Positions 1-64,000 of a stretch of 64,000 nucleotides of DNA are shown here, in pieces. The stretch lies in the NCBI RefSeq assembly GCF_963667135.1, contig NZ_OY762974.1:2728001-2792000 (forward strand). Reading direction: 5' to 3'. Under the pieces are notes generated by a model. The model was not told the origin of the DNA. It made no database searches and saw only the letters and a program-made list of their open reading frames with translations. Source of the DNA: an uncultured Macellibacteroides sp. Its GTDB lineage: Bacteria > Bacteroidota > Bacteroidia > Bacteroidales > Tannerellaceae. The position numbers and the translations under genes are program-made. Position 1 is the stretch's first letter. Each line of letters opens with the position of its first letter.

Positions 1-2
1 AG

Positions 3-509
3 AAAAACCGGATTATTTTGATCCGTAAAGAGAGCAAGACTTCCGGTATGCAATTCCGTTCTTTGCTGAATGGTGTACTGGTACAGGATAAAGACCTGAG
101 CATTCAGACAGCCGCCGATCTTGAACCGATAACAGACAAACAGCCTTCTGCTTCTGAAGTGGAAGATTTGTTGTTTGCCAACAAGCTGGTTAAGAACAGC
201 AAGTCGAATGCGATCACCCTGGTTAAAAACAAACAGTTGTGTGCAAGCGGTATTGGGCAGACTTCCCGCGTTGACTCACTGAGACAGGCTATCGAAAAAG
301 CCGCAAGCTTTGGTTTTGATCTTAAGGGTGCTGTTATGGCTTCCGATGCTTTCTTCCCGTTCCCCGATTGTGTGGAGATTGCCGATCAGGCTGGTATTAC
401 CGCGGTGGTACAGCCGGGCGGTTCAATTAACGACAAATTGTCGGTAGCCTACTGCAACGAGCATGGTGTGGCTATGGTTAAAACGGGTGTTCGTCACTTT
501 AAACATTAA
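3..509 (+). CDS. purH: PurH, C-terminal part (AICAR transformylase / IMP cyclohydrolase), 5' truncated by window
   Basis: This is the 3' end of the bifunctional enzyme that makes the last two steps to IMP in cytosolic purine synthesis. The reading frame is open from the first bases of the window, so the N-terminal cyclohydrolase part lies outside. What is visible belongs to the formyltransferase domain: the KNSKSNAI segment holding the active-site lysine, GIGQTSRVDS, SDAFFPFPD and QPGGSIND near the C-terminus. The stop is 21 bp before mreB, a tight spacing that suggests co-transcription. The family assignment is secure; only the completeness of the upstream part is unknown. Confidence 0.95.
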   Translation, partial: KNRIILIRKESKTSGMQFRSLLNGVLVQDKDLSIQTAADLEPITDKQPSASEVEDLLFANKLVKNSKSNAITLVKNKQLCASGIGQTSRVDSLRQAIEKAASFGFDLKGAVMASDAFFPFPDCVEIADQAGITAVVQPGGSINDKLSVAYCNEHGVAMVKTGVRHFKH

Positions 510-530
510 TGTTTTAAATTTACAGAAACA

Positions 531-1550
531 ATGGGATTATTTTCTTTCACACAAGAGATAGCAATGGACCTTGGAACGGCCAACACAATCATTATCTATA
601 ATGGTAAGATTGTTGTGGACGAACCTTCTGTGGTTGCACTTGACCGCCGTACCGACAAGGTACTTGCTGTTGGAGAAAAAGCACGCCAGATGCATGGAAA
701 GACGCACGAGAATATTCGTACGATCCGTCCGTTGCGCGATGGTGTGATTGCCGACTTCTACGCGGCAGAGCAAATGATACGTGGGATGATTAAAATGATT
801 AACCCCAAAAGCCGTTGGTTTACTCCTTCGCTTCGTATGGTGGTTTGTATTCCTTCCGGTAGTACGGAAGTGGAATTGCGTGCCGTTCGCGACTCGGCCG
901 AGCATGCAGGTGGCCGCGATGTATATATGATTTATGAACCTATGGCTGCTGCTATCGGTATTGGTATCGATGTGGAAGCTCCGGAAGGTAATATGATTGT
1001 TGATATAGGTGGTGGTACTACCGAAATCGCTGTTATTTCGCTGGGTGGTATTGTTTCCAATAAATCGATCCGTATTGCCGGCGACGACCTTACGGCTGAT
1101 ATCATGGAATACATGCGTCGCCAGCACAACGTGAAGGTGGGCGAACGTACGGCCGAAATGATTAAGATAAATGTGGGTTCTTCGCTTACTTCGCTCGAGA
1201 ATCCGCCCGAAGATTATATTGTTCATGGTCCGAACCAGATGACGGCTCTTCCTATGGAAGTTCCGGTTTCTTATCAGGAAATTGCTCACTGTCTGGAGAA
1301 ATCGATCTCCAAGATGGAAGCGGCTATTCTGAGTGCGTTGGAACAGACTCCGCCCGAATTGTATGCCGATATTGTGCATAACGGTATTTACCTTGCAGGT
1401 GGTGGCGCTCTTATGCGCGGCCTGGACAAACGCCTTACTGATAAGATTGGTATTCCGTTCCATGTGGCCGAAGATCCGTTGCATGCAGTCGCGAAAGGGA
1501 CCGGGGTGGCGTTGAAGAATATTGATAAGTTTAATTTCCTTATCCGATAA
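531..1550 (+). CDS. mreB: MreB, actin-like rod-shape protein
   Basis: MreB forms membrane-associated filaments that direct lateral peptidoglycan synthesis in rod-shaped cells. The 339-residue length is normal. The actin-fold nucleotide motifs are visible: DLGTANTI near residue 14 (phosphate 1), DIGGGTTEIAV near residue 157 (phosphate 2) and LAGGGALMRG near residue 288 (adenosine motif). The start is the first ATG, shortly after purH. It leads the operon mreB-mreC-mreD-mrdA-rodA, with a GC-rich hairpin between it and mreC that may lower downstream expression. Confidence 0.97.
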   Translation: MGLFSFTQEIAMDLGTANTIIIYNGKIVVDEPSVVALDRRTDKVLAVGEKARQMHGKTHENIRTIRPLRDGVIADFYAAEQMIRGMIKMINPKSRWFTPSLRMVVCIPSGSTEVELRAVRDSAEHAGGRDVYMIYEPMAAAIGIGIDVEAPEGNMIVDIGGGTTEIAVISLGGIVSNKSIRIAGDDLTADIMEYMRRQHNVKVGERTAEMIKINVGSSLTSLENPPEDYIVHGPNQMTALPMEVPVSYQEIAHCLEKSISKMEAAILSALEQTPPELYADIVHNGIYLAGGGALMRGLDKRLTDKIGIPFHVAEDPLHAVAKGTGVALKNIDKFNFLIR

Positions 1551-1555
1551 TAAGT

Positions 1556-1590
1556 AATCCCCCGGGCGAAAGTCCGGGGATTCTTTTAAA
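1556..1590 (+). terminator. Hairpin between mreB and mreC (terminator or attenuator)
   Basis: A C-run and a G-run pair around a short GAAAGT-type loop, followed by TTCTTTT. It sits six bases after the mreB stop, while mreC follows on the same strand with no obvious promoter. Partial termination, making MreB more abundant than MreC and MreD, is the likely role (inference). Confidence 0.6.
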
Positions 1591-1598
1591 TTTTAACT

Positions 1599-2453
1599 AT
1601 GCGGAAACTGCTCGATTTCCTGATTAGAAAAAGACATTGGTTTTTATTTCTTTTACTGGAGATTGTATCGCTCGTATTGGTATATCGCAGCAATGCCTAT
1701 CAGCGTAATATAATCTTTAGTTCCGGTAATGTGGTTACCGGAAAGGTGGCCTCGGTGACCGGAGCTGTAAATACTTACCTTAACCTTCGGGAGATAAATA
1801 AAGACTTGATGGAACGGAACGGATTGCTGGAAATGGAATTGCTCCGTCTGCAAGACGAGATGGATGCCATGCTGGCTGATACGGTCGCCTTTCGTGGATT
1901 TACGCCGGATTCGACCGAACAGTTTGAATATGAGTTTATGCAGGCCGAAGTAGTTGGCAACAGTGTTTCTTCGCTGTCTAATTATATTACCATCAATAAA
2001 GGGAAGGCCGATGGTATAGCTCCGGATATGGGTGTGGTATCCTCGAAGGGGGTGGTTGGTATTATTTCTATGGTGAGCGAGCATTTCTCGGTTATTCTTC
2101 CGGTACTTAATCCTAAGTTTCGTTTAAGTTGTAAGGTGTTAAGAAGCAATAACTTCGGGTCCCTTACGTGGGACGGCCGTAATTCCAAAATTGCCAACCT
2201 TGAAGAACTTCCCAAGCATGTGGTGTTTCACAAGGGTGATACGATTGTAACTAGCGGCTATTCCGCAATTTTCCCTTCGGGTATACGGGTGGGAACAATT
2301 TCGGCTCATAAAAAACAACGCGACGATAATTTTTATACGCTGCAAGTATTGCTGGATACCGATTTTAGTTCGTTACAGCATGTGCGGATTATAAAAAATT
2401 ACAAGCAGAAAGAACAATTACAAGTAGAACAAGAGGCGAAACGAAATGATTAA
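1599..2453 (+). CDS. mreC: MreC, rod-shape-determining protein
   Basis: MreC is a bitopic inner-membrane protein linking MreB filaments to the periplasmic elongation machinery. The 284 residues show a basic N-terminus, one membrane segment (about 14-30), a coiled coil (about 60-95, after the NLREINKDL stretch) and the periplasmic beta domain with a GMGVVSSKGVVG-like turn around residue 145. The C-terminal tail is charged and Gln/Glu-rich. Its end overlaps the mreD start by 8 bp, which implies translational coupling. Confidence 0.95.
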   Translation: MRKLLDFLIRKRHWFLFLLLEIVSLVLVYRSNAYQRNIIFSSGNVVTGKVASVTGAVNTYLNLREINKDLMERNGLLEMELLRLQDEMDAMLADTVAFRGFTPDSTEQFEYEFMQAEVVGNSVSSLSNYITINKGKADGIAPDMGVVSSKGVVGIISMVSEHFSVILPVLNPKFRLSCKVLRSNNFGSLTWDGRNSKIANLEELPKHVVFHKGDTIVTSGYSAIFPSGIRVGTISAHKKQRDDNFYTLQVLLDTDFSSLQHVRIIKNYKQKEQLQVEQEAKRND

Positions 2454-2964
2454 CAATATACTGAGAGGTACGTTTTATTTTGTTGTGTTTGCGTTGATTC
2501 AGATTTTTGTGCTGAATAACATTCACTTCCTGCGTATTGCAACGCCGTTCCTGTATCTTTACTTTATTCTTAAACTTCCTGTGGGTGCTTCGAAAACCCA
2601 GGTTGTTTTCTTTTCCTTTCTCATGGGAATGGTGATCGATTTGTTTGCAAATACTCCGGGAATGCATGCGGCAGCATCTACTCTTGCCGGTATCCTTCGC
2701 GGACCAATAATAAATATCCTGATGGGTAACGAGCTGCCCGAAGGACTTTTTCCTTCCTTTAAGACTTTCGGTCATGGAGGGTTTTTCAGGTATACTTTGC
2801 TGATTACGGCACTTCATCATGTTGCCTTATTCAGCATCGAATCGCTTACTTTTTTTGATCCGTTATTTCTGCTGTTACGTATTGGCGCCAGTATCACGTT
2901 AACTGTAATGGTTATTTTTATAGTAGAAGCTTTCAATCTGGAATCTTATAAAATCGATGTTTAA
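2446..2964 (+). CDS. mreD: MreD, rod-shape-determining membrane protein
   Basis: A 172-residue polytopic membrane protein with about five hydrophobic segments and few charged residues. It has low sequence identity to E. coli MreD, as is usual in Bacteroidetes, and is assigned by topology, size and position between mreC and the PBP2 gene. It overlaps both neighbours by 8 bp. MreD works with MreC in the elongasome at the inner membrane. Confidence 0.9.
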   Translation: MINNILRGTFYFVVFALIQIFVLNNIHFLRIATPFLYLYFILKLPVGASKTQVVFFSFLMGMVIDLFANTPGMHAAASTLAGILRGPIINILMGNELPEGLFPSFKTFGHGGFFRYTLLITALHHVALFSIESLTFFDPLFLLLRIGASITLTVMVIFIVEAFNLESYKIDV

Positions 2965-4810
2965 CTCTAGCTATGATAAGGAAAACAGGCAATATGTAAT
3001 TGGCGGGGCTGTGATCTTGCTGGTTGTCATTTTTATTGCCAGACTTTTCTATCTGCAGGTGGTGGAAAGCGATTATAAAGCTTGGGCAGATAGTAATGCT
3101 TTTCTGAAGAAAACGCTTTATCCTTCGCGGGGTATGATGTACGACCGGAACGGAAAGTTGCTTGTGTATAACCAGCCTGCTTATGATGTGATGCTGATTA
3201 TGCGAGAGATCCAGCCTTTCGATACAACCGACTTATGTAATATTCTGGGAATAACCAAGGTTCAGTTCGTAAAACGGATGACTGATATTAAAAATCCACG
3301 CATTAATCCGGGGTATTCCTCTTATGTCCCTCAGGTGTTTATGAATCAGTTGTCGGCACAGGAGTATGGGGTATTGCAGGAAAAATTATATAAATTTCCG
3401 GGATTCTATATTCAGAACAGAACAATCCGTCAGTACCAGTATCCTTATGCGGCACACGTATTGGGAAACATTGGCGAGGTTAACATGCGCGATCTGGAAA
3501 AAGATCCCTACTACGTGACGGGCGATTATTCCGGCCGCACCGGGGTGGAGAAGTACTATGAACAGATTCTGCGCGGAGAAAAGGGGGTGGAAATATTGCT
3601 TCGTGATGCGCATGGACGTATTAAGGGCCGTTACGAAGGTGGTAAACATGATGTGGTACCTCAATCGGGAAAGAATCTAACGCTTTCCGTGGATATGGAT
3701 TTGCAGGCTTACGGCGAGAAACTGATGCAGAACAAACTGGGTGGTATTGTAATGATTGAACCGGAGACTGGCGAGGTGTTGTGTATGGTATCTGCTCCAA
3801 CTTTCGATCCTTCTATATTGGTGGGTCGTTTGAGGGGCAAGAATCACCAGCTCCTCGAAAAAGATCCGAACAAACCGTTGTTCGACCGTCCCATTATGGC
3901 TTATTATCCTCCCGGTTCTACGTTTAAACCTGTTCAGGGGCTTGTGTTTTTACAGGAGGGTATAATTTCGCCGAACACTATGTATACCTGTAACCATGGT
4001 TATCCTTTACGAGGAGGTAAACCGGCCTGCCACGGTCATGCTTCGCCACTTAACCTGATAGCTGCTTTGGCTACGTCTTGTAATGCTTATTTTTGTTGGG
4101 GATTGCATGATATGTTGGATAGCCGGCGCCGTTATCCCAGTGTGCAGGAGGCTTTCGAAGTGTGGAAGAATCACGTGGTATCGATGGGTTACGGATATAA
4201 ACTTGGGATAGACTTACCGGGCGAAAAGCGCGGTTATATTCCGAACAGCAAGGTATACGATAAGATTTACAGGAAGCGCTGGAATTCGAGTACCATTATT
4301 TCTACGGCAATCGGCCAGGGTGAAATAACTTCTACTCCGTTGCAGATTGCTAATTTGGCAGCAACTATTGCGAACAGGGGTTTTTTTGTTACGCCTCATG
4401 TGGTAAAGAAGATTCAGGATATGCCTTTGGATACATTATATAGCAAGAAGCGGCGTACATCGATTGACACTCATTATTACGAATATATAGTGGAAGGGAT
4501 GGCCAACGCTGTAACTGGCGGTACTTGCCGGGGTACATATATGCCGGATATTGAGGTGTGCGGTAAAACGGGTACGGCCGAAAATCCACATGGTAAGGAT
4601 CACTCTATCTTTATGGGTTTTGCCCCAAAAAAAAATCCAAAGATTGCGATTGCCGTATTTATCGAAAATGCCGGTTTTGGAGCAGAATATGCGGTGCCTA
4701 TTGGCAAGCTGATGATAGAGAAATATTTGCGTGGAGAAATTCCGGAATCAAGCAAGAGTACGGAGGATTTTATTGTTAATTCTGTAGTAATGCCGGGAAA
4801 TGCCTTATAG
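2957..4810 (+). CDS. mrdA: Penicillin-binding protein 2, elongasome transpeptidase
   Basis: This peptidoglycan DD-transpeptidase acts with RodA in cell elongation. It has one N-terminal membrane anchor (about residues 15-35), a PBP dimerisation region with the RGMMYDRNG motif near residue 57, and a C-terminal transpeptidase domain. The active-site motifs are present: STFK with Ser321, a SCN triad motif near residue 375, and KTGTAE near residue 535. The 617 residues match the family. It overlaps mreD and rodA by about 8-11 bp within a tightly coupled operon. Confidence 0.96.
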   Translation: MFNSSYDKENRQYVIGGAVILLVVIFIARLFYLQVVESDYKAWADSNAFLKKTLYPSRGMMYDRNGKLLVYNQPAYDVMLIMREIQPFDTTDLCNILGITKVQFVKRMTDIKNPRINPGYSSYVPQVFMNQLSAQEYGVLQEKLYKFPGFYIQNRTIRQYQYPYAAHVLGNIGEVNMRDLEKDPYYVTGDYSGRTGVEKYYEQILRGEKGVEILLRDAHGRIKGRYEGGKHDVVPQSGKNLTLSVDMDLQAYGEKLMQNKLGGIVMIEPETGEVLCMVSAPTFDPSILVGRLRGKNHQLLEKDPNKPLFDRPIMAYYPPGSTFKPVQGLVFLQEGIISPNTMYTCNHGYPLRGGKPACHGHASPLNLIAALATSCNAYFCWGLHDMLDSRRRYPSVQEAFEVWKNHVVSMGYGYKLGIDLPGEKRGYIPNSKVYDKIYRKRWNSSTIISTAIGQGEITSTPLQIANLAATIANRGFFVTPHVVKKIQDMPLDTLYSKKRRTSIDTHYYEYIVEGMANAVTGGTCRGTYMPDIEVCGKTGTAENPHGKDHSIFMGFAPKKNPKIAIAVFIENAGFGAEYAVPIGKLMIEKYLRGEIPESSKSTEDFIVNSVVMPGNAL

Positions 4811-6248
4811 AAAGATAGATACATGGAAGTCGGTCGACTGGTTTACTATAGTCATATACGTCCTCATGATTATTGGTGGATGGATTAGTATATGTGGTGC
4901 CAGCTATGACTTTGATAATACGGGATTGTTCAGTATAGACGGTCGTCCGGGGTCGCAGTTATTGTGGGCAGGACTTTCGTTCGGTCTTATTTTTGTTATT
5001 CTGATGCTGGAGAGCGATTTCTTCGACATTTATGCCTATGCTTTTTATCTGGGAATGATTCTTTTGCTTATTGCTACGATCTTTTTGGCTCCCGATATTA
5101 AAGGTTCACGCTCATGGCTTGTATTGGGGCCTATTCGTTTGCAGCCCGCCGAATTTGCCAAATTTGCCACAGCACTTGCTGTTGCAAGGTTTATGAGCTC
5201 CTATGGGTTTAAGCTTACTACGGCTAGGAATTTTGCTATCACCCTTGGACTTATTTTTCTGCCAATGGTATTAATCCTGATGCAAAAGGAAACTGGTTCT
5301 GCATTGGTTTATCTGGCTTTCTTCCTTGTGTTGTATAGGGAGGGTATGTCTGGTTATATATTGCTTACCGGTGTTTCTGCTGTTGTTTTCTTTGTTACCT
5401 CGATGAAGTATTCGGACGTGCTTTGGGGTATTACTCCTTTGGGTGAGTTTCTTGTCTTTTTGATGGTACTGCTTATTTGTCCCATCATGGTTAAAGTGCT
5501 GCGACGGGATTCGCTGGTGGTTCGGGTTATACTGATAACTGTTTCTTCTGCTTTTTTGATTGGGTATCTGCTTACCTTCTTTATTCCCGTTAATTTCCTT
5601 TGGATTGCGGTAGGATTGTTTGTGGCACTGGTCCTTTATCTTATTTATCTATCTGTGCGAAATTGGGTACGTCATTATGCGCTGATTGCATTATTTGCTG
5701 TTGGGTCTATAGGATTTTTGTATTCGGTGGATTATGTGTTTGATGAAATTATGGAGCCTCACCAGCAGATTCGTATCAAAGTTTCTCTGGGACTGGAAGA
5801 TGATCCGAGCGGGGCAGGATATAACGTAAATCAGTCGAAGATTGCCATTGGTTCCGGCGGACTTACAGGTAAGGGATTCCTTAATGGAACGCAGACAAAA
5901 TTAAAGTATGTACCCGAACAGGATACCGATTTTATTTTTTGTACGGTAGGAGAGGAGCAAGGCTTTATAGGGTCTGCTATTGTAGTACTCTTGTTTGGAT
6001 TTTTTATTCTGCGTCTTATTACATTGGCAGAAAGGCAGCATGGTACATTTCAGCGTGTTTACGGGTATAGCGTAGCCGCCATCTTTTTCTTTCATGTGGC
6101 GATTAATATAGGAATGGTAACAGGACTTACTCCGGTTATTGGAATACCGTTACCATTCTTTAGCTATGGAGGATCCTCGCTGTGGGGATTTACCATTTTG
6201 TTGTTTATCTTTCTGCGGATGGATGCTGCCCGTAATGAACGGCTGTAG
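4800..6248 (+). CDS. rodA: RodA, SEDS-family peptidoglycan glycosyltransferase
   Basis: RodA polymerises lipid II for the elongasome and partners PBP2 in the inner membrane. The 482 residues contain about ten or more membrane segments. SEDS hallmarks include QPAEFAKFA near residue 117, a periplasmic loop around 340-390 and the C-terminal PFFSYGGSSL signature. The ATG lies inside the end of mrdA (11-bp overlap), which fits coupling. It is somewhat longer than E. coli RodA (about 370) because of an extra membrane stretch in the middle, common in Bacteroidetes. Confidence 0.95.
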   Translation: MPYRKIDTWKSVDWFTIVIYVLMIIGGWISICGASYDFDNTGLFSIDGRPGSQLLWAGLSFGLIFVILMLESDFFDIYAYAFYLGMILLLIATIFLAPDIKGSRSWLVLGPIRLQPAEFAKFATALAVARFMSSYGFKLTTARNFAITLGLIFLPMVLILMQKETGSALVYLAFFLVLYREGMSGYILLTGVSAVVFFVTSMKYSDVLWGITPLGEFLVFLMVLLICPIMVKVLRRDSLVVRVILITVSSAFLIGYLLTFFIPVNFLWIAVGLFVALVLYLIYLSVRNWVRHYALIALFAVGSIGFLYSVDYVFDEIMEPHQQIRIKVSLGLEDDPSGAGYNVNQSKIAIGSGGLTGKGFLNGTQTKLKYVPEQDTDFIFCTVGEEQGFIGSAIVVLLFGFFILRLITLAERQHGTFQRVYGYSVAAIFFFHVAINIGMVTGLTPVIGIPLPFFSYGGSSLWGFTILLFIFLRMDAARNERL

Positions 6249-6250
6249 TT

Positions 6251-6751
6251 TTATCTGGACTGTACTACCCGTATTCCGATTTCCTGAATTCCCGGAAGTG
6301 AGTCGTTTCGCATTCCCTGTCTTACACTAAACGTATACTGACCTGTATGGGGGAAGGTAAACTTTTTCCTTACGGGAAAACTTGATTGGAAAAGGGATAT
6401 GCCTTTCCCGTGCCATTTTCCGTAATCGTCTGCAAGCATGCATTCTATTGTATCTCTTTTTAGCGGACCAATGGGTTGTTCTTCGCTGCAGAATACCCAT
6501 AAGTTTTGAAAAGGATACAGGTTGTTGTTCCTTATTTCGAGCGTTACATCGTAAGGCATGCTGATATCGGTTACCTGAAAAGAGAAATAATACTCTTTAT
6601 TCTTTTCCCATAATGCATTTTCGATGGGCTGGTACTGGTCGTACAAGGCTTCTTTTGTGCAGGAAAAGAATAAAGAGCTAAGCAGGCAAACAACAACAGT
6701 TCTAAACTTCAGGGTTCGGATTTGGTTTGTTTTCACTCTGATTATTGTCAT
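6251..6751 (-). CDS. gldH: GldH-like lipoprotein
   Basis: A 166-residue predicted lipoprotein. A basic N-terminus and hydrophobic stretch end in LFFSC, a lipobox with Cys near residue 31. The sequence matches the GldH family, first known from gliding motility in flavobacteria but conserved in non-gliding Bacteroidales with an unclear envelope role. It converges on rodA, with only 2 bp between the stops. The chosen ATG lies about 50 bp inside the end of ricT, an overlap that suggests the two are co-transcribed. The family call is good; the function in this host is not established. Confidence 0.85.
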   Translation of the reverse strand: MTIIRVKTNQIRTLKFRTVVVCLLSSLFFSCTKEALYDQYQPIENALWEKNKEYYFSFQVTDISMPYDVTLEIRNNNLYPFQNLWVFCSEEQPIGPLKRDTIECMLADDYGKWHGKGISLFQSSFPVRKKFTFPHTGQYTFSVRQGMRNDSLPGIQEIGIRVVQSR

Positions 6752-8225
6752 TGTTTCTTGGCTTATCGTTCATCCCTTTGGACCGTTGTCTGGATTTATG
6801 TCTGTTTCTGGATTTATTCCCTTCGCGCGGAATGGCATTATCCTTGTTGCTATTTTCCTTGTTTTCCGGGGAAACGTTTTCCTTGTTTGCATTATCATTG
6901 CTTGGACGGTTGGAATTTTCCCGGTTATCCCTTGGATTTCTTTTGTCTCTGTTTCTCTGAGCTTGTTCACGCGGAGGATTATTCCCTTTTTGTTGCGCGG
7001 AGTCGGGAGTTGTGATTACTTTTTTAATCGGTCCCTGTACTTCGCCACTTGCAGGAATTACTTTTTTAATCAATATAGGCACATCAACACTGGCAGAAAC
7101 CGCTGATTCTTCTCTTCCTCCGGGTTCGTTCGGACGTTGTTTCTTTTTCTTCTTTTTTACAGTATTATCGAAACGTGTAACGCTCTCCTGACCTAGAATA
7201 TCCTGTGCGTCTCTTTTGGGAGGCTGAGGCTTTGTATCGCCTTCGAGACTGATTGGTTTACTGCCTTTCTTGTTCAATCCGATTACTTCAAATGCTCTGT
7301 CGGCAGGAATAGTAACAAGGTTGGCTGCAAAAGATCTGTCGGTCGAATAGGTAATCTCTCTCTTGAATATATCAGTCTTGAAGTGGTAGTAATTGCTATC
7401 CTTAGTTTCCAGAACCATTTCCCTTGAAGGGAGTCTTTTCTGGGCTTCAACGTACGCATCCACTTCATAGTTGATACAACATTTTAGCTTGGCGCATTGT
7501 CCGGCCAGTTTCTGAGGATTCATGGAAATATCCTGATACCTTGCTGCTCCTGTTGCGACAGAGACAAAGTTTGTCATCCAGCTGGAGCAACAAAGTTCGC
7601 GTCCGCAAGGACCAATTCCTCCAATACGTCCGGCTTCCTGGCGGGCACCAATTTGCTTCATTTCAATACGTACTCTAAAGGCATCTGCCAGCACTTTGAT
7701 AAGTTGGCGGAAATCCACACGTTCGTCTGCGATATAGTAAAAGATGGCCTTGTTGCCGTCTCCCTGATACTCCACATCGCCGATCTTCATATTTAATCCC
7801 AGATCCGCTGCAATCTGACGTGCGCGAATCATGGTTGTATGTTCCTTGGCTTTTGCCTCTTCAAACTTCTCAACATCATTGGGTTTTGCTTTACGATATA
7901 CCCTTTTTACCTCTACTCCTTCGGTACGAACATTGTTTTTTTTCATTTGCAATAAAACAAGCTTACCTGTAAGGGTAACGGTGCCGATGTCGTGCCCGGG
8001 ACTAGCTTCCACAGCTATAAGGTCTCCCTTTTCCAACGGAATTTTTGTATTGTTAAGAAAATAGCCTTTTCGGGTATTTTTGAACTGAACTTCCACATAG
8101 TCTGTAGCGTTCTCCGCATCGGGAATATCGCATAACCAGTCGTATGTATTAAGCTTATTATCTTGTATTTTGCTGCACCCTTTTGAGTTCATGCAGCAAC
8201 CTCCTTTATTTAGTTTAAAATCCAT
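6702..8225 (-). CDS. ricT: RicT/PSP1-domain protein with long polar C-terminal tail
   Basis: A PSP1-domain protein related to RicT (YaaT), part of an Fe-S-containing complex affecting RNA processing in Firmicutes; its Bacteroidetes role is unknown. The conserved core spans about residues 25-290 and contains the cysteine clusters CGRELCCSSW and CAKLKCC, plus an N-terminal pair GGCC. The last 170 or so residues are a low-complexity Lys/Asn/Pro/Gly-rich tail, probably disordered. A -7-type TATTTTTG lies 30 bp upstream of the ATG. It overlaps gldH downstream. Confidence 0.85.
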   Translation of the reverse strand: MDFKLNKGGCCMNSKGCSKIQDNKLNTYDWLCDIPDAENATDYVEVQFKNTRKGYFLNNTKIPLEKGDLIAVEASPGHDIGTVTLTGKLVLLQMKKNNVRTEGVEVKRVYRKAKPNDVEKFEEAKAKEHTTMIRARQIAADLGLNMKIGDVEYQGDGNKAIFYYIADERVDFRQLIKVLADAFRVRIEMKQIGARQEAGRIGGIGPCGRELCCSSWMTNFVSVATGAARYQDISMNPQKLAGQCAKLKCCINYEVDAYVEAQKRLPSREMVLETKDSNYYHFKTDIFKREITYSTDRSFAANLVTIPADRAFEVIGLNKKGSKPISLEGDTKPQPPKRDAQDILGQESVTRFDNTVKKKKKKQRPNEPGGREESAVSASVDVPILIKKVIPASGEVQGPIKKVITTPDSAQQKGNNPPREQAQRNRDKRNPRDNRENSNRPSNDNANKENVSPENKENSNKDNAIPREGNKSRNRHKSRQRSKGMNDKPRNNDNNQSENKPNPNPEV

Positions 8226-8254
8226 TTTTATAGTATATAATATATGTAGTTATG

Positions 8255-8262
8255 CAAAAATA
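8255..8262 (-). promoter_or_regulatory. -7 element of ricT promoter
   Basis: TATTTTTG on the minus strand, matching TAnnTTTG, 30 bp before the ricT ATG. The -33 box is not clear. Confidence 0.5.
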
Positions 8263-8320
8263 GCTATTTATTCTTACACTTTTGTAAAAGGCTTAAAAAA
8301 AACGGGAGTGTTTTAAAAAA

Positions 8321-8364
8321 GAAAGGCTCTGAAACGGTTGAAACCGGTTTTCAGAGCCTTTTTG
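8321..8364 (-). terminator. Intrinsic terminator downstream of the PLP enzyme gene
   Basis: Inverted arms AAAGGCTCTGAAA and TTTCAGAGCCTTTTT around a short loop that itself holds the complementary GGTTGAAACC. It follows the gene ending at 8381 and precedes the ricT promoter. The arms are A/T-flanked on both sides, so it may work in both directions. Confidence 0.8.
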
Positions 8365-8380
8365 ATAAGAAGGAATCGAA

Positions 8381-9565
8381 TTAGATGATTCCGTATTTCT
8401 TGAATATTTTTTCTATAGCTTCCATTGCATAGTTCAGCTGTTCCTGTGTGTGTGTAGCCATCAAAGAGAAGCGGATAAGCGTATCTTGTGGTGCTACTGC
8501 TGGAGAAACTACCGGATTCACAAATATACCTGCATCAAATAGATCGCGTACTACCATGAATGTTTTATCATTATCACGGATATAAAGCGGAATAATTGGT
8601 GTTGATGTGTGACCAATTTCGCAACCCATGGCACGAAATCCTTCCAAAGCATAATTTGTAAGCTTCCAAAGGTGTTCGATGCGTTCCGGCTCGTTTAGCA
8701 TTATATCTAATGCAGCTCCTGCGGCAGCCGTGGCTGAAGGTGTGTTGCTGGCACTAAAAATATAAGAGCGGGAATTATGACGAAGGTAGTTGATTGTTTC
8801 TTTATCTGAAGCGATAAACCCACCAATAGATGCAAATGATTTACTGAAAGTACCCATGATCAGGTCAACATCCTCGGTAACACCAAAGTGATCGCAAGTA
8901 CCGCGACCTTGTTTGCCAAGAACACCGATACCGTGTGCTTCGTCTACCATCACGCTTGCATTGTATTTTTTTGCCAATGCTACGATTTCAGGTAATTTAG
9001 CAACATCACCTTCCATGCTGAATACGCCGTCAGTTACAATTAACTTGATTTTGTCGGGTTCGCATTTCTGAAGTTGTTTTTCCAACGAATCCATATCGTT
9101 GTGCTTGTACTTTAATTTTGTTGAGAATGACAAACGATGTCCTTCAATGATTGAAGCATGGTCTAATTCATCCCAAAGAATATAATCTTCACGTCCTGTA
9201 AGACAGGATACAACACCAAGATTAACCTGGAATCCTGTTGAGTAGATTATAGCTTCTTCTTTACCCACAAACTCAGCCAGTCTTTTTTCAAGCTGAATGT
9301 GTAAATCCAAAGTTCCGTTAAGGAATCTTGATCCGGCACAGCCTGTTCCATATTTTTTAATAGCTTCTATGGCAGCTTCCTTCACTTTTGGATGATTAGT
9401 TAATCCTAAGTACGCGTTTGAACCAAACATCAGGACTTTTTTCCCACTAATAACTACTTCAGTGTCTTGATCACTTTCAATCGTTCTGAAATAAGGGTAA
9501 ATTCCTGCAGCCATGGCTTTTTGCGGAATATCGTACTTTGCTAGTTTCTCTTGTAAAAGTTTCAT
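8381..9565 (-). CDS. spt: Alpha-oxoamine synthase, probable serine palmitoyltransferase
   Basis: A PLP enzyme of the KBL/BioF/SPT family, 394 residues. The lysine that binds PLP is in the GTFSKSFASIGG motif (Lys242), and the cofactor-ring aspartate is in VDEAHGIG. In Bacteroidales the conserved chromosomal member of this family condenses serine with acyl-CoA or acyl-ACP to start sphingolipid synthesis (established for the Bacteroides enzyme). Glycine C-acetyltransferase and 8-amino-7-oxononanoate synthase are close relatives and cannot be excluded by sequence alone. No biotin or threonine genes lie nearby, and a divergent lipid kinase supports the lipid role. The cytosolic location fits bacterial SPT. 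Confidence 0.8.
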   Translation of the reverse strand: MKLLQEKLAKYDIPQKAMAAGIYPYFRTIESDQDTEVVISGKKVLMFGSNAYLGLTNHPKVKEAAIEAIKKYGTGCAGSRFLNGTLDLHIQLEKRLAEFVGKEEAIIYSTGFQVNLGVVSCLTGREDYILWDELDHASIIEGHRLSFSTKLKYKHNDMDSLEKQLQKCEPDKIKLIVTDGVFSMEGDVAKLPEIVALAKKYNASVMVDEAHGIGVLGKQGRGTCDHFGVTEDVDLIMGTFSKSFASIGGFIASDKETINYLRHNSRSYIFSASNTPSATAAAGAALDIMLNEPERIEHLWKLTNYALEGFRAMGCEIGHTSTPIIPLYIRDNDKTFMVVRDLFDAGIFVNPVVSPAVAPQDTLIRFSLMATHTQEQLNYAMEAIEKIFKKYGII

Positions 9566-9698
9566 ATTGTAAAAAGAGAATGAGTTTAATCGCTTATATG
9601 TTTCTTAAAGAACATAGATTTGCTACGTTCTTATCGCGAGCGCTTCTGCAAATCCAGCGCAAAAGTAGTAAAAAAATATGTTATGGTACCCGTAACCC

Positions 9699-9728
9699 TT
9701 TAAAAGTTTTATAAAAATATTAAATTTG
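9699..9728 (+). promoter_or_regulatory. Promoter of the lipid kinase gene
   Basis: TTTA, 18 bp, then TAAATTTG at 9721-9728. The -7 is a perfect TAnnTTTG and lies 27 bp before the ATG at 9756. An in-frame TTG at 9726 falls inside the promoter and is therefore not the start. Confidence 0.65.
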
Positions 9729-9755
9729 CAATCGAATTGTAAAAAAAAAGATATA

Positions 9756-10727
9756 ATGAATGATCAAAAGGTATCTGTGCATGCGATAATTAATCCGATT
9801 TCAGGTGTAGGTTCCAAGCGGGCTATCCCAAAGATGATCGAAGAAATTTGTTCCAGGAATAATAGCTCATTGACAATATCTTTTACTGAGTATGCCGGTC
9901 ATGCTAGTCTGCTTACCCAGCAGGCGATCGACTCGGGCGCTAATTATATTATTGCTGTAGGGGGCGATGGTACAGTGAATGAGATAGCCAAGACTATGTT
10001 GTATTCGCCCGCTATTTTGGGTATTGTACCCAAAGGATCTGGAAACGGACTTGCCCGTGAATTACATATTCCCATGGATTCAAAAAAAGCGCTTGAAGTT
10101 ATTTTAAAAGGGAACGTAACAACAATTGATTGCTGCAAAGCAAACGAACGGGTCTTTTTCTGTACCTGCGGTGTGGGATTCGACGCAGCTGTAAGTCAGA
10201 AGTTTGCCAACGAGAAAAGAAGAGGATCCCTCACGTATATAAAAAACACGATTGAAGAATACCTTAGTTACAAACCTCAACCTTATGAATTGCTGGTCGA
10301 CAATCAGACTATCAAAGAAAAAGCCTTTCTTGTTGCTTGCGGAAATGCTTCACAGTATGGTAACAATGCGTTTATTGCTCCTCATGCAAATATACAGGAT
10401 GGAATGATGGATCTTACGATTCTTTCGCCATTTACTCCGCTTGATATTGCTCCGCTTGCCATTCAATTGTTTACGAAGCAGATTGACCGGAATAGTAAAA
10501 TTATGACTATGAAAGCAAAGCAGGTAACAATTATACGCCAGCAGGATGGAGTTATGCATCTTGACGGAGAGCCGGTTATGGCGGATGCAACTATAAATAT
10601 AAATATTATTCCCGCTGCATTAAAAGTATTTACGCCAGAAGTTATCTCTTTTTCCAGAGAAGTTCATAATCTTTTCGGAGAAGTAACCCGTTTTTTTGAT
10701 AAACGACTTCCTTACATTTTTAAATAG
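9756..10727 (+). CDS. Diacylglycerol/sphingosine kinase-family lipid kinase
   Basis: A 323-residue cytosolic lipid kinase of the DAGK catalytic fold. The glycine-rich nucleotide motif VGGDGTVNEI lies near residue 70, followed by GIVPKGSGNGLAREL, both diagnostic of the family. The C-terminal domain contains the LDGEPV motif. It could phosphorylate diacylglycerol or, given the divergent serine palmitoyltransferase-like gene, a sphingoid base; the substrate is inferred. The ATG at 9756 is preferred because the TAnnTTTG promoter element lies 27 bp upstream. Confidence 0.85.
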   Translation: MNDQKVSVHAIINPISGVGSKRAIPKMIEEICSRNNSSLTISFTEYAGHASLLTQQAIDSGANYIIAVGGDGTVNEIAKTMLYSPAILGIVPKGSGNGLARELHIPMDSKKALEVILKGNVTTIDCCKANERVFFCTCGVGFDAAVSQKFANEKRRGSLTYIKNTIEEYLSYKPQPYELLVDNQTIKEKAFLVACGNASQYGNNAFIAPHANIQDGMMDLTILSPFTPLDIAPLAIQLFTKQIDRNSKIMTMKAKQVTIIRQQDGVMHLDGEPVMADATININIIPAALKVFTPEVISFSREVHNLFGEVTRFFDKRLPYIFK

Positions 10728-11425
10728 TAGTTTTTTGTTAGTTCCTTGTAGTCATTGGTGTACTGATGTCGGCCTTCTTCGATGATAAGCTGTGTTTTCT
10801 CGCACGTTTTGGCTTGATTTGCAGACAGCTCAACCAATATTCGCTTGGGAGCGGATTGAGGTGTTGGTAAAATAAGCGTTTCGCGTGTTTTGAAAAGTCG
10901 GGTGGAGGGGAGCAGTTCGTTTAACTCGTCCTGCTGTGATGCTGGAAGAATCAGTGAGACCTTTCCATTTGGTGTAAGAAGTTGTCTGCTTCCATTAAGT
11001 AACTGACTTAAAGGAAGAGTATCGTTGTGGCGGGCTTTGTTTCGCTGATTGTCGGGCCCTTTTAATGAATTTAAAAAATAGGGTGGATTGGATACAATCA
11101 GATCGTATCTTTGGTCCGTAGACGCGGCATAGCTTTGAATTGAAGTGCAGTTAACCTTGATCTGATCCTTAAATACAGAGGCTTCAATGTTTTCTTTTGC
11201 CTGATTACAGGCTGCTTCATCAATATCTATAGCTTCAATAATTGCATTGGACCGTTGTGCAAGCATTAAAGCAATTAATCCGGTTCCGGTACCAACGTCA
11301 AGGATTCTGCTAGAATCCGAAACAGTTGCCCACGAACCTAACAAAACACCGTCGGTGCCGACTTTCATGGCACATTTATCATGCCAGACTGTAAAATTCT
11401 TAAATTTAAAAAAGGGAGTTGCCAT
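10712..11425 (-). CDS. trmN6: TrmN6, tRNA1(Val) A37 N6-methyltransferase
   Basis: A Rossmann-fold SAM-dependent methyltransferase of 237 residues that forms m6A37 in tRNA-Val. It shows the SAM motif DVGTGTGLIALM near residue 41 and the N6-methylase signature SNPPYF near residue 111. The N-terminal segment with DGVLLGSWA is typical of the YfiC/TrmN6 group. It converges with the lipid kinase, overlapping its 3' end by 16 bp, and is divergent from lon. Confidence 0.9.
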   Translation of the reverse strand: MATPFFKFKNFTVWHDKCAMKVGTDGVLLGSWATVSDSSRILDVGTGTGLIALMLAQRSNAIIEAIDIDEAACNQAKENIEASVFKDQIKVNCTSIQSYAASTDQRYDLIVSNPPYFLNSLKGPDNQRNKARHNDTLPLSQLLNGSRQLLTPNGKVSLILPASQQDELNELLPSTRLFKTRETLILPTPQSAPKRILVELSANQAKTCEKTQLIIEEGRHQYTNDYKELTKNYYLKM

Positions 11426-11444
11426 ACTTTAATTAAAGGTGGCG

Positions 11445-11482
11445 CAAATGTATACATTTTTGGGCTTAATTTATTATCTTTG
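11445..11482. promoter_or_regulatory. Divergent promoter pair for trmN6 and lon
   Basis: TACATTTG on the minus strand (11445-11452), 20 bp before trmN6, and TATCTTTG on the plus strand (11475-11482), 41 bp before lon. Both match the -7 consensus. The -33 boxes are weak. Confidence 0.55.
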
Positions 11483-11522
11483 GCACGTTTATTGTTTGTG
11501 TATGAAAACAATGTAATTAAGT

Positions 11523-13985
11523 ATGATAAAAAATAGAATGGTAAGATTAACCGAAGATTTGTACGACGATCTGGAAGATGATATGGGATTGGTAGTTCCA
11601 ATTCTAACTGAATGCGACGTGGATGAAGATTTCATGGAAGGTATTGAGAGTGTAGGTAACGAACTTCCCATTTTACCTCTTCGTAATATGGTTCTTTTTC
11701 CAGGAGTAGCTATGCCTGTCATGATTGGTCGGCAGAAATCACTTCGTTTAGTGAAAGAAGTTCAGGGCAAAAAAATATTAATCGGGGTGGTTTGCCAAAA
11801 AGACAAAGATACTGATGATCCAGGGCTGGATGATTTGTATACTGTTGGAGTGGTGGCCGAAATTGTCCGTATTCTGGATATGCCTGATGGTACAACTACG
11901 GCAATTTTACAAGGGAAAAAGCGATTTGAATTAAAGGAGATTACAAACACAGAGCCTTATTTAAAAGGAAAAGTTGAACTTCTTGACGATATAGTTCCTG
12001 ACAAGAAAGATCGTGAGTTTGAGGCCTTGATTTCAACAATCAAGGATCTGACAATAAAGATGCTGAAATCCAATGCAGAACCTAGCCGCGATGTTGTTTT
12101 TTCAATAAAGAACAATAAAAACGTTATCTATCTCGTAAACTTCTCTTGTAGTAACATTCCAAGTGGTGCTGCGGAAAAGATGGAGTTGTTGCTTATTGGA
12201 GATATGAAGGACAGAGCTTACCGCTTGTTGTTTATTCTAAACAGGGAATATCAGTTGTTAGAATTGAAAAATTCAATTCAATTGAAAACGCATGAAGATA
12301 TTAACCAGCAGCAACGCGAATATTTTTTACAGCAACAGATTAAGACAATACAGGAGGAATTAGGCGGAAACATCAATGAGCAGGAAATTAAAGAATTAAG
12401 GGCTAAGGCTTCCAAGAAAAAATGGCCTGCCGAAGTTGCCGAAGTTTTTGAAAAGGAACTTCGTAAGCTTGAAAGGCTTCATCCTCAGAGTCCTGATTTT
12501 TCTATTCAGACACAGTATGTTCAAGCCATCGTTAATCTGCCATGGAACGAGTACAGTAAAGATAATTTTAATCTGAAGCATGCAGAAAAAGTGCTTGACA
12601 GAGATCATTATGGCTTGGAGAAAGTAAAGGAACGGATCATTGAGCATTTAGCGGTACTGAAGCTTAAAGGTGATATGAAATCGCCGATTATTTGCTTGTA
12701 TGGACCTCCTGGAGTTGGAAAGACTTCTTTAGGAAAGTCCATTGCAGAGGCATTGCACCGTAAATATGTACGTATCTCGCTTGGAGGTTTACATGATGAA
12801 GCGGAAATCAGAGGTCATCGTCGTACCTATATTGGCGCGATGTCTGGTCGGATTATTCAAAATATTCAGAAGGCCGGAACTTCTAATCCTGTGTTTATTC
12901 TGGATGAAATTGATAAAATCACTGCCGATTTTAAAGGTGATCCTGCATCTGCGTTACTTGAAGTGCTGGACCCCGAGCAAAATAATGCTTTTCACGATAA
13001 TTATCTTGACGTAGACTTTGACTTGAGCAAGGTTATGTTTATTGCTACCGCGAACAATATAAACTCAATATCACAGCCTTTGCTGGATCGTATGGAGCTG
13101 ATTGAAGTGAGCGGATATATCATTGAGGAGAAAGTTGAGATTGCTGCCAAGCATCTTGTTCCAAAACAATTGGAAGCGCATGGTATTCCTAAAAAGTCTG
13201 TTAAGTTCCCAAAGAAAACGCTGCAGGTAATTGTTGAATCTTATACTCGTGAGAGTGGCGTACGTGAACTTGATAAGATGATTGCAAAGGTACTTCGTAA
13301 GATTGCCCGTAAAATTGCTACAAATGATACTGTTCCAGAATCTGTTATGCCTGAAGATTTACATGAGTATCTGGGAGCTGTTACCTACAATAGTGATAAA
13401 TATCAGGGAAATGAATACGCGGGAGTAGTAACCGGACTTGCATGGACTTCTGTAGGAGGAGAGATCCTTTTTGTTGAATCAAGTCTGAGTAAGGGTAAAG
13501 GTTCAAAGTTGACGCTTACTGGTAACCTGGGTGATGTGATGAAAGAATCTGCCGTTTTGGCACTTGAATATATTCATGCACATGCATCACAGTTTGGTAT
13601 AAACGAGGATCTTTTCGAAAATTGGAATGTGCATGTTCATGTTCCTGAAGGAGCAATACCTAAAGACGGTCCCAGTGCAGGTGTGACTATGGTAACTTCG
13701 TTGGTCTCTGCTTTTACACAACGTAAGGTTAGACCCAATATGGCTATGACTGGTGAGATTACATTGCGGGGAAAGGTTCTTCCTGTTGGAGGAATAAAAG
13801 AGAAAATTCTTGCTGCCAAACGTGCCGGTATTAAAACTCTAATTCTTTGCAGTGAAAACAAAAAAGATATAGATGAAATAAAGGAGGATTACCTGAAAGG
13901 GTTGGAATTTAACTATGTTGAAGATATAAGGCAGGTTGTTGATCTGGCTTTGTTGGATGATAAGGTTGATCATCCGATTTTCTAA
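11523..13985 (+). CDS. lon: Lon ATP-dependent protease
   Basis: A cytosolic AAA+ serine protease of 820 residues that degrades misfolded and regulatory proteins. Order: LON substrate domain (about 45-240), coiled linker, AAA+ module with Walker A GPPGVGKT near 394 and Walker B FILDEIDK near 458, and a C-terminal protease domain with the Ser718 (PKDGPSAG) and Lys761 (GGIKEKILAAKR) dyad. It starts at the ATG 41 bp after the TATCTTTG promoter element. It is monocistronic, ended by a bidirectional terminator shared with the DUF5606 gene. Confidence 0.97.
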   Translation: MIKNRMVRLTEDLYDDLEDDMGLVVPILTECDVDEDFMEGIESVGNELPILPLRNMVLFPGVAMPVMIGRQKSLRLVKEVQGKKILIGVVCQKDKDTDDPGLDDLYTVGVVAEIVRILDMPDGTTTAILQGKKRFELKEITNTEPYLKGKVELLDDIVPDKKDREFEALISTIKDLTIKMLKSNAEPSRDVVFSIKNNKNVIYLVNFSCSNIPSGAAEKMELLLIGDMKDRAYRLLFILNREYQLLELKNSIQLKTHEDINQQQREYFLQQQIKTIQEELGGNINEQEIKELRAKASKKKWPAEVAEVFEKELRKLERLHPQSPDFSIQTQYVQAIVNLPWNEYSKDNFNLKHAEKVLDRDHYGLEKVKERIIEHLAVLKLKGDMKSPIICLYGPPGVGKTSLGKSIAEALHRKYVRISLGGLHDEAEIRGHRRTYIGAMSGRIIQNIQKAGTSNPVFILDEIDKITADFKGDPASALLEVLDPEQNNAFHDNYLDVDFDLSKVMFIATANNINSISQPLLDRMELIEVSGYIIEEKVEIAAKHLVPKQLEAHGIPKKSVKFPKKTLQVIVESYTRESGVRELDKMIAKVLRKIARKIATNDTVPESVMPEDLHEYLGAVTYNSDKYQGNEYAGVVTGLAWTSVGGEILFVESSLSKGKGSKLTLTGNLGDVMKESAVLALEYIHAHASQFGINEDLFENWNVHVHVPEGAIPKDGPSAGVTMVTSLVSAFTQRKVRPNMAMTGEITLRGKVLPVGGIKEKILAAKRAGIKTLILCSENKKDIDEIKEDYLKGLEFNYVEDIRQVVDLALLDDKVDHPIF

Positions 13986-14031
13986 AAAAGAATAAAGGCG
14001 TAGGGATTATCTTACGCCTTTATTCTTTTTT
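13985..14031. terminator. Bidirectional terminator between lon and DUF5606
   Basis: Long inverted arms AAAGAATAAAGGCGTA and TACGCCTTTATTCTTT, with A- and T-runs on both flanks, placed between two convergent stops. Confidence 0.9.
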
Positions 14032-14458
14032 AATTTTCTGTTTCTGTTTCAGCTTCCTCCGTTTTATCTTCTGGAGTAAAGTCCGTGATTCCTGCTGCGA
14101 TCAGCATGTTATACCATGAAATCAGTTTCTTTATATCACTGGGATAAACGCGTTCGCGGTCAAAATTAGGAAGCACTTCTGCCATATACGCGCGTAGCAC
14201 TTCTGGCTTAGCTGCCGAATCAATTGATGCCTGGTTTCCGTTTTCTTTATTTTTTACAGAAGTCAACACTTCATGCAAAGGAACTTCTGTCTCATCCGTA
14301 TATATAGCAATATCTCCTAAAGAAATTACTTTATCTTTGGCATAAGCAGGTACTCTTTTCTTGTCGATCAGTGATTCAACGATCAACATGTTTTTTCCTT
14401 GTGAAACCAGTTTAAATAATCCGGGTTTACCGGAAATAGACAAGATAGTCTTCAACAT
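14030..14458 (-). CDS. DUF5606-type Bacteroidetes conserved protein
   Basis: A 142-residue protein conserved in Bacteroidetes with no assigned function. The N-terminal half is a beta-rich domain (ISGKPGLFKLVSQGKN, DKVISLGDIAIYT); the C-terminal part is a helical segment (about 90-125) and an acidic Glu/Thr tail. The ATG at 14458 is chosen over an upstream in-frame start because the -7 element TACATTTG lies at 14493-14500, leaving a short leader. It converges with lon. Confidence 0.75.
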   Translation of the reverse strand: MLKTILSISGKPGLFKLVSQGKNMLIVESLIDKKRVPAYAKDKVISLGDIAIYTDETEVPLHEVLTSVKNKENGNQASIDSAAKPEVLRAYMAEVLPNFDRERVYPSDIKKLISWYNMLIAAGITDFTPEDKTEEAETETEN

Positions 14459-14492
14459 AATTTTCTTTTCTATAGTGTTAAACTTTAAGCTG

Positions 14493-14500
14493 CAAATGTA
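14493..14500 (-). promoter_or_regulatory. -7 element for the DUF5606 gene
   Basis: TACATTTG on the minus strand, 35 bp before the ATG. It decides the start, because the longer in-frame reading begins within a few bases of it. Confidence 0.5.
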
Positions 14501-14598
14501 GCACAAGTATACCGAAATATTGATAATTGAAATTGGAAAAATGCATAAAACATGGTTTGTCTGTAATAAAGAGTGCAGTTTGTTTAGCTTTTTGGGGA

Positions 14599-15195
14599 TT
14601 ATTTGCCATTTTCTTCTGTATTTTGGACTTTCTCAATAAATGCTTTAACTTGAGGAATAAGTGCCCTTACTCCATCGTTATATATAATATAGTTGGCCTT
14701 TTCTTTTTTTATATCATCCGGTAATTGATTATTTACTCTGGTTTTTACCTCTTCCTTACTTGCATGGTCGCGATCCATAGCTCTTTGAATACGAATCTTT
14801 TCAGGGGCATATACAAGAAGTGTAATATCTGTAAATTTGTTGAAGCCTGATTCAAAAAGAATAGCAGACTCTAACGCGCATATATTTTTGTGTTGCAGTT
14901 CTGCCCATGAGATAAAATCTTTGAAGACTTCCGGATGGATTATATTATTAACCTTCTGAAGGATTTCAGGATCATTAAAAATTAGTCCTGCCAGCTTTTT
15001 TTTGTCAATACCGTTGGGCGTGTAGATTGTTTCTCCAAAAAGATCGGTAAGTCCTTTTCGTATGACAGGAGACTTTTGCGTAAGACGTTTGCTTTCCTCA
15101 TCGGCAATATACACGGGTATTCCAGATAGTTCCATTAATGTGGATACTATAGATTTACCACTTCCAATTCCACCGGTAATACCTATCGTTATCAT
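14599..15195 (-). CDS. coaE: Dephospho-CoA kinase
   Basis: CoaE phosphorylates dephospho-CoA in the last step of coenzyme A synthesis. The 198 residues start with the P-loop GITGGIGSGKS and include the CoaE features DEESKRLTQ near residue 32 and ARVNNQ-like VNNQLPDD near residue 159. Its start is 2 bp downstream of the YbbR-like gene's stop, within a leftward cluster nusB, yajC, ybbR, coaE that may be partly co-transcribed. Confidence 0.95.
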   Translation of the reverse strand: MITIGITGGIGSGKSIVSTLMELSGIPVYIADEESKRLTQKSPVIRKGLTDLFGETIYTPNGIDKKKLAGLIFNDPEILQKVNNIIHPEVFKDFISWAELQHKNICALESAILFESGFNKFTDITLLVYAPEKIRIQRAMDRDHASKEEVKTRVNNQLPDDIKKEKANYIIYNDGVRALIPQVKAFIEKVQNTEENGK

Positions 15196-15197
15196 TC

Positions 15198-16202
15198 CTA
15201 GTTATTTTGTTCGAGTATAAATTCTATTTTGTCGGGATGGATTGTCGGAGAAAGAATCCAGTCAGGTTTCTTAGTTAGCTTTATGGATACTGTTCCGGAT
15301 ACATTTTGCTCGAGATCGGCATATAAAACTTCTACAGCGAATTCGTCTGCGTTAAGCTGCTTAAATCGGGAAAGTGGTACATTACAGGTAACCTGAACTG
15401 ATGATGGAAAAGTACGCAATGTATATTCTTTGGGCAGATTACTGCATTTTACAGGAATGTTGAGCGTTTTCTCTGTATATTCTTCAATAGGAAATGTGAT
15501 TGTAACTAGCTTAGGTTCAAAACGTACACCTTTAATTGGAAGTATGTTAAAAGTACGAGTAAATGTTTTTTTAGCTCCGTCTATCTTTGTGAATACCGTT
15601 TTGATTGTCGTGATGCTATCTAATAAATTTTCGCCGGAATATACCTTTACGACGGACGGACTAACGGTTATATCGCCTGCAAGTGAGTAACCGGGTTTAG
15701 GTCGAAGAGATCCATTAAATTCAACAGGAATATTCCTGCTTTTTAATGGAGTATAGGGTATTTTCACCATCTGGGGTTCAAAGCTAATTAGGGTGGTGGT
15801 GGCTATAAGTTGTTTTAGAATATCACTTTCTATAACTTTTTTACTTATTACAAATGTTCCTTTTTTGTTTGAAAGGGAATTAAGTGAAGGTTCAATCGGT
15901 AAAAATGTTCGGCCCAAAGAATAGTTAAGCAACACGCTTCCCTTGTCTCTGACTTTTACCTTAATGCTATTAGGTAGCGTGTCGGAGAATGCGATATTGG
16001 TTGGAACATTCTTATATCTGACCGGTATAGAAAGTTCTATTTCGTAATCTTGCTGCAGGCTTTGTAACATCCAAAAGCCAATAGAAAGAAGTACAAAAAA
16101 GAAAAAGATTAAGACTTCCTTCCATCCTTGCTGACGTAACAGAGTCTTAATCTTTTTTGGTGCAGACTTGAATGTTGAAATAAAGACTTCAAGTCGTGAC
16201 AT
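15198..16202 (-). CDS. YbbR-like domain protein
   Basis: A 334-residue protein with one membrane segment near residues 28-48 (VLIFFFFVLLSIGFWML) and a C-terminal periplasmic portion built of repeated beta-rich YbbR-like modules. In Firmicutes YbbR (CdaR) regulates diadenylate cyclase; there is no cyclase gene here, so a broader envelope role is likely but unproven. It lies between yajC and coaE, 10 bp after yajC. Confidence 0.85.
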   Translation of the reverse strand: MSRLEVFISTFKSAPKKIKTLLRQQGWKEVLIFFFFVLLSIGFWMLQSLQQDYEIELSIPVRYKNVPTNIAFSDTLPNSIKVKVRDKGSVLLNYSLGRTFLPIEPSLNSLSNKKGTFVISKKVIESDILKQLIATTTLISFEPQMVKIPYTPLKSRNIPVEFNGSLRPKPGYSLAGDITVSPSVVKVYSGENLLDSITTIKTVFTKIDGAKKTFTRTFNILPIKGVRFEPKLVTITFPIEEYTEKTLNIPVKCSNLPKEYTLRTFPSSVQVTCNVPLSRFKQLNADEFAVEVLYADLEQNVSGTVSIKLTKKPDWILSPTIHPDKIEFILEQNN

Positions 16203-16212
16203 GTAATTTTAT

Positions 16213-16524
16213 TTACTTTTGTTGCGCGTCTTCTGCAGATGCAAAGATTGAAGTTTTGTCAACACGGATACGAACGCCTTCTGCTATTTCGATAGACATA
16301 TAATGATCGCTGATTTCCTTGATTTTACCGTAGATACCTCCGGCAGTAATCACTTTGTCTCCAACTTTAAGCGCTTCACGAGATTTTTGAATCTCTTTTT
16401 GTTTCTTCTGCTGCGGACGAATCATAAAGAAGTAGAAAATGGCTACTACCACAACCATCATTAAAATGCCAGTCCATTGAGACTGTCCTCCTGCTGCCTG
16501 AAGGAAAATACTAAGTAAGCTCAT
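16213..16524 (-). CDS. yajC: YajC, Sec translocon accessory subunit
   Basis: A small 103-residue membrane protein of the SecDF-YajC complex. It has one N-terminal membrane segment (about 18-37, ILMMVVVVAIFYFFMI) followed by the family motif RPQQKKQKE and a soluble GDKVITAGGIYGKI region. A -7-type TACATTTG lies upstream at 16570-16577, just before the nusB stop, so it can be transcribed separately. Confidence 0.93.
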   Translation of the reverse strand: MSLLSIFLQAAGGQSQWTGILMMVVVVAIFYFFMIRPQQKKQKEIQKSREALKVGDKVITAGGIYGKIKEISDHYMSIEIAEGVRIRVDKTSIFASAEDAQQK

Positions 16525-16569
16525 ACTTTTAATTTTAAACGTTATACTGGTTTACATATGTAATTATTG

Positions 16570-16577
16570 CAAATGTA
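16570..16577 (-). promoter_or_regulatory. -7 element of yajC promoter
   Basis: TACATTTG on the minus strand, 46 bp before the yajC ATG, with a TTGA about 21 bp further upstream. Confidence 0.45.
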
Positions 16578-16587
16578 ACGATTATTA

Positions 16588-17514
16588 TCAATCTTTGATC
16601 AATAACCTTTCATTTTTTAACTCAGTAACCACAGAATCCAGGATTCCATTGATAAATATACCACTTTTGGGTGTACTATAATGTTTTGCAGTGTCAATGT
16701 ATTCGTTTAGAGTTACATTAATTGGAATAGAAGGGAAGTTTAAAATTTCGGCAAGAGCAACCTGCATGATAATCTGATCCATATTGGCTATGCGTTCGCT
16801 CTCCCAGTTTTTCATGTGCTTCTGAATGCGTTCACGATATTCGCTTCCTTTTAGCAAAGACTGACGGAATAGTTTTATTGCAAATTCCTGATCTTCCAGA
16901 TCCTTGAACATGGGTAACAGGCTTTGTTTAGTACCTGCGACTTCGCTAAACTTTTTGATTGTTTTCAGTGTAAATGTTTGGATGATCTCAATGTCGTCGT
17001 TCCAGTAAATGCTTTTATCTTCAAGGTAGGATTCAATCTCTTCGTTTCCGCAAATTAGTTTCTTGAAAGCATTTCGCCAGAACTCTTTATCTGTTTCGTA
17101 TGAATCGTTTTCGTTTGCAAGATATTCACTATAAAGCTCGGAATTCAAGATTAAATCCAGTACAGACTTAATGAAATCTTCATCATTATTCCAGGAAATG
17201 CCTTGTTCTTTAACGTATGTTGCTAGCGATTCATTTCCTTCAATTTGCATTGCCAAACGGTTTTCTGCAAAACGCATGTTCGGATTCAATTCTTCCTGGG
17301 TTGGCACATACTTGTTTTTACGGTTGTCCAGAAGTCTTTTTTGAAGATTTGTCGTTTCAACAATCAGAAGAAGAAAATAATGATATAAGTCGTATGACTT
17401 TTGAAGACTGAAAAGCAATTCGTTTTCTGCAGTTTTGAGGTCTTTGTTTCCGTTTTGATAGTACGCATATACTATCTGTAAAACTTTAATGCGAATTAAA
17501 ATTCTGTTGATCAT
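16588..17514 (-). CDS. nusB: NusB, transcription antitermination factor (long Bacteroidetes form)
   Basis: NusB binds boxA RNA with S10 to support rRNA antitermination. The 308 residues are about twice the E. coli length; the NusB fold is at the C-terminus (about 180-305, with FRQSLLKGSEYRERI and NVTLNEYIDTAKHYSTPKSG), while the N-terminal half is an added helical region usual in Bacteroidetes. A TACCTTTG element lies at 17548-17555. The C-terminal signature makes the call secure. Confidence 0.9.
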   Translation of the reverse strand: MINRILIRIKVLQIVYAYYQNGNKDLKTAENELLFSLQKSYDLYHYFLLLIVETTNLQKRLLDNRKNKYVPTQEELNPNMRFAENRLAMQIEGNESLATYVKEQGISWNNDEDFIKSVLDLILNSELYSEYLANENDSYETDKEFWRNAFKKLICGNEEIESYLEDKSIYWNDDIEIIQTFTLKTIKKFSEVAGTKQSLLPMFKDLEDQEFAIKLFRQSLLKGSEYRERIQKHMKNWESERIANMDQIIMQVALAEILNFPSIPINVTLNEYIDTAKHYSTPKSGIFINGILDSVVTELKNERLLIKD

Positions 17515-17547
17515 CGTTTGAAGGAACTACTTGTTTAAATTTGATTG

Positions 17548-17555
17548 CAAAGGTA
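17548..17555 (-). promoter_or_regulatory. -7 element of nusB promoter
   Basis: TACCTTTG on the minus strand, 33 bp before the nusB ATG; the -33 box is weak. Confidence 0.5.
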
Positions 17556-17736
17556 GGTATTCTTTTTTGTTTTCGTATTCCCTTTATACTTTTTTTATTA
17601 TTACTGCAAATTCTTTTACTTTATGGCACAATACGTTATGTTTTTTTTCGTTAATATAGTTGATATTTAAAAAAAAATATCCATATTTGGAACATATTAA
17701 GAGTTGAGGGTGATTATTTAAACAAAGTTTGCTGTT

Positions 17737-18096
17737 ATGGAAGATTCAGAGAAGAAAATAAATGTTGAGACGAGTGATAAAGAGATCATATACTCAAGAG
17801 CAATCAAAGCCGGCAAGAGAATTTATTACCTCGATGTGAAGAAGAATCTAAAAGATGATTTATTCCTGGCTATAACTGAAAGCAAAAAGGTTCAGTCTAA
17901 AGATGGAAATCAGGCAACTTTTGAAAAACATAAGATTTTTTTATATAAGGAAGATTTTGAAAAATTTGTAGAAGGTTTGTCCGATGTAATTGGATATATT
18001 CAGATACATAACGGTGACGCAACCGCAAGTCAGGAGAAAAAGGATGATTTGGAAGATTCAACTGACGGGGATATAAAACTTTCAATAGACTTTTAA
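17737..18096 (+). CDS. DUF3276 (PUR-alpha-like) protein
   Basis: A 119-residue protein of the PUR-domain DUF3276 family, common in Bacteroidetes and predicted to bind single-stranded nucleic acid. The PUR-like pattern of aromatic and basic residues is seen in YSRAIKAGKRIYYLDVKK and HKIFLYKEDFEKF (residues about 25-90), followed by an acidic tail ending in DGDIKLSIDF. It is monocistronic with its own downstream terminator. The biological role is not known. Confidence 0.8.
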   Translation: MEDSEKKINVETSDKEIIYSRAIKAGKRIYYLDVKKNLKDDLFLAITESKKVQSKDGNQATFEKHKIFLYKEDFEKFVEGLSDVIGYIQIHNGDATASQEKKDDLEDSTDGDIKLSIDF

Positions 18097-18115
18097 AAAA
18101 TTTAAATACAAAATA

Positions 18116-18157
18116 CAACGGGCTGTTTATCTGATTGCAGATTAAACAGCCCGTTAT
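18116..18157. terminator. Bidirectional terminator after DUF3276 gene
   Basis: Inverted arms AACGGGCTGTTTA and TAAACAGCCCGTT with a short loop, between convergent genes (DUF3276 and ferredoxin). Confidence 0.85.
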
Positions 18158-18203
18158 TTATATAGGCATTTTTATTAGATGCCTATTCATTTTTTACTTG
18201 TAA

Positions 18204-18374
18204 TTATGCTACCGGATGGATAGCTTCTGTAGGACATACATCAGCGCAAGTACCGCAGTCTGTACACATTTCAGGATCAATCTTATAGATGTCGCCTTCA
18301 GAAATTGCTCCTACCGGACACTCGTCAATACAAGTACCGCATGCAATGCAATCTTCACTAATTAAATAAGCCAT
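18204..18374 (-). CDS. 2[4Fe-4S] ferredoxin
   Basis: A 56-residue bacterial-type ferredoxin. Two complete cluster motifs are visible, CIACGTCIDECP (about residues 9-20) and CTDCGTCADVCP (about 37-48), each of the form CxxCxxCxxxCP. It would carry low-potential electrons for anaerobic enzymes such as pyruvate:ferredoxin oxidoreductase. It starts at the ATG 38 bp after the TATTTTTG promoter element and ends at TAA. The gene is too short for many gene callers. Confidence 0.95.
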   Translation of the reverse strand: MAYLISEDCIACGTCIDECPVGAISEGDIYKIDPEMCTDCGTCADVCPTEAIHPVA

Positions 18375-18412
18375 TTTCTTAAACGTTTAAAATTTGTAAC
18401 TATTAGTTGATG

Positions 18413-18420
18413 CAAAAATA
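18413..18420 (-). promoter_or_regulatory. -7 element of ferredoxin promoter
   Basis: TATTTTTG on the minus strand, with TTTT about 18-19 bp upstream; 38 bp before the ATG. Confidence 0.6.
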
Positions 18421-18495
18421 GGGCTTTCTTTGTATTAAAAAAATTAGTTTCCCTATTATTTACGAAGAATGTTCTTTTTTTTTGAATCATGACTC

Positions 18496-19305
18496 ATGCG
18501 TTCATTGTCTTTCGTATTTCTAATAGCAAGACGCAGCGCAATAAATAAGGTAAGCTTGCGTTATTATCTAAAATTATACAATAAATTGAGATATTCTATA
18601 TTGATAGTATTTGCCAGCTTTCTCTCTGCAGGCTCTCTCTTGGCCCAAAAGGAAGTTGTGAAGAATCAGCCTTATGCTGACCAAAAGCTATTTCATTTGG
18701 GTTTTCATGTCGGACTTCATTCCCAGGATATGATAGTAACAAATAATGGAGTAGCAGGGACTGATGGTAGGACTTGGTATGCTGAAATACCGTCTTATTC
18801 TCCGGGGTTTACTGTTGGTGTTATTGGCGATATGTATCTTAATCAGTTCTTTAATTTAAGGTTCTCTCCAACATTGCATTTTGGTGACAAGAAGTTTGTG
18901 TTTAAATCTTTTGAAGGAAATGTGCCTGCGGATGATCCTGAATTCACAACTTCGCTACGATCGAATTATCTTACATTTCCGCTTGATATTAAATACAGCG
19001 CTTTCCGTATAAATAACTACAGGCCTTATATCTTGGGAGGAATTTATGGAAGCTTCGACTTAGGAAGAAAAAAAGGTAATCCTCTTTTACTTAAGGGAAC
19101 AGACGTGGGTCTTGAATTCGGTTTGGGTTGCGATTTCTATTTGCCTTATTTTAAGTTATGTCCGGAAATTAAGTTTTGTTTCGGATTAGTTGATTTGTTG
19201 GAAAAAGACAGAACAGATCTCCAGGATGAATCTATCTTGAAGTATTCACAGTCTTTATCTAAAGCGACTACCCGAATGATTGTGCTTACTTTTAATTTCG
19301 AATAA
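18496..19305 (+). CDS. porT: PorT-family outer-membrane beta-barrel protein
   Basis: Resembles PorT/SprT, an eight-strand outer-membrane barrel needed in type IX secretion, though related barrels occur outside that system. A signal peptide is visible near residues 31-51 (ILIVFASFLSAGSLLAQ, cleavage after LLAQ), then a barrel domain with alternating hydrophobic strands ending in the aromatic-terminated IVLTFNFE typical of outer-membrane proteins. The first 30 residues before the signal are unusual, so the true start may be further in, at a TTG near 18583. It converges with cdsA (14-bp overlap of 3' ends). Confidence 0.75.
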   Translation: MRSLSFVFLIARRSAINKVSLRYYLKLYNKLRYSILIVFASFLSAGSLLAQKEVVKNQPYADQKLFHLGFHVGLHSQDMIVTNNGVAGTDGRTWYAEIPSYSPGFTVGVIGDMYLNQFFNLRFSPTLHFGDKKFVFKSFEGNVPADDPEFTTSLRSNYLTFPLDIKYSAFRINNYRPYILGGIYGSFDLGRKKGNPLLLKGTDVGLEFGLGCDFYLPYFKLCPEIKFCFGLVDLLEKDRTDLQDESILKYSQSLSKATTRMIVLTFNFE

Positions 19306-20125
19306 ACAATTCAATATAGATATAGGCGGCAGGAATTGCCAAAAGAATACTGTCAAAGCGATCAAGCATACCGCCGTGCCCAGGTAACATCTTTCCGGAA
19401 TCCTTTACTCCGACTGTTCGTTTTATCAACGATTCAACTAAATCGCCCCAAGTTCCGAAGCATACAACGGTTGTTGCGAATCCCAGCCAGTTATACCAGC
19501 TGATTTCGGGAACCATACGGGAAAATATCAGCGAGCTGGCAAGTGCGAAGAACATACCACCCCAGAAGCCTTCCCATGATTTTTTTGGAGAAATTCGCTC
19601 GAACAACCTGTGTTTTCCAAATTGTGATCCAATAAGATACGCTCCGGTATCATTTATCCATACAAATACAAATAAGGCAAGTAATAGGAGAGGAGTGAAG
19701 GATATCTCTCCATCCGCGGATTTTACCAAAACAATATAATTCGCTAGAGCAAAGGAGCCGGCACAATAAAGCTGAGCTAACAAGGTAAAAGCCAAATTGA
19801 TTAGTGGATTTTGGTGCTTGTTGTATAGTTCTGATATAAAAGAATAAAGAATGAAAGCCATATAAGGCAAGAATATTGAGCAGCCAAAGAGACCGTTCGA
19901 ATAGGCAAAAGCTGAAGCGAAGAGATAAATTCCGCCTGCAGTACTTATTATTCGTTTTGTTTTTGAAGGAAAATATTCTTTCAGCAGACTATAAAATTCC
20001 CAGATCAAGAGTCCGGTAAGTATACTAAAAAGTATTAGAAATGTATATGGATTATAATATACACCTCCTACTAATATGGCTACAAATACCGCACCTGTTA
20101 GCCCTCGTATAATTAGATTTTTCAA
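19292..20125 (-). CDS. cdsA: Phosphatidate cytidylyltransferase
   Basis: CdsA makes CDP-diacylglycerol, the precursor of membrane phospholipids. About eight membrane segments precede the C-terminal signature, here KRTVGVKDSGKMLPGHGG, with the DRFDS motif after it. The TTG at 20125 is chosen as start: an ATG at 20185 would lie inside the promoter (TTTG at 20185-20188, TATATTTG at 20156-20163), upstream of the transcription start. Length from the TTG is 277 residues, normal for the family. Confidence 0.9.
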   Translation of the reverse strand: MKNLIIRGLTGAVFVAILVGGVYYNPYTFLILFSILTGLLIWEFYSLLKEYFPSKTKRIISTAGGIYLFASAFAYSNGLFGCSIFLPYMAFILYSFISELYNKHQNPLINLAFTLLAQLYCAGSFALANYIVLVKSADGEISFTPLLLLALFVFVWINDTGAYLIGSQFGKHRLFERISPKKSWEGFWGGMFFALASSLIFSRMVPEISWYNWLGFATTVVCFGTWGDLVESLIKRTVGVKDSGKMLPGHGGMLDRFDSILLAIPAAYIYIELFIRN

Positions 20126-20155
20126 GATAGACTTTATGTTAGTTGTTTCAGCCTG

Positions 20156-20188
20156 CAAATATAGATAATAAATTGGTAATAACACAAA
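20156..20188 (-). promoter_or_regulatory. Consensus promoter of cdsA
   Basis: TTTG, exactly 21 bp, then TATATTTG on the minus strand: a full match to the Bacteroidetes primary-sigma consensus. The -33 TTTG is the tail of the preceding terminator's T-run. Confidence 0.8.
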
Positions 20189-20235
20189 AGAGGCAGGATA
20201 GTAACCAACTTTATGTTACTTTCCTGCCTCTGATT
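20188..20235 (-). terminator. Terminator after ftsH
   Basis: Inverted arms AGAGGCAGGA..AGTAAC and GTTACT..TCCTGCCTCT followed by TTTTG on the minus strand. The T-run merges with the cdsA -33 box. Confidence 0.85.
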
Positions 20236-20261
20236 CTGTAATAGTTTATTTTAAACCCGGA

Positions 20262-22298
20262 TTAATCTGCTATTTTTTCCTTGTTTTCTTCTCCCGATTC
20301 AGACTGTTTAGCTTCGGCTTCTTCCTGAGAAGCAGAAGATGCAATTTCTGCAGCCTTCTCCTGGATATCTAGAATTTCTTGCGAACGTGAAATCCAAGGA
20401 CGTTTGCCAAATATATGTTCTACATCTTCAGTATAAATAACTTCTCTCTCGAGGAGAACACTTGCTAATTGGTGATGCTTTGGCGCATTATCCAACAGGA
20501 TTTGTTTTGCCCGTAAGTATTCATTATTTATTATTGCCTGAACTTCAGCGTCAATGAGCTTAGCTGTCTCCTCACTATAAGGTTTCGTGAATCCCCATTC
20601 CTGTCCTGTAGAATCGTAGTAATTTAAATTAGGGAGTTTCTCACTCATACCAAAATAGACTACCATGGCATAAGCTTGCTTAGTAACGCGCTCCAGGTCG
20701 TTGGATGCTCCGGTAGATATTTTTCCAAGGAATAATTCTTCGGCAGCACGACCACCTAATGTGGCACACATTTCATCAAGCAACTGCTCTTTAGTCGTAA
20801 TCTGCCGTTCCTCAGGTAAATACCATGCTGCTCCTAACGCTTTTCCGCGGGGAACAATCGTAACTTTAACCAATGGATTGGCATGCTCAAGTAACCAGCT
20901 TAAGGTTGCGTGACCAGCTTCGTGATTGGCGATGCTTCGTCTTTCTTCGGCAGTTGTTATTTTAGAACGTTTTTCCAAACCACCAACGATTCGGTCTACC
21001 GCATTCATGAAATCTTCTTTTTGAACAAATTTCTTTAAGCTACGGGCTGCAATTAAGGCAGCTTCGTTACAAACATTGGCAATGTCGGCTCCCGAGAATC
21101 CTGGAGTTTGTCTTGCAAGAAACTCGGCATCAACACTTTCATCGATTTTAATAGGACGAAGATGTACACCAAATATTTCTTTTCGTTCATTTAAATCAGG
21201 TAATTCCACGTGAATCTGACGGTCAAAACGACCGGCACGAAGCAAAGCCTTGTCTAAAATGTCAGCACGGTTTGTGGCAGCAAGAATAATTACTCCGCTG
21301 TTTGAACCAAAACCATCCATTTCTGTAAGAAGTTGGTTAAGCGTATTTTCACGTTCATCATTACTGTTCATATTCGCATTCTTACCGCGAGCACGTCCAA
21401 CCGCATCAATTTCATCTATAAAAACAATACAAGGAGCTTTTTCTTTAGCCTGACGGAATAAATCTCGTACTCTGGAAGCACCAACACCCACAAACATCTC
21501 AACAAAGTCTGAACCAGACAAAGAAAAGAAGGGAACATTTGCTTCTCCGGCTACAGCTTTAGCCAAAAGAGTCTTTCCTGTTCCCGGAGGGCCAACCAAA
21601 AGAGCTCCTTTAGGTATTTTACCTCCCAGTTCAGTATATTTTTCCGGACTTCTAAGAAATGCTACGATTTCTTCTATCTCTTGTTTTGCTTCTGATAAAC
21701 CAGCCACATCTTTAAATGTAACTTTCTTGTCGTTATCTTTATCAAATAACTGGGCTTTTGCTTTTCCAACGCTGAAAACACCTCCGGCGCCACCACCTCC
21801 GGCATTACCAGACATCCTTCTCATCAAGAATATCCATACAAGAACGAGGAGAATAATCGGTCCAAAAGAAATAAAGAAATTCCAAAAGGTGTCATCACCT
21901 TCTTCAAAGTTCACCAGTGTATCAATATTGTTTTTCTCTACGGCCTTGTCGTAAAAATCAGAAAACTTGTCAGCTGATGGTATTTTTACGAAGATTTTTG
22001 GTGTAGCTCCTAACTTGGCAGTATCTTCTTTGAAAACAACGCCAAGCTGTCCTTTCTTTATTGTAGCTTCCAACGTGTTCTTCTTATTAAATACTGTCAT
22101 CTGCTCAAATACGTTTTTTTGAGCCAGTTTTTGAAACTCCGTCCACCCTAACTCTTTAGTAGCTGAAGAGTCATTGGTCATATATAGAGCGGCAAGCATA
22201 ATGAAAATTACCCCATACATCCAGTACAGGTTGAAACGGAATAATTTTGACTTGTTGTTCTTAGGCGGCTTATTAAACGCTTTGTTATTATTTTCCAT
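20262..22298 (-). CDS. ftsH: FtsH, membrane AAA+ zinc metalloprotease
   Basis: FtsH degrades membrane and regulatory proteins. The 678 residues have two N-terminal membrane segments (about 26-40 and 144-162) flanking a periplasmic domain, a glycine-rich linker, the AAA+ module with Walker A GPPGTGKT near 236 and the second region of homology, and the metalloprotease domain with HEAGH at 459-463. The C-terminal tail is acidic and Gln/Glu-rich. It lies just downstream of rsfS (35 bp apart) and is probably co-transcribed with it. Confidence 0.97.
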
Positions 22299-22333
22299 AA
22301 ATGATAGTCAATATTGTTTATTTTCCCGGGTAA

Positions 22334-22693
22334 TTAATCTAAGTCCGGTACTCGAATAACCTTCGAGTCGGCCCAAAGGTTCTCCAAATTGTAGTAAGAA
22401 CGTAATTCCGGTATAAAAATATGTACAAGAACCGTGCCATAATCCATTCCTATCCATTGCGCCTGTTTTTCTCCATCTATGGAAATAGGCTTATCAGAAA
22501 GTTCTTTCCTTACATAATCCCAAACTGAGTCTGAAAGAGCACCAACCTGAGTTGGCGTATTTCCTTCACATATTACCATATATTGGCATATGGCTCCAGA
22601 CAATTTTGTTAAGTCTATAATAGCAATTTCTTTACCTTTCTTTTCCTGAAGACCTTCAACGATCTTCTTTACTAATAATTCTGTTTGATCCAT
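22334..22693 (-). CDS. rsfS: RsfS, ribosomal silencing factor
   Basis: RsfS binds L14 on the large subunit and blocks joining to the small subunit during starvation. The 119 residues show the family segments AIIDLTKLSGAICQYMVICEG near residue 24 and a C-terminal QWIGMDYGTVLVHIF (about 85-100). A TATATTTG element at 22724-22731 lies 31 bp before the ATG. Conserved partner of ftsH in Bacteroidetes. Confidence 0.93.
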   Translation of the reverse strand: MDQTELLVKKIVEGLQEKKGKEIAIIDLTKLSGAICQYMVICEGNTPTQVGALSDSVWDYVRKELSDKPISIDGEKQAQWIGMDYGTVLVHIFIPELRSYYNLENLWADSKVIRVPDLD

Positions 22694-22723
22694 TTATTAT
22701 TTCTTATGTGTATTTACGAATCT

Positions 22724-22731
22724 GCAAATAT
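22724..22731 (-). promoter_or_regulatory. -7 element of rsfS-ftsH promoter
   Basis: TATATTTG on the minus strand, 31 bp before the rsfS ATG; no clear -33 box. Confidence 0.5.
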
Positions 22732-22846
22732 ACTTCATAAATTTAGTATCCGCACGAATAATACTCATTTATATACGTATATGATGTGTAAATCAAAACA
22801 AGGTGAGGGTAATTTTGTTCAAATTCAAAATAAATAACTGAAAAAA

Positions 22847-22877
22847 TTTGGAGCAATAAAAAAAAGCTGTAAATTTG
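22847..22877 (+). promoter_or_regulatory. Promoter of tRNA-Gln
   Basis: TTTG, 19 bp, then TAAATTTG: a full consensus match, 39 bp before the tRNA 5' end. Confidence 0.8.
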
Positions 22878-22915
22878 CACCCGTTAACGAAAGAGAGTTA
22901 ACAAAAACAACAGAT

Positions 22916-22986
22916 TGTTCTATGGTGTAATGGTAACACGTCAGATTCTGGGCCTGAAATTCTAGGTTCGACTCCTAGTAGAACAA
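22916..22986 (+). tRNA. tRNA-Gln (anticodon CTG)
   Basis: Cloverleaf read by eye: acceptor TGTTCTA pairs with TAGAACA, the anticodon loop TTCTGGG holds CTG at 22948-22950 (reads CAG), and the T arm CTAGG-TTCGACT-CCTAG is perfect. Discriminator A at 22986; the CCA end is not encoded. One C-A mismatch closes the anticodon stem. It is the likely attachment site for the adjacent integrase. Confidence 0.95.
22960..22986. other. Probable attL within the 3' part of tRNA-Gln
   Basis: Inferred from position: the tyrosine integrase starts 152 bp after the tRNA and points away from it, the classic layout for tRNA-targeting phages. The matching attR copy would lie beyond 64,000, so the exact core cannot be set from this window. 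Confidence 0.55.
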
Positions 22987-22996
22987 CTAATTAGGT

Positions 22997-23036
22997 AAAA
23001 GGTTTGGAAAGTAATTTTCCAAACCTTTGATTTTTT
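22997..23036 (+). terminator. Terminator after tRNA-Gln
   Basis: Arms AAAGGTTTGGAAA and TTTTCCAAACCTTT with a GTAA loop, followed by GATTTTTT. Confidence 0.85.
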
Positions 23037-23138
23037 CAGGGCTTTGAATGCGAGTGGTGTCAATATTTGGAGTCTTCTATTATGATCGTTTGCTGAAATG
23101 TTTTACTAAAGTTTTACGAACTTATAATAACATACAGC

Positions 23139-24314
23139 ATGAAATTATTAACATTTAAGATATATCTCCGGGCTGATCAATACAAAAAAGGAGATGGTGT
23201 AATCTATCTAAGAGCTACTCTTGATAGGGTTCACAGGTATATTTCTCTCCGGATAAGGGTTAAGGAGAAGAATTGGAATCCTAGTACCTGTCAGGTTCGT
23301 TTGTCTGAACCAAATGCTTTCTCTGTAAATCAAATCATTCATATGTATGAGACGCGGGCCTTTAATATAAGGCATGAAGCTACGTTGCGGAACAAATATC
23401 TTTCGTTGGATGAATTTGTTTTACAATTTTCGATAAACTATGATAGTTCGTCGTTCTATGAATTTGTGACTAACGAGGTGAGAACGAATAAAAAGCTTTC
23501 GACTGAGACATTAAGGGGGTATGACGCGCAGATATCCAAACTTCAGGCTTTTAAAAAGGAGCTTGTTTTTGCTGAAATTGATTCGTCTTTTCTTAATCGC
23601 TATGAGAAATACATGACTGACGTTTTGAAAAATAAACCTAATACTGTAAACCGAACGTTTGCTTTCATTAAATCGGTTATTAATAAAGCCAGGGAATTGA
23701 ATGTGACGGATATTGATCCTTTTGAAAAAAGGAAATTGGGATTTAAAGAGGGACATCGTAACCGACTTACTATTGAAGAACTTGACAGTTTGTCTGCTTT
23801 GTATGATTCTATTGATCTTGATGCTAAGTATACGAATGTGTTGCGTTACTTTTTATTTAGTTGTTATACCGGGTTGCGTTATGGTGATGTGCAGAATTTA
23901 CGCTTGGGGAATATTAATGGAGATGTGATTTCTCTGCAGATGAAAAAGACTAAGAATGAAATTAGAGTTCCAATCATAGCGCGGGCAAAGAAATTTTTAC
24001 CGAATCCGGATTCTACTTTAAAAAATCTTAAGGTGTTCAGGGTTCTTACGAATCAAAAGACGAATGAGTACTTGAAGAATATTATGGATCTTGCAGGAAT
24101 TGATAAACAAATTTCTTTTCATTGTGCCAGGCATAGTTATGCTACAAACGGGATTGAATTGGGGATTCCATTGGAGGTAATAAGCCAATTGTTGGGGCAC
24201 ACAGATGTAAAAGTTACTCGTATCTACGCAAAGTATTCGGATAATGTTAAGGTTCGGGAACTTGAAAAGTGGAGCCTGAATGATAAGAAAAAAGCGGAGG
24301 AAAAGGATAAATGA
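23139..24314 (+). CDS. int: Phage tyrosine integrase
   Basis: A 391-residue tyrosine recombinase with an arm-binding N-terminal domain, a SAM-like core-binding domain (about 95-190) and a catalytic domain. Catalytic residues are Arg in TGLRYGD, His328 and Arg331 in HCARH, His354 in LLGHTD and the nucleophile Tyr363 in IYAKY. It should catalyse integration into and excision from the adjacent tRNA-Gln. It is the only large rightward phage gene outside the cargo island and converges on the lysis cassette. Confidence 0.95.
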   Translation: MKLLTFKIYLRADQYKKGDGVIYLRATLDRVHRYISLRIRVKEKNWNPSTCQVRLSEPNAFSVNQIIHMYETRAFNIRHEATLRNKYLSLDEFVLQFSINYDSSSFYEFVTNEVRTNKKLSTETLRGYDAQISKLQAFKKELVFAEIDSSFLNRYEKYMTDVLKNKPNTVNRTFAFIKSVINKARELNVTDIDPFEKRKLGFKEGHRNRLTIEELDSLSALYDSIDLDAKYTNVLRYFLFSCYTGLRYGDVQNLRLGNINGDVISLQMKKTKNEIRVPIIARAKKFLPNPDSTLKNLKVFRVLTNQKTNEYLKNIMDLAGIDKQISFHCARHSYATNGIELGIPLEVISQLLGHTDVKVTRIYAKYSDNVKVRELEKWSLNDKKKAEEKDK

Positions 24315-24320
24315 TGATTA

Positions 24321-24352
24321 TAAAAAAAGGAGGCTGTTAAGCCCCTTTTTTT
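24321..24352. terminator. Bidirectional terminator between integrase and lysis genes
   Basis: A-run, GGAGGC, TGTTAA loop, GCCCC and T-run; the stem carries one bulged A. It separates convergent stops. Confidence 0.75.
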
Positions 24353-24822
24353 ATTGATAGTAATTTGAAAGTAAGGAATATAGATACAAGTATGTAAAGC
24401 ATTATACCGGAGTAATAAAAGAAGGCGTTTAGGAAGCGAAATTTTTCGACCGTTTTGGTTTGATTTATTTCGCTTTCTTTTTTGATATCTGTCTCTGCTG
24501 ATTTGCTTTTATTTTCGGTCCGGTTAATGCCAGGAGCACGAATTGGTATACTTTGCTTATTGCCTATTTTATGAACTAAAATGCCGTTTTTTAACATGGC
24601 CATACTCCATGCCAGGGATGTTTCCAGATAGCTGCTGTCTATGCCTACCGATGTACTTACTTCGGGGGCCGGGTGATAGAGGAATGTTGTGTCGCGTTCG
24701 ACTATCCGGATCGTGTCTGTTTGTATTTTCGTTACGTTTTCTGTAACGGTTTGCTGTGTCTCTTTTTGAGTTTTGCACGATATGGAAAACAGAAGGATAA
24801 GAAAATAGATTGCATGTTTCAT
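24337..24822 (-). CDS. Candidate unimolecular spanin (lipoprotein with C-terminal membrane anchor)
   Basis: A 161-residue protein that starts with a lipoprotein signal ending FSISC (Cys16) and ends with a hydrophobic segment at about 131-155 plus basic residues. This topology, an outer-membrane lipid anchor, a periplasmic span and an inner-membrane segment, defines u-spanins such as T1 gp11, which fuse the two membranes at lysis. The middle is polar and Thr/Lys-rich with a predicted extended or coiled form. It follows the amidase gene directly (1-bp overlap of stop and start). No sequence homology was used; the call rests on topology and position. Confidence 0.65.
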   Translation of the reverse strand: MKHAIYFLILLFSISCKTQKETQQTVTENVTKIQTDTIRIVERDTTFLYHPAPEVSTSVGIDSSYLETSLAWSMAMLKNGILVHKIGNKQSIPIRAPGINRTENKSKSAETDIKKESEINQTKTVEKFRFLNAFFYYSGIMLYILVSIFLTFKLLSIKKGA

Positions 24823-25379
24823 TAGGCTGTTTTTAAAAAGTGAATGAGATCGAGCGCGATATTTATAGCAAGGTGTTTGCTATATTTCCTGTATGCGTCT
24901 ACGTCGCTTTGATTGGAAACAAAGCATACTTCGAGTAGGATATTAAGACAGTCTGGTTTATTTAGAATTCCAATGCTTCCTACGGCCGTATCTTTTTCTA
25001 TTTTGATTCCACGGCTTTTTGTACCCAGTGTATTTGTAATTGTGTCCAGGAGTGTTTCGGCAATAGTTCTTTCTTCTGAAGTATACTGGTTAGGAAGAAT
25101 GATTTCGGTACCATTGGAAGATGGCGACGCTGATGCATTGAAGTGGATATCGATAAGGATGTCTTTTTTGCACACTTTGCTGCGCAACCAGCTTATAACT
25201 GTGTTTAATGAACTGGTATTGCAGTCGCGTTCTGAAGTGACTCCCTGGCGCTTTAATTCGGCAAAAATGAAGTCTCGCAAGTAGATTGCTTCCTTTGCTT
25301 CGTCGATAATTCCGATTGCCCCTGTTCCTGATCCTGAAGGTGTGAGGTTATGCCCGGCTGTAAGATAAATTTTTCTCAT
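24822..25379 (-). CDS. Endolysin, N-acetylmuramoyl-L-alanine amidase (Amidase_3)
   Basis: A 185-residue zinc amidase that cuts the bond between muramic acid and the stem peptide. Zinc ligands fit His10 (AGH), Glu27 and His79 (DIHFNA), and the catalytic Glu is in LLEVCFVSN near residue 148. No signal peptide is visible, so it needs a holin to reach the wall. It overlaps the upstream membrane protein gene by 4 bp and the spanin candidate downstream by 1 bp, forming a lysis cassette. Confidence 0.92.
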   Translation of the reverse strand: MRKIYLTAGHNLTPSGSGTGAIGIIDEAKEAIYLRDFIFAELKRQGVTSERDCNTSSLNTVISWLRSKVCKKDILIDIHFNASASPSSNGTEIILPNQYTSEERTIAETLLDTITNTLGTKSRGIKIEKDTAVGSIGILNKPDCLNILLEVCFVSNQSDVDAYRKYSKHLAINIALDLIHFLKTA

Positions 25380-25738
25380 GATTGTTGGGTATTAATTAAT
25401 TGTGGTTCGTTTTCTTTATGTCTTATTCTGACACTACAGAGGGTGTTGTAACAGCGTAATCCCTTTAGGTAGGTTAGTTCTGCTTTCATTACTGCAACCT
25501 GATTCATGGCTTCGTTCGCTTCTTTTTGCATTTTGAACCATTTTTCAGTAAGTTCATCGAGTTGTTTGTAAAGTCGTTCTACTTCGTCGCGGCGCATTTC
25601 TTGTTGCTTTTTCTCATTGTCGAGTTCTATGGCTTCGGCCGATGCGTTTGCTTTTTTCTTTTCGGCCTGCCAGAAAACAAGCTGTAGGATATTTAGACCT
25701 CCAAAAAGGCTTGCGAGAATAATTAGTATTTGCTCCAT
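25376..25738 (-). CDS. Membrane protein with coiled coil, possible holin
   Basis: A 120-residue protein with one N-terminal membrane segment (about 3-23) and a long charged coiled coil (about 26-85). It is first in the lysis cassette, directly downstream of a late promoter of the GTCCTTT type and immediately before the endolysin. Position suggests a holin or holin accessory; a single membrane segment with a big cytoplasmic coiled coil is atypical but known for class III-like holins. Confidence 0.45.
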   Translation of the reverse strand: MEQILIILASLFGGLNILQLVFWQAEKKKANASAEAIELDNEKKQQEMRRDEVERLYKQLDELTEKWFKMQKEANEAMNQVAVMKAELTYLKGLRCYNTLCSVRIRHKENEPQLINTQQS

Positions 25739-25755
25739 GTTCGTTCTTTTTTATA

Positions 25756-25790
25756 CAAATGTGGCTTAGTATAGTGATGGAGTAAAGGAC
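25756..25790 (-). promoter_or_regulatory. Late promoter, lysis unit
   Basis: GTCCTTT (25784-25790), exactly 20 bp, then CACATTTG (25756-25763), 18 bp before the ATG. One of six such promoters in the prophage. The upstream T-run is shared with the preceding terminator. Confidence 0.7.
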
Positions 25791-25818
25791 AAAAAAAGCC
25801 CGCCGGAGTGTGGCGGGC
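25791..25818 (-). terminator. Terminator of tail unit, abutting late promoter
   Basis: GCCCGCC and GGCGGGC stem followed by seven T on the minus strand, which run straight into GTCCTTT. Confidence 0.85.
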
Positions 25819-25826
25819 CGATTGAT

Positions 25827-27563
25827 TTACGCTTCGTCGAACAGCCGGGATTGCCTTAGTTCAATGTTTTCGGTGCGAATGGTATCGTTTGCCAGGAGGG
25901 TGATATCTATCTTATCAATGAAGTAAGGTTGGTTGTTTATCATTACCTTTTCTTCCCATTTTAAACCAACTATATCTTGCTGAGTAAGGATAAATTCTCC
26001 TTTAAATATTTGGTTTGCGTGCTTCAGAAAATTGTTGTGTTCCTGGTAATATGTACGGAATAACCCACGAGAACTAATCCACTCGAGGGAAAGATTTCCT
26101 AGCTGTAAATCGCCGGTACCTGGATTTGTATTTAGGTTGGCTCCAAACGGTGATCCGGTTGGTTTTCTTTTTCCCAGGGAAGGTACTGTATACCCTGATG
26201 TGAATGAAATAGGAACAAATCCCTGGGCAAAACAGAAGGCTATAGGACATGATACGTTGCTTGCTTCGGTAGTTGAACCTGATTCTGTATCTACCGTTTT
26301 TTCTATGTTCTTTTGCTCTACTGAAAAGTAAGGATAATATTGGTTGACGTAATCGAGGGTTGTGTAATAAGACGCATCTATCATGGAGATGGATTCGTCT
26401 AAAGTTGTAATATCAATTTCCTCATTATCGGATGTATCGGAAAAAGAGAAATAGGCCGTGCTTTTTATCTCAAGAGCTCCGGTACTACGCCTACGGGCAA
26501 ACCATCCGTATTTTTTTACATAAGAAATTGTTTCGCTTCCATTTACAAGTTCTGCGTACCCTAACACTTCATTGGCATCGGTGGCAAGCCATTGCCGATA
26601 GTTTGCAAATGCCGGAGCTGCTTTATCTAAAGATGTTCCGGATGATAACCTTAGTTTTTGTGCCGTGCTAAATGTTGGGTATAGTTTTTCGTTTAATTTA
26701 CGACTCCAGTCTTTTGTTGCGAGCGCGTTGTGCATATCCTTAAGAAATACGCAGCGTATGGATCGTTTATTGTAGTCTAAAATAAACCGGCAGCCGAACT
26801 TATCTTCGACACAGGTTTGCAGCTCTAGCGCTGAGACATCCGGAACTAGATTTTCGTATTTAAGCCAGCCGACATCGATGGGACTGGATGCATTGTTTAG
26901 GAGTACTATTTTGCGTAATTCACCTGAAGCAAAAGGGTTGTTGGAGTGACTTAGGTCAAAATAGGAATAGACGCTTGAAAGAACATAATGAAGATAAAGA
27001 AAAGGGGTGTATCCTGTATACTTTTTCCCGTCTCTTGTTCCGTACGTGCCATCGGAATCTGCCATGTTTTTGATCTGGAATTCGACGTTCCCGTTGGTAT
27101 CAGTAATCTTTGTACATAGCTCGAATGCGGAATACTCGCCATTATCGGTGCTTACGCTTGTGGTAAGATCGACAAAAAAATCGGGAGTTGTGGTTACCAT
27201 TGGATAGTGGGTTTTCTTTGTTACAATCTGATTAAGCTGTATCTTATCCAATGTGTCGTAAAAATCGCCTTCGGAAAGTGTGATATCGAACTCTATTCCG
27301 CTATCGGAAATACTTTGCATTATTGCTGTTCCATACAGAGCTATAATTCCACAAGTTATGGTACAAGGGAGTTCTGAGCCAATCCTTACGCGACGTTCCG
27401 GACGGTTTGGGTAACCAAGCTGCTTTAGGTTGGCGGGCGTGGCCGGTAATGTGATTCCAATACCAAAACTTCCATTATCGTTAAATATGGGATTGATAAG
27501 TGAAAGCGATATCTCTGTGTCCGGACTAATGGCCATGGACATATTTCCTAGTTGTATTTTCAT
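25827..27563 (-). CDS. Tail tip / baseplate-like protein (putative)
   Basis: A 578-residue protein directly after the tape-measure gene (stop and start overlap by 1 bp), the position of distal tail or tail-hub proteins in long-tailed phages. The N-terminus is beta-rich with repeated short hydrophobic strands (IQLGNMSMAI, SFGIGITLP); the middle has aromatic-rich stretches. I recognise no enzymatic motif. A receptor-facing or hub role is inferred from order only. A strong terminator follows. Confidence 0.5.
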   Translation of the reverse strand: MKIQLGNMSMAISPDTEISLSLINPIFNDNGSFGIGITLPATPANLKQLGYPNRPERRVRIGSELPCTITCGIIALYGTAIMQSISDSGIEFDITLSEGDFYDTLDKIQLNQIVTKKTHYPMVTTTPDFFVDLTTSVSTDNGEYSAFELCTKITDTNGNVEFQIKNMADSDGTYGTRDGKKYTGYTPFLYLHYVLSSVYSYFDLSHSNNPFASGELRKIVLLNNASSPIDVGWLKYENLVPDVSALELQTCVEDKFGCRFILDYNKRSIRCVFLKDMHNALATKDWSRKLNEKLYPTFSTAQKLRLSSGTSLDKAAPAFANYRQWLATDANEVLGYAELVNGSETISYVKKYGWFARRRSTGALEIKSTAYFSFSDTSDNEEIDITTLDESISMIDASYYTTLDYVNQYYPYFSVEQKNIEKTVDTESGSTTEASNVSCPIAFCFAQGFVPISFTSGYTVPSLGKRKPTGSPFGANLNTNPGTGDLQLGNLSLEWISSRGLFRTYYQEHNNFLKHANQIFKGEFILTQQDIVGLKWEEKVMINNQPYFIDKIDITLLANDTIRTENIELRQSRLFDEA

Positions 27564-30166
27564 TATTTTCGGCTTGTTTTTATGCGAATATTATTAGCTC
27601 TGTTTACCGATTTCTCAATGTGACCATATTTGATGGTTACTCCTTTCTTCTCGAGGCTGGAAAGAAGAGAAATAAGGCGGTTGTTTAATCGTTTTGTTTC
27701 CGGATCCGGAACATTGGCATTGGATGCACTTCCGGAAATTTGAGTTATCTGATCGTACTTTCCTTCGGCACGTTGAAAGACACGGCGATCGCGGGCGTCG
27801 TTGATTGCCTGAACCATGATTGGATAACGGATATCCTTCTTTAGCATTTCCATATCCGGAGTGGAAATAATTAGTTCGCCACCGTGTTCGCTAATTAAAG
27901 AGGGGTTTTCGATAATTCCGGATTGAGGCGTTCCGATATAGGGTACGTTCCGGTACTGATGACCGTCTGTTGATCCGATAACGTCGTACTTTCCTTCGGC
28001 GCGCTGGGGAACGATGGTGTTTACTGTTCCTTGGGATGTAGTACTGGAGGTTGAACTTTCGGAGCCAATGTTACCGACCATACTCCCTACTACTGATTTG
28101 ACTGCGGCGAAAGCAGCCTCGATAAGCCCGGTTAGAATTGCTGCACGTGCAAGCCCAGCTGCTCCAAAGGTTAAAATGGAGTCTGGAGTTGCAAGGGATT
28201 GCATTGTCGCGCCGGCAATAGCCATTTGTGCTTGTACTTTTAGATAGTCCAGACCCATATTAATAATGGAAACCATCGATTGTTTTATCATATCATCGTT
28301 TCCGGCCAGTGCTCCGCCAATGATTCCACCCATTTCGGTAGAGAATGCGGTGGCGAGTTGTACCATCTCCTGGCGTTGCTTAAGCTCGAGTTCTTTTTCT
28401 TTGGCGTACTCTGCCTGTTTAATCTTAAGGTTCTGCTCAGAGATTTTCTTAAGATTCTCTGATTCTTTTTTCTGAATTGAAGTGATAGAAATTTCCTTTG
28501 CCTTTTCCAACTCTACCCCTTTAATGGAAAATTGTTCGCGCATTTTTATGGCGTAGTCGGCTATTTTTTGTTCGATTTCCTTGCGCTTGCTTTCTTCCAG
28601 TCCATAGATGGATAACTTACGCCTAAGGCTTTCAAGTTCAAGTTCCTCGATCTGCTTGTTGTAATTAGATTTATCAATCAGGCCTCCGGCATATTGTTTA
28701 GCCAGGGCAATCTTTTCATCTGCGATACCTTGATCTACAGATTTTACTTTATCTTCAATGGCTTTTTTATTGGCTTCAGTTTGTTTTTTCCGGGATTCGA
28801 TAGCCTCTTTTGCCGACTGATCGGCCATTTCTTTTATGGTAGAACTCACACTTGTTTGAACCTTGCGAAGCCCTGTTGTTGTTTTGATGTCGATCTGGTC
28901 TAAATTTACCATAGAATCGACAAAGGCGCTTACGAGTGTATCGTTTCCTTTATTGTATTTTGACACAATACGATAGGCCTCTTCTATTCCTGGAGTACTT
29001 TTTACAATGTTGTCTATCTGCTTTCTGATCGATGCCGTTTCTTTTTCCATTGAAGCGGTATTTGATAGCGATGAACCAAACATTCCGGATCCACCGGAAT
29101 ATGATTGTACCCTGGCATTCTTTAATTTCTTTTCTAGTTCGATCCGTTCGTTCGCAGCTAATATTGCTTCTCGATTTCCTTCGTAGTTTTCGATGAAATA
29201 TTTGCGTTCAGCTTCGGTCATTCCTGTGATTGATTCGAGCTGTTTTGTTGCAGCTTCGATTTTTTGATTAGCAATGCTTTTTTCTTGTTCGGCCTGTTGG
29301 TTGGTAAGTTTAATGATTTGATCGCCGATTGCCTTACGTTCTTCAAGAGACTTATTTGCATCACGTAGTGAGGTTTTAAGTTCTTCGATTTCGGCCTGGA
29401 CGCGAGTGTCGGTAATACGAAAGGAGTTTTGACGTTCGAACAATTCATCCAGTATATTTGTAACTTCTTTACCTACTGTGTACGCTTTTGCCAGGTTATC
29501 CAGAAAGTTTGAAAAGTCCATTGTTGCCAGTGATACCCGAACATAAGTCAATGCATTGTTCAGTCCACCGAGGACGGCTGCAAAAGCATCGCCAGTTGCA
29601 TTGTTGCTGTTTATAATCTTTTCTAAAGAGAATAGCTCTGTTACGACGGCTGCTGCCTTTGTTGCATAGTTTATGAGTAGGCCAACACCGGTAGCTTTTA
29701 CCGCATTAAAATCGAATAAAGTTCGTTCGGCACTTTTTGTGTTTGTTTTTAAAGTGCCCATCTGATCTTTTGTGGCCTTTAGTTCTTTATCAAGCCGTGC
29801 GTATTCTTCAGGTTGGAGAGCTTTTGCAGTTGAATTTAATTGCCGTTCGAGTTCCTGGGCACGTTTCTTAAGCTGGCCCATGGTCATGTTTTCCAGTCCG
29901 AGCGTTTTTTCGTGTTGTGATATCTTTTGGCGGTTGATTTCGAGCGCATCATTATTTTGCTTAAGGGATTTATTGAGGTTATTCCACTCCGAGGTATTTT
30001 TCTTTCCCTGTTCTTCTAGCTCGCGCATGCGAAGACGGGTATCTTTATTCGATTTTTCTAACTCCTTATTTTCTTTTGCAAGGTCGTTTATAGACTTTTG
30101 TGCCCCGCTAGCATCAAGTGATAGGATGAGCTTGATTTCGTCGTCTGTGAGTCTTGATTTGGCCAT
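27563..30166 (-). CDS. Tail tape-measure protein
   Basis: An 867-residue protein with the typical tape-measure make-up: long charged coiled coils (about 20-140, 255-480 and 485-610), then a Gly/Ala-rich hydrophobic region near 625-715 (GGIIGGALAG, MAIAGATMQ, SVVGSMVGN) that may insert into the host membrane, and a polar C-terminus. Tape-measure length sets tail length; this predicts a fairly short flexible tail. It lies 3 bp after the preceding gene. Confidence 0.88.
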   Translation of the reverse strand: MAKSRLTDDEIKLILSLDASGAQKSINDLAKENKELEKSNKDTRLRMRELEEQGKKNTSEWNNLNKSLKQNNDALEINRQKISQHEKTLGLENMTMGQLKKRAQELERQLNSTAKALQPEEYARLDKELKATKDQMGTLKTNTKSAERTLFDFNAVKATGVGLLINYATKAAAVVTELFSLEKIINSNNATGDAFAAVLGGLNNALTYVRVSLATMDFSNFLDNLAKAYTVGKEVTNILDELFERQNSFRITDTRVQAEIEELKTSLRDANKSLEERKAIGDQIIKLTNQQAEQEKSIANQKIEAATKQLESITGMTEAERKYFIENYEGNREAILAANERIELEKKLKNARVQSYSGGSGMFGSSLSNTASMEKETASIRKQIDNIVKSTPGIEEAYRIVSKYNKGNDTLVSAFVDSMVNLDQIDIKTTTGLRKVQTSVSSTIKEMADQSAKEAIESRKKQTEANKKAIEDKVKSVDQGIADEKIALAKQYAGGLIDKSNYNKQIEELELESLRRKLSIYGLEESKRKEIEQKIADYAIKMREQFSIKGVELEKAKEISITSIQKKESENLKKISEQNLKIKQAEYAKEKELELKQRQEMVQLATAFSTEMGGIIGGALAGNDDMIKQSMVSIINMGLDYLKVQAQMAIAGATMQSLATPDSILTFGAAGLARAAILTGLIEAAFAAVKSVVGSMVGNIGSESSTSSTTSQGTVNTIVPQRAEGKYDVIGSTDGHQYRNVPYIGTPQSGIIENPSLISEHGGELIISTPDMEMLKKDIRYPIMVQAINDARDRRVFQRAEGKYDQITQISGSASNANVPDPETKRLNNRLISLLSSLEKKGVTIKYGHIEKSVNRANNIRIKTSRK

Positions 30167-30169
30167 GAT

Positions 30170-30634
30170 TTATCTTCCTTTTGCTTTGTTGTATTCTATT
30201 CCGAAATTTGATTCTTTGTACGTTAGTGCATCTCGAATACCTTTTTCTACCCGAGATGTTACGTGTTCTCCATAATCGTATTTAATTGCCGGGAATGTTT
30301 CGCGGTAGAATATACCCCATACCTGGGCATTATAGATACGCCAGTTGCCGTTACGCTTCATGTCAAGGAATCGCATCTGTTTCACGATGGTTGCTGTAAA
30401 CATGAAATCGAGACCGGCTGTTACAATTCGTATTTGAGGATGGTCAAGTATTTCTTCCATTTGACCGGTACGTCGTTGAATATTGTTTCCCAAACGAGAA
30501 TATTGGGTGTCTTTGGTTCCGGAATGGAATAGCTTCTTTTGGTATATGTCTCGCTGGGCCTGGTTTATTTTAGTAAAACCGGCTTGAACTTTTTCGATAA
30601 TAAAATCTTGTTTTACGATACCATCTGTAATCAT
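30170..30634 (-). CDS. Hypothetical tail gene upstream of tape measure
   Basis: A 154-residue protein with no recognised domain. It is mixed alpha/beta with many Arg/Lys and aromatic residues (NWRIYNAQVWGIFYRE). It heads the tape-measure unit, 16 bp after the -7 element of a late promoter. Position fits a tail-completion or tail-chaperone role, but this is only inference. Confidence 0.6.
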   Translation of the reverse strand: MITDGIVKQDFIIEKVQAGFTKINQAQRDIYQKKLFHSGTKDTQYSRLGNNIQRRTGQMEEILDHPQIRIVTAGLDFMFTATIVKQMRFLDMKRNGNWRIYNAQVWGIFYRETFPAIKYDYGEHVTSRVEKGIRDALTYKESNFGIEYNKAKGR

Positions 30635-30649
30635 GATCGGCTTTTTTAG

Positions 30650-30684
30650 CGAAATTACAGAGGTAGGATAGGAGGGGAAAGGAC
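30650..30684 (-). promoter_or_regulatory. Late promoter, tape-measure unit
   Basis: GTCCTTT (30678-30684), exactly 20 bp, TAATTTCG (30650-30657). The preceding T-run belongs to the terminator at 30685-30727. Confidence 0.75.
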
Positions 30685-30727
30685 AAAAAAAAGGCTCTCC
30701 TTATTGTGGTGTACGGGAGAGCCTTTT
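30685..30727 (-). terminator. Terminator of small-gene unit, abutting late promoter
   Basis: Arms AAAGGCTCTCC and GGAGAGCCTTT, ending in a run of T that continues into TTTGTCCTTT on the minus strand. Confidence 0.88.
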
Positions 30728-30732
30728 GGTAG

Positions 30733-30894
30733 TTACTTTTTGCTTCGGTAGATCATAAGGAATATAAGCACGCCTACAATTGGTGTTGCCGCAAATACAG
30801 CGAATGTGGCTACGGCCCATTGCTCTGTTGTTTTTGGCTGTAGAGCCACGATGCAGATGATACTTACGATGATGTATAATATGACTATTCCCAT
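30733..30894 (-). CDS. Small two-span membrane protein
   Basis: A 53-residue protein that gene callers would miss. It has two membrane segments (about 2-18 and 27-49) joined by a short polar turn (QPKTTEQ) and a basic end RSKK. The ATG at 30894 and TAA at 30733 are clear, and it is the last gene before a strong terminator. Size and topology resemble a class II holin, yet it lies outside the lysis cassette; it could be a second holin, an antiholin or a membrane modifier. Confidence 0.6.
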   Translation of the reverse strand: MGIVILYIIVSIICIVALQPKTTEQWAVATFAVFAATPIVGVLIFLMIYRSKK

Positions 30895-30921
30895 GATATT
30901 ATTTTTTTGCAAATGTAATAA

Positions 30922-31287
30922 CTATTCTTCTATTTCGAGACCGAACTTGTCGGCCAGGGCTTTGTTGATTACCTGGCGGCGTTGTTCTTCGTTTAGTCCA
31001 TTGAGGGCATCTTTGGCGCCTTTGCCGCCGGCCATTGCTTGGGTGTGTAGTGCGCGCTGGAGTTCGAAGTCGGCTTGTACATATCCGGTTTCGTAGGCTT
31101 CGTATTCGGCGGTGCAGGGAGTTTTCAGATTTATGATAAGCTGATTCTTTTCCTGGACTGTGAGCCTGTAGCGAAGCAGGGCAACGATTTGAGCTATTGA
31201 GAACTTAAGACGGCCACATTCTTCTATTACTTGAAGATTGCTCATTTCGCTGATGCCGGCTGAAGTGTTTTCGTTTTTTATTTCCAT
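30922..31287 (-). CDS. Hypothetical phage protein
   Basis: A 121-residue helical protein without a recognised domain. It has an acidic C-terminus (KFGLEIEE) and a central stretch rich in Ala/Gln/Gly. It belongs to the run of small genes 32,765-30,733 that share overlaps or tiny gaps. A tail-assembly or DNA-binding role cannot be separated from sequence alone. Confidence 0.6.
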   Translation of the reverse strand: MEIKNENTSAGISEMSNLQVIEECGRLKFSIAQIVALLRYRLTVQEKNQLIINLKTPCTAEYEAYETGYVQADFELQRALHTQAMAGGKGAKDALNGLNEEQRRQVINKALADKFGLEIEE

Positions 31288-31288
31288 A

Positions 31289-31540
31289 TTATACTTTAAG
31301 TTTTAAAATCATACTTTTTAATTCGGTTGTACTTTGGATATCTATGAGCGTAGATTTTGGTCCTTCATTTATAGATGTTCCTTCAGTAACATTTATTCCG
31401 ATCCACGCCCTGAGGGCTATGTAGTCGTCAAGAATACGGACTAGTTCGGTGGTCATCATGTTGTTTTCTTCCTGAAAACGGCGAATCGTATCGATCGTTT
31501 CTTCAGACAGCGTTATTCCGTTTATTTCTAACTTTTTCAT
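31289..31540 (-). CDS. Hypothetical small phage protein
   Basis: An 83-residue protein starting at ATG 31540, which overlaps the upstream gene's stop (ATGA). A longer reading from 31645 would overlap that gene heavily and is rejected. The helix LSEETIDTIRRFQEENNMM suggests a small coiled or DNA-binding helix; no family recognised. Confidence 0.6.
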   Translation of the reverse strand: MKKLEINGITLSEETIDTIRRFQEENNMMTTELVRILDDYIALRAWIGINVTEGTSINEGPKSTLIDIQSTTELKSMILKLKV

Positions 31541-31758
31541 GCCTCTTCCTCCCAAGTAAATATGTTTACCGCAAATGCATGTGGCTCCATGGAATTTGAA
31601 ATGATTGTTTCTGTCCAATCCCCGGACTTTCGAGACGTCATACACATTGGTTGATTATTCGGAATGTTGTTAATCCGGTTTATTACACTCTGTAATTTGT
31701 TCACGACCTGTTCTTTTGACTTAAAATATTCGGGGTGTTCGTTTATAGGGAGTATCAT
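31537..31758 (-). CDS. Hypothetical small phage protein
   Basis: A 73-residue acidic-ended protein (IFTWEEEA) with a helical N-terminal half (YFKSKEQVVNKLQSVINRI). Its stop overlaps the next start and its start overlaps the gene before it, so it is part of a translationally coupled chain. Function unknown. Confidence 0.6.
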   Translation of the reverse strand: MILPINEHPEYFKSKEQVVNKLQSVINRINNIPNNQPMCMTSRKSGDWTETIISNSMEPHAFAVNIFTWEEEA

Positions 31759-31988
31759 TGGTTACCTCCTTTCTTTGCTGAGAAGTAAAAATATACTGCT
31801 ACAGGGACAAATATGATACTTAGTACAGATAGGGCTGTGAATAATACGCTGGTGTATATTTTAGCGTCGTTGGTTGTTTTGCATTTGGTTATACCTCCGG
31901 GGAGACTGTTGTAAACGCTCATCATTCTTTGCCAGAAAGATTCTTTCTTCCCCGCTTTTATCTTGGTTTTTAATACTATTGGGTTCAT
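31755..31988 (-). CDS. Small single-span membrane protein
   Basis: A 77-residue protein with a basic N-terminal part and one hydrophobic segment near 46-69 (VLFTALSVLSIIFVPVAVYFY) followed by SAKKGGNQ. Overlaps the next gene by 4 bp. A membrane role such as superinfection exclusion is possible but not shown. Confidence 0.6.
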   Translation of the reverse strand: MNPIVLKTKIKAGKKESFWQRMMSVYNSLPGGITKCKTTNDAKIYTSVLFTALSVLSIIFVPVAVYFYFSAKKGGNQ

Positions 31989-32003
31989 AGTTTTTCTTTT
32001 TAA

Positions 32004-32765
32004 TTAGTTTGTAACAGCATTTGCACTTGGAAGCAGCCGGCTAAAGATAAACCTAACCGGTTGTTTAATTGCTCCGTTGGAGTTTTTTACTTCGGAGATG
32101 AGTTTCCAGATGGGGTGTCCTATCTGACCGTGGTTGGACAGGTTTAGCAGGGATTGGATATCTTCCTGCGAGGCATGCAGGGACTGCAGGTTACGCAGGA
32201 GGCCTTCGGTATTTCGCTGGGTGCCGTCGCCTGGCTTTTGTGTTTCGATCTTTTCGGTAACAATTTTTTCGCGCTCTTCAGACTCTGATCTGATCTGATT
32301 TTCGTTTAGTCTAGTCTTAATATTAATATAAGGTTCGGACTTAGGTAGTTGTTTTCTTTCACCTAGATCGGTGTTTTTGCTCTCGTTTCTGTTTGATTCT
32401 TCTGCTTTGCTATGACACTGTACCTGGCATTTTGCACGGTCTGATTCCTGGCAATTATCGCATCCGGCAAAGTGGTACATGGTCTTTTTTCCGTGTCCGG
32501 ATCCGCCGGGGATATGGAGAATAAGACTGGCATCGGCCAATGCTTTCCGAGCTGCTTTGTAGACTGGGAGTGATACTCCACATGTTGCTGCAGCACGTGA
32601 ATCTGCATGTGGAAATGATTCGGGCCATCCGAGAGTGTTAGCTACTTTGAGGAGATAAAAGAATACGCGCGTCTCTGTGGGGGAGAACTGGTAGGTTTCG
32701 TCTAATCGCCAGAAGCGATTAATGAGGCCGATGTATGAGGTCGGCCGGAGGTTTTTTTGATCCAT
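32004..32765 (-). CDS. Winged-helix-type phage protein (replication/regulatory)
   Basis: A 253-residue protein from ATG 32765; in-frame starts at 32786 (ATG) and 32804 (GTG) also exist. The N-terminal part (about 20-100) looks like a winged helix of phage replication initiators or helix-turn-helix regulators (SPTETRVFFYLLKVANTLG, SRAAATCGVSLPVYKAARKAL). The middle is highly polar, and the C-terminus (LLNLSNHGQIGHPIWKL to FIFSRLLP) resembles DnaD/DnaT-like tails. Inverted repeats cover its 5' region. It heads the only leftward phage unit between the late units that lacks the GTCCTTT promoter. Confidence 0.55.
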   Translation of the reverse strand: MDQKNLRPTSYIGLINRFWRLDETYQFSPTETRVFFYLLKVANTLGWPESFPHADSRAAATCGVSLPVYKAARKALADASLILHIPGGSGHGKKTMYHFAGCDNCQESDRAKCQVQCHSKAEESNRNESKNTDLGERKQLPKSEPYINIKTRLNENQIRSESEEREKIVTEKIETQKPGDGTQRNTEGLLRNLQSLHASQEDIQSLLNLSNHGQIGHPIWKLISEVKNSNGAIKQPVRFIFSRLLPSANAVTN

Positions 32766-32874
32766 TACTGAAGAAGTGTTTAGCATTAAGCGCCGTGGGA
32801 ACACGCTTTAATTCTTCTTTGGTGACAAAAAAAAGAACGGCCACCAATTCCCATGTCGCTAAACACTTCTTCAT
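32719..32874 (-). CDS. Possible small leader ORF overlapping the winged-helix gene
   Basis: A 51-codon frame with an ATG at 32874, starting MKKCLATWEL, that overlaps the winged-helix gene start by 47 bp in another frame. Its first and middle codons are formed by the two arms of an inverted repeat (32770-32784 and 32858-32872). It may be a regulatory leader peptide, or only a by-product of the repeat. Confidence 0.3.
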   Translation of the reverse strand: MKKCLATWELVAVLFFVTKEELKRVPTALNAKHFFSNGSKKPPADLIHRPH

Positions 32875-33007
32875 AAACGAGCGAACTCGAATGAAAAAAC
32901 CGGGACGGTAGCCGTCTTTATTTTAGATATCTTTTTAGAGGGCATAAAAAAAGCCCTAATAATTTGGGCAACTTACGTCGCTCGATAATACAAAGAAATG
33001 TTTAGCA
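32770..33007. repeat. Repeated GAAGAAGTGTTTAGC motif (three copies)
   Basis: A perfect 15-bp inverted pair at 32770-32784 and 32858-32872, plus a one-mismatch direct copy at 32993-33007. They lie around the 5' end of the winged-helix gene and are probably operator sites. Confidence 0.6.
32946..32975 (-). terminator. Terminator upstream of the winged-helix unit
   Basis: GCCC and GGGC arms with a run of seven T on the minus strand. It would stop leftward transcripts coming out of the cargo island. Confidence 0.6.
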
Positions 33008-33057
33008 CTGCAAATCTGCGTAATATTTTTCGTATGCGCAAATATAAGGGGGGAAAG

Positions 33058-33096
33058 TTTGCAAATTGCAAAGATTTTTCTTTGCAATTTGCAAAG
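33058..33096. promoter_or_regulatory. Tandem TTTGCAA-type palindromic operators
   Basis: Two near-identical palindromes CTTTGCAA-N-TTGCAAAG at 33057-33073 and 33080-33096, centred 23 bp apart, about two helical turns. A third copy is at 35341-35357. They resemble repressor operators. Confidence 0.6.
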
Positions 33097-33166
33097 AAGT
33101 TAGGGTTTGAATGGCGTTTTTTACATTGTTAGTAAAAATATTACCTCTTTAGATTTCTATTTGATG
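33075..33166 (+). repeat. Direct repeat copy A flanking the AIPR gene
   Basis: About 92 bp, from the T-run before CTTTGCAATTTGCAAAG to TTTGATG. It aligns with 35336-35429 with roughly four of five bases identical, including the shared stretch TTGAATGGCGTTTTTT. Confidence 0.75.
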
Positions 33167-33305
33167 AAGTATTTTTAGTTTATTCTCAGATTATGGATTA
33201 CCAGATTGTAGTGTACATAGTAATTATTCGGGCTAATTTTCGCTGCTATGTTAAGTTTTCCACATTCCTAATGAAATTATATAATTACTAATCTATTTAT
33301 TTTCT
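33167..33305. other. A/T-rich intergenic stretch upstream of AIPR gene
   Basis: No ORF, hairpin or repeat was seen here. It leads into the AIPR promoter. Confidence 0.5.
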
Positions 33306-33335
33306 TTTGATAACTGAAATAATATATTAAATTTG
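33306..33335 (+). promoter_or_regulatory. Promoter of AIPR gene
   Basis: TTTG (33306-33309), 18 bp, TAAATTTG (33328-33335); the -7 is a perfect consensus, 24 bp before the ATG. Confidence 0.7.
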
Positions 33336-33359
33336 TAGATTAACTATAAATTTAATATT

Positions 33360-35090
33360 ATGACCACTTATTTAGACATCTTTAAAAGCAGTAAACCTTT
33401 GATTGAAAAGTATGGAATCAATAAAGCTTATTTGGTATGGGTTATGGGATTGTATTTAGATTATTCAGAATTAAATGAGCTTGCAGACGAAAGCCTAACC
33501 GATGATACTAATGATAAAAAAATTGATTTTATTCGAATTGATTATGATAACAAAAAAATTGTCTTCGTTCAAGGTTACTTTTCTGAAAGAAAAATTGATG
33601 CCGCTCCATCAAATAAAGCTAGTGATTTAAATACTGCTGCAGCTTGGTTAATTTCAGGAAATATAGATGACATTCCTTCTCCCTTAAAGGAAATTATTAA
33701 AAATGCTAGAGAGGTTATATCAAGTAATGAAATTGAACAAATAGAATTATTGTATTTACATAATTTGCCTGAATCGGTTAATGTCGCTAAAGAGCTAAAA
33801 ACTGTAAAAGATCATTTGGAAAATGTATTAGCTAGCGATTCAATTACTGTAGTTTCTAAAGAGCTAGGTCTAAAAGAAACGCAATATTTATTTGATGAAC
33901 AATCTTCACAAATCATTATTAATGAATTAATTAATTGTCCTGCTAAGATTGAATTTGAAGAATCTGGTGATGGATGGAGTTCCGGAATAATGTCAGTACC
34001 AGGAGCTTGGTTAAGGCAACAGTATATTCAATATCAAGACAAATTATTTTCAGCAAACTACAGAGGGTTTTTAGGTATTTCGAAAAGAAAAAGAATAAAT
34101 ACAGGAATTAAAAGCACCGCAGAAAAGAAATCCACTAATTTTTGGGCGTATAATAATGGCATTACAATTTTAACTCATAATTATGAAAAGAAAGTCGGAA
34201 ATACGATTTTAACGGGAATGTCTATTATAAACGGTGCTCAAACAACAGGTTCTATTGGATCGCTAGATAGTACGATTAGTTTAGATGGAGTAAGGGTCTT
34301 GACACGAATAATAAAATGCAGTGATAGAACAACTATAGATGATATTGTTAAATTTAATAATACACAAAATAAAATAACAACTTGGGATAAGTTTAGTAAT
34401 GATACTAAACAGCTATCTTTATTGTCAGAGTTTACAAAACTAGGGCATGATTATAGCTTTAAAAGAGGATTTTCTAATAAAGAAGCTGAAATTAGTATAG
34501 AAAACAGTATGCAACCACTTATAGCATTTATTAGCAATTTTAATGATGCTAATAGAGGGAAAAATTCTTTATTTGAAAATGATAAGGCTTATAAAAATGC
34601 TTTTGAAGATGTTAAAGCAAGGCATATACTTCTTGTACATTGCATTAATAAGGCAATTGATAACATTAGGTTTAATTTAAAATTAAAGAAAAAACAAGGT
34701 ACAGATATTACGAATGATGACGAATTTATGCTAACCTTATTCACAAATCTAAGATTTAAGTTTTTTTTAATTGCAGTAGTTGGAGCTTCTATGGAAACAT
34801 TAATGGGGCGGCAGATTAATTTAAAATATTTATCCTTAACAAATGAATTTTCATATAAAAGCAATAAGGGTATTAATGATATAGTTGTGTCTATTCAGCC
34901 CATTATTGAAGTTATTCTTACTTTTACCTCAAAATATCTTGAAGGTAAAAATTACACAGAGCTCTTGAGGCAAGATGAAACATTAACTGATGTTTCTAAA
35001 CATGTTTCTTCGATGATTAATGCATCTAAAGTAATACCTGGTATGACTAACCAAATACAGGAATTTGCAAAACTCATATCAATAGAATGA
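33360..35090 (+). CDS. AIPR-family abortive-infection phage-resistance protein
   Basis: A 576-residue member of the AIPR family (abortive infection phage resistance). The signature block is FWAYNNGIT (261-269) followed by INGAQTT (290-296). The N-terminal part has strand-rich DFIRIDYDNKKIVFVQGYFS (about 56-75), which recalls the core of PD-(D/E)XK nucleases (Asp then Gln-Gly-Tyr), although the catalytic Lys is not clearly placed. It has its own promoter and terminator and is A/T-rich compared with phage genes. It is cargo, not a phage structural gene; the family is linked to abortive infection, the exact activity is unproven. Confidence 0.85.
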   Translation: MTTYLDIFKSSKPLIEKYGINKAYLVWVMGLYLDYSELNELADESLTDDTNDKKIDFIRIDYDNKKIVFVQGYFSERKIDAAPSNKASDLNTAAAWLISGNIDDIPSPLKEIIKNAREVISSNEIEQIELLYLHNLPESVNVAKELKTVKDHLENVLASDSITVVSKELGLKETQYLFDEQSSQIIINELINCPAKIEFEESGDGWSSGIMSVPGAWLRQQYIQYQDKLFSANYRGFLGISKRKRINTGIKSTAEKKSTNFWAYNNGITILTHNYEKKVGNTILTGMSIINGAQTTGSIGSLDSTISLDGVRVLTRIIKCSDRTTIDDIVKFNNTQNKITTWDKFSNDTKQLSLLSEFTKLGHDYSFKRGFSNKEAEISIENSMQPLIAFISNFNDANRGKNSLFENDKAYKNAFEDVKARHILLVHCINKAIDNIRFNLKLKKKQGTDITNDDEFMLTLFTNLRFKFFLIAVVGASMETLMGRQINLKYLSLTNEFSYKSNKGINDIVVSIQPIIEVILTFTSKYLEGKNYTELLRQDETLTDVSKHVSSMINASKVIPGMTNQIQEFAKLISIE

Positions 35091-35113
35091 TAATTATTAA
35101 TATAAGTTCTTTT

Positions 35114-35155
35114 AAATAGCTGATTAAATAGTTTTGATCGGCTATTTTCTTTTTT
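35114..35155 (+). terminator. Terminator after AIPR gene
   Basis: Arms AAATAGC-TGAT and GATCGGCTATTT around an A/T loop, then a TTTCTTTTTT run. Confidence 0.65.
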
Positions 35156-35212
35156 AGTTGTGCGATAATATTTATTTAAGAATAGTATACAGCCGCCTAT
35201 ATTTTAATATAA

Positions 35213-35313
35213 TCAGTAGTCTGTGTAGAAAAACGGACCTACCTTGTAAAAAGCGAGCTTTATCCAATGCTCTTCGGTAAGAATAATCTCTTCGGTATGT
35301 TTAGTCCATTAAA
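35213..35313 (-). pseudogene. Possible gene remnant beside repeat copy B
   Basis: An open stretch of about 32 codons with no start codon, reading TKHTEEIILTEEHWIKLAF and onward to a stop. It has a protein-like composition in an otherwise non-coding gap. It could be debris of an older cargo gene, or chance. Confidence 0.25.
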
Positions 35314-35335
35314 TATGGGGGCTAATTAGTAAATC

Positions 35336-35429
35336 TTTTTCTTTGCAAATTGCAAAGAACTTTGGGTTGAATGGCGTTTTTTTTATCTTATTAGTCTGAA
35401 TATTAATTCTTTAGATTTTTTATTTGATG
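35336..35429 (+). repeat. Direct repeat copy B flanking the AIPR gene
   Basis: Second copy of the 33075-33166 repeat, including one palindromic operator (35341-35357) and the ATTCTTTAGATTT to TATTTGATG end. Confidence 0.75.
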
Positions 35430-35511
35430 TGATCCTTGTTAAGGCTATTTCGTTATAAGATACGGCAAACACAAGTGTCTGTTTTGAGTCCTAAATTGAA
35501 GGACAATATGG

Positions 35512-36207
35512 CTATACTGTTGCAATATATTCTTTGTAGTTTACATATTGCCTAACCTTGTTAATAAAATCATCTAAGTAGTTAATAACTTCATCTTTGC
35601 ATGCTACTAAATCTGTAAGAACAACATCTTTTCCTCCGTCGGTGAAACTGATATTTCCGTGAGCCAGATTATTTCTTTTTTGTTTTACGTTTCTTAAAGA
35701 TGTTGGAAAATTTGTTGGAGTCATTCCTAGCTCCATTAAAATTTCATTAATCTTTTTTGAATCTAAATTCCCTGATCTTCCAGAAAGTAAATCTTTCGAT
35801 AATTCTATCAATCTACTATTAATGAAATAATCTATTATCCCTTTTATTTCAGTTGAAATAGATTTGCTTTTATTTATCTCTCTTATTTTATTACTATGAA
35901 GCTTTATGCATAGCTTTCGTAATGAGTCTGAAGTCGAAGTATACGACATTTGCTCTTCATTAATTGCTTTAAATGTAATATCAAGAGATTTCTCTACAAC
36001 AGCCTCTATTAGATTGTATAATAATAAATATCCATTTGCTTTGAGGATTTTGAAAAAATCGGATTCAAGATTAATTTCATGAGAAATACCATCACGATCT
36101 GACTCATATTGTATTTTACAGATTGAATTATTAAAGTAAGTTAAATACTTGAAAAATAGTTCTATTTCTTCTTTTCTAACCATAAATAAATTGTCAACCG
36201 TCGTCAT
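35512..36207 (-). CDS. HEPN-domain protein, predicted RNase (MAE_28990-like)
   Basis: A 231-residue all-helical protein with the HEPN catalytic motif RNNLAHG: Arg178 and His183 in Rx4H spacing. HEPN proteins of the MAE_28990/MAE_18760 group are predicted metal-independent RNases found beside DUF262 and methyltransferase genes. It is last in a three-gene operon, starting 1 bp after the DUF262 stop. It is the likely toxic effector that cuts RNA when the system is triggered (inference). The family call rests on the motif, size and context. Confidence 0.75.
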   Translation of the reverse strand: MTTVDNLFMVRKEEIELFFKYLTYFNNSICKIQYESDRDGISHEINLESDFFKILKANGYLLLYNLIEAVVEKSLDITFKAINEEQMSYTSTSDSLRKLCIKLHSNKIREINKSKSISTEIKGIIDYFINSRLIELSKDLLSGRSGNLDSKKINEILMELGMTPTNFPTSLRNVKQKRNNLAHGNISFTDGGKDVVLTDLVACKDEVINYLDDFINKVRQYVNYKEYIATV

Positions 36208-36208
36208 T

Positions 36209-37267
36209 TTAAATTTGCTTACTTAATAATAATTGGTCTCTTACATACTCAATTCGCCCTACTAATCTACCAGGATTATTGCTAGCATCAGATGTTGTTT
36301 TTTCTTTAAATTCTTTTGAATTTATCCAATCAATGTTTGATATTTTTAAGGTTGGTTCATTGTTTAGTGCTAAACAAACTCCAACAGCGATAGCCTCAAA
36401 ACGTACACGAGGTGTAGCCTTTCTTCCCGGAGAAAAGTAATTAGGAGCAAAATTATCTTGGACAAAAGTTAGCATTGAGTTGAAATCTCTTTCCATTTCA
36501 GTTCTGTCAAATCCAGTCTTCGTTTTTTCTTGTATATAACGATTTATAAATCCTGCGACTTCATGTCTTGCTTCAGTATATTTTTCAGAATATGCAAAAA
36601 AGCGACAAACAAGTTCTTCATATTCTCCTCTTTTCGCGGAGTCTCCACTTATAGGACATAGACTTCTAAATAATTCGTTTCTTGCACAGTCGATTATGAA
36701 GGAATAGAATTCTCCTTGAAATGCACCTTTCCTAATTTCACTATCTGTTAATTTTTTTGAGCTTGTATTTACTCTGTCAAAAATATCTGCTCGTACACAA
36801 AAATCAGCTTTTTCAGTTATAACATGGAAACGAAAATCTCTAAGCATGAAATCATTTTTTACCCATTCCGGTAAATCTTCATAGTATAAACCTTCTAATT
36901 TATCTAATTTATGAAGATCTTTTAGTTTGAATTCATTGTTTAAAAATTTGTAAATTGATCTGATGCGTTGAGAGCCATCAATAATTTCCAATCTTCCGCC
37001 ACCGTCAAAAACAGAAGAAACTAAAAATGGCATTATAGGTACTCCTAATAAAATTGATTCTAAAAACCTTGATGATTGTTTTTCATCCCAGACAAAATCA
37101 CGTTGATATTCAGGAACAAACAATTGACCTTTTGAATATTTCAATTTAATTACTTCAATTGGGTATTCTTTTGTGTCATAATCGTACGGTATTTTCTCTA
37201 TTCTGATTTGCTCTTCAATTTCCATCTTTTCTGAAATTGTCAATTTTCTTTTTCGTTGTTTTGCCAT
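36209..37267 (-). CDS. DUF262 (GmrS-like N-domain) protein without HNH domain
   Basis: A 352-residue DUF262 protein of the ParB/Srx-like fold. It shows the YQRDFVW motif (54-60) and DGSQR (97-101), a variant of the family's DGQQR nucleotide-linked motif. In GmrSD/BrxU enzymes DUF262 acts with a C-terminal DUF1524 HNH nuclease; here the C-terminus has no HNH pattern, so a separate effector is needed. It starts 7 bp after the methyltransferase stop. Role: NTP-dependent sensor or switch between methyltransferase and HEPN RNase (inference). Confidence 0.85.
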   Translation of the reverse strand: MAKQRKRKLTISEKMEIEEQIRIEKIPYDYDTKEYPIEVIKLKYSKGQLFVPEYQRDFVWDEKQSSRFLESILLGVPIMPFLVSSVFDGGGRLEIIDGSQRIRSIYKFLNNEFKLKDLHKLDKLEGLYYEDLPEWVKNDFMLRDFRFHVITEKADFCVRADIFDRVNTSSKKLTDSEIRKGAFQGEFYSFIIDCARNELFRSLCPISGDSAKRGEYEELVCRFFAYSEKYTEARHEVAGFINRYIQEKTKTGFDRTEMERDFNSMLTFVQDNFAPNYFSPGRKATPRVRFEAIAVGVCLALNNEPTLKISNIDWINSKEFKEKTTSDASNNPGRLVGRIEYVRDQLLLSKQI

Positions 37268-37274
37268 AATAGGT

Positions 37275-38327
37275 TTACTTATCTTTTAAGTGATTTAAAA
37301 TTGATTCAGCAATAACTTCTCCGAGTTTAGGTGGTACTGCATTTCCAATATATCTAGATGCCTTTGCCATGGAAATTTTTTCTTCGGGAGAAAAAAACAT
37401 ATAATTAAGCGGAAATGTTTGCAATAATGCCGCTTCTCGAATAGAAATAGCCCTATTCTGAACAGGATGCCCAAAGCGGCCATTCCCCAGACCTGTGCAT
37501 AAAGTTGTCATGGTAGGAGACGGCTCATCCCAAACCATTCGACCATATACACTCCCGTAAGATTTACCTGATTTTTTTTTATGGCAGTTAAGAATTAACT
37601 CTTCCGGCCAATCTTTCCATCCTCCTCCATACGGAGTTGCAATAATTCTCTTCATATTCAATTCTCCTAAATCACTAGAAATGTGTAAAGGGTCATCTTT
37701 GCATTTTTCTCCCGCTTTGATAGGAGGAAGCATTCCGATTGCATTACGAACAGTTACATATTTATCTGGTGTATGCGTTGGAGGCAATAATGATATTTCT
37801 CCTAATCTGGAGGCTAAAAGAACCAGTCTTTTTCTTGTTTGAGGTATTCCATAATCGGGACAAAATACTTTTTTTACATCAACATGGTACCCGCATTTTT
37901 CAAGTACATCAACAAAGTCTTTAAGTACAGGTTTGTTAAAAGACAATATTTGCTGCACATTTTCCATAGTAACAATATCAGGCAAAACCTCTTGTACTAT
38001 TCTGGCAAAAGAGTATAACAAACCATATTTTCCTTCGTCTTTATCTTTAACTTTGTAAGCATATGAAGAAAAGGGTTGACAGGGTGCGCAACCTGCAATA
38101 ATTTTTATCTTATATTCTTTAAATAAATATTTAATATGGCTATTATCTATATTATTTATATCTTGACTATAAAAATCAGTGTTATTGTTTTTTTCAAAGG
38201 CATACTTACAAGACTTGTCAATGTCAAATCCGGCAATGATATCAAATCCCTTATTATACATACCATGGCTTAAGCCTCCGATACCACAAAATAAATCTAT
38301 TACTCCTATTTCTTTTTTCAATGACAT
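37275..38327 (-). CDS. C5-cytosine DNA methyltransferase
   Basis: A 350-residue Dcm-type enzyme that methylates carbon 5 of cytosine. Motifs: FCGIGG (motif I), PCQP with nucleophile Cys83 (motif IV), MENVQQI (motif VI), QTRKRLV (motif VIII), a target-recognition stretch, and RYIGNAVPP (motif X). The start ATG 38327 is used because TACCTTTG lies at 38361-38368, so an upstream in-frame TTG at 38363 falls in the promoter. It leads the operon and has no recognisable restriction endonuclease partner. It could mark self DNA or act as a solitary phage modifier. Confidence 0.92.
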   Translation of the reverse strand: MSLKKEIGVIDLFCGIGGLSHGMYNKGFDIIAGFDIDKSCKYAFEKNNNTDFYSQDINNIDNSHIKYLFKEYKIKIIAGCAPCQPFSSYAYKVKDKDEGKYGLLYSFARIVQEVLPDIVTMENVQQILSFNKPVLKDFVDVLEKCGYHVDVKKVFCPDYGIPQTRKRLVLLASRLGEISLLPPTHTPDKYVTVRNAIGMLPPIKAGEKCKDDPLHISSDLGELNMKRIIATPYGGGWKDWPEELILNCHKKKSGKSYGSVYGRMVWDEPSPTMTTLCTGLGNGRFGHPVQNRAISIREAALLQTFPLNYMFFSPEEKISMAKASRYIGNAVPPKLGEVIAESILNHLKDK

Positions 38328-38360
38328 AGCAACCCAATGTACGATTATAAACCTTTTCCG

Positions 38361-38368
38361 CAAAGGTA
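38361..38368 (-). promoter_or_regulatory. -7 element of the methyltransferase-DUF262-HEPN operon
   Basis: TACCTTTG on the minus strand, 33 bp before the ATG, preceded by T-runs in the -33 area. Confidence 0.6.
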
Positions 38369-38464
38369 TTCAAAAAAACATATAAAAAAACACATAATCT
38401 CTATCTTTTATAATTTGTTTTTACAGGTTGATTAACATAGGAAAGCCGCGAGGATGGTGTGCAT

Positions 38465-38630
38465 TTAAGCATAAATCTGAGTCCTATAGTTGGATTCAGT
38501 ATAGGATGTTCCTTTTACTTCGATTAAAAAAAGCTCAATTGCCCTTTTGTCTACATCCATATCTTTTTCAAGGTGATTTTTTATTTTTTGGATTCTGACT
38601 TTTCTTTTAGCTGTTTCAGTTATTTTTTAT
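38465..38630 (-). pseudogene. Gene remnant (C-terminal fragment, unknown family)
   Basis: A frame of about 50 codons without a start codon, containing KNHLEKDMDVDKRAIELFL and ending with YRTQIYA and a stop. The composition is protein-like while the surroundings are non-coding. It looks like the end of a lost cargo gene; I do not recognise the family. Confidence 0.35.
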
Positions 38631-38780
38631 CTAAGGCATGGCATTTTCCATATATGAGCTCGTTGATATGAGGATAATAATTGATAAAGTAAATTGTTTT
38701 TTGAAAAAAGTACAATACAAAAGGCCTTAACTAGTGGAGGACTAGAATGTAGAGAGCTGAGTTGTCAAACAAAAACTATT

Positions 38781-38955
38781 CTACCGAAATAAGTTTGCGA
38801 CCAAGGTGGTGTATGCCGTTTAGCTCAAGTTATATTCTTTCGGTATAATGTAGAAGTGCCCGAGTATTAAGAAAAAAATGCAATTCGTATTCTCCTTGAA
38901 GCGGTTCGGGAATTTCGTCTCCATCTTCGCGCATGCTTTTGATACTATTAAAATA
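38781..38955 (-). pseudogene. Broken second HicB antitoxin
   Basis: Two pieces on the minus strand resemble the intact HicB at 39370-39780. The first (38830-38945) contains EIPEPLQGEYELHF, against EIPEELKGEYEIVF in HicB; the second (38781-38835, another frame) contains LGRKLISVE against LGQELLSIN. The helix-turn-helix region between them is deleted and the frame is shifted, and the N-terminus is missing. It is a relic of an older HicAB pair in opposite orientation. Confidence 0.6.
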
Positions 38956-38987
38956 ATTAATAATATTATATTGCGAATAAAATCGCT

Positions 38988-39042
38988 AAATGATAGAAAA
39001 AAAGTTATCAAAATGTTTGCAAATGATAGAAATATAGTTACC
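38988..39042 (+). promoter_or_regulatory. Direct-repeat operator of hicAB
   Basis: Two 22-bp near-identical repeats (38988-39009 and 39021-39042), 33 bp apart start to start (three helical turns). The second overlaps the -7 box. They are the likely HicB binding sites for autorepression. Confidence 0.65.
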
Positions 39043-39046
39043 TTTG
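39016..39046 (+). promoter_or_regulatory. Promoter of hicAB
   Basis: TTTG (39016-39019), exactly 19 bp, TACCTTTG (39039-39046): full consensus. Confidence 0.8.
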
Positions 39047-39094
39047 TGGCGTGATAATTAAATTAATATTAACCAATAAGAAAGGAGGACAATT

Positions 39095-39298
39095 TTGACA
39101 AAAACGGTTAGAGAAGTGATAGACCTTTTAAAAGAGAACGGATGGGAGCAATTATCATCCAAACATAGGGGAAAAGGTGGTCACAAAATTTTTGCCAAAA
39201 AGGGCGCTAGAAGGCCTATCGTTGTGCCAGGGAATCTAAACGACGAATTAAGAGATGGAACATTAATTTCAATTTTGAGGGAAGCGGGGCTTAAATAG
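39095..39298 (+). CDS. hicA: HicA toxin, mRNA interferase
   Basis: A 67-residue HicA with the double-stranded RNA-binding-like fold and the catalytic His in GGHKIFAKKG (His30 region). HicA cleaves mRNA and is neutralised by HicB. The start is TTG at 39095, preceded by the strong Shine-Dalgarno AAAGGAGG, which is rare in this host where leaders are A/T-rich. That strengthens the TTG call and hints at import from another lineage. It precedes hicB by 71 bp. Confidence 0.88.
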   Translation: MTKTVREVIDLLKENGWEQLSSKHRGKGGHKIFAKKGARRPIVVPGNLNDELRDGTLISILREAGLK

Positions 39299-39369
39299 CC
39301 CCCACCTTCAAAGCACAATATATATATACATACATTTATTTATAAATTTAGATTAAACAAACAATTAAA

Positions 39370-39780
39370 ATGAAAACGCAAACAGTTAGAGCTATCGTAG
39401 AAAAAGCAGATAAAAACTTTTCTGCCTACCTTGATGGTATCGATGGTGTTGTTGTTACAGGAAATACAGTAGACGAAATAAAGAATAATATGTGTCTTGC
39501 TATTGATGATTATCTTCAAGTATGCAATGAATATGACTATGAAATTCCTGAAGAACTTAAAGGTGAATATGAGATCGTGTTTAAAATGGATGTTAAATCG
39601 TTGTTAGATTTTTATTCTGGGATTTTTACTAAATCAGGTTTAGAACGTATTACAGGTATTAATCAAAAACAATTATGGCATTATGCTTCAGGACTAAGAA
39701 ATCCTAGACCTGAGCAAGCCCAGAAATTAGAATCGGCATTACATAAACTAGGACAAGAACTTTTGTCTATAAATTTATAA
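39370..39780 (+). CDS. hicB: HicB antitoxin
   Basis: A 136-residue antitoxin: an N-terminal RNase-H-like partial domain that binds HicA (about 1-60, with FSAYLDGIDGVVVTG) and a C-terminal helix-turn-helix DNA-binding domain (about 85-130, GLERITGINQKQLWHYASG). It autoregulates via the direct repeats upstream. It is terminated by a strong bidirectional hairpin at the island's right edge. Confidence 0.88.
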   Translation: MKTQTVRAIVEKADKNFSAYLDGIDGVVVTGNTVDEIKNNMCLAIDDYLQVCNEYDYEIPEELKGEYEIVFKMDVKSLLDFYSGIFTKSGLERITGINQKQLWHYASGLRNPRPEQAQKLESALHKLGQELLSINL

Positions 39781-39804
39781 GTTTTAAAGTCTTATTTTTT
39801 TCAT

Positions 39805-39835
39805 AAAAAAGGGGAGTATTTTACTCCCCTTTTTT
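39805..39835. terminator. Bidirectional terminator at the island's right edge
   Basis: A-run, GGGGAGTA, loop, TACTCCCC and T-run. It separates hicB from the convergent phage gene and insulates the island. Confidence 0.9.
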
Positions 39836-40391
39836 ATGAAGATACATTTGCTTTACGGGTGAACATGGCGCACCAACCGCCGTGGTCGTAGAAGGTGGAA
39901 GGAGATACCGGGATGATGGTGGCGGGGAACTCTAGCAGTTTGATTGCAGGGCATGCTTCGAGGGATTCTTGTTCTTGCTGCATGGTTTCGAGGATTGAGT
40001 TTAGGGTTGCCAGGTTGTTTTCCATCATCAGGGCTTCGTTGATGATGTCGTTGTTTGAGATTGTAAATTCGCTGGCTACTGTGATGGCCAGCTCTACTTC
40101 TGTATTTATGACGACTTGTCCCTGAAGGGTAATGTTACCGTATTCGACAAACAGGAGTTTCCCGCTCATGGCCTTGACATTGTCTGACAGGTATTTTTCG
40201 TTGATGCTGAAGATGTAGTTTGATATTCCTGTTTCGGCCTTTTTGGGGACCTCCTGGAGTTCTGAAATGAGGATGTCGTATCCTGATAAACGGGCGGGTT
40301 TTGGTAGTTTGCCTAGTTTATTGATAGCATCGGCTGATACGAACCCAGCGAAATAGGTCATTAATGAGCGTATATATTGTGCATTTAACAT
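39834..40391 (-). CDS. Hypothetical phage structural-region protein
   Basis: A 185-residue protein, last in the portal unit. Mixed fold with an N-terminal helix and central beta strands; no domain recognised. Overlaps the preceding gene by 7 bp. A head-tail connector or tail-completion role is inferred from order only. Confidence 0.6.
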   Translation of the reverse strand: MLNAQYIRSLMTYFAGFVSADAINKLGKLPKPARLSGYDILISELQEVPKKAETGISNYIFSINEKYLSDNVKAMSGKLLFVEYGNITLQGQVVINTEVELAITVASEFTISNNDIINEALMMENNLATLNSILETMQQEQESLEACPAIKLLEFPATIIPVSPSTFYDHGGWCAMFTRKANVSS

Positions 40392-41401
40392 AGCGAGTCG
40401 ATTTGTGAGATTGATAAATTGAGTAATGCGGGGAGTTCTTCCTTTTTAACGCCTTTCCCCAGGGCATCGGATATTGTTTTCTTGAGTGACTTTACCTGAG
40501 CATCGAAAAAGGTGATCACGGATTGATTGCTCATCTCGTCTATACCTCCGAAACCTGTTAATGACAGTTGCAGGATTGATTCGGAAAGGCCTAGGCTAAT
40601 GCGGTCCGGATTATCATTTTTTGATCCGTTAAACAGCAAAGAATATACCGGGTGATTGACAAAGTAGGATGTGACTCCGGTAAACCATAGGTACACTGCA
40701 TAACGCACAATGAACGGAACCCGTGTAAACCGTTCGTGATAGTTGCTGTTTACGGCATTTGCATGGCTATAATTACCAGGATAAAGAATAGCGCAAAGGT
40801 GGTTTAGTAACCGGGCATCCTGTGATTGGGCAAACGCGCGACTGATATCGAATGCATCGGCAAACTGACGGGCGGTGATATTTGTCTGCGTAATAATTCC
40901 GATATTGAAATACACCCCCCGGACCTTTTTTGTCCGGATCCTGATAAAAGGAATAGGGTTCCGAAGCATCATTGTGTTGATGATGGTTTGATCGTTTTCC
41001 TGACGCCAGGGAAATGCTATTTTTTCGGACAAGGCAACGAGGTTGTGGGTTATGTTCTCGCGAAGCTGGCTTTCTGTTTCCGGTTCCGGCCGGCTATTCC
41101 TGATCCAGTTATGCATAAGCGATTTGTAGGCGCTTTTTTTATAGAATAAGCGGTACCGGATGGCTGCTATTTGCATCCGTGAGTAGTAGATGCTTTTTGA
41201 TGGCCATACGCAGACGAGTTTACGCGTTGGCTGATAACCGGTATATTTTATTAGTAGCAGTATCCGGACGTCGAGCTTTGAAAGTTGGCCCTGTATATGG
41301 TTAATCAGCACCTGAATGGTATAAAGAAATTGCTTGCGCGTGAGGGATTCCCAGCTGTTGGGAATCTGAAGCGTACGGGTTTGTAATTTGATTTGGATCA
41401 T
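40385..41401 (-). CDS. Hypothetical phage protein
   Basis: A 338-residue basic protein rich in Arg, Ile and aromatic residues, mostly helical. No known motif. It lies between two other unknown genes downstream of the portal and starts 3 bp after the preceding stop. Possibly a connector or assembly factor. Confidence 0.6.
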   Translation of the reverse strand: MIQIKLQTRTLQIPNSWESLTRKQFLYTIQVLINHIQGQLSKLDVRILLLIKYTGYQPTRKLVCVWPSKSIYYSRMQIAAIRYRLFYKKSAYKSLMHNWIRNSRPEPETESQLRENITHNLVALSEKIAFPWRQENDQTIINTMMLRNPIPFIRIRTKKVRGVYFNIGIITQTNITARQFADAFDISRAFAQSQDARLLNHLCAILYPGNYSHANAVNSNYHERFTRVPFIVRYAVYLWFTGVTSYFVNHPVYSLLFNGSKNDNPDRISLGLSESILQLSLTGFGGIDEMSNQSVITFFDAQVKSLKKTISDALGKGVKKEELPALLNLSISQIDSLC

Positions 41402-41404
41402 GGC

Positions 41405-42316
41405 TTAACAGTGATAAAATTTGTTTGACTCATTGTTTTGTGATTCGCGAACGGGACGGCGCTGTATCTGCTTTTCTCCCTGCAGGAGGCGGTCGAGGTC
41501 TGCCCAGTAACGTTCTGCTTCGCTGAAGAACTGCGTGCTGATACGGTCGCGGATGTAAGGTTCTGCTTGTGTCTTGTTACTTTTGCTTTGTTCGTTGTCG
41601 ATATCTTTCCGGATGTTTTCGGGAAGATCGTCGTACGGAAGGCGTAGACATGCCTGGGCCATTACTGAATAACAGACCGCCCGGGCAATTGCTTCGTGAT
41701 GATCGGCCCACTTTGCGTGGTCTTTTATCCGCGGGTTTAATTGGTTGATGGTTGTACTCAGGATAAGCCACTTTGCACGGGCAACAAAATAGGCGTTATC
41801 GATACCGAGCCATTTGCGGAAATCTTCCTGGCTTACGGGCATGGAAGAGAATTCCTTCTTTTCGTCTGAAGTATGCCAATCCGGATACTTTGTACTTTCG
41901 CCTTCGGTCGGGTCGTTGTTAAGGGTTTTGATAAGGTAGTCCATCCAGAACCAAGTGGTATTTATCAGTGCGTTCCGGAGTGCATCTTCCTGGTACTTGA
42001 AAATGGTTGTTTCGTCGTCGTTCTTTTTAACCGTAACGCCGTCGTTACTAATTCTTGCTATGAGAAAGATCAGCTGGTCATTAATGGTCATGTGGAGCAT
42101 AGCGCGTTGGAGGGCATCACGTGCGGGGTCGTTGGCCTCGTCCATGATATCGTTCAATTGGTGATATGTTTTTTCTCCAATTACTTTTTGGATTTCTACT
42201 CCGGATTTGATTAGTCCGCTTTCGATGTTGTCGTAATTAAGCGTGACATTGATTCCTGAGATTCTTTTCTTTGCCTGTTCGGAAAAGGTGTCGCGGTCGA
42301 ATGGAATTCTGATCAT
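41405..42316 (-). CDS. Hypothetical phage protein (DUF6712-like)
   Basis: A 303-residue protein after the portal gene. The N-terminus (PFDRDTFSEQAKKRI) and helix-rich body resemble a family common in Bacteroidetes phages that I know as DUF6712, but I cannot confirm it without a search. Likely head-tail connector by position. Confidence 0.55.
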   Translation of the reverse strand: MIRIPFDRDTFSEQAKKRISGINVTLNYDNIESGLIKSGVEIQKVIGEKTYHQLNDIMDEANDPARDALQRAMLHMTINDQLIFLIARISNDGVTVKKNDDETTIFKYQEDALRNALINTTWFWMDYLIKTLNNDPTEGESTKYPDWHTSDEKKEFSSMPVSQEDFRKWLGIDNAYFVARAKWLILSTTINQLNPRIKDHAKWADHHEAIARAVCYSVMAQACLRLPYDDLPENIRKDIDNEQSKSNKTQAEPYIRDRISTQFFSEAERYWADLDRLLQGEKQIQRRPVRESQNNESNKFYHC

Positions 42317-42321
42317 TTTGT

Positions 42322-43911
42322 TTAGTTATTTATGTTATTGGCCGGACGGTCGGCCGGAGTTGTTTCTTGTTGTTTTGCCGGTACATCAATTTGAAGCCCA
42401 AGTTTGATGCCTTGCTCTTTTACGCGAGGAAAGTTCATCCGGATTGCCCGGTTAAGGTCTTTCGTTACGTGATGTTCGGGGATGGTTAGAGCAATGGCAT
42501 AGATCATGAAATTATAGAATACATCTGATCCGGATTTGCTGATAAGACCATCGGCTTCGACGTTACTTATGCTTGAGTTGATTCCTTTGCCGGCAAGGAT
42601 TACCTGATCGGCCCGCTTATCGTAAGATATGAGCGAATCCAGGTATTCTTTAAATTTGCCGGGGAACTCTTTGAATTCCCAGCCGTCTTCTCCCCATTTG
42701 GTTGTTGCCCATAACTTACCCTGGTTCTTTCCTTCGCCGGAAAGAAAGGTGGTTATTTCTGTTAGTTTGTGGTTGATAAGATCGTCCATCATGCCTTCGT
42801 AGAATTCGTATGGTTCGCTAGTTAAGGGGTCGATAAGTTTTACTCCCTGGAACTCTGCCTGAAGTGGCATACTAGATGAGCCAACCATGTTTTGCCGGCA
42901 AAGGTCTTGCAGGATTTCTTTCATTTTAAGATACCAACTGCCCGGGATAACTACATGTACGTGAGCATTGAGGGCGTTCCTTAAATAAGAATTGATGTAT
43001 TTGGGTGTAAGATTAGACCCTTTTATCCACTCGTACAACCCTTTGAACCACTCGTTGTATGGATATAGTTCTTTGGTGAATGTTTTGCTTTTTACCCAAC
43101 TGATAGCGGTTTCGTACTGGAAGGGATTCTGGATCCGGAGACGGGGATATACTTCGAAGCCTCGTTTACCCGGGTTAAACCAATCGCCAACGAGGATAAA
43201 CTGGCAGTCTTCATTGCGAATAGGTTGACCGGGATGTACCTTTGATCGTAGAACTCCCAGACGGGCCTTTTCGCTGCCTATATAGCTAAGAGCTGCGACA
43301 GGGAGTGTTCCGGTGCTGTTCTTTTTACCTGGAGCGATGATACGCCGGGACCGGGTAAAGTGATATTGAGATATACTTGATAGTACGTGGTAGTAGTCTG
43401 TGATGATATTGATAAGGTATTCCCACACGGATGGATATCCGTTGTCTTCCCAACTTTCTAGCCAGGCTTGTATTTCGGGATCCTGAACCGGGACTCTAGT
43501 TTTTTTCTGGTTTTTGCCTTCGCCAACGATTTCTTCTTTGTACAAGTATGGCCCTTTTCCGAACAAGAACTGGACTTGTTTAGACAAAAGTTCCGGAAGA
43601 AGTTTGTTGTCTGAGATGACGTTGTAGACTTCTTGCGGGTATAGGTTGTGCCCTTCGCCCCACATGGGTACCAGGTAATCGCCCATCTGAATGCCGGTGC
43701 TCTCGGACATGTAGTTTCGGTAGATGTTCCGATATTCTTGATTCATGACTTCGTTTCGCTCGGAAACGCCTTGTACCTCGAAGCTTAGTACTCCTCCGGA
43801 TTTACTCTTAACGACTCCATGGGCACTTCCATATCGGGAAATGGTTATGGGTTCGTTGGTGTCTGAAGTCATGTCGATGACAACAGGTTGTTGTTCTTTA
43901 TTCCTTTTCAT
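42322..43911 (-). CDS. Phage portal protein
   Basis: A 529-residue protein placed as the portal, the dodecameric ring at the packaging vertex. It has a portal-like N-terminal stretch (LLPELLSKQVQFLFGKGP near residue 106), an extended helical middle and a C-terminal helix with Gln/Pro-rich tail. It is not next to the terminase, which is unusual. Overlaps the preceding gene by 14 bp. Confidence 0.75.
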   Translation of the reverse strand: MKRNKEQQPVVIDMTSDTNEPITISRYGSAHGVVKSKSGGVLSFEVQGVSERNEVMNQEYRNIYRNYMSESTGIQMGDYLVPMWGEGHNLYPQEVYNVISDNKLLPELLSKQVQFLFGKGPYLYKEEIVGEGKNQKKTRVPVQDPEIQAWLESWEDNGYPSVWEYLINIITDYYHVLSSISQYHFTRSRRIIAPGKKNSTGTLPVAALSYIGSEKARLGVLRSKVHPGQPIRNEDCQFILVGDWFNPGKRGFEVYPRLRIQNPFQYETAISWVKSKTFTKELYPYNEWFKGLYEWIKGSNLTPKYINSYLRNALNAHVHVVIPGSWYLKMKEILQDLCRQNMVGSSSMPLQAEFQGVKLIDPLTSEPYEFYEGMMDDLINHKLTEITTFLSGEGKNQGKLWATTKWGEDGWEFKEFPGKFKEYLDSLISYDKRADQVILAGKGINSSISNVEADGLISKSGSDVFYNFMIYAIALTIPEHHVTKDLNRAIRMNFPRVKEQGIKLGLQIDVPAKQQETTPADRPANNINN

Positions 43912-44227
43912 TTGTAAACCAGTTTACTCTTTGCAGTTTGTATGTTGGTGGAAATCCTACGTATCTGATAAGTTTCTTGAAGCACTGACGGGGTTCTTCT
44001 GTGTCCAGGTCTTCGTATGGCAGATAGTGATCCGGATCGGTTTCGGCCTGGTCACTACGCATGGAGGCCCTAAGCCGGCAACGCTCTACTTTACGCATGC
44101 CGTCTGTTGTTCGTTTGCGCAAGTTGCACGTGAGGTGTATGAGGGTGAAATGCGCACCGGGTACTTTCTTGAGCAATCGCATTCGGTTGATTGCTTCGGT
44201 TCCTGATATATCGTTTGCCTGTTTCAT
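43898..44227 (-). CDS. Hypothetical small protein heading portal unit
   Basis: A 109-residue basic protein, Cys- and Arg-rich (CNLRKRTTDGMRKVERCRLRA). The ATG at 44227 is chosen: an in-frame TTG at 44269 lies in the GTCCTTT promoter box and so cannot be used. The function is unknown; the charge suggests nucleic acid binding. Confidence 0.6.
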   Translation of the reverse strand: MKQANDISGTEAINRMRLLKKVPGAHFTLIHLTCNLRKRTTDGMRKVERCRLRASMRSDQAETDPDHYLPYEDLDTEEPRQCFKKLIRYVGFPPTYKLQRVNWFTNEKE

Positions 44228-44232
44228 GGAAA

Positions 44233-44267
44233 CGAAGATATGATGGGTAGGGGTGGGGGGAAAGGAC
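44233..44267 (-). promoter_or_regulatory. Late promoter, portal unit
   Basis: GTCCTTT (44261-44267), exactly 20 bp, TATCTTCG (44233-44240). Decides the start at 44227. Confidence 0.75.
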
Positions 44268-44387
44268 AAAAAATGAATGTTATGAAGATTGCTAATTTAC
44301 GCGGAATAACTTCCTCTCTTTTTCCGTAATCTCATTGAAAACAAAGAATAGGGTTAGAAACTATTCTTATTAAAATTAGTGAGAATC

Positions 44388-44477
44388 ATGGGAAGACTAT
44401 TATTTAAAATGTATTTTGGAATTGCTAATATGGTAGAACATATAGGTGGGTTGGATAATGTAGCTATGAATTTATAA
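44388..44477 (+). CDS. Possible 29-residue ORF, rightward
   Basis: ATG to TAA, beginning MGRLLFKMYF, in the 700-bp gap between late units. No promoter is seen, but a terminator follows at 44564. It may be a mini-protein or chance. Confidence 0.3.
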   Translation: MGRLLFKMYFGIANMVEHIGGLDNVAMNL

Positions 44478-44563
44478 TCCATTGTAATTGCATTTATTTG
44501 ATCGTTTTACGAAATAAAATATCAAATAAAATCCAATTATAATGAAATTTTAGATCAACATAA

Positions 44564-44602
44564 AAAAATGCAACACCCTCTATTGTAGAATGTTGCATTT
44601 TT
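44564..44602. terminator. Bidirectional terminator
   Basis: 12-bp perfect arms AAAAATGCAACA and TGTTGCATTTTT around a 15-bp loop. Confidence 0.85.
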
Positions 44603-44647
44603 AAATTGGAAAAAATGTTGTAAAAGTGTGTTATTTAACACGGAAGA

Positions 44648-44679
44648 TTTGTGGAATTAAGAAACCATTTCTACTTTTG
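44648..44679 (+). promoter_or_regulatory. Promoter of rightward mini-unit
   Basis: TTTG (44648-44651), exactly 20 bp, TACTTTTG (44672-44679): a full consensus match on the strand opposite to the late genes. Confidence 0.75.
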
Positions 44680-44708
44680 ATAATTATAAACCATAAAAAA
44701 GAAAACTT

Positions 44709-44789
44709 ATGACAGAAATTTGTTTTGCAATCGTTAGTTTATGTTTTTATGGAGTAGTTCGCTGCTGCTCCAAAGATCGTAGAAAGTAA
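44709..44789 (+). CDS. 26-residue mini-protein (or small RNA unit)
   Basis: ATG at 44709 to TAA at 44789 encodes MTEICFAIVSLCFYGVV plus a basic tail ending KDRRK. The first 17 residues form a likely membrane helix with cysteines. It sits between a consensus promoter and a perfect 11-bp terminator, so a transcript of about 150 nt is expected. It could be a toxin-like or superinfection peptide, or the RNA itself may act. Confidence 0.45.
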   Translation: MTEICFAIVSLCFYGVVRCCSKDRRK

Positions 44790-44802
44790 TTTCTAATTTC
44801 CG

Positions 44803-44836
44803 ATAGGGGGTTGTTACAGCAATCCCCTATTTTTTT
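44803..44836 (+). terminator. Terminator of rightward mini-unit
   Basis: Perfect 11-bp stem ATAGGGGGTTG with CAATCCCCTAT (one G-T pair), loop TTACAG, then six T. Confidence 0.9.
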
Positions 44837-44970
44837 CTGCAAAGCTATTCGTTCGAAGTGTTAATTCAAATAAAAAAATTATTTATTTTCTGATACAATG
44901 ATAAATTAGTTGTATACTTAATATATATTAACATATTTCTTAAGATAAACATTGTTAGACCTTTATTCCT

Positions 44971-45255
44971 CTACACCGTCTTCATCGCTTCAATATCTGC
45001 AATAAGCTCATTAACGGCTGAAGAAGCGGCAGATAGGCTGACCGAATCACTTACGTTGATGTTTGTACTCAACTTAGATTCCGAACTCTGAGACACATTG
45101 AACGATCCAACGTATGTATTATCTACTTGTATCTGCCCGTTAGCACTTACTATACCCCCTGTTGATTCCAGGCGTGCTTCACTTTGTAATTTAACTGCTC
45201 CAGAAATCGTTTCAAGATTTAGGATTCTCTGTTCTGTTTTAATTGTTGTTGCCAT
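44971..45255 (-). CDS. Hypothetical small virion-type protein
   Basis: A 94-residue protein with many Ser/Thr/Asn residues and a repetitive beta pattern, ending in a short helix (AVNELIADIEAMK). It is the last gene of the fibre unit. The ATG at 45255 is used; a longer in-frame reading runs into the preceding gene. A fibre-associated or decoration role is plausible. Confidence 0.55.
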   Translation of the reverse strand: MATTIKTEQRILNLETISGAVKLQSEARLESTGGIVSANGQIQVDNTYVGSFNVSQSSESKLSTNINVSDSVSLSAASSAVNELIADIEAMKTV

Positions 45256-45274
45256 AATTTTTATTTGTTTTTGG

Positions 45275-46345
45275 TTATAGATCAAATCTAGTATTATACA
45301 ATGTGTTAGACATACTGGTGAAATATAAATATCCACCTAGCTCATCATAATCAATCCCAACGCTTGTAATAGTTCCCGTTAATGTGACTGATGATTTTGC
45401 AGGAACTACAATATCCCCAAGACTTTTTAGTTTTTCGCCGACTATAAGTGCATCTGCAGGAGCTTTATTTCCATATCGAAACGCTATATTGCAACCCTTC
45501 AGATTTAATCCGGTGTTGTACCCATTTGAAATTTTAATTGTATAGTTGGCTGTTTGTAAACCAAATGTACCGTTTAGCTGAACTGATATAGGAGTACTCT
45601 TTATTATTACAGTCTGCATGGCGTTCGGGATAGGTATGAAGGTATTAACGATGTCGGGGTCCGTAAGTGATAATTTCTTTTCATCCGCCAAAAAATAAAC
45701 AACCTCGTATGTGCCTAATTCGGAAGAGATAGAAATATCAAGTGCACCACCTTGACCTGCAGATATGGCTGTACCCTGTGTCCTGTATTTATAGCCACTT
45801 GTCCCCTTCTTGCATATTGCAACGCCAAAATACATTTGACCTAAATTATAGGTATAACCTAAGTCGTCGACGGTTAGCTCATATTGACTTTGAACTCTTA
45901 AGCTCAACGATGTGCCTAAAGTCCCAAAACTTGCGTAATACTCTGAATCTAGCACTATTGGAACCAATGGAGGCTGTGCTGCATGCTCGTAGCCTCCAAA
46001 ATCTGCTAATCTACACGGTTGACCAGTCGTTCCAAGTGGGGGAAGATAATCCCACATTACTGTTCCTGCCCTTAATGCAGTAAACAAAGCTGGCAAAGTA
46101 GGATAATTGGGGATATTCAATCCGCAGTTACCGTTTTCCGCTCTCCACCAATCGGCACCAACTCCCCTATTAGGGGCGACATTGTTATATCTTACAGGCT
46201 TGTATTTGCTCCACTTATTAATACGTGACGCACTGATATTTTCAGCCGGAAGTTTGCCTGAACACAATACATTGACACTATTGGATGCAAGCCCAATTGC
46301 TTGCGACACAATAGCGGTTTTTATTCCGGTTGTTGGGAGTGCCAT
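45275..46345 (-). CDS. Putative virion appendage / fibre-associated protein
   Basis: A 356-residue protein rich in Gly/Thr/Ser/Asn with alternating beta-like stretches. The N-terminal part (residues 30-120) holds WWRAENGNCGLN and YPTLPALFTALRAGT; the C-terminal half has immunoglobulin-like beta strands (VPAKSSVTLTGTI). It follows the fibre and a small gene. Likely a receptor-binding or adhesin part. Confidence 0.55.
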   Translation of the reverse strand: MALPTTGIKTAIVSQAIGLASNSVNVLCSGKLPAENISASRINKWSKYKPVRYNNVAPNRGVGADWWRAENGNCGLNIPNYPTLPALFTALRAGTVMWDYLPPLGTTGQPCRLADFGGYEHAAQPPLVPIVLDSEYYASFGTLGTSLSLRVQSQYELTVDDLGYTYNLGQMYFGVAICKKGTSGYKYRTQGTAISAGQGGALDISISSELGTYEVVYFLADEKKLSLTDPDIVNTFIPIPNAMQTVIIKSTPISVQLNGTFGLQTANYTIKISNGYNTGLNLKGCNIAFRYGNKAPADALIVGEKLKSLGDIVVPAKSSVTLTGTITSVGIDYDELGGYLYFTSMSNTLYNTRFDL

Positions 46346-46764
46346 TACTGCATTAATTTTTCGTTGATAAATTCGTAAGCAGATAAGGTAAGATCGTTTA
46401 CCTCCGAAATTTTGTCAAATTCTTCATCTGTTAAAGGGTCGAATGAGATGGATATCTCTTCCTCGTAATAAGGATTTAGTATTTCACGGACCTTTGCATC
46501 AATTTCTATTGAAAGGATATCAAAGTTTTTCTTTCCTTCTTCCGTTTTATCAGATTGAAGTGTCTCAAAGTTTTCAGGCTTGTGAGAATCAATCGTTTCC
46601 TTCTGAAACTCTTCCCCCAATTTAGCTAGCTTACCTAGGTCTATCTTTATGCCGATCAGCTTCCTTCTAGTGTCTACATTCATACCTGTTACCTTAACAC
46701 CAGCAAGTACCTGATTTAACACCGTGGCTTCGTTTCTTGTCATTTTGACTTCTTTCTTTTCCAT
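46345..46764 (-). CDS. Hypothetical protein between fibre genes (possible assembly chaperone)
   Basis: A 139-residue acidic helical protein (KLAKLGEEFQKETID, EEEISISFDPLTDEEFDKI). It lies between the large fibre and the appendage gene, where fibre-assembly chaperones often sit. No homology recognised. Overlaps the next gene by one base. Confidence 0.5.
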   Translation of the reverse strand: MEKKEVKMTRNEATVLNQVLAGVKVTGMNVDTRRKLIGIKIDLGKLAKLGEEFQKETIDSHKPENFETLQSDKTEEGKKNFDILSIEIDAKVREILNPYYEEEISISFDPLTDEEFDKISEVNDLTLSAYEFINEKLMQ

Positions 46765-46774
46765 GATTTTTATT

Positions 46775-49700
46775 TTAATTTATACGTGAATAATTATATT
46801 TTAATTGATCCATTTCCGTTTTTAACTGCTTAATTGCACAGATTAAATGAGGGATAAGCTTGACATAGTCAATTGATTTATATTGCCCTCCGTAGATTGT
46901 ATGTACAAGCTCCGGCTGAACTAACTCTAGTTCTTGCGCTATAAGTCCAAAATCCTGTGAATCATTCTTTAAAGGGTTTAGTCCTTTTGCAATTGAGTTC
47001 CATCTATAAGATACAGGATTCAACAATTCAATAATTCTTAATGAATCTTTTAGAGTAGTAACCTCTGTTTTCAAACGAATATCAGAAGCTGAATAAGCAG
47101 TAACCTCCCCTGATGCCACTATATTTCCGCTGACATATAATTTATGTCCCGAATCCGTTGTAGTCCCAATACTGATATTCCCTGAATCCGCATTTATTAC
47201 CATCTGGGCCAGCCAGCTAAGAGAATTATCAACTCGTCCAAATTGAATACCTCTATCAGTTGCAGCTGCTGAATTTCCCCTTAGACGAATAGCTCCACCG
47301 AAGACATTTGACCTTATAAACCTTGCTGTTTGGTCATTGTAAATTGAAATTGTTTGAGCCTCGATATTTCCGCATTGTATTGTTGCCCAAGACCCAGTAG
47401 CTCTATTATATATATCCAACTTGGCCACGTCTGCATTATGGCTTAAACTAATTCGACTCGTATTGGAACCATTGTATAAGTTTAACCAACCTTCACTAAT
47501 TAAATGAAGCCCTCCGAAAATTCTAGATGTACCATTAACATCAAGTTTATAGCCAGCATCTGTCAATGTATTAATTAACACGTTTCCACCAGAAAAATAG
47601 CTATTACCACCAGCCGCAAAATTTCCATTCACTTTCAATGCTGCTCCAATTCCACTCGCAGGGTCTGCATAAGCTCCAACAGACATATGAGATTCAGACA
47701 CGGTATTAACTCTGTTAGCAGTTAACACACCCACAACTCCGACATTCCCAGCCGCATCAAGGTTTAGTGAATTAGACGTACCCGAACCTAAATAAAGTTT
47801 ATTTTGATAGCCCTGTAAATACCAGTTGTTTGCACCTTCTGTTAGTTTTAAATTCGGATTAGAATTATTATCAGCAATAGAAAAGTAACCTCCTGTTATA
47901 TTCCCTGTTACATTAGTCCCTCCATCAAAGGTCTGTCCCCAAAATGTACGGACATTAGCTAATTTAGTTGCGGAAGCTACATTATCACTCAACATAGCCA
48001 ATGTTCCTGATGTTGTTGGTAAATTTAACACATTGCCACTAGTTCCAAACGCCTGCAATCTCGTTGAATAATCTAATCCATCATTATTTATACTGTGGAA
48101 GTCTATGTATTTGCCTATTTCTATTACTCCGTCTGATGCTACTATTGGAATTTTATTCCAAGCCGAACCACCCAGTATAGCGTGAAAACCATCCAACAAA
48201 TCTGAATTAAAATTCGTAACCACATTCGTATTAGACATAGAACCTCCTGATAAAGGAAGATAGCTATGTGTATGCCCGTCCAACGATAAATTACGACTTA
48301 CCGAATTAATCGAAAGAGGTGTATACTGACTGGTTGAAATTCCCCAAGCCACGTTGGGAGTACTTGTTTCTAAAGCTCCTATTCGTCCTAAAGCAGATGT
48401 AAGGTTATTGTTTATTAGATTTATTGTGTATGCATTAAATGTATTGTTAAGATCGCTATTCAAGTAGCTTCCACCTAAACCTGTACTCCCATAGACAGAA
48501 GATATCAAACCTGATTCACCGCCAGTACTGGAACCTGTACCATAAGCAGACAATTCCCCTGTCGACCAAAAATCTACATCGACTTTTATACGTCCATCTA
48601 CAACATTCAAATGTGAAAGTACATCTATGTGTCCTTGCGTAAGGTTATCAATTACAGCTTTATTTGTATGTGTGTGATTGTTCGAATAGGCTATGTTCCA
48701 ATTTGCGATCTTTGTATTATCCTGTGTCCATTTAGTACCTATCAAGGTAGACATGCTTGTAGCGAAATTAGGATCATTACCTAATGCTGTGGCCAACTCG
48801 TTAAGAGTGTCTAAGGTGGTAGGAGCTGCTCCAATAAGTTCAGTAACCTTCGCATTTACATAAGATTGCGTAGCATACTGGTTTGATGTAAGGTAATTTC
48901 CAAGTGCTAATGTATCTAGCCCGGCTATATCAGATAACAACCGGCTACTCCAGTGTGTTTCACCAGCCAATTGGACCATCACCCGATTCGCTGTAGGGAT
49001 TTCATCGGCCCATGAGCCCACATTCACTAATCCGCCCAATGATCCTGAAGCACCTGAGCCGCCTGATACACCGGCTCCGTAGGCTGAAATTTCGCCTACA
49101 GACCAAAAATCAATGTCTGATTTTAGCCGGCCTTCGATAATTGATAAATGAGATAGAACGTCTATGTTTCCTTGGGTAATCGAATCTATAATGAGTTTAT
49201 TAGAGTGAGAATGTAATGGAGCATTCGGATCAATCCATGGTTTACTCTGAATGATTCCATTTAAGTCATCAAGAATTAACGATCTAATATACTCTGAGAT
49301 TGAACCTAATGTAGATATAGTTGGATCATCGCTATTAGGATCGAAAGCAGGAAAGACCACCCCCTCGCGAAGGAGTACACGAGGAAACTCAGCAAGACGA
49401 GGGGGTATAGTAAAATTTGGCGCATCGGGCACTGGAATTGATATATTAGCAGGCAGTTCGTCTTCGTTCCTGATAAGGTTTAAATAAGGGCTAATGTCTG
49501 CAAAACAATAAGTAAAAGTATAGCTGGAAGGTAGGTCCGATGACTTATATGCAACGTCGCTTTCTTTTACAGCTATTTTATGGATTGCACTTTCTTGATA
49601 GATATACTTTGCCCGGCTTGGAAAGAAATCAAGCAACCAGCGACGTTCGTATTTATTTAGATGGCCTGTGTTTTTTGTGTACAGTCTCTCTGTATCGATC

Positions 49701-50473
49701 CGGTATTCTTCCATCACGTCGTCGATGATTGAACTATTGAAGGTATGTTCTCCCGAAAAATCTGTAACACCGAACGCCCTAAATGTATCGATTCCTCCAA
49801 GGCTATTTTCAAATAGAATCCATTGTTCGTCTTCAGATATTTGATCGGAAACTACATATTTTTGTATATAGCTTAATTGGGATGATCCTGAGTAAGCAGC
49901 AACCTCGTAATATATTGGCTTCTTTCCGGAGAATAGTCCGGAAACAACTGCGTATTGCATGTTGAGAGTATATGCATTACCGGCCGAACAGCTTTGTAGT
50001 GTAACAGTTTCATTGGTGTTGTTAGGGAAAAAGGCTTTAACTTTGATATTGCATGCTATTACCGCGAAATAGGTGATCCATTCCGGAGTATAATTCGTGA
50101 CTTTTTTAAGTTTTGGCTGCCAGGTAAGAAAGTTTCCCTTTAGCCAGTTAGACGGAGTATCGGCCAAGTTGGATATCCCGGTACGAATTGCCCGAAATGA
50201 ATAATCCACGCCATCAATTGAAGCAACAAACATTCGGATGATTGATGGTTGCACATAGGATGTATTGTATTGAAGGACGAAGCTAAGGGCGTTAATAACA
50301 ACGTCTTTTACATCTACTTCCACGATACCGTCGCTCGGATGGTATGTTTCATTTACAAGGATTTCTGTACCTACAGAAAGGGTAAAGTTTAAAGATTCGG
50401 AAGTTGAGACTTTAAATGGCTTAAGGTTGCCACTCAAAGAGAGTTCGTCCGGTTTACTTAGTATTGTTGCCAT
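46775..50473 (-). CDS. Large tail fibre with S74 intramolecular chaperone
   Basis: A 1,232-residue fibre. The N-terminal part (about 1-330) is beta-rich and likely binds the tail; it is followed by repeated adhesin-type stretches, including two copies of a 50-residue module near residues 420 and 600 with HSHSNKLIIDSI-like and HTHTNKAVIDNL-like starts. The C-terminus is a peptidase S74 chaperone: SASDIRLKTEVT with the Ser-Lys dyad, then LLNPVSYRW and FGLIAQELE, which trims itself after trimer assembly. The ATG 50473 is preferred because an upstream in-frame TTG at 50533 lies at the promoter box. Confidence 0.88.
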   Translation of the reverse strand: MATILSKPDELSLSGNLKPFKVSTSESLNFTLSVGTEILVNETYHPSDGIVEVDVKDVVINALSFVLQYNTSYVQPSIIRMFVASIDGVDYSFRAIRTGISNLADTPSNWLKGNFLTWQPKLKKVTNYTPEWITYFAVIACNIKVKAFFPNNTNETVTLQSCSAGNAYTLNMQYAVVSGLFSGKKPIYYEVAAYSGSSQLSYIQKYVVSDQISEDEQWILFENSLGGIDTFRAFGVTDFSGEHTFNSSIIDDVMEEYRIDTERLYTKNTGHLNKYERRWLLDFFPSRAKYIYQESAIHKIAVKESDVAYKSSDLPSSYTFTYCFADISPYLNLIRNEDELPANISIPVPDAPNFTIPPRLAEFPRVLLREGVVFPAFDPNSDDPTISTLGSISEYIRSLILDDLNGIIQSKPWIDPNAPLHSHSNKLIIDSITQGNIDVLSHLSIIEGRLKSDIDFWSVGEISAYGAGVSGGSGASGSLGGLVNVGSWADEIPTANRVMVQLAGETHWSSRLLSDIAGLDTLALGNYLTSNQYATQSYVNAKVTELIGAAPTTLDTLNELATALGNDPNFATSMSTLIGTKWTQDNTKIANWNIAYSNNHTHTNKAVIDNLTQGHIDVLSHLNVVDGRIKVDVDFWSTGELSAYGTGSSTGGESGLISSVYGSTGLGGSYLNSDLNNTFNAYTINLINNNLTSALGRIGALETSTPNVAWGISTSQYTPLSINSVSRNLSLDGHTHSYLPLSGGSMSNTNVVTNFNSDLLDGFHAILGGSAWNKIPIVASDGVIEIGKYIDFHSINNDGLDYSTRLQAFGTSGNVLNLPTTSGTLAMLSDNVASATKLANVRTFWGQTFDGGTNVTGNITGGYFSIADNNSNPNLKLTEGANNWYLQGYQNKLYLGSGTSNSLNLDAAGNVGVVGVLTANRVNTVSESHMSVGAYADPASGIGAALKVNGNFAAGGNSYFSGGNVLINTLTDAGYKLDVNGTSRIFGGLHLISEGWLNLYNGSNTSRISLSHNADVAKLDIYNRATGSWATIQCGNIEAQTISIYNDQTARFIRSNVFGGAIRLRGNSAAATDRGIQFGRVDNSLSWLAQMVINADSGNISIGTTTDSGHKLYVSGNIVASGEVTAYSASDIRLKTEVTTLKDSLRIIELLNPVSYRWNSIAKGLNPLKNDSQDFGLIAQELELVQPELVHTIYGGQYKSIDYVKLIPHLICAIKQLKTEMDQLKYNYSRIN

Positions 50474-50496
50474 GCTATTACTTTCGGTTGTTGAAA

Positions 50497-50531
50497 CGAA
50501 AGTAATGGAGATAAGATAGGAGGGAAAGGAC
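50497..50531 (-). promoter_or_regulatory. Late promoter, fibre unit
   Basis: GTCCTTT (50525-50531), exactly 20 bp, TACTTTCG (50497-50504), 23 bp before ATG 50473. Fused to the preceding terminator's T-run. Confidence 0.8.
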
Positions 50532-50558
50532 AAAAATCCCCACCGGGTCTGGTGGGGA
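50532..50558 (-). terminator. Terminator of terminase unit, abutting late promoter
   Basis: TCCCCACC and GGTGGGGA stem followed by TTTTTG on the minus strand, merging into GTCCTTT. Confidence 0.88.
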
Positions 50559-50568
50559 TGAACTTATT

Positions 50569-52290
50569 TTATCGACTATATGTACCTGAAGAATTTGGCA
50601 TACTGTCTAGAACATTACCCTCAGGAAGTATTTTTTTGTATTCACCGTAAATGAGGTATGTGAACGCTGAAAATATTTGAGTGCTGTACATGGCTTGTTC
50701 TTCGTACGGAAGTTCACGTTCACTACTTTTATCTAAAACGATTCTTCCCTCTGTCCTCTTTAGTGGAGAGTGGTTAATGCTGCTTATAAGTTCTTCGCAT
50801 TCGTTATTGCAGATTTCTATTTCATCATGAATATCATCTGGCTTTCCGAACATGATATTTAATAATTTATAGTGTGTGCCATAGAAGATAGTGCCCTGGC
50901 CTATTGACATGAGTATTACCCGCCATCCCTTTGCTACCAGGGCATTTCTTAACATCACAGCATCTGTGTCGTTTACGTCTGTCATCAATGGATAGTACTT
51001 TCTGTATGCCGGGTCATTTTGGTTGGCAGCACGGTCGTAATGCAGAATGATTTCTTTTCTGGAATGATGTTTGAAAAAGGTATCTATCTTATGTGCAAGT
51101 TCCTCGTGTTGCTCTGGATGAATCACCCACATATTTTTGATCGTTTTCATTTTTTTATTTCTCTTTCCTGGTATTGTTTTCTTTTGGCCGAACACTATAC
51201 TCATAAATGGGCCAGGATCGAATCCTGCGTATAATGGTTGGTTCCGATCGCAATGCTTAAGGCTTAAACTATTTGTTTCTGTCTTTTCTCCGGCAATGGC
51301 TATGTTATCAAAGTTGGAATAATCGTAACTATCATCAAAGATGTGTTCCTTTCCAAACTTACCTACAAAACGAGTTTTAACTTTGTTTTTTCTTACTGAA
51401 AAAATGGATGTATTTAATTTGTCTTCATCTTTAATTGATTTAATCTGATTTAGAATATAGTCGATGCCCAGAATTTTAATGTTTGAAAAAGACGATGCTC
51501 TAAGATAGAAAGTTTCTCCAGTTCTGAGTTCTCGTATTCGGGTTGTCCATCTCTCAACAAATTGCCTTAATTTTTTTATTTCTTTTTCATTATAAGCTTT
51601 TTCTGCAAGAGCCAATTCTACTAGTCTTAAATCCAGCTCGTAGGACATCTCCTGAATGCAATGGATCAAGTCAATATCCATGTTGCTTTCGTACTTTGTC
51701 CACCAATCTTCGTCTGTCTCGAAATTTGGAGTTGAAGAGAATCCGGTTATACCCATAAAATAGGGACTATGTCCAAACTTTGACCTGTCAGCACGAAGAG
51801 CAGGAATAATACGTTCTGTGAACTTTTGTTCCGGGATCCGGATAAGCTCATCAGCAAATAAGTGGGCTGCGTTCTTCCCAAGCATAGACTCTGGTCGATC
51901 GCATGATACAAACTGGAGAACAGAACCATCACAGAAAGAGAATGTTTGTTTCCAATCATCTATGTACGTAGCACACTGCTTAAAGTGTGCTGGGGGTTTC
52001 TTGCCTGCTTCAAAATAAATACCGCGTTCGTAATTTTCCATGAAATATTCCATAAGTCCAGGGAGAATATTATCGAAGATGCTTTTGAAAGTGGATGCCC
52101 CAAGTACCAGGACGGAACCCGGCATATCATTTTGTACCCGGTCCATTCGTGGTCCCATCATGTGAGTTGTTTTTCCAGAACCACGACCGACTTCACCAAA
52201 CAAGAATGTTGGGTCTGCAAGCTTCATCAATATCTGTACAACAGACAGGTATTCTTCTTTAAATAATTCCAAATCTGTTTTATTGGCCAT
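50569..52290 (-). CDS. terL: Terminase large subunit
   Basis: The packaging ATPase-nuclease, 573 residues. The N-terminal ATPase has Walker A GEVGRGSGKT (32-41) and a Walker B-like HLFADE near residue 145. The C-terminal RNase-H-like nuclease has LYAGFDPGPF near residue 355 and the acidic VNDTDAVM region. It drives DNA into the head through the portal. It overlaps the end of the upstream gene by 11 bp. A strong terminator follows. Confidence 0.92.
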   Translation of the reverse strand: MANKTDLELFKEEYLSVVQILMKLADPTFLFGEVGRGSGKTTHMMGPRMDRVQNDMPGSVLVLGASTFKSIFDNILPGLMEYFMENYERGIYFEAGKKPPAHFKQCATYIDDWKQTFSFCDGSVLQFVSCDRPESMLGKNAAHLFADELIRIPEQKFTERIIPALRADRSKFGHSPYFMGITGFSSTPNFETDEDWWTKYESNMDIDLIHCIQEMSYELDLRLVELALAEKAYNEKEIKKLRQFVERWTTRIRELRTGETFYLRASSFSNIKILGIDYILNQIKSIKDEDKLNTSIFSVRKNKVKTRFVGKFGKEHIFDDSYDYSNFDNIAIAGEKTETNSLSLKHCDRNQPLYAGFDPGPFMSIVFGQKKTIPGKRNKKMKTIKNMWVIHPEQHEELAHKIDTFFKHHSRKEIILHYDRAANQNDPAYRKYYPLMTDVNDTDAVMLRNALVAKGWRVILMSIGQGTIFYGTHYKLLNIMFGKPDDIHDEIEICNNECEELISSINHSPLKRTEGRIVLDKSSERELPYEEQAMYSTQIFSAFTYLIYGEYKKILPEGNVLDSMPNSSGTYSR

Positions 52291-52894
52291 ATTCAGCGTC
52301 CTCTATATTAAGTTCTCTTTCTACTTCACCTATTAGTCGTTGTTTTTCTGCTTCTGGGATATCACGCCCTTTAATAATGTCAATCGCTTTTTTATAAGCC
52401 CCAAGAAGCCCTTGTTTTTTTATACCCATACGAGCTATCTCTAAATCTGGTGAAACTAGCTGCTGTTTGAATTTCTTTAAATCAGGATTAATCGCTGATT
52501 CGGAAGCTGCAATTCTATATTTTCGAGATTCCTGCATACAGAATCTGGCTTCTTTGAAATTATGAGCTATTAAATTGATGTCACGAAGTTTCATCATTTC
52601 GTCAGCAAAATAGAGGTTCCATGCTTCGGCTGTAACAGTACAATCGGTATTTAAGTAATTTATTCCATCGTAAACTCTTTGTCTGCAAGTGCTCATAGAA
52701 AGTCCAGGGTATTCTTTCTGTAACTTTCTAGCACAATCATTTATAGAAGAATTTTTCTTATGCAGATTTGCAGCATAATTGATTTGCAGGATATAATCTG
52801 CAAGCTTTGCCGGGATTCCGCATGATTCGGCATTCCGTGTTTGGAGGAATCGTTCGACAATATCAACGGGAAGTTTTTGTAAGTCTGGAAGCAT
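52280..52894 (-). CDS. Putative terminase small subunit
   Basis: A 204-residue helical protein directly before the large terminase. The N-terminal half has a helix-turn-helix-like stretch (INDCARKLQKEYPGLSMSTCRQRV, about 50-75) as in small terminases that bind the packaging site; the C-terminus is a charged coiled segment ending DAEYGQ. Assigned by position and fold-like pattern, not by a signature. Confidence 0.6.
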   Translation of the reverse strand: MLPDLQKLPVDIVERFLQTRNAESCGIPAKLADYILQINYAANLHKKNSSINDCARKLQKEYPGLSMSTCRQRVYDGINYLNTDCTVTAEAWNLYFADEMMKLRDINLIAHNFKEARFCMQESRKYRIAASESAINPDLKKFKQQLVSPDLEIARMGIKKQGLLGAYKKAIDIIKGRDIPEAEKQRLIGEVERELNIEDAEYGQ

Positions 52895-53199
52895 TATAGT
52901 CCGAATTTTTCGTTTAAAGCATCATTGATCTTATTTGTATACATCCTCTTTTCCATCTTTTCGTTGGCCTCCAAAGAGCGTTCTTTTGTAGCCTGGTCAA
53001 AAATATTTTTATCCATGCTATATCTGGCTGTGGTTTTCCCTGCCCAATAGGATTTGTATGCTTCAGTCCCTGGGTTGATAATGTCCATTTTTAACTGCTC
53101 AGGATCGTCAGGGTTAAGCATATTGATAATTGCTTCAACGGAGAATCCAAGCACACCAAATCCTTTAATTTGCCCTAAATATTCATCAGTATAAATCAT
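52894..53199 (-). CDS. Hypothetical protein upstream of terminase
   Basis: A 101-residue protein: N-terminal helix (EYLGQIKGFGVLGFSVEAII) that may read as a short HTH, and a C-terminal charged region. Coupled on both sides by overlaps. It may be a second DNA-recognition component of packaging. Confidence 0.5.
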   Translation of the reverse strand: MIYTDEYLGQIKGFGVLGFSVEAIINMLNPDDPEQLKMDIINPGTEAYKSYWAGKTTARYSMDKNIFDQATKERSLEANEKMEKRMYTNKINDALNEKFGL

Positions 53200-54611
53200 T
53201 GTTCGTATTCCTTTAGTTGGATATTGGTTAACTTGAGCCCATTCTTGGTAATGGTAAACGGTTTCCTCATTTGGCGCATAAATCTGATATACCTCCGGAT
53301 AGTTAGGTCACAATATGCAGGAGAAAGTTCCTGACCATAACACTTCCGATCAACTTGTTCAGCAGCTATGATACTAGTTCCGGATCCAATAAATAAATCC
53401 TGTATTATATCTCCTGGATTACTGCAGTCTATCATTGCATCGGCAACCATTTTAACTGGCTTTGGTGTTGGATGTCCTTCCATTTCTTTTCTTTCTACTC
53501 CCTGAGTTGAATTGAATCCGTTGTAATCCCATACATTTGTTCTATATCTACCTGTCTGGCCTAATCCAAAATTATTTATGTGTCTTTCTCTTCCATTCTT
53601 AAAGACATATATCAACTTATGCGCGGGCATGTATCCGTGTTGGTCAATTTCATCCAGTAGTTTCTCAACATGAGATTCGTCGGGAGTGCTCTCATTTTGA
53701 AATACGAATATGAGTTCGTGTTTGGATCGGTAAAAAGAGCCCATCCCTCCGTTGGTTTTATTCCAAACAATTAGGTTTTTAAGCTCTGTGAAAAGCTGAC
53801 CAGCAGTTGTTATTTCGAGTATATGTTTCCAATCCATACATACAAAGTGGATGGATCCTTTTTGGCTATAGCGAATCTGGTTACTGAAGATATCTTCTAA
53901 GAATTTGATAAACTGAAAACGGGTCATCTCTCCGGAGGCCATTGCGAACTCCTTGTGTTTTATCTTACCCATCGAACTGATATCCTTTACTCTTACATTG
54001 TAAGGAGGATCGGTAAATATCATTGTTGCTAATCTACCCGCCATTAATCGTCCGACTGCATCAATGTTTGTGCTATCGGCACAGTACAGTCTGTGATCAT
54101 TTATCTCGTATAAATCATTCAACTGAGTTATAGGAGTTACAGGAGGAAGTTCGTCGAACTCATCTTCTACAACTTCTCTTTGTTCTGCTACAGCGGTTAC
54201 CATTTCTGCAGGCATAAGTTCTTCAGGATTGAAATCCGGTAAATCTCCAAGGATGTCCTGGTAATTGATGTCAGTGAAGTACTCATTTAGCATGTCAATA
54301 TCCCATTCACCAGCATGAGTATTTGCCAAAAGATTATAACGCTTTACCTCTTCTTCAGTTAGTAATCTATTTGGAACGCGGACATCAATTTCTTCGGTGG
54401 ATCGGCCGGCTAGTATCAGAGCTTCAATGCGACGATGGCCTGATATCAACTGATCATTAAGATTAATTACTAGAATGTCGACCAAGTTAAACTCATCAAG
54501 ACTATCTAAAAGTTGTTTCTGTTTTTTCTCATTGACTTTTCTAGGATTGAAGTCCAAAGGAACTAGGTCTTTTACTACTCTCGTTTGTGTTGTCCAATAT
54601 AATTTATCCAT
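53196..54611 (-). CDS. ParB-domain / DNA N6-adenine or N4-cytosine methyltransferase fusion
   Basis: A 471-residue fusion. The N-terminal part is a ParB/Srx-like domain (about 10-75) with LISGHRRIEALI. The C-terminal part is a beta-class DNA methyltransferase: motif IV FTDPPYNV near residue 205 and motif I DLFIGSGTSIIAAEQ near 430. It may protect phage DNA from host restriction or mark packaging. ATG 54611 is used since the promoter -7 box lies at 54628-54635. It leads the packaging unit. Confidence 0.88.
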   Translation of the reverse strand: MDKLYWTTQTRVVKDLVPLDFNPRKVNEKKQKQLLDSLDEFNLVDILVINLNDQLISGHRRIEALILAGRSTEEIDVRVPNRLLTEEEVKRYNLLANTHAGEWDIDMLNEYFTDINYQDILGDLPDFNPEELMPAEMVTAVAEQREVVEDEFDELPPVTPITQLNDLYEINDHRLYCADSTNIDAVGRLMAGRLATMIFTDPPYNVRVKDISSMGKIKHKEFAMASGEMTRFQFIKFLEDIFSNQIRYSQKGSIHFVCMDWKHILEITTAGQLFTELKNLIVWNKTNGGMGSFYRSKHELIFVFQNESTPDESHVEKLLDEIDQHGYMPAHKLIYVFKNGRERHINNFGLGQTGRYRTNVWDYNGFNSTQGVERKEMEGHPTPKPVKMVADAMIDCSNPGDIIQDLFIGSGTSIIAAEQVDRKCYGQELSPAYCDLTIRRYIRFMRQMRKPFTITKNGLKLTNIQLKEYEQ

Positions 54612-54627
54612 ACGAATTTGTTTGTAA

Positions 54628-54662
54628 CAAAGAAAGCAGAGTATAACATGATGATAAAGGAC
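54628..54662 (-). promoter_or_regulatory. Late promoter, packaging unit (weakest copy)
   Basis: GTCCTTT (54656-54662), exactly 20 bp, TTTCTTTG (54628-54635). The T-run before the box is missing here. Confidence 0.6.
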
Positions 54663-54680
54663 GAATAGCATCCGTATCAA

Positions 54681-54963
54681 AATGAAAAAAATCTATTACA
54701 AACAGTAGTAAAAAATACGCTCCAAGTAAAATTGGAGCAATGGTTTGAAAATCAGTGGCATAATCATATAACCCTTCTTTTATCGAATTTGCATTACAAC
54801 CCGCGTACTGAGCGGTACGGGCATGGCTGTCATAAACATTTATACCTAATTTCTAATTTTTTATTATATCTCTGATTGTTTGATAGTTAACTATCTTTTA
54901 AATAACACTTATACTTAATCTGTATCTTTTTCAAAACAAACGAATCAAAAACAGGTATTAAAT
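54681..54963. other. Non-coding gap before the packaging unit
   Basis: About 280 bp, A/T-rich, with a small inverted pair at 54811-54829 (CCGCGTAC and GTACGG) and another around 54720-54740 (GCTCCA and TGGAGC). One frame is open for about 80 codons on the minus strand but has no start codon. I see no gene. Confidence 0.4.
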
Positions 54964-54992
54964 AAAAAATCCACGGCCTTAGCTGTGGATTC
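54964..54992 (-). terminator. Terminator after tail-chaperone genes
   Basis: ATCCAC and GTGGAT arms followed by T6 on the minus strand. Confidence 0.8.
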
Positions 54993-54996
54993 AAAT

Positions 54997-55482
54997 TTAT
55001 TTCGTTATTATTTCTGTTATTATATCTTTTCGGACGTTTGCCCTTGCTAAATTTTGCAGCCAGGATTGCAGTTCATCTTCCGTCTTATATTTCTTGCTTC
55101 TTATGTTGCTTTCAATTCTTCGGATGTTTTGTAGGGTGTTTGAAGATTCTTTTATGAAGGCCTCTGGATCCACTTTTTTTAATTGCATTAGTTCGTTTAG
55201 TTGTTCGTTATACAGTCTATTCTTTTTTGTGAATGGATGTACATAGTTAAATGCTTTGTGTTGGTTGTAGTGGCTTAGTTCATCATGTGCTTGTTTGTTT
55301 CTGATATCACACTCTACCATTTCAAGGGATAGCTCGGTATGGTCTTCTAATAAAGCGTCAATCTCCTGCATGCGATGGTATGTTTTTACACGATCATCAT
55401 ACAGGAGAATGCACGTTTGAATCTCTAGGTTTGAATTATCTGTCCAGTTTATTGCAGGGAACTCGTCGTACTTACTTTTTTT
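54997..55482 (-). CDS. Tail assembly chaperone extension (T-like), made by -1 frameshift
   Basis: An open frame of 161 codons right after a TAA, entered from the upstream gene by a -1 shift at an A9 run (55476-55484). Its first residues read SKYDEFPAINWTD, clearly protein-like before any ATG; the first ATG is only at 55371. The body is charged and helical (LYNEQLNELMQLKKVD), as in lambda gpT. A G-GT fusion of about 326 residues is predicted. Alternatively, it is an independent gene from ATG 55371 or a frameshift mutation. Confidence 0.65.
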   Translation of the reverse strand, partial: KKSKYDEFPAINWTDNSNLEIQTCILLYDDRVKTYHRMQEIDALLEDHTELSLEMVECDIRNKQAHDELSHYNQHKAFNYVHPFTKKNRLYNEQLNELMQLKKVDPEAFIKESSNTLQNIRRIESNIRSKKYKTEDELQSWLQNLARANVRKDIITEIITK

Positions 55483-55976
55483 TTACCAGTTTGCTCTACT
55501 GGTTTTTGTTGTTCGGTTGGATTATCAGGTAATTTATCAATATCTTCTTTGAATATCATGTAATGCTTGTCAGAGATAATGGTTTTAATAAAATCTTCCC
55601 TGTTTACTCCTACAGCATTTTTGACTATAGTAACGGCATCAATGCTATTCATCGGCCAACCGGTATGTCGGCAGAATAGTTCTTTTGCTTCATCAATAGA
55701 AGCGATTGCGTCTGGGTCATACTGAATATTTGATCCAGTGGATTCATTGGGTGAATATCCTTCTCTAAACTTTACAATTGTTTCGGGGGATACTTTATCA
55801 AGAAGAAGCATAATCATTTGACCGTCGAGTCGTGCCCGATTGAATTGATTAGCTTTTTCTAAATCTCTGTTTAGCTGATGGGATGGAAAATAGTTATTGA
55901 ATAGTTTGTAATCAGCATAGAAGTGTGATTCACTTTTAAGGCGTACTATGTGATTGTTTTTCTCTAAGAATTTCAT
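55449..55976 (-). CDS. Tail assembly chaperone (G-like)
   Basis: A 175-residue protein, mainly helical, with the C-terminal EQTGKKK segment over the A9 slippery run (A AAA AAA). It comes directly after the tail-tube gene, as gpG does in many long-tailed phages, although the tape measure here is far downstream. The 0-frame ends 10 codons after the run; the -1 frame continues into the T-like extension. Confidence 0.65.
   Translation of the reverse strand: MKFLEKNNHIVRLKSESHFYADYKLFNNYFPSHQLNRDLEKANQFNRARLDGQMIMLLLDKVSPETIVKFREGYSPNESTGSNIQYDPDAIASIDEAKELFCRHTGWPMNSIDAVTIVKNAVGVNREDFIKTIISDKHYMIFKEDIDKLPDNPTEQQKPVEQTGKKKVSTTSSLQ
55476..55484 (-). other. Slippery A9 run, probable -1 frameshift site
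   Basis: Nine A on the minus strand, including the A AAA AAA heptamer. Shift by -1 joins the two chaperone frames. It could also act by transcript slippage. Confidence 0.6.
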
Positions 55977-56038
55977 ATTGATGGGATTTAAAAAGGCACA
56001 GCTTTTTAGTGCTGTGCCCTGGTTATTTACTCAATGAT

Positions 56039-56551
56039 TTATCCGGCGACGGCTACTGTTGGAGTATCTCCACTATAGAACCAGAAAGGTTCAGGGCATT
56101 CGCCGCCTTTCATTTGGATGGTAGCTCCTTGCCAATTATCCTGTGCGCCTAAAGACTGGTAGGTTAACCGGAGGCCGCTGGAACATGGACTACCGCCTAC
56201 AAACTTTTCTCCGGTTTGGCAGTTTTCCCATACACAGATAACATCTTCACCGTTGATTTCGTACAGGTACGCCAGCGTTTCTTTGGTGATACCTTCTACG
56301 CTTGCGTTGATGTTGAGCTGACCTTGTGGCGCTACTTCGCCAACACTGGCCGCAAGGGGCTTGATACTGTTTTGCTGACAATCTAGGTAATGCCATTTTT
56401 TACCTGCAAGCAATGGAATGTTTGCCAGAGTAGCGGCTAACGCTACCGGGAAATTATCTATGTCAACATCCCTCAATAATGCAAGGTGGATTCGGTACTT
56501 GATTGAAAGCACCTTGCTTGATTTGGGATTCATAGGTTGATTTACTAACAT
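56039..56551 (-). CDS. Probable major tail (tube) protein
   Basis: A 170-residue beta-rich protein downstream of the capsid and before the chaperone pair, the usual place of the tail-tube gene. Features: ASVEGITKETLAYLYEINGEDVICVWEN (about 82-110), like tail-tube strands, and a C-terminal Ig-like end (GDTPTVAVAG). The start may be ATG 56551 or an internal one at 56533. Confidence 0.6.
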   Translation of the reverse strand: MLVNQPMNPKSSKVLSIKYRIHLALLRDVDIDNFPVALAATLANIPLLAGKKWHYLDCQQNSIKPLAASVGEVAPQGQLNINASVEGITKETLAYLYEINGEDVICVWENCQTGEKFVGGSPCSSGLRLTYQSLGAQDNWQGATIQMKGGECPEPFWFYSGDTPTVAVAG

Positions 56552-56626
56552 ATTGGTATGAATTGATTTGGATTATTATAAGCACCGGGATTTTGCCCGG
56601 TGCTGTGAGGATATAACAGAGACAGA

Positions 56627-58663
56627 TTACGCGGTTGCGTATGCCTTACGTTCAAGTTCCAGGAAGTTGCCGGTTGAACGAGTTTTCTTTACAGTTTCGC
56701 CGTCGATGGTTTCGGTGTAGTCTTCCAGTTCTGCATATAGCTTGATGTAATCGCCTACGTTTGCAGGGGTCCACGCTGATGCTATTTTTGCAAACTTACC
56801 TGATTTTGCAATTGTGGTTTTATTTGCTCCAGCTTCACCACATACAATTTTATAAACGGTCTCGATTGAGGCGTTCTCAATGTCTGTGATTGCTGTGGCT
56901 GCAGTGTTTGCTGCTGTTTCGAAAGTACTGTTAATGCGACCATTAACCTTAGTTGCGTTGGCCGCAAGAACTGTGACGGGATAGTTTGTAAAGATGTACT
57001 GACTTTCGCGTCCGGAAGATGTTAGAAGAGCCAGTGTTTTATACTGGATACCGGCCATCAATAATCCAGAACCTTCTTTCCAGCGAGAACGTACGGTAAT
57101 GTCTTCGAAGTCTTGTTCGAAGTCGAACATGTGCATCTCGTTGGGCTTATCTTCATAAAGCTCAACATTACCAGGAGTGGTGATCCACATTTTGCAGTTC
57201 GACATTGGCATATTCGGAATCCATACGATCGTTTCGGGAGAAACGTCCTGAAGTCCTTCTTTAACACCAGTGAAATCGTTATCCTTTCCATACTTATCCC
57301 GGAACCAACGGGTGTACCACTTTTTGTGTTTTGCGTTGATGTGCAACTTAAGGCCTTCCATGGTTGGGAGAATCTCTTCGACACTATCCCACAATGTTTC
57401 GGCATATTCGCCGATGGTCGTTTCGTCGTATAAGCGCATGTCTTTGAATGGGAGAACTTTGAGTTCTTCTTCTACGCGTTCGATTGCACGAAGGGCACCG
57501 TCTGCGCCAAGCATGGCAGGGTTAGACACAACGTCTTGCTGTGGTGTACGTACTCCAACAACGCGACGACGGTTCTGTTCGTTGATCAAAATTTCACCGA
57601 AATGAGACATAATCCATTCGATGAATGTCCATTTGATTGGGTTTGATCCTTCGCGGTTCATGTAACCGATGTACTGCTTTTCAAGCTTGATCATGTCGGT
57701 AAACTTGAACTTGAACATCAAATCGATCACCTGGTAAATTTCGGCAGTGAATGAGGCTGAACCTTTGAAGATTCTACCTGAACGATGTCCCTGAGAAAGT
57801 TCGCCAAAGTAAGCACCCGGTGATGTTGCTTTGTTTTGGATACCACTAACAAGCGGGAAAATATTCGTTACTGAAGGTAAGCTACGAAGATATGCGATAA
57901 CCATATCTGTACGACGGGTTACAAATTCGCCCAGTTTTCCAGTAACTTCGGAATAATCGATGCTTGGTTCGCCGGATGCCATTTGCTTGAAATCCAAAGC
58001 GGAAAGCTGATTTGATTCATGTAATTGTTTGGCTCGATCGCGGAAGTTGCTTGCAAATTGTTTGAAGGCAGTACGGAAGGCTTCTTTCTGATCTGAATTC
58101 AGGTCGTCTACTTCTACTTCCTTACGGGTAACTGTTAGGTCTGTCCACCAGTTTCCCCGGGCAAAGAGTTTATCTTCGATGCCAAACAGATGGGTAGGAG
58201 TATGAGCAGTACGGCCCATAACCATGGCCATGGCACGTACAGACATTTCGGGGGATGCTCCAACAACTGCTACAGGCGCCCCATCTTCTGGTTTGTTTGC
58301 TAACTGCTGGATAGTTTTTTGTTGTTGTTTAGCAGTTTTTGTTAGGGCTGTAACTGCTTGTTTCTGTGTAGTAGGTTTTGGTTCGCCTTCGCCATTGCCT
58401 GCGTCAGAACCTTCGCCACCTTCTTCATCGGTTTTTGAAGCTGCGATGATGTCAAGAATTTCCTGTTGCATCTCCTGGGATAAGGCAGGGTCTTCGGAGT
58501 CTTCGTCTGCAGCGCGATCTTCCTCAAAGGTTACTCCGTGTTCTTTTTTGTAATCGGAACAAAATGACTTCCAATCATCTGAAGTCATATCCTTTGATTT
58601 GATTTTGGACGTGAGGTCTAATTTTTTGAGTATCTGTTCTACTCTTACTTGCCACTTTTTCAT
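56627..58663 (-). CDS. Major capsid protein with N-terminal scaffold-like region
   Basis: A 678-residue protein with a charged, low-complexity N-terminus (about 1-130; Glu/Asp and Gln/Lys runs) that fits a cleavable delta/scaffold region, followed by a capsid-like body (from about 140: MVMGRTAHTPTHLFG, and later EWIMSHFGEILINEQNRR). It follows the S49-type protease that would cut it. Longer than HK97 gp5, but large fused capsid genes are common in this host group. Confidence 0.78.
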   Translation of the reverse strand: MKKWQVRVEQILKKLDLTSKIKSKDMTSDDWKSFCSDYKKEHGVTFEEDRAADEDSEDPALSQEMQQEILDIIAASKTDEEGGEGSDAGNGEGEPKPTTQKQAVTALTKTAKQQQKTIQQLANKPEDGAPVAVVGASPEMSVRAMAMVMGRTAHTPTHLFGIEDKLFARGNWWTDLTVTRKEVEVDDLNSDQKEAFRTAFKQFASNFRDRAKQLHESNQLSALDFKQMASGEPSIDYSEVTGKLGEFVTRRTDMVIAYLRSLPSVTNIFPLVSGIQNKATSPGAYFGELSQGHRSGRIFKGSASFTAEIYQVIDLMFKFKFTDMIKLEKQYIGYMNREGSNPIKWTFIEWIMSHFGEILINEQNRRRVVGVRTPQQDVVSNPAMLGADGALRAIERVEEELKVLPFKDMRLYDETTIGEYAETLWDSVEEILPTMEGLKLHINAKHKKWYTRWFRDKYGKDNDFTGVKEGLQDVSPETIVWIPNMPMSNCKMWITTPGNVELYEDKPNEMHMFDFEQDFEDITVRSRWKEGSGLLMAGIQYKTLALLTSSGRESQYIFTNYPVTVLAANATKVNGRINSTFETAANTAATAITDIENASIETVYKIVCGEAGANKTTIAKSGKFAKIASAWTPANVGDYIKLYAELEDYTETIDGETVKKTRSTGNFLELERKAYATA

Positions 58664-58674
58664 ACGGTTGAATT

Positions 58675-59562
58675 TTAGTTGAATGAATAAATTGATTTTC
58701 TGTTGTCGCTGATCCTCTTGACTTCGGCTACGGCCTGATCGAGGTTCATGATTCGATCTACGAGGTTATATTTTACTGCATCGCGGGCATAAAATACTTT
58801 GCCTTCGATAATGCCTTCAACGCCTAAATCGAGATTAGGTCTGTTTGCTTTAATTATGTTTTGGAAGTGAATGGCAAAAGGAGAGAGCTGCTCTTCAATA
58901 AGTCTTTTTGTATCACCTTCAATAGCTTCGCGGAGCTCAAGATTTTTAAATTTGCTTTCAGGAGGATAGACTTCGACTGTTTTGATTCCGTACTTTTCGT
59001 CTGATTTTGTGAAGTCCATAAACTTTGCCATGACTCCAATGCTTCCGATTTCGCACATGGGATTAATTGCGCCTACGATATCACAAAATGAGATAGCGTA
59101 GCATGCTCCGGAGTTTGCTGATCCTTCGATAAGGCCAACGCAGGTTTTAGTGCGGTTACGCATTGCATCCTCTAGTTGAAAGATTGAAGAAGTTGAACCA
59201 CCAGGTGAATCGGTAAGAAGAATTGTTCCGATTATTTTGTTTGATTTATCGGCCAGGCGAATGAGGTTTGCAAGATCGTCTACTCCGGCACGCCACCAAT
59301 TGCCATATTTTGTCATAAATCCGGAAAGAGGAATTATTGCAATTGTATCGTCAGGGTATTCGTCGTACGGGTTGTATGACGGTTCGTCCTGATGATCAGA
59401 ATACATAAACGTACCCCGATTGCTAAATACTTGTTTTTTTTGTTCGGGAAGTTTTACTGGTTGCCCGTTTAGGATTCTTTCGGCGATAAGCGAAAGAGCT
59501 ACCCGACCGCTATTATGGAGCATAAGTGGGCTAAGTAGTTCCTGAAGGTATAGTTCTAACAT
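58675..59562 (-). CDS. Head-maturation protease (S49/SppA-like)
   Basis: A 295-residue ClpP-fold serine protease, placed to cut the capsid's N-terminal region. Motifs: TDSPGGSTSS near residue 106 and ANSGACYAIS near residue 137, with the Ser nucleophile in SGACY and a Lys downstream, as in SppA. The ATG at 59562 is used since the promoter -7 box is at 59581-59588; an in-frame TTG at 59583 lies within it. The region 59549-59588 holds a 12-bp inverted pair that may shape the leader. Confidence 0.85.
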   Translation of the reverse strand: MLELYLQELLSPLMLHNSGRVALSLIAERILNGQPVKLPEQKKQVFSNRGTFMYSDHQDEPSYNPYDEYPDDTIAIIPLSGFMTKYGNWWRAGVDDLANLIRLADKSNKIIGTILLTDSPGGSTSSIFQLEDAMRNRTKTCVGLIEGSANSGACYAISFCDIVGAINPMCEIGSIGVMAKFMDFTKSDEKYGIKTVEVYPPESKFKNLELREAIEGDTKRLIEEQLSPFAIHFQNIIKANRPNLDLGVEGIIEGKVFYARDAVKYNLVDRIMNLDQAVAEVKRISDNRKSIYSFN

Positions 59563-59592
59563 TGCGCGATGAATTTTACACAATGTTAGAAC
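59549..59592. repeat. 12-bp inverted repeat around head-unit start
   Basis: GTTCTAACATTG and CAATGTTAGAAC, about 16 bp apart, overlapping the -7 box and the protease start. Could be an operator or a leader hairpin. Confidence 0.55.
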
Positions 59593-59615
59593 TATATAAA
59601 GGGGTGGGAAAGGAC
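59581..59615 (-). promoter_or_regulatory. Late promoter, head unit
   Basis: GTCCTTT (59609-59615), exactly 20 bp, TAACATTG (59581-59588), about 18 bp before the ATG. Confidence 0.75.
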
Positions 59616-59618
59616 TTA

Positions 59619-59999
59619 TTATTTCAATACAGTTGTAGGAATACTGCTCGAAAACGTTAATACAGCTGTTATCTGGTTATGTGTATATACTAATCTTGCA
59701 GGAAAATCTTTATGACCGAAATAAAATATACCTGAATCGGTGTACATACGGAGAACGTATCCGTGGATAATATCTTTTAAATAATCTGCATCAGGATTGT
59801 ATTTTACAGTTGCTTTTACTGACACTTCCATTAGCGCTCCTGCATCTGTTTTTTTGTAATCACATTGGTATACCGGTTTTATTTCTGTTTTAAGTGGAGA
59901 GAAATTAGCCCCTTCTGAAAACTGGAAAGAATCGTATCCCTGGCTTATGATTTTCGCTGCAGATATAAAATCTACACGACTACATATTACTTTACTCAT
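59619..59999 (-). CDS. Hypothetical phage protein
   Basis: A 126-residue beta-rich protein (LMEVSVKATVKYN, YVLRMYTDSGIFYFGHKDF) ending right before the head-unit promoter. No family recognised. It precedes the late genes and could be a regulatory or decoration protein. Confidence 0.55.
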   Translation of the reverse strand: MSKVICSRVDFISAAKIISQGYDSFQFSEGANFSPLKTEIKPVYQCDYKKTDAGALMEVSVKATVKYNPDADYLKDIIHGYVLRMYTDSGIFYFGHKDFPARLVYTHNQITAVLTFSSSIPTTVLK

Positions 60000-60112
60000 A
60001 ATGAATTGATGTTTAATGTTTTACTATTTTATTGTAATTATGCTTTAAAATAATGGACAAACGTGCTACAAATTAGGCAATTAGGTGGTTAAATAAAAAG
60101 TTCTTATTATTG

Positions 60113-60559
60113 TTATTTAACATTGCGTAAACGTTTCTTTACACGTTTGCGATAATCTTTTTTCTTTAGGCCTCCAATTGATATGGATTGCAGATTATGT
60201 TGGTCGGCAAACATTTCAATTGATGCATGATATTCGTATCCTTTGGTTCTGCAATCAGAAACGTATTCATTCAGATTTGCAGAGAAAAGTCGCTGAACCT
60301 TTTTCTGTAATTCCAGTTGACCGCGACGGCTAATATAGTTATGAGTTCGGGCGTTTTTTCCAACCTTTTGGTAAGGAATAACGATTTCCAGGTTATTATC
60401 TTCGTCGTCTGGGGCGTTTCTGGGGCGAGTGATACGAACATCGTGTAATGTAGCCAACAAGTCAGAATCGTCCGGGAAACGCACGGGTTCGCTGCCATAA
60501 ATTGAAATGAGATATTCTTTGAGGTATTCTTTAATTTTTATTCTTGATGTAACGCACAT
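60113..60559 (-). CDS. Basic phage protein, candidate regulator
   Basis: A 148-residue protein with a basic C-terminus (LKKKDYRKRVKKRLR) and a possible helix-turn-helix area (HASIEMFADQHNLQ). It lies between the replication genes and the late units. A late-activator role is a guess from charge and place. Confidence 0.5.
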   Translation of the reverse strand: MCVTSRIKIKEYLKEYLISIYGSEPVRFPDDSDLLATLHDVRITRPRNAPDDEDNNLEIVIPYQKVGKNARTHNYISRRGQLELQKKVQRLFSANLNEYVSDCRTKGYEYHASIEMFADQHNLQSISIGGLKKKDYRKRVKKRLRNVK

Positions 60560-60616
60560 AGTAACTGTATTGATTAATTATAAATATACTGGTTATTTGA
60601 TAATTGCATAGGGTTG

Positions 60617-60907
60617 CTAAAATTTATCTTCCATCTGATTTATACTATTAAGAAAGTCTTGCATGTAAAAACAACAGTCGTTACAACCCTTTTCGGGGGA
60701 GTTGTTTGTGTTTACAGTTGGGGCCGGGCACAGGGCTATTTTTTTCAACAGTCTAGCCGGGCAAACTTCGCGGTGTGCTTTGATAGTGCGTTCGCGCCAT
60801 TGCTTTGCTGTTTCATTGACAGCGTCAATGGCATACTCAGTATTGATGGTGCTAACTCCGCGCGTGGAAAACTCATTTATTTCGATTATACGTCTTGCTT
60901 TGTTCAT
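60617..60907 (-). CDS. Hypothetical small early-type phage protein
   Basis: A 96-residue protein, N-terminal helix basic, C-terminal part with CNDCCFYM and other cysteines (possible zinc site). First gene after the iteron cluster. Function unknown. Confidence 0.55.
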   Translation of the reverse strand: MNKARRIIEINEFSTRGVSTINTEYAIDAVNETAKQWRERTIKAHREVCPARLLKKIALCPAPTVNTNNSPEKGCNDCCFYMQDFLNSINQMEDKF

Positions 60908-61237
60908 AATTGTTGTTTTTTATAAAATAAAAATATTCAAATATTGCTTTCAACCTAATTTTATTCTGTAATGATCTTTCTATCAAAGATATATACTAAA
61001 AAAATAGGTTGAAAGCACGCAAATTATGACACTGGTTGAAAGTGGTTGAAAGCGGTTGAAAGAGACAATAAAATCGAATGCCTTCAACCTATTTAAATTG
61101 ATATTCAAATACTTATGTATGTGGTTGAAAGGTTGAAAGTGAATTTTGATATTTTTCATGTTTATATTGTTTTTATATATTACACATAAAGTGTAATGAT
61201 TTGTATAATATTATATAGATATGATTTAAAAAACTGA
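60908..61237. other. Non-coding iteron region, candidate replication origin
   Basis: About 330 bp with no ORF, A/T-rich on both sides, holding eight GGTTGAAAG copies between 60947 and 61149 (listed as a repeat). Near the right end is a TACAC-type inverted pair. Confidence 0.55.
60947..61149. repeat. GGTTGAAAG iterons (seven exact, one with a mismatch)
   Basis: Plus strand at 61007-61015, 61034-61042, 61044-61052, 61054-61062, 61133-61141 and 61141-61149; minus strand at 60947-60955 and, with one mismatch, 61081-61089. Three copies are spaced exactly 10 bp apart. This is typical of initiator or operator binding. Confidence 0.8.
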
Positions 61238-62476
61238 TCAAAAAAGTTGTTTAACTAAGTATGGATATACTACCCGGCGGTCTGATCGTTTAACGGCCTT
61301 TTTTTGGAATCCGATTGCTTTTAATGCGGCTCCTATTGTTACTTCAGTAATATTGGAAGAGCTGGAAGGAATCTTCCTTGAACGGCGCAGGTCTTGAAGA
61401 ATTTCGGTTGGCGTACGGCGTATTCCTTCTTCTTCGTTTTCCGGAATTTCGTAGTACTCTTTTATCAAAGCATAGGCGGATGTTTGGACCATGTACCTGG
61501 CATTGTATTCCTGGAAATCTAAATAATCTTTTTCGTCGAATATATAGCTGAATCCTTTTTCGTCAAGAAGCATAATTGCTTCAGCCCAAATTTGGTCTAC
61601 ATCGATCACATTAGAGTAATTTTTGTCAATGTGATCTATCTCTACAGCTCCAAACCGTCTGTAACCCATCTGTGGTGTTAGAAAACCGCCCATTTCGGTT
61701 GTTTTATTAGTTGTAAAAGCAGAACTTGTAATGCGAGGAACTTCTCCAGAAAATGCGCTCCCTTGTTTGAGAATATTTAATTTACTGGCAGATTGCACCT
61801 TCTTAAATAATTCGGCATTTGATTTTGTAATTCCAACGAATTCGTCGAAGTTGATGATGAAATTACGCGTGTATTCTTGTTGCATATCAAAACCTCGAGT
61901 TTCTTTATCTGATAGTTTATAATAGTCTTTTAATTCTTCAGGAACAAGGAAGCTGATGAGCGTAGTTTTGCCTGATCCTTCGATGGAGTTGATAAGACCT
62001 AGCGATACGTCGTTAGGTCTTATCTCTAGTGCGCACGCGGCTGAAGCTACTATCCACTTCTTAAAGATATACTGAAGTCTGTTTTGATAGAATTCAGGTT
62101 GATCTTTATCTCCAAAATCATGAGCACGAAGATAGGAGCACAGTTTGTCGATGTGAGACGTGCCGGCATATGTTCCAGCTATCCGGTCGAAATACTCGCG
62201 GATAGGGTTGAACATCGTAATATGATTAGGCGATGTTATAAGTACTTTTAGAAAGCTTTGAGAAACGGCCACACCTGCTTCTACCATGGCTATGTATATG
62301 TCGTTAAACTGTACATCGTAGGTATATTCTTGTTTTAGAGGTTTAATATATCCTTTGTGTGTATCGAATATGTTAACGCGTATCTCAAAGTTTTCTTTAA
62401 GGAAGTCTTTTACCAGGGTAACTTTATCTACTTTACCTACGGCAGGGATCTCGGTTGCTTTAAATCTTTTTGCCAT
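61238..62476 (-). CDS. VapE/D5-like replicative ATPase
   Basis: A 412-residue VirE/VapE-family P-loop protein. Walker A is GSGKTT (167-172), Walker B FIINFDE near residue 212, and a conserved Arg/Asn area follows (SSAFTTNKTTEMG near 253). It probably works as a replication helicase or primase partner. It overlaps the DnaC-like gene's end by 17 bp. The iterons follow directly after its stop. Confidence 0.85.
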   Translation of the reverse strand: MAKRFKATEIPAVGKVDKVTLVKDFLKENFEIRVNIFDTHKGYIKPLKQEYTYDVQFNDIYIAMVEAGVAVSQSFLKVLITSPNHITMFNPIREYFDRIAGTYAGTSHIDKLCSYLRAHDFGDKDQPEFYQNRLQYIFKKWIVASAACALEIRPNDVSLGLINSIEGSGKTTLISFLVPEELKDYYKLSDKETRGFDMQQEYTRNFIINFDEFVGITKSNAELFKKVQSASKLNILKQGSAFSGEVPRITSSAFTTNKTTEMGGFLTPQMGYRRFGAVEIDHIDKNYSNVIDVDQIWAEAIMLLDEKGFSYIFDEKDYLDFQEYNARYMVQTSAYALIKEYYEIPENEEEGIRRTPTEILQDLRRSRKIPSSSSNITEVTIGAALKAIGFQKKAVKRSDRRVVYPYLVKQLF

Positions 62477-63158
62477 ATGTTTGTATTTCGTTTTCGGACC
62501 GTCTTGATGGTCCTACCAAAACTATAAAATTACACATCTCTTTCATTCGGGAAACGATGAACTCTCCGTATTTAGACTCCAGTTGTTTATAGTTAAAATT
62601 GGTTGTTGCGAATGTTCTGGATCCGGAATCATATCTTGCGGCAAACAGGTCTACCATGGGAGTAATCACGTTTCCGAAGTCTTTTATTTCGTCCGATTCG
62701 CGGCCAAGGTCGTCAATATAGAGTGGCTGATATCTATTTCGGGTACTTACGCCTTCTTTCTTTATCTGTGCTGACAGGTCTTTTGCATGCACTGTTATGG
62801 TGGAGCGTTTACATAAGAGATTATAAGTATTTACGAACGATTCCATAATTACTGATTTCCCGCTTCCAACCGGTCCGCCAATAATAATTCCGGCATTTAC
62901 ATTAAGTGAGCATTCTTTGTTTCCAGTGATGTAAAGGAAAAGCTGTTTTAGAATTTCGCGATTACAATCATCGACTACAAATTCCTTATATAATCCTCTT
63001 TTTCTAAGTACTCCAGTTGCATTGCTAACAAAAAGTTTCCAAAAATCTTCCTTAGTTAGATCCGGACACTTATACTCGGCATTTTTATTATGCTTCATTA
63101 AATTTTCGTCTTTCAATTGCAAAAGTGCAAATTCGACCGCGGCTTTTGTTAATCCCAT
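62460..63158 (-). CDS. DnaC/IstB-like helicase-loader ATPase
   Basis: A 232-residue AAA+ ATPase: Walker A GGPVGSGKS (94-102) and Walker B LYIDDLGRES near residue 147. It should load a replicative helicase onto phage DNA. It overlaps the genes on both sides, with the VapE-like gene downstream. Confidence 0.85.
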   Translation of the reverse strand: MGLTKAAVEFALLQLKDENLMKHNKNAEYKCPDLTKEDFWKLFVSNATGVLRKRGLYKEFVVDDCNREILKQLFLYITGNKECSLNVNAGIIIGGPVGSGKSVIMESFVNTYNLLCKRSTITVHAKDLSAQIKKEGVSTRNRYQPLYIDDLGRESDEIKDFGNVITPMVDLFAARYDSGSRTFATTNFNYKQLESKYGEFIVSRMKEMCNFIVLVGPSRRSENEIQTYGKKI

Positions 63159-63604
63159 GATGATGTGAATTGAGTTGATGTTTGTTCTTTAGGTTCTTCT
63201 TTCTTTTCTGGACGGGGATAGATTGCCCTGTACATTTTAAAGATAGAATACCTGATGCTTTCTATCGCTTTTATCGGATCGTGACCGGAATCGGTTTGTA
63301 GTTCCTCAAGGGCGATTTGTTCTACATACGGGCTTATCACTATGCCATGTTGTGCCCGTAGATAGTTTTTCCAAAAGTCCCAGGCCTTAGTAAAGTCTTC
63401 GCCGGTGAATTCGGTTTCTACTTTGAGTGGCTTCGGGGTGATATATACGTCCAGCTCATTTAATTGAGACTTGAGCTTATTCCAATTCTGGAGGAACTTG
63501 CTTATCTTATTGACTGATCCTGGCGCCTGTGACGCGATAAAAGATTCAAGTTCTTTGTCAGACTCTTGAATAGTTTCGCACAATTTTTCCCAGTGTTGTT
63601 TCAT
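63149..63604 (-). CDS. Hypothetical replication-region protein
   Basis: A 151-residue helical, acidic protein (LEVSFIASQ-like N-terminus, C-terminal EPKEQTSTQF). It overlaps the DnaC-like gene by 10 bp and starts 2 bp after the preceding stop. Such genes ahead of DnaC loaders are often replication-initiator parts, but no domain is recognised. Confidence 0.55.
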   Translation of the reverse strand: MKQHWEKLCETIQESDKELESFIASQAPGSVNKISKFLQNWNKLKSQLNELDVYITPKPLKVETEFTGEDFTKAWDFWKNYLRAQHGIVISPYVEQIALEELQTDSGHDPIKAIESIRYSIFKMYRAIYPRPEKKEEPKEQTSTQFTSSWD

Positions 63605-63606
63605 CG

Positions 63607-63843
63607 TTATTTGTATTTCTCAAGCTCTTTTCGATTGATAAAGAAAGCAACACAAATATTGTCGTTAGGCAATCCTAAAGCTTGCAATGATGCGTCTTTA
63701 GCTGTTTCTTTATCTGTCCTAAACATTACACCACAAACTTGATCTAGCGTGTGCGTCTCTGTTACGGTTGCAGACATCTGAAGCTTTTTGTTATCGTCTG
63801 CCGCCATTCGAGCAATAGCATTTAAAATGTTATTCTTTTCCAT
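63607..63843 (-). CDS. Hypothetical small early phage protein
   Basis: A 78-residue protein with a mixed alpha/beta pattern (IARMAADDNKKLQMS, NICVAFFINRKELE). Two bases separate it from the next gene. No family recognised. Confidence 0.55.
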   Translation of the reverse strand: MEKNNILNAIARMAADDNKKLQMSATVTETHTLDQVCGVMFRTDKETAKDASLQALGLPNDNICVAFFINRKELEKYK

Positions 63844-63855
63844 AATTTTTTAATG

Positions 63856-63999
63856 TTATTCTATTTCAAGGATTTCATCAATGGACTGCTGTGCCCACTC
63901 CAAGTGTTGTTGGGCCTCTTCTGGTGATTTAAACAGGGATATATCTTCATCAAAATATGGCTCATACCTTGCCTTTAGCAGAAGGCTTTCATAAAACAT
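63856..63999 (-). CDS. Small acidic phage protein, possibly 5' truncated
   Basis: A 47-codon frame from an ATG at 63999 to TAA at 63856, with EEAQQHLEWAQQSIDEIL, a charged helix. The frame may continue upstream beyond the window edge. Confidence 0.5.
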   Translation of the reverse strand: MFYESLLLKARYEPYFDEDISLFKSPEEAQQHLEWAQQSIDEILEIE

Positions 64000-64000
64000 A

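Follow-up and report, generated by a model that had tools for sequence, protein, structure and literature searches.

Gene organization of the prophage and its six GTCCTTT sites

The analysed stretch of DNA (64,000 nucleotides, hereafter the window) carries a prophage whose left boundary seems to be marked by a tRNA-Gln gene (22916) and a plus-strand integrase gene (23139..24314), and which extends beyond the right window edge to genes for small HTH proteins, with an HTH gene on the opposite strand. Read leftwards, the minus strand encodes a 148-residue candidate late activator just ahead of the first putative late promoter (60113..60559, here called ACT), a 126-residue ORF (59619..59999) that separates ACT from the head promoter, a head maturation protease (listed as 58675..59583, with a likely start at ATG 59562; PHROG 53), a major capsid protein (56627..58663; homologs are so annotated in Porphyromonas gingivalis phages), and the terminase large subunit (50569..52290; homologs annotated as terminase, GRGSGKT-type motif). 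These are followed by a tail fibre (46775..50500), a portal protein (42322..43911, assigned from a cluster found in 25/25 compared phages, from gene order, and from a portal annotated at a like place in P. gingivalis phage 019b), a tape measure protein (27563..30166; PHROG 25337), and an endolysin (24822..25379; PHROG 435).

The heptamer GTCCTTT occurs ten times in the window, six times on the minus strand and four times on the plus strand, and a motif count confirmed the left coordinates of the six minus-strand boxes exactly as first given. Box 1 (59609..59615; -7 box TAACATTG at 59581-59588, predicted +1 at 59576) would serve the head protease (ATG 59562) and capsid genes, and an equivalent site lies upstream of the protease in relatives. 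Box 2 (54656..54662; -7 box TTTCTTTG at 54628-54635, predicted +1 at 54623) heads the ParB-methyltransferase/terminase unit, a gene cluster also preceded by a site in relatives, and box 3 (50525..50531; -7 box TACTTTCG at 50497-50504, predicted +1 at 50492) heads the tail fibre. For box 4 (44261..44267; -7 box TATCTTCG at 44233-44240), which heads the portal unit, the predicted start at 44228 directly adjoins the ATG at 44227, and the transcript would be leaderless or nearly so. Box 5 (30678..30684; -7 box TAATTTCG at 30650-30657, predicted +1 at 30645) precedes a neck-like ORF and the tape measure gene, and box 6 (25784..25790; -7 box CACATTTG at 25756-25763, predicted +1 at 25751) the lysis unit with the endolysin. 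By gene annotation a late unit lies behind every box (protease/capsid, packaging, fibre, portal, tape measure, lysis), as had been proposed. Cargo and early genes inside the window are without the box, as is the part of the prophage that adjoins the window on the right, and none was found ahead of the genes for replication, methyltransferase and Abi-like cargo proteins. Immediately before three of the six boxes, hairpins resembling terminators and bearing T runs were seen by eye.

The bare heptamer is present in the window at chance frequency (10 seen, 10.05 expected), and the finding therefore rests on the composite of box, spacing and -7 box. All four plus-strand copies are without a -7 box. 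Within 24337-64000, the minus strand has six GTCCTTT copies with a -7-like box, each at a spacing of exactly 20 bp as originally claimed, and none at spacings of 14-19 or 21-26; no composite is found on the plus strand of the same region. In 1000 order-1 Markov shuffles of this region the composite appeared on average 0.015 times (maximum 1). The -7 boxes have the sequences first quoted and had been described as fitting TAnnTTTG; three of the six sites match the strict form TAnnTTYG and the other three are looser. An extension of the box to TTTTTGTCCTTT, said to be frequent, is present at 4/6 sites, and the site sequences show CCC after the box at 4/6. A degenerate site, GTCCATT-N20-TAAAATAG (60024..60058, minus strand), upstream of the ORF at 59619-59999, is tentatively regarded as a seventh member of the family and may have arisen by chance. 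Near the equivalent place, some relatives have a GTCCTTT with a poor -7 box.

Conservation of box, spacing and promoter architecture

In 10 viral contigs selected by their head protease alone, with spacings of 19-21 allowed, 17 listed GTCCTTT-N(19-21)-TAnnTTTG sites were found in 9/10 records (one site recurs in three near-identical contigs, leaving 15 distinct), every one at a spacing of 20, and a reversed control motif gave no match in these contigs. A count of all 7-mers over offsets of 10-34 to TAnnTTTG, made in loci selected for a homologous protease or terminase, ranked GTCCTTT at 20 first; this spacing was seen at 28/28 near sites and 8/9 far sites, with one far site at 18. Contigs chosen by terminase and searched whole with TAnnTTYG contained a match in 14 of 15 cases, with a spacing of 20 except at one site (19), and six further genome records held 13 exact sites, on one strand throughout and all at 20. 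These distances were likewise 20 at all sites in Bacteroides phage BT-TP2 (3 sites), P. gingivalis phages 019b and 026a (4 and 3), Cellulophaga phage Ingeline_1 (5), and the faecal phage record MT835542 (3); in phage 019b the sites precede the prohead protease, the portal unit, a neck gene, and a later tail-region gene. A motif-based scan of viral contigs gave at least two matches in 10/80 stretches versus 0/80 for a scrambled heptamer, among the matches listed; contigs selected in this way are circular for spacing and were used solely for strand, position and gene content. At a spacing of 20 the exact heptamer was counted 91 times versus 25 for one-mismatch variants, in a set for which the motif was part of the selection.

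The P. gingivalis prophages and BT-TP2, as well as the Duneviridae (Flavobacterium phages 6H and laban6-1, Cellulophaga phage Ingeline), share with the window prophage a homologous terminase, an ACT homolog, and boxes before late units, whereas 6H and laban6-1 differ in bearing variant boxes. The window terminase has 28–30% identity to those of 6H, laban6-1 and Ingeline, and the prophage is not assigned to the Duneviridae on this basis. A term search of the phage papers on these relatives returned no occurrence of the word "promoter".

We aligned 201 unique GTCCTTT sites, chosen by exact box, a spacing of 20 and a relaxed -7 rule. Their -7 box centers on TAnnTTTG, a profile partly imposed by the choice of sites. 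T is enriched upstream of the box, and A is enriched 5 nt past the -7 box (137/201). If this A is +1, the -7 box would lie at -12 to -5, which is the position described for the flavobacterial -7 box (PMC9723704), and GTCCTTT at about -39 to -33. Bacteroidetes sigma-ABfr promoters have TTTG at about -33 and TAnnTTTG at -7 (PMC7366714, PMC9723704). The phage sites keep the -7 box and its position, but where the -33 TTTG would stand they have GTCCTTT or the variant of their lineage. The G directly after the box that a -33 TTTG needs is found at 0/6 sites in the window and 13/201 aligned sites, in line with the described replacement of the usual element by a box occupying its place.

Several lineages carry a variant box at the same spacing of 20: GTCCTCT four times in G417, which has no strict GTCCTTT promoter; GTCTTTT in G366 (three), G393 (two) and G387 (three); GTCCTAT four times in G626; three GTCCTA boxes in G770; and GTCACAA five times in Flavobacterium phage laban6-1. 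Phage 6H has four GTCTTAA repeats, seen by eye, at a distance varying by one. GTCCTTT phages, too, can have GTCTTTT as a minority box, often the one nearest ACT, and mixed boxes are seen in G303 and others. The laban6-1 box lacks TTT yet keeps GTC, which argues against the sites being ordinary promoters with chance T-rich -33 regions beside terminators. The chance count of the bare heptamer and the T enrichment upstream of the box would fit such an origin, but an exact heptamer at a single spacing in diverged phages, the shuffle mean in the window, and replication in further records speak against it and make it exceedingly improbable.

A candidate reader encoded ahead of the first box

Among the proteins not belonging to late units, ACT is the only widely shared family in the 25 phages besides the integrase. 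Simple clustering found it in 17/25 phages, and an iterative profile search of an enlarged set in 30/32 contigs, the last members being weakly drawn in and G452 being doubtful. In fetched prophages chosen by terminase only, ACT was present in 11/11 and GTCCTTT sites in 9/11. Across all records, 202 sites lie on the strand of ACT versus 4 on the opposite strand; the 9 kb downstream of ACT hold 77 sites (613,476 bp) versus 2 in the 9 kb upstream (365,542 bp), the first box usually lying some 400-600 bp past the gene. Starting from ACT instead, 35 fetched genome regions included 19 with GTCCTTT at 20 (12 of these once only), 3 with a recurrent variant box, and 13, some of them long, with no clear box. 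In one record, G442, no ACT was detected alongside its two sites.

The ACT family has no consistent match in Pfam, NCBIfam or PHROG; the window ACT itself gave no Pfam match at E up to 1 and is without the GerE HTH domain, the GerE protein of this phage being encoded by a separate gene. The homolog in BT-TP2 is annotated as "transcriptional regulator", on a basis not stated in the record. Structure models (pLDDT 90.7 and 93.2) predict a long helix in the center and after it, towards the C terminus, two more (110-120 and 128-147), of which the last is basic, and arginine 137 in this helix is kept in 82/82 aligned homologs (a few of them near duplicates). The homologs of boxed phages share about 15–35% identity with the window ACT.

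Polaribacter phage Leef_1, from another family (Helgolandviridae), was picked by the fold of ACT. A Foldseek search of viral models with the ACT model returned one Leef_1 protein (E 9.3e-5, TM 0.71/0.67), and the Leef_1 ACT homolog (29520-29993, E 3.4e-24) is encoded ahead of the head protease. The Leef_1 coding strand has six GTCCTTT, each of them ahead of a late unit (genes at 511, 1878, 2515, 10572, 30708 and 34630), against an expectation of 1.46 and a maximum of 5 in shuffles; two further copies lie on the opposite strand. The -7 regions at a spacing of 20 are weak, as only TATACTTG passes the relaxed rule and two read CATCTTGC. Polaribacter phage Freya_1, which has no ACT match and serves as a single control from another family, has no GTCCTTT on the coding strand and four on the other.

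Taken from co-occurrence, strand and gene position, ACT is the most likely reader of GTCCTTT and the best candidate for the dedicated factor that had been postulated: a regulator candidate common to most of the phages, with Leef_1 boxed as well. Another phage protein could act in its place, namely the LuxR/GerE-like early protein, the product of the ORF at 59619-59999, or the terminase small subunit. For the first of these, sigma-70 region 4 is a further match, and Leef_1 and the three Duneviridae phages that were fetched have it annotated, but a LuxR-like protein is present in 18/39 phages, the ORF cluster in 12/25, and structural and packaging genes are themselves downstream of the late promoters. 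We regard such a reader as quite improbable.

A host factor, either an alternative sigma factor or a host activator that the phages exploit, would suit a heptamer that is near-invariant despite the low identity of ACT homologs to that of the window, as expected for a slowly evolving reader. The strict motif GTCCTTT-N20-TAnnTTTG is, however, not enriched in host DNA: 295 genomes of the order gave 106 matches in 70 genomes versus about 248 for a reversed control, and matches can adjoin a related terminase where present (G018, with three, G154 and G303). In the own genome (4.46 Mb), GTCCTTT-N20-TAnnTTYG has three matches, all inside the prophage. The original prediction had named a motif equally common in host DNA as evidence against it; these counts did not refute it, and the GTCCTTT composite is not a host promoter class. 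Furthermore, several boxes have changed together within single phages, which is expected with a co-evolving phage protein and not with a host reader, and we consider a host factor unlikely. The GTCTTTT phages (G366, G393, G387) fall within one five-row ACT clade (SH-aLRT 100) among GTCCTTT lineages, and this box amounts to a single change on the ACT tree, a quick tree with long branches. This clade match does not by itself identify ACT as the reader, as the terminase might give the same clades.

Proposed late switch and comparison with known systems

Together, a late regulon with a dedicated factor, as first suggested, is supported by a box and spacing kept at the late genes of diverged phages. 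In the mechanism we propose, the -7 box of host sigma-ABfr promoters would be retained at about -12 to -5, with GTCCTTT standing in for the -33 TTTG; since this element is replaced, host RNA polymerase alone should use the sites poorly. A protein from the early side of the phage, most likely ACT, would bind the box with the helical region at its C terminus and provide sigma or polymerase with the lacking upstream contact, so that the units for head, packaging, fibre, portal, tail and lysis would be switched on together. Binding of ACT to the box, the +1 positions, and the timing are inferred, "late" here being a term taken from the genes served.

Activation is likewise inferred over antitermination. 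As a Q-like antiterminator, ACT would load at the promoter and let polymerase run through terminators instead of acting at initiation. Q-type proteins bind near promoters, and the hairpins before three of the boxes would accord with this role, but the box sits at the place of the missing -33 element, it keeps a fixed distance to the -7 box, and there are six dispersed promoters instead of one; antitermination thus appears rather improbable. In our judgement it is probable that a temperate Bacteroidales phage uses the six sites as late promoters, with ACT most likely activating through the box, as suggested by the box, its 20-bp spacing, position and strand, its conservation and lineage variants, and its co-occurrence with ACT, all read from sequence. 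Our confidence is slightly lowered by the mixed boxes, in G303 among others, and by the weakness of the -7 boxes in Leef_1.

We lean, with more reserve, towards a late code across temperate phages of Bacteroidota, with Bacteroidales and Flavobacteriales hosts seen, in which small phage activators of the hitherto undescribed ACT family may take over the -33 contact at a rigid 20-bp spacing, and lineage boxes (GTCCTTT, GTCTTTT, GTCCTCT, GTCCTAT, GTCACAA, perhaps GTCTTAA) would co-evolve with ACT while the core GTC stays constant. The open literature searched held no description of a late-expression switch for temperate gut, oral or marine Bacteroidota phages. A box with a candidate protein is directly testable, and would make late operons readable from sequence in uncultured phages, and the ACT gene would provide a marker for phages of this group. 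The lineage variants offer a natural series for protein-DNA specificity, and the switch could possibly serve as a phage-derived expression tool in Bacteroides genetics.

The layout resembles that of two well-known systems. At T4 middle promoters, sigma appropriation by MotA/AsiA lets a phage box replace the -35 element while a -10-type box remains, and the present sites similarly have a phage box in place of the upstream element and a retained downstream box; they differ in serving late instead of middle genes, and the hosts are unrelated. Phage Mu has several dispersed late promoters with non-consensus -10 and -35 elements, at which the activator C (and Mor) binds at or next to -35 (PMC4461284). 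Dispersed late promoters and a phage activator, here a candidate one, at or beside a -35-type region are common to both. The present phage differs in its Bacteroidota host with TAnnTTTG promoters, in a short heptamer box at fixed spacing, and in carrying an integrase, and the Mor/C family was not among the best 25 of 29 Pfam matches that 38 ACT members gave at E up to 1. The regulon would work in the manner of the Mu C and T4 MotA promoters, a likeness of layout that does not by itself assign it to either family.

Box variants and a possible longer recognition site

The late promoter nearest to the gene of ACT, the candidate late activator, often carries a degenerate box (GTCATTT, GTCTTTT, GTCTTTG, GTCTTTC or GTCCTTC), even though the other sites of the same phage read GTCCTTT. 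Such a degenerate first box after ACT was found in the related genomes G004, G005, G009, G010, G405, G418, G420, G422, G423, G427 and G451, and in Bacteroides phage BT-TP2, and it would perhaps result in weaker or ordered expression. Four sites of the related genome G417 (loci L373-L375) bear GTCCTCTTAA, and the box of Cellulophaga phage Ingeline_1 (L430) is GTCCTTTTAA; as the ACT proteins of the two also cluster together, this suggests a longer recognition site in the G417/Ingeline_1 branch.

Start codon spacing and inverted copies of the -7 box

Across 195 sites, the distance from the -7 box to the ATG showed two modes, one at 4 nt, where the ATG coincides with the predicted +1 (leaderless), and one at approximately 15-22 nt. 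The portal promoter (44227-44240) exemplifies the short distance in the window. Two papers report 5' UTRs shorter than 10 nt at 3.7% and leaderless mRNAs at 5.5% in Bacteroidota (PMC7366714, PMC9723704).

At two of the six window promoters, the reverse complement of the -7 box recurs around or before the start codon, namely at the head promoter (59550-59595; TAACATTG...CAATGTTA) and the fibre promoter (50479-50504; TACTTTCG...CGAAAGTA). Arrangements resembling the head-promoter form were also found in relatives, and the repeats possibly constitute an operator.

Early-region, cargo and retroelement-like genes

The early region encodes a small LuxR/GerE-like protein to the right of the window (L004:6149-6520, genome 2794149-2794520), which also matches sigma-70 region 4; similar proteins are found in 18 of 39 phages. 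An Abi-alpha-like abortive infection gene (33360-35090, plus strand; PHROG 1841) sits between late units as prophage cargo, and a tRNA-Gln, a possible attachment site, adjoins the integrase (22916-24314). In BT-TP2, an annotated reverse transcriptase (L426, 40959-42254) follows the tail-side genes, a placement as in a diversity-generating retroelement.
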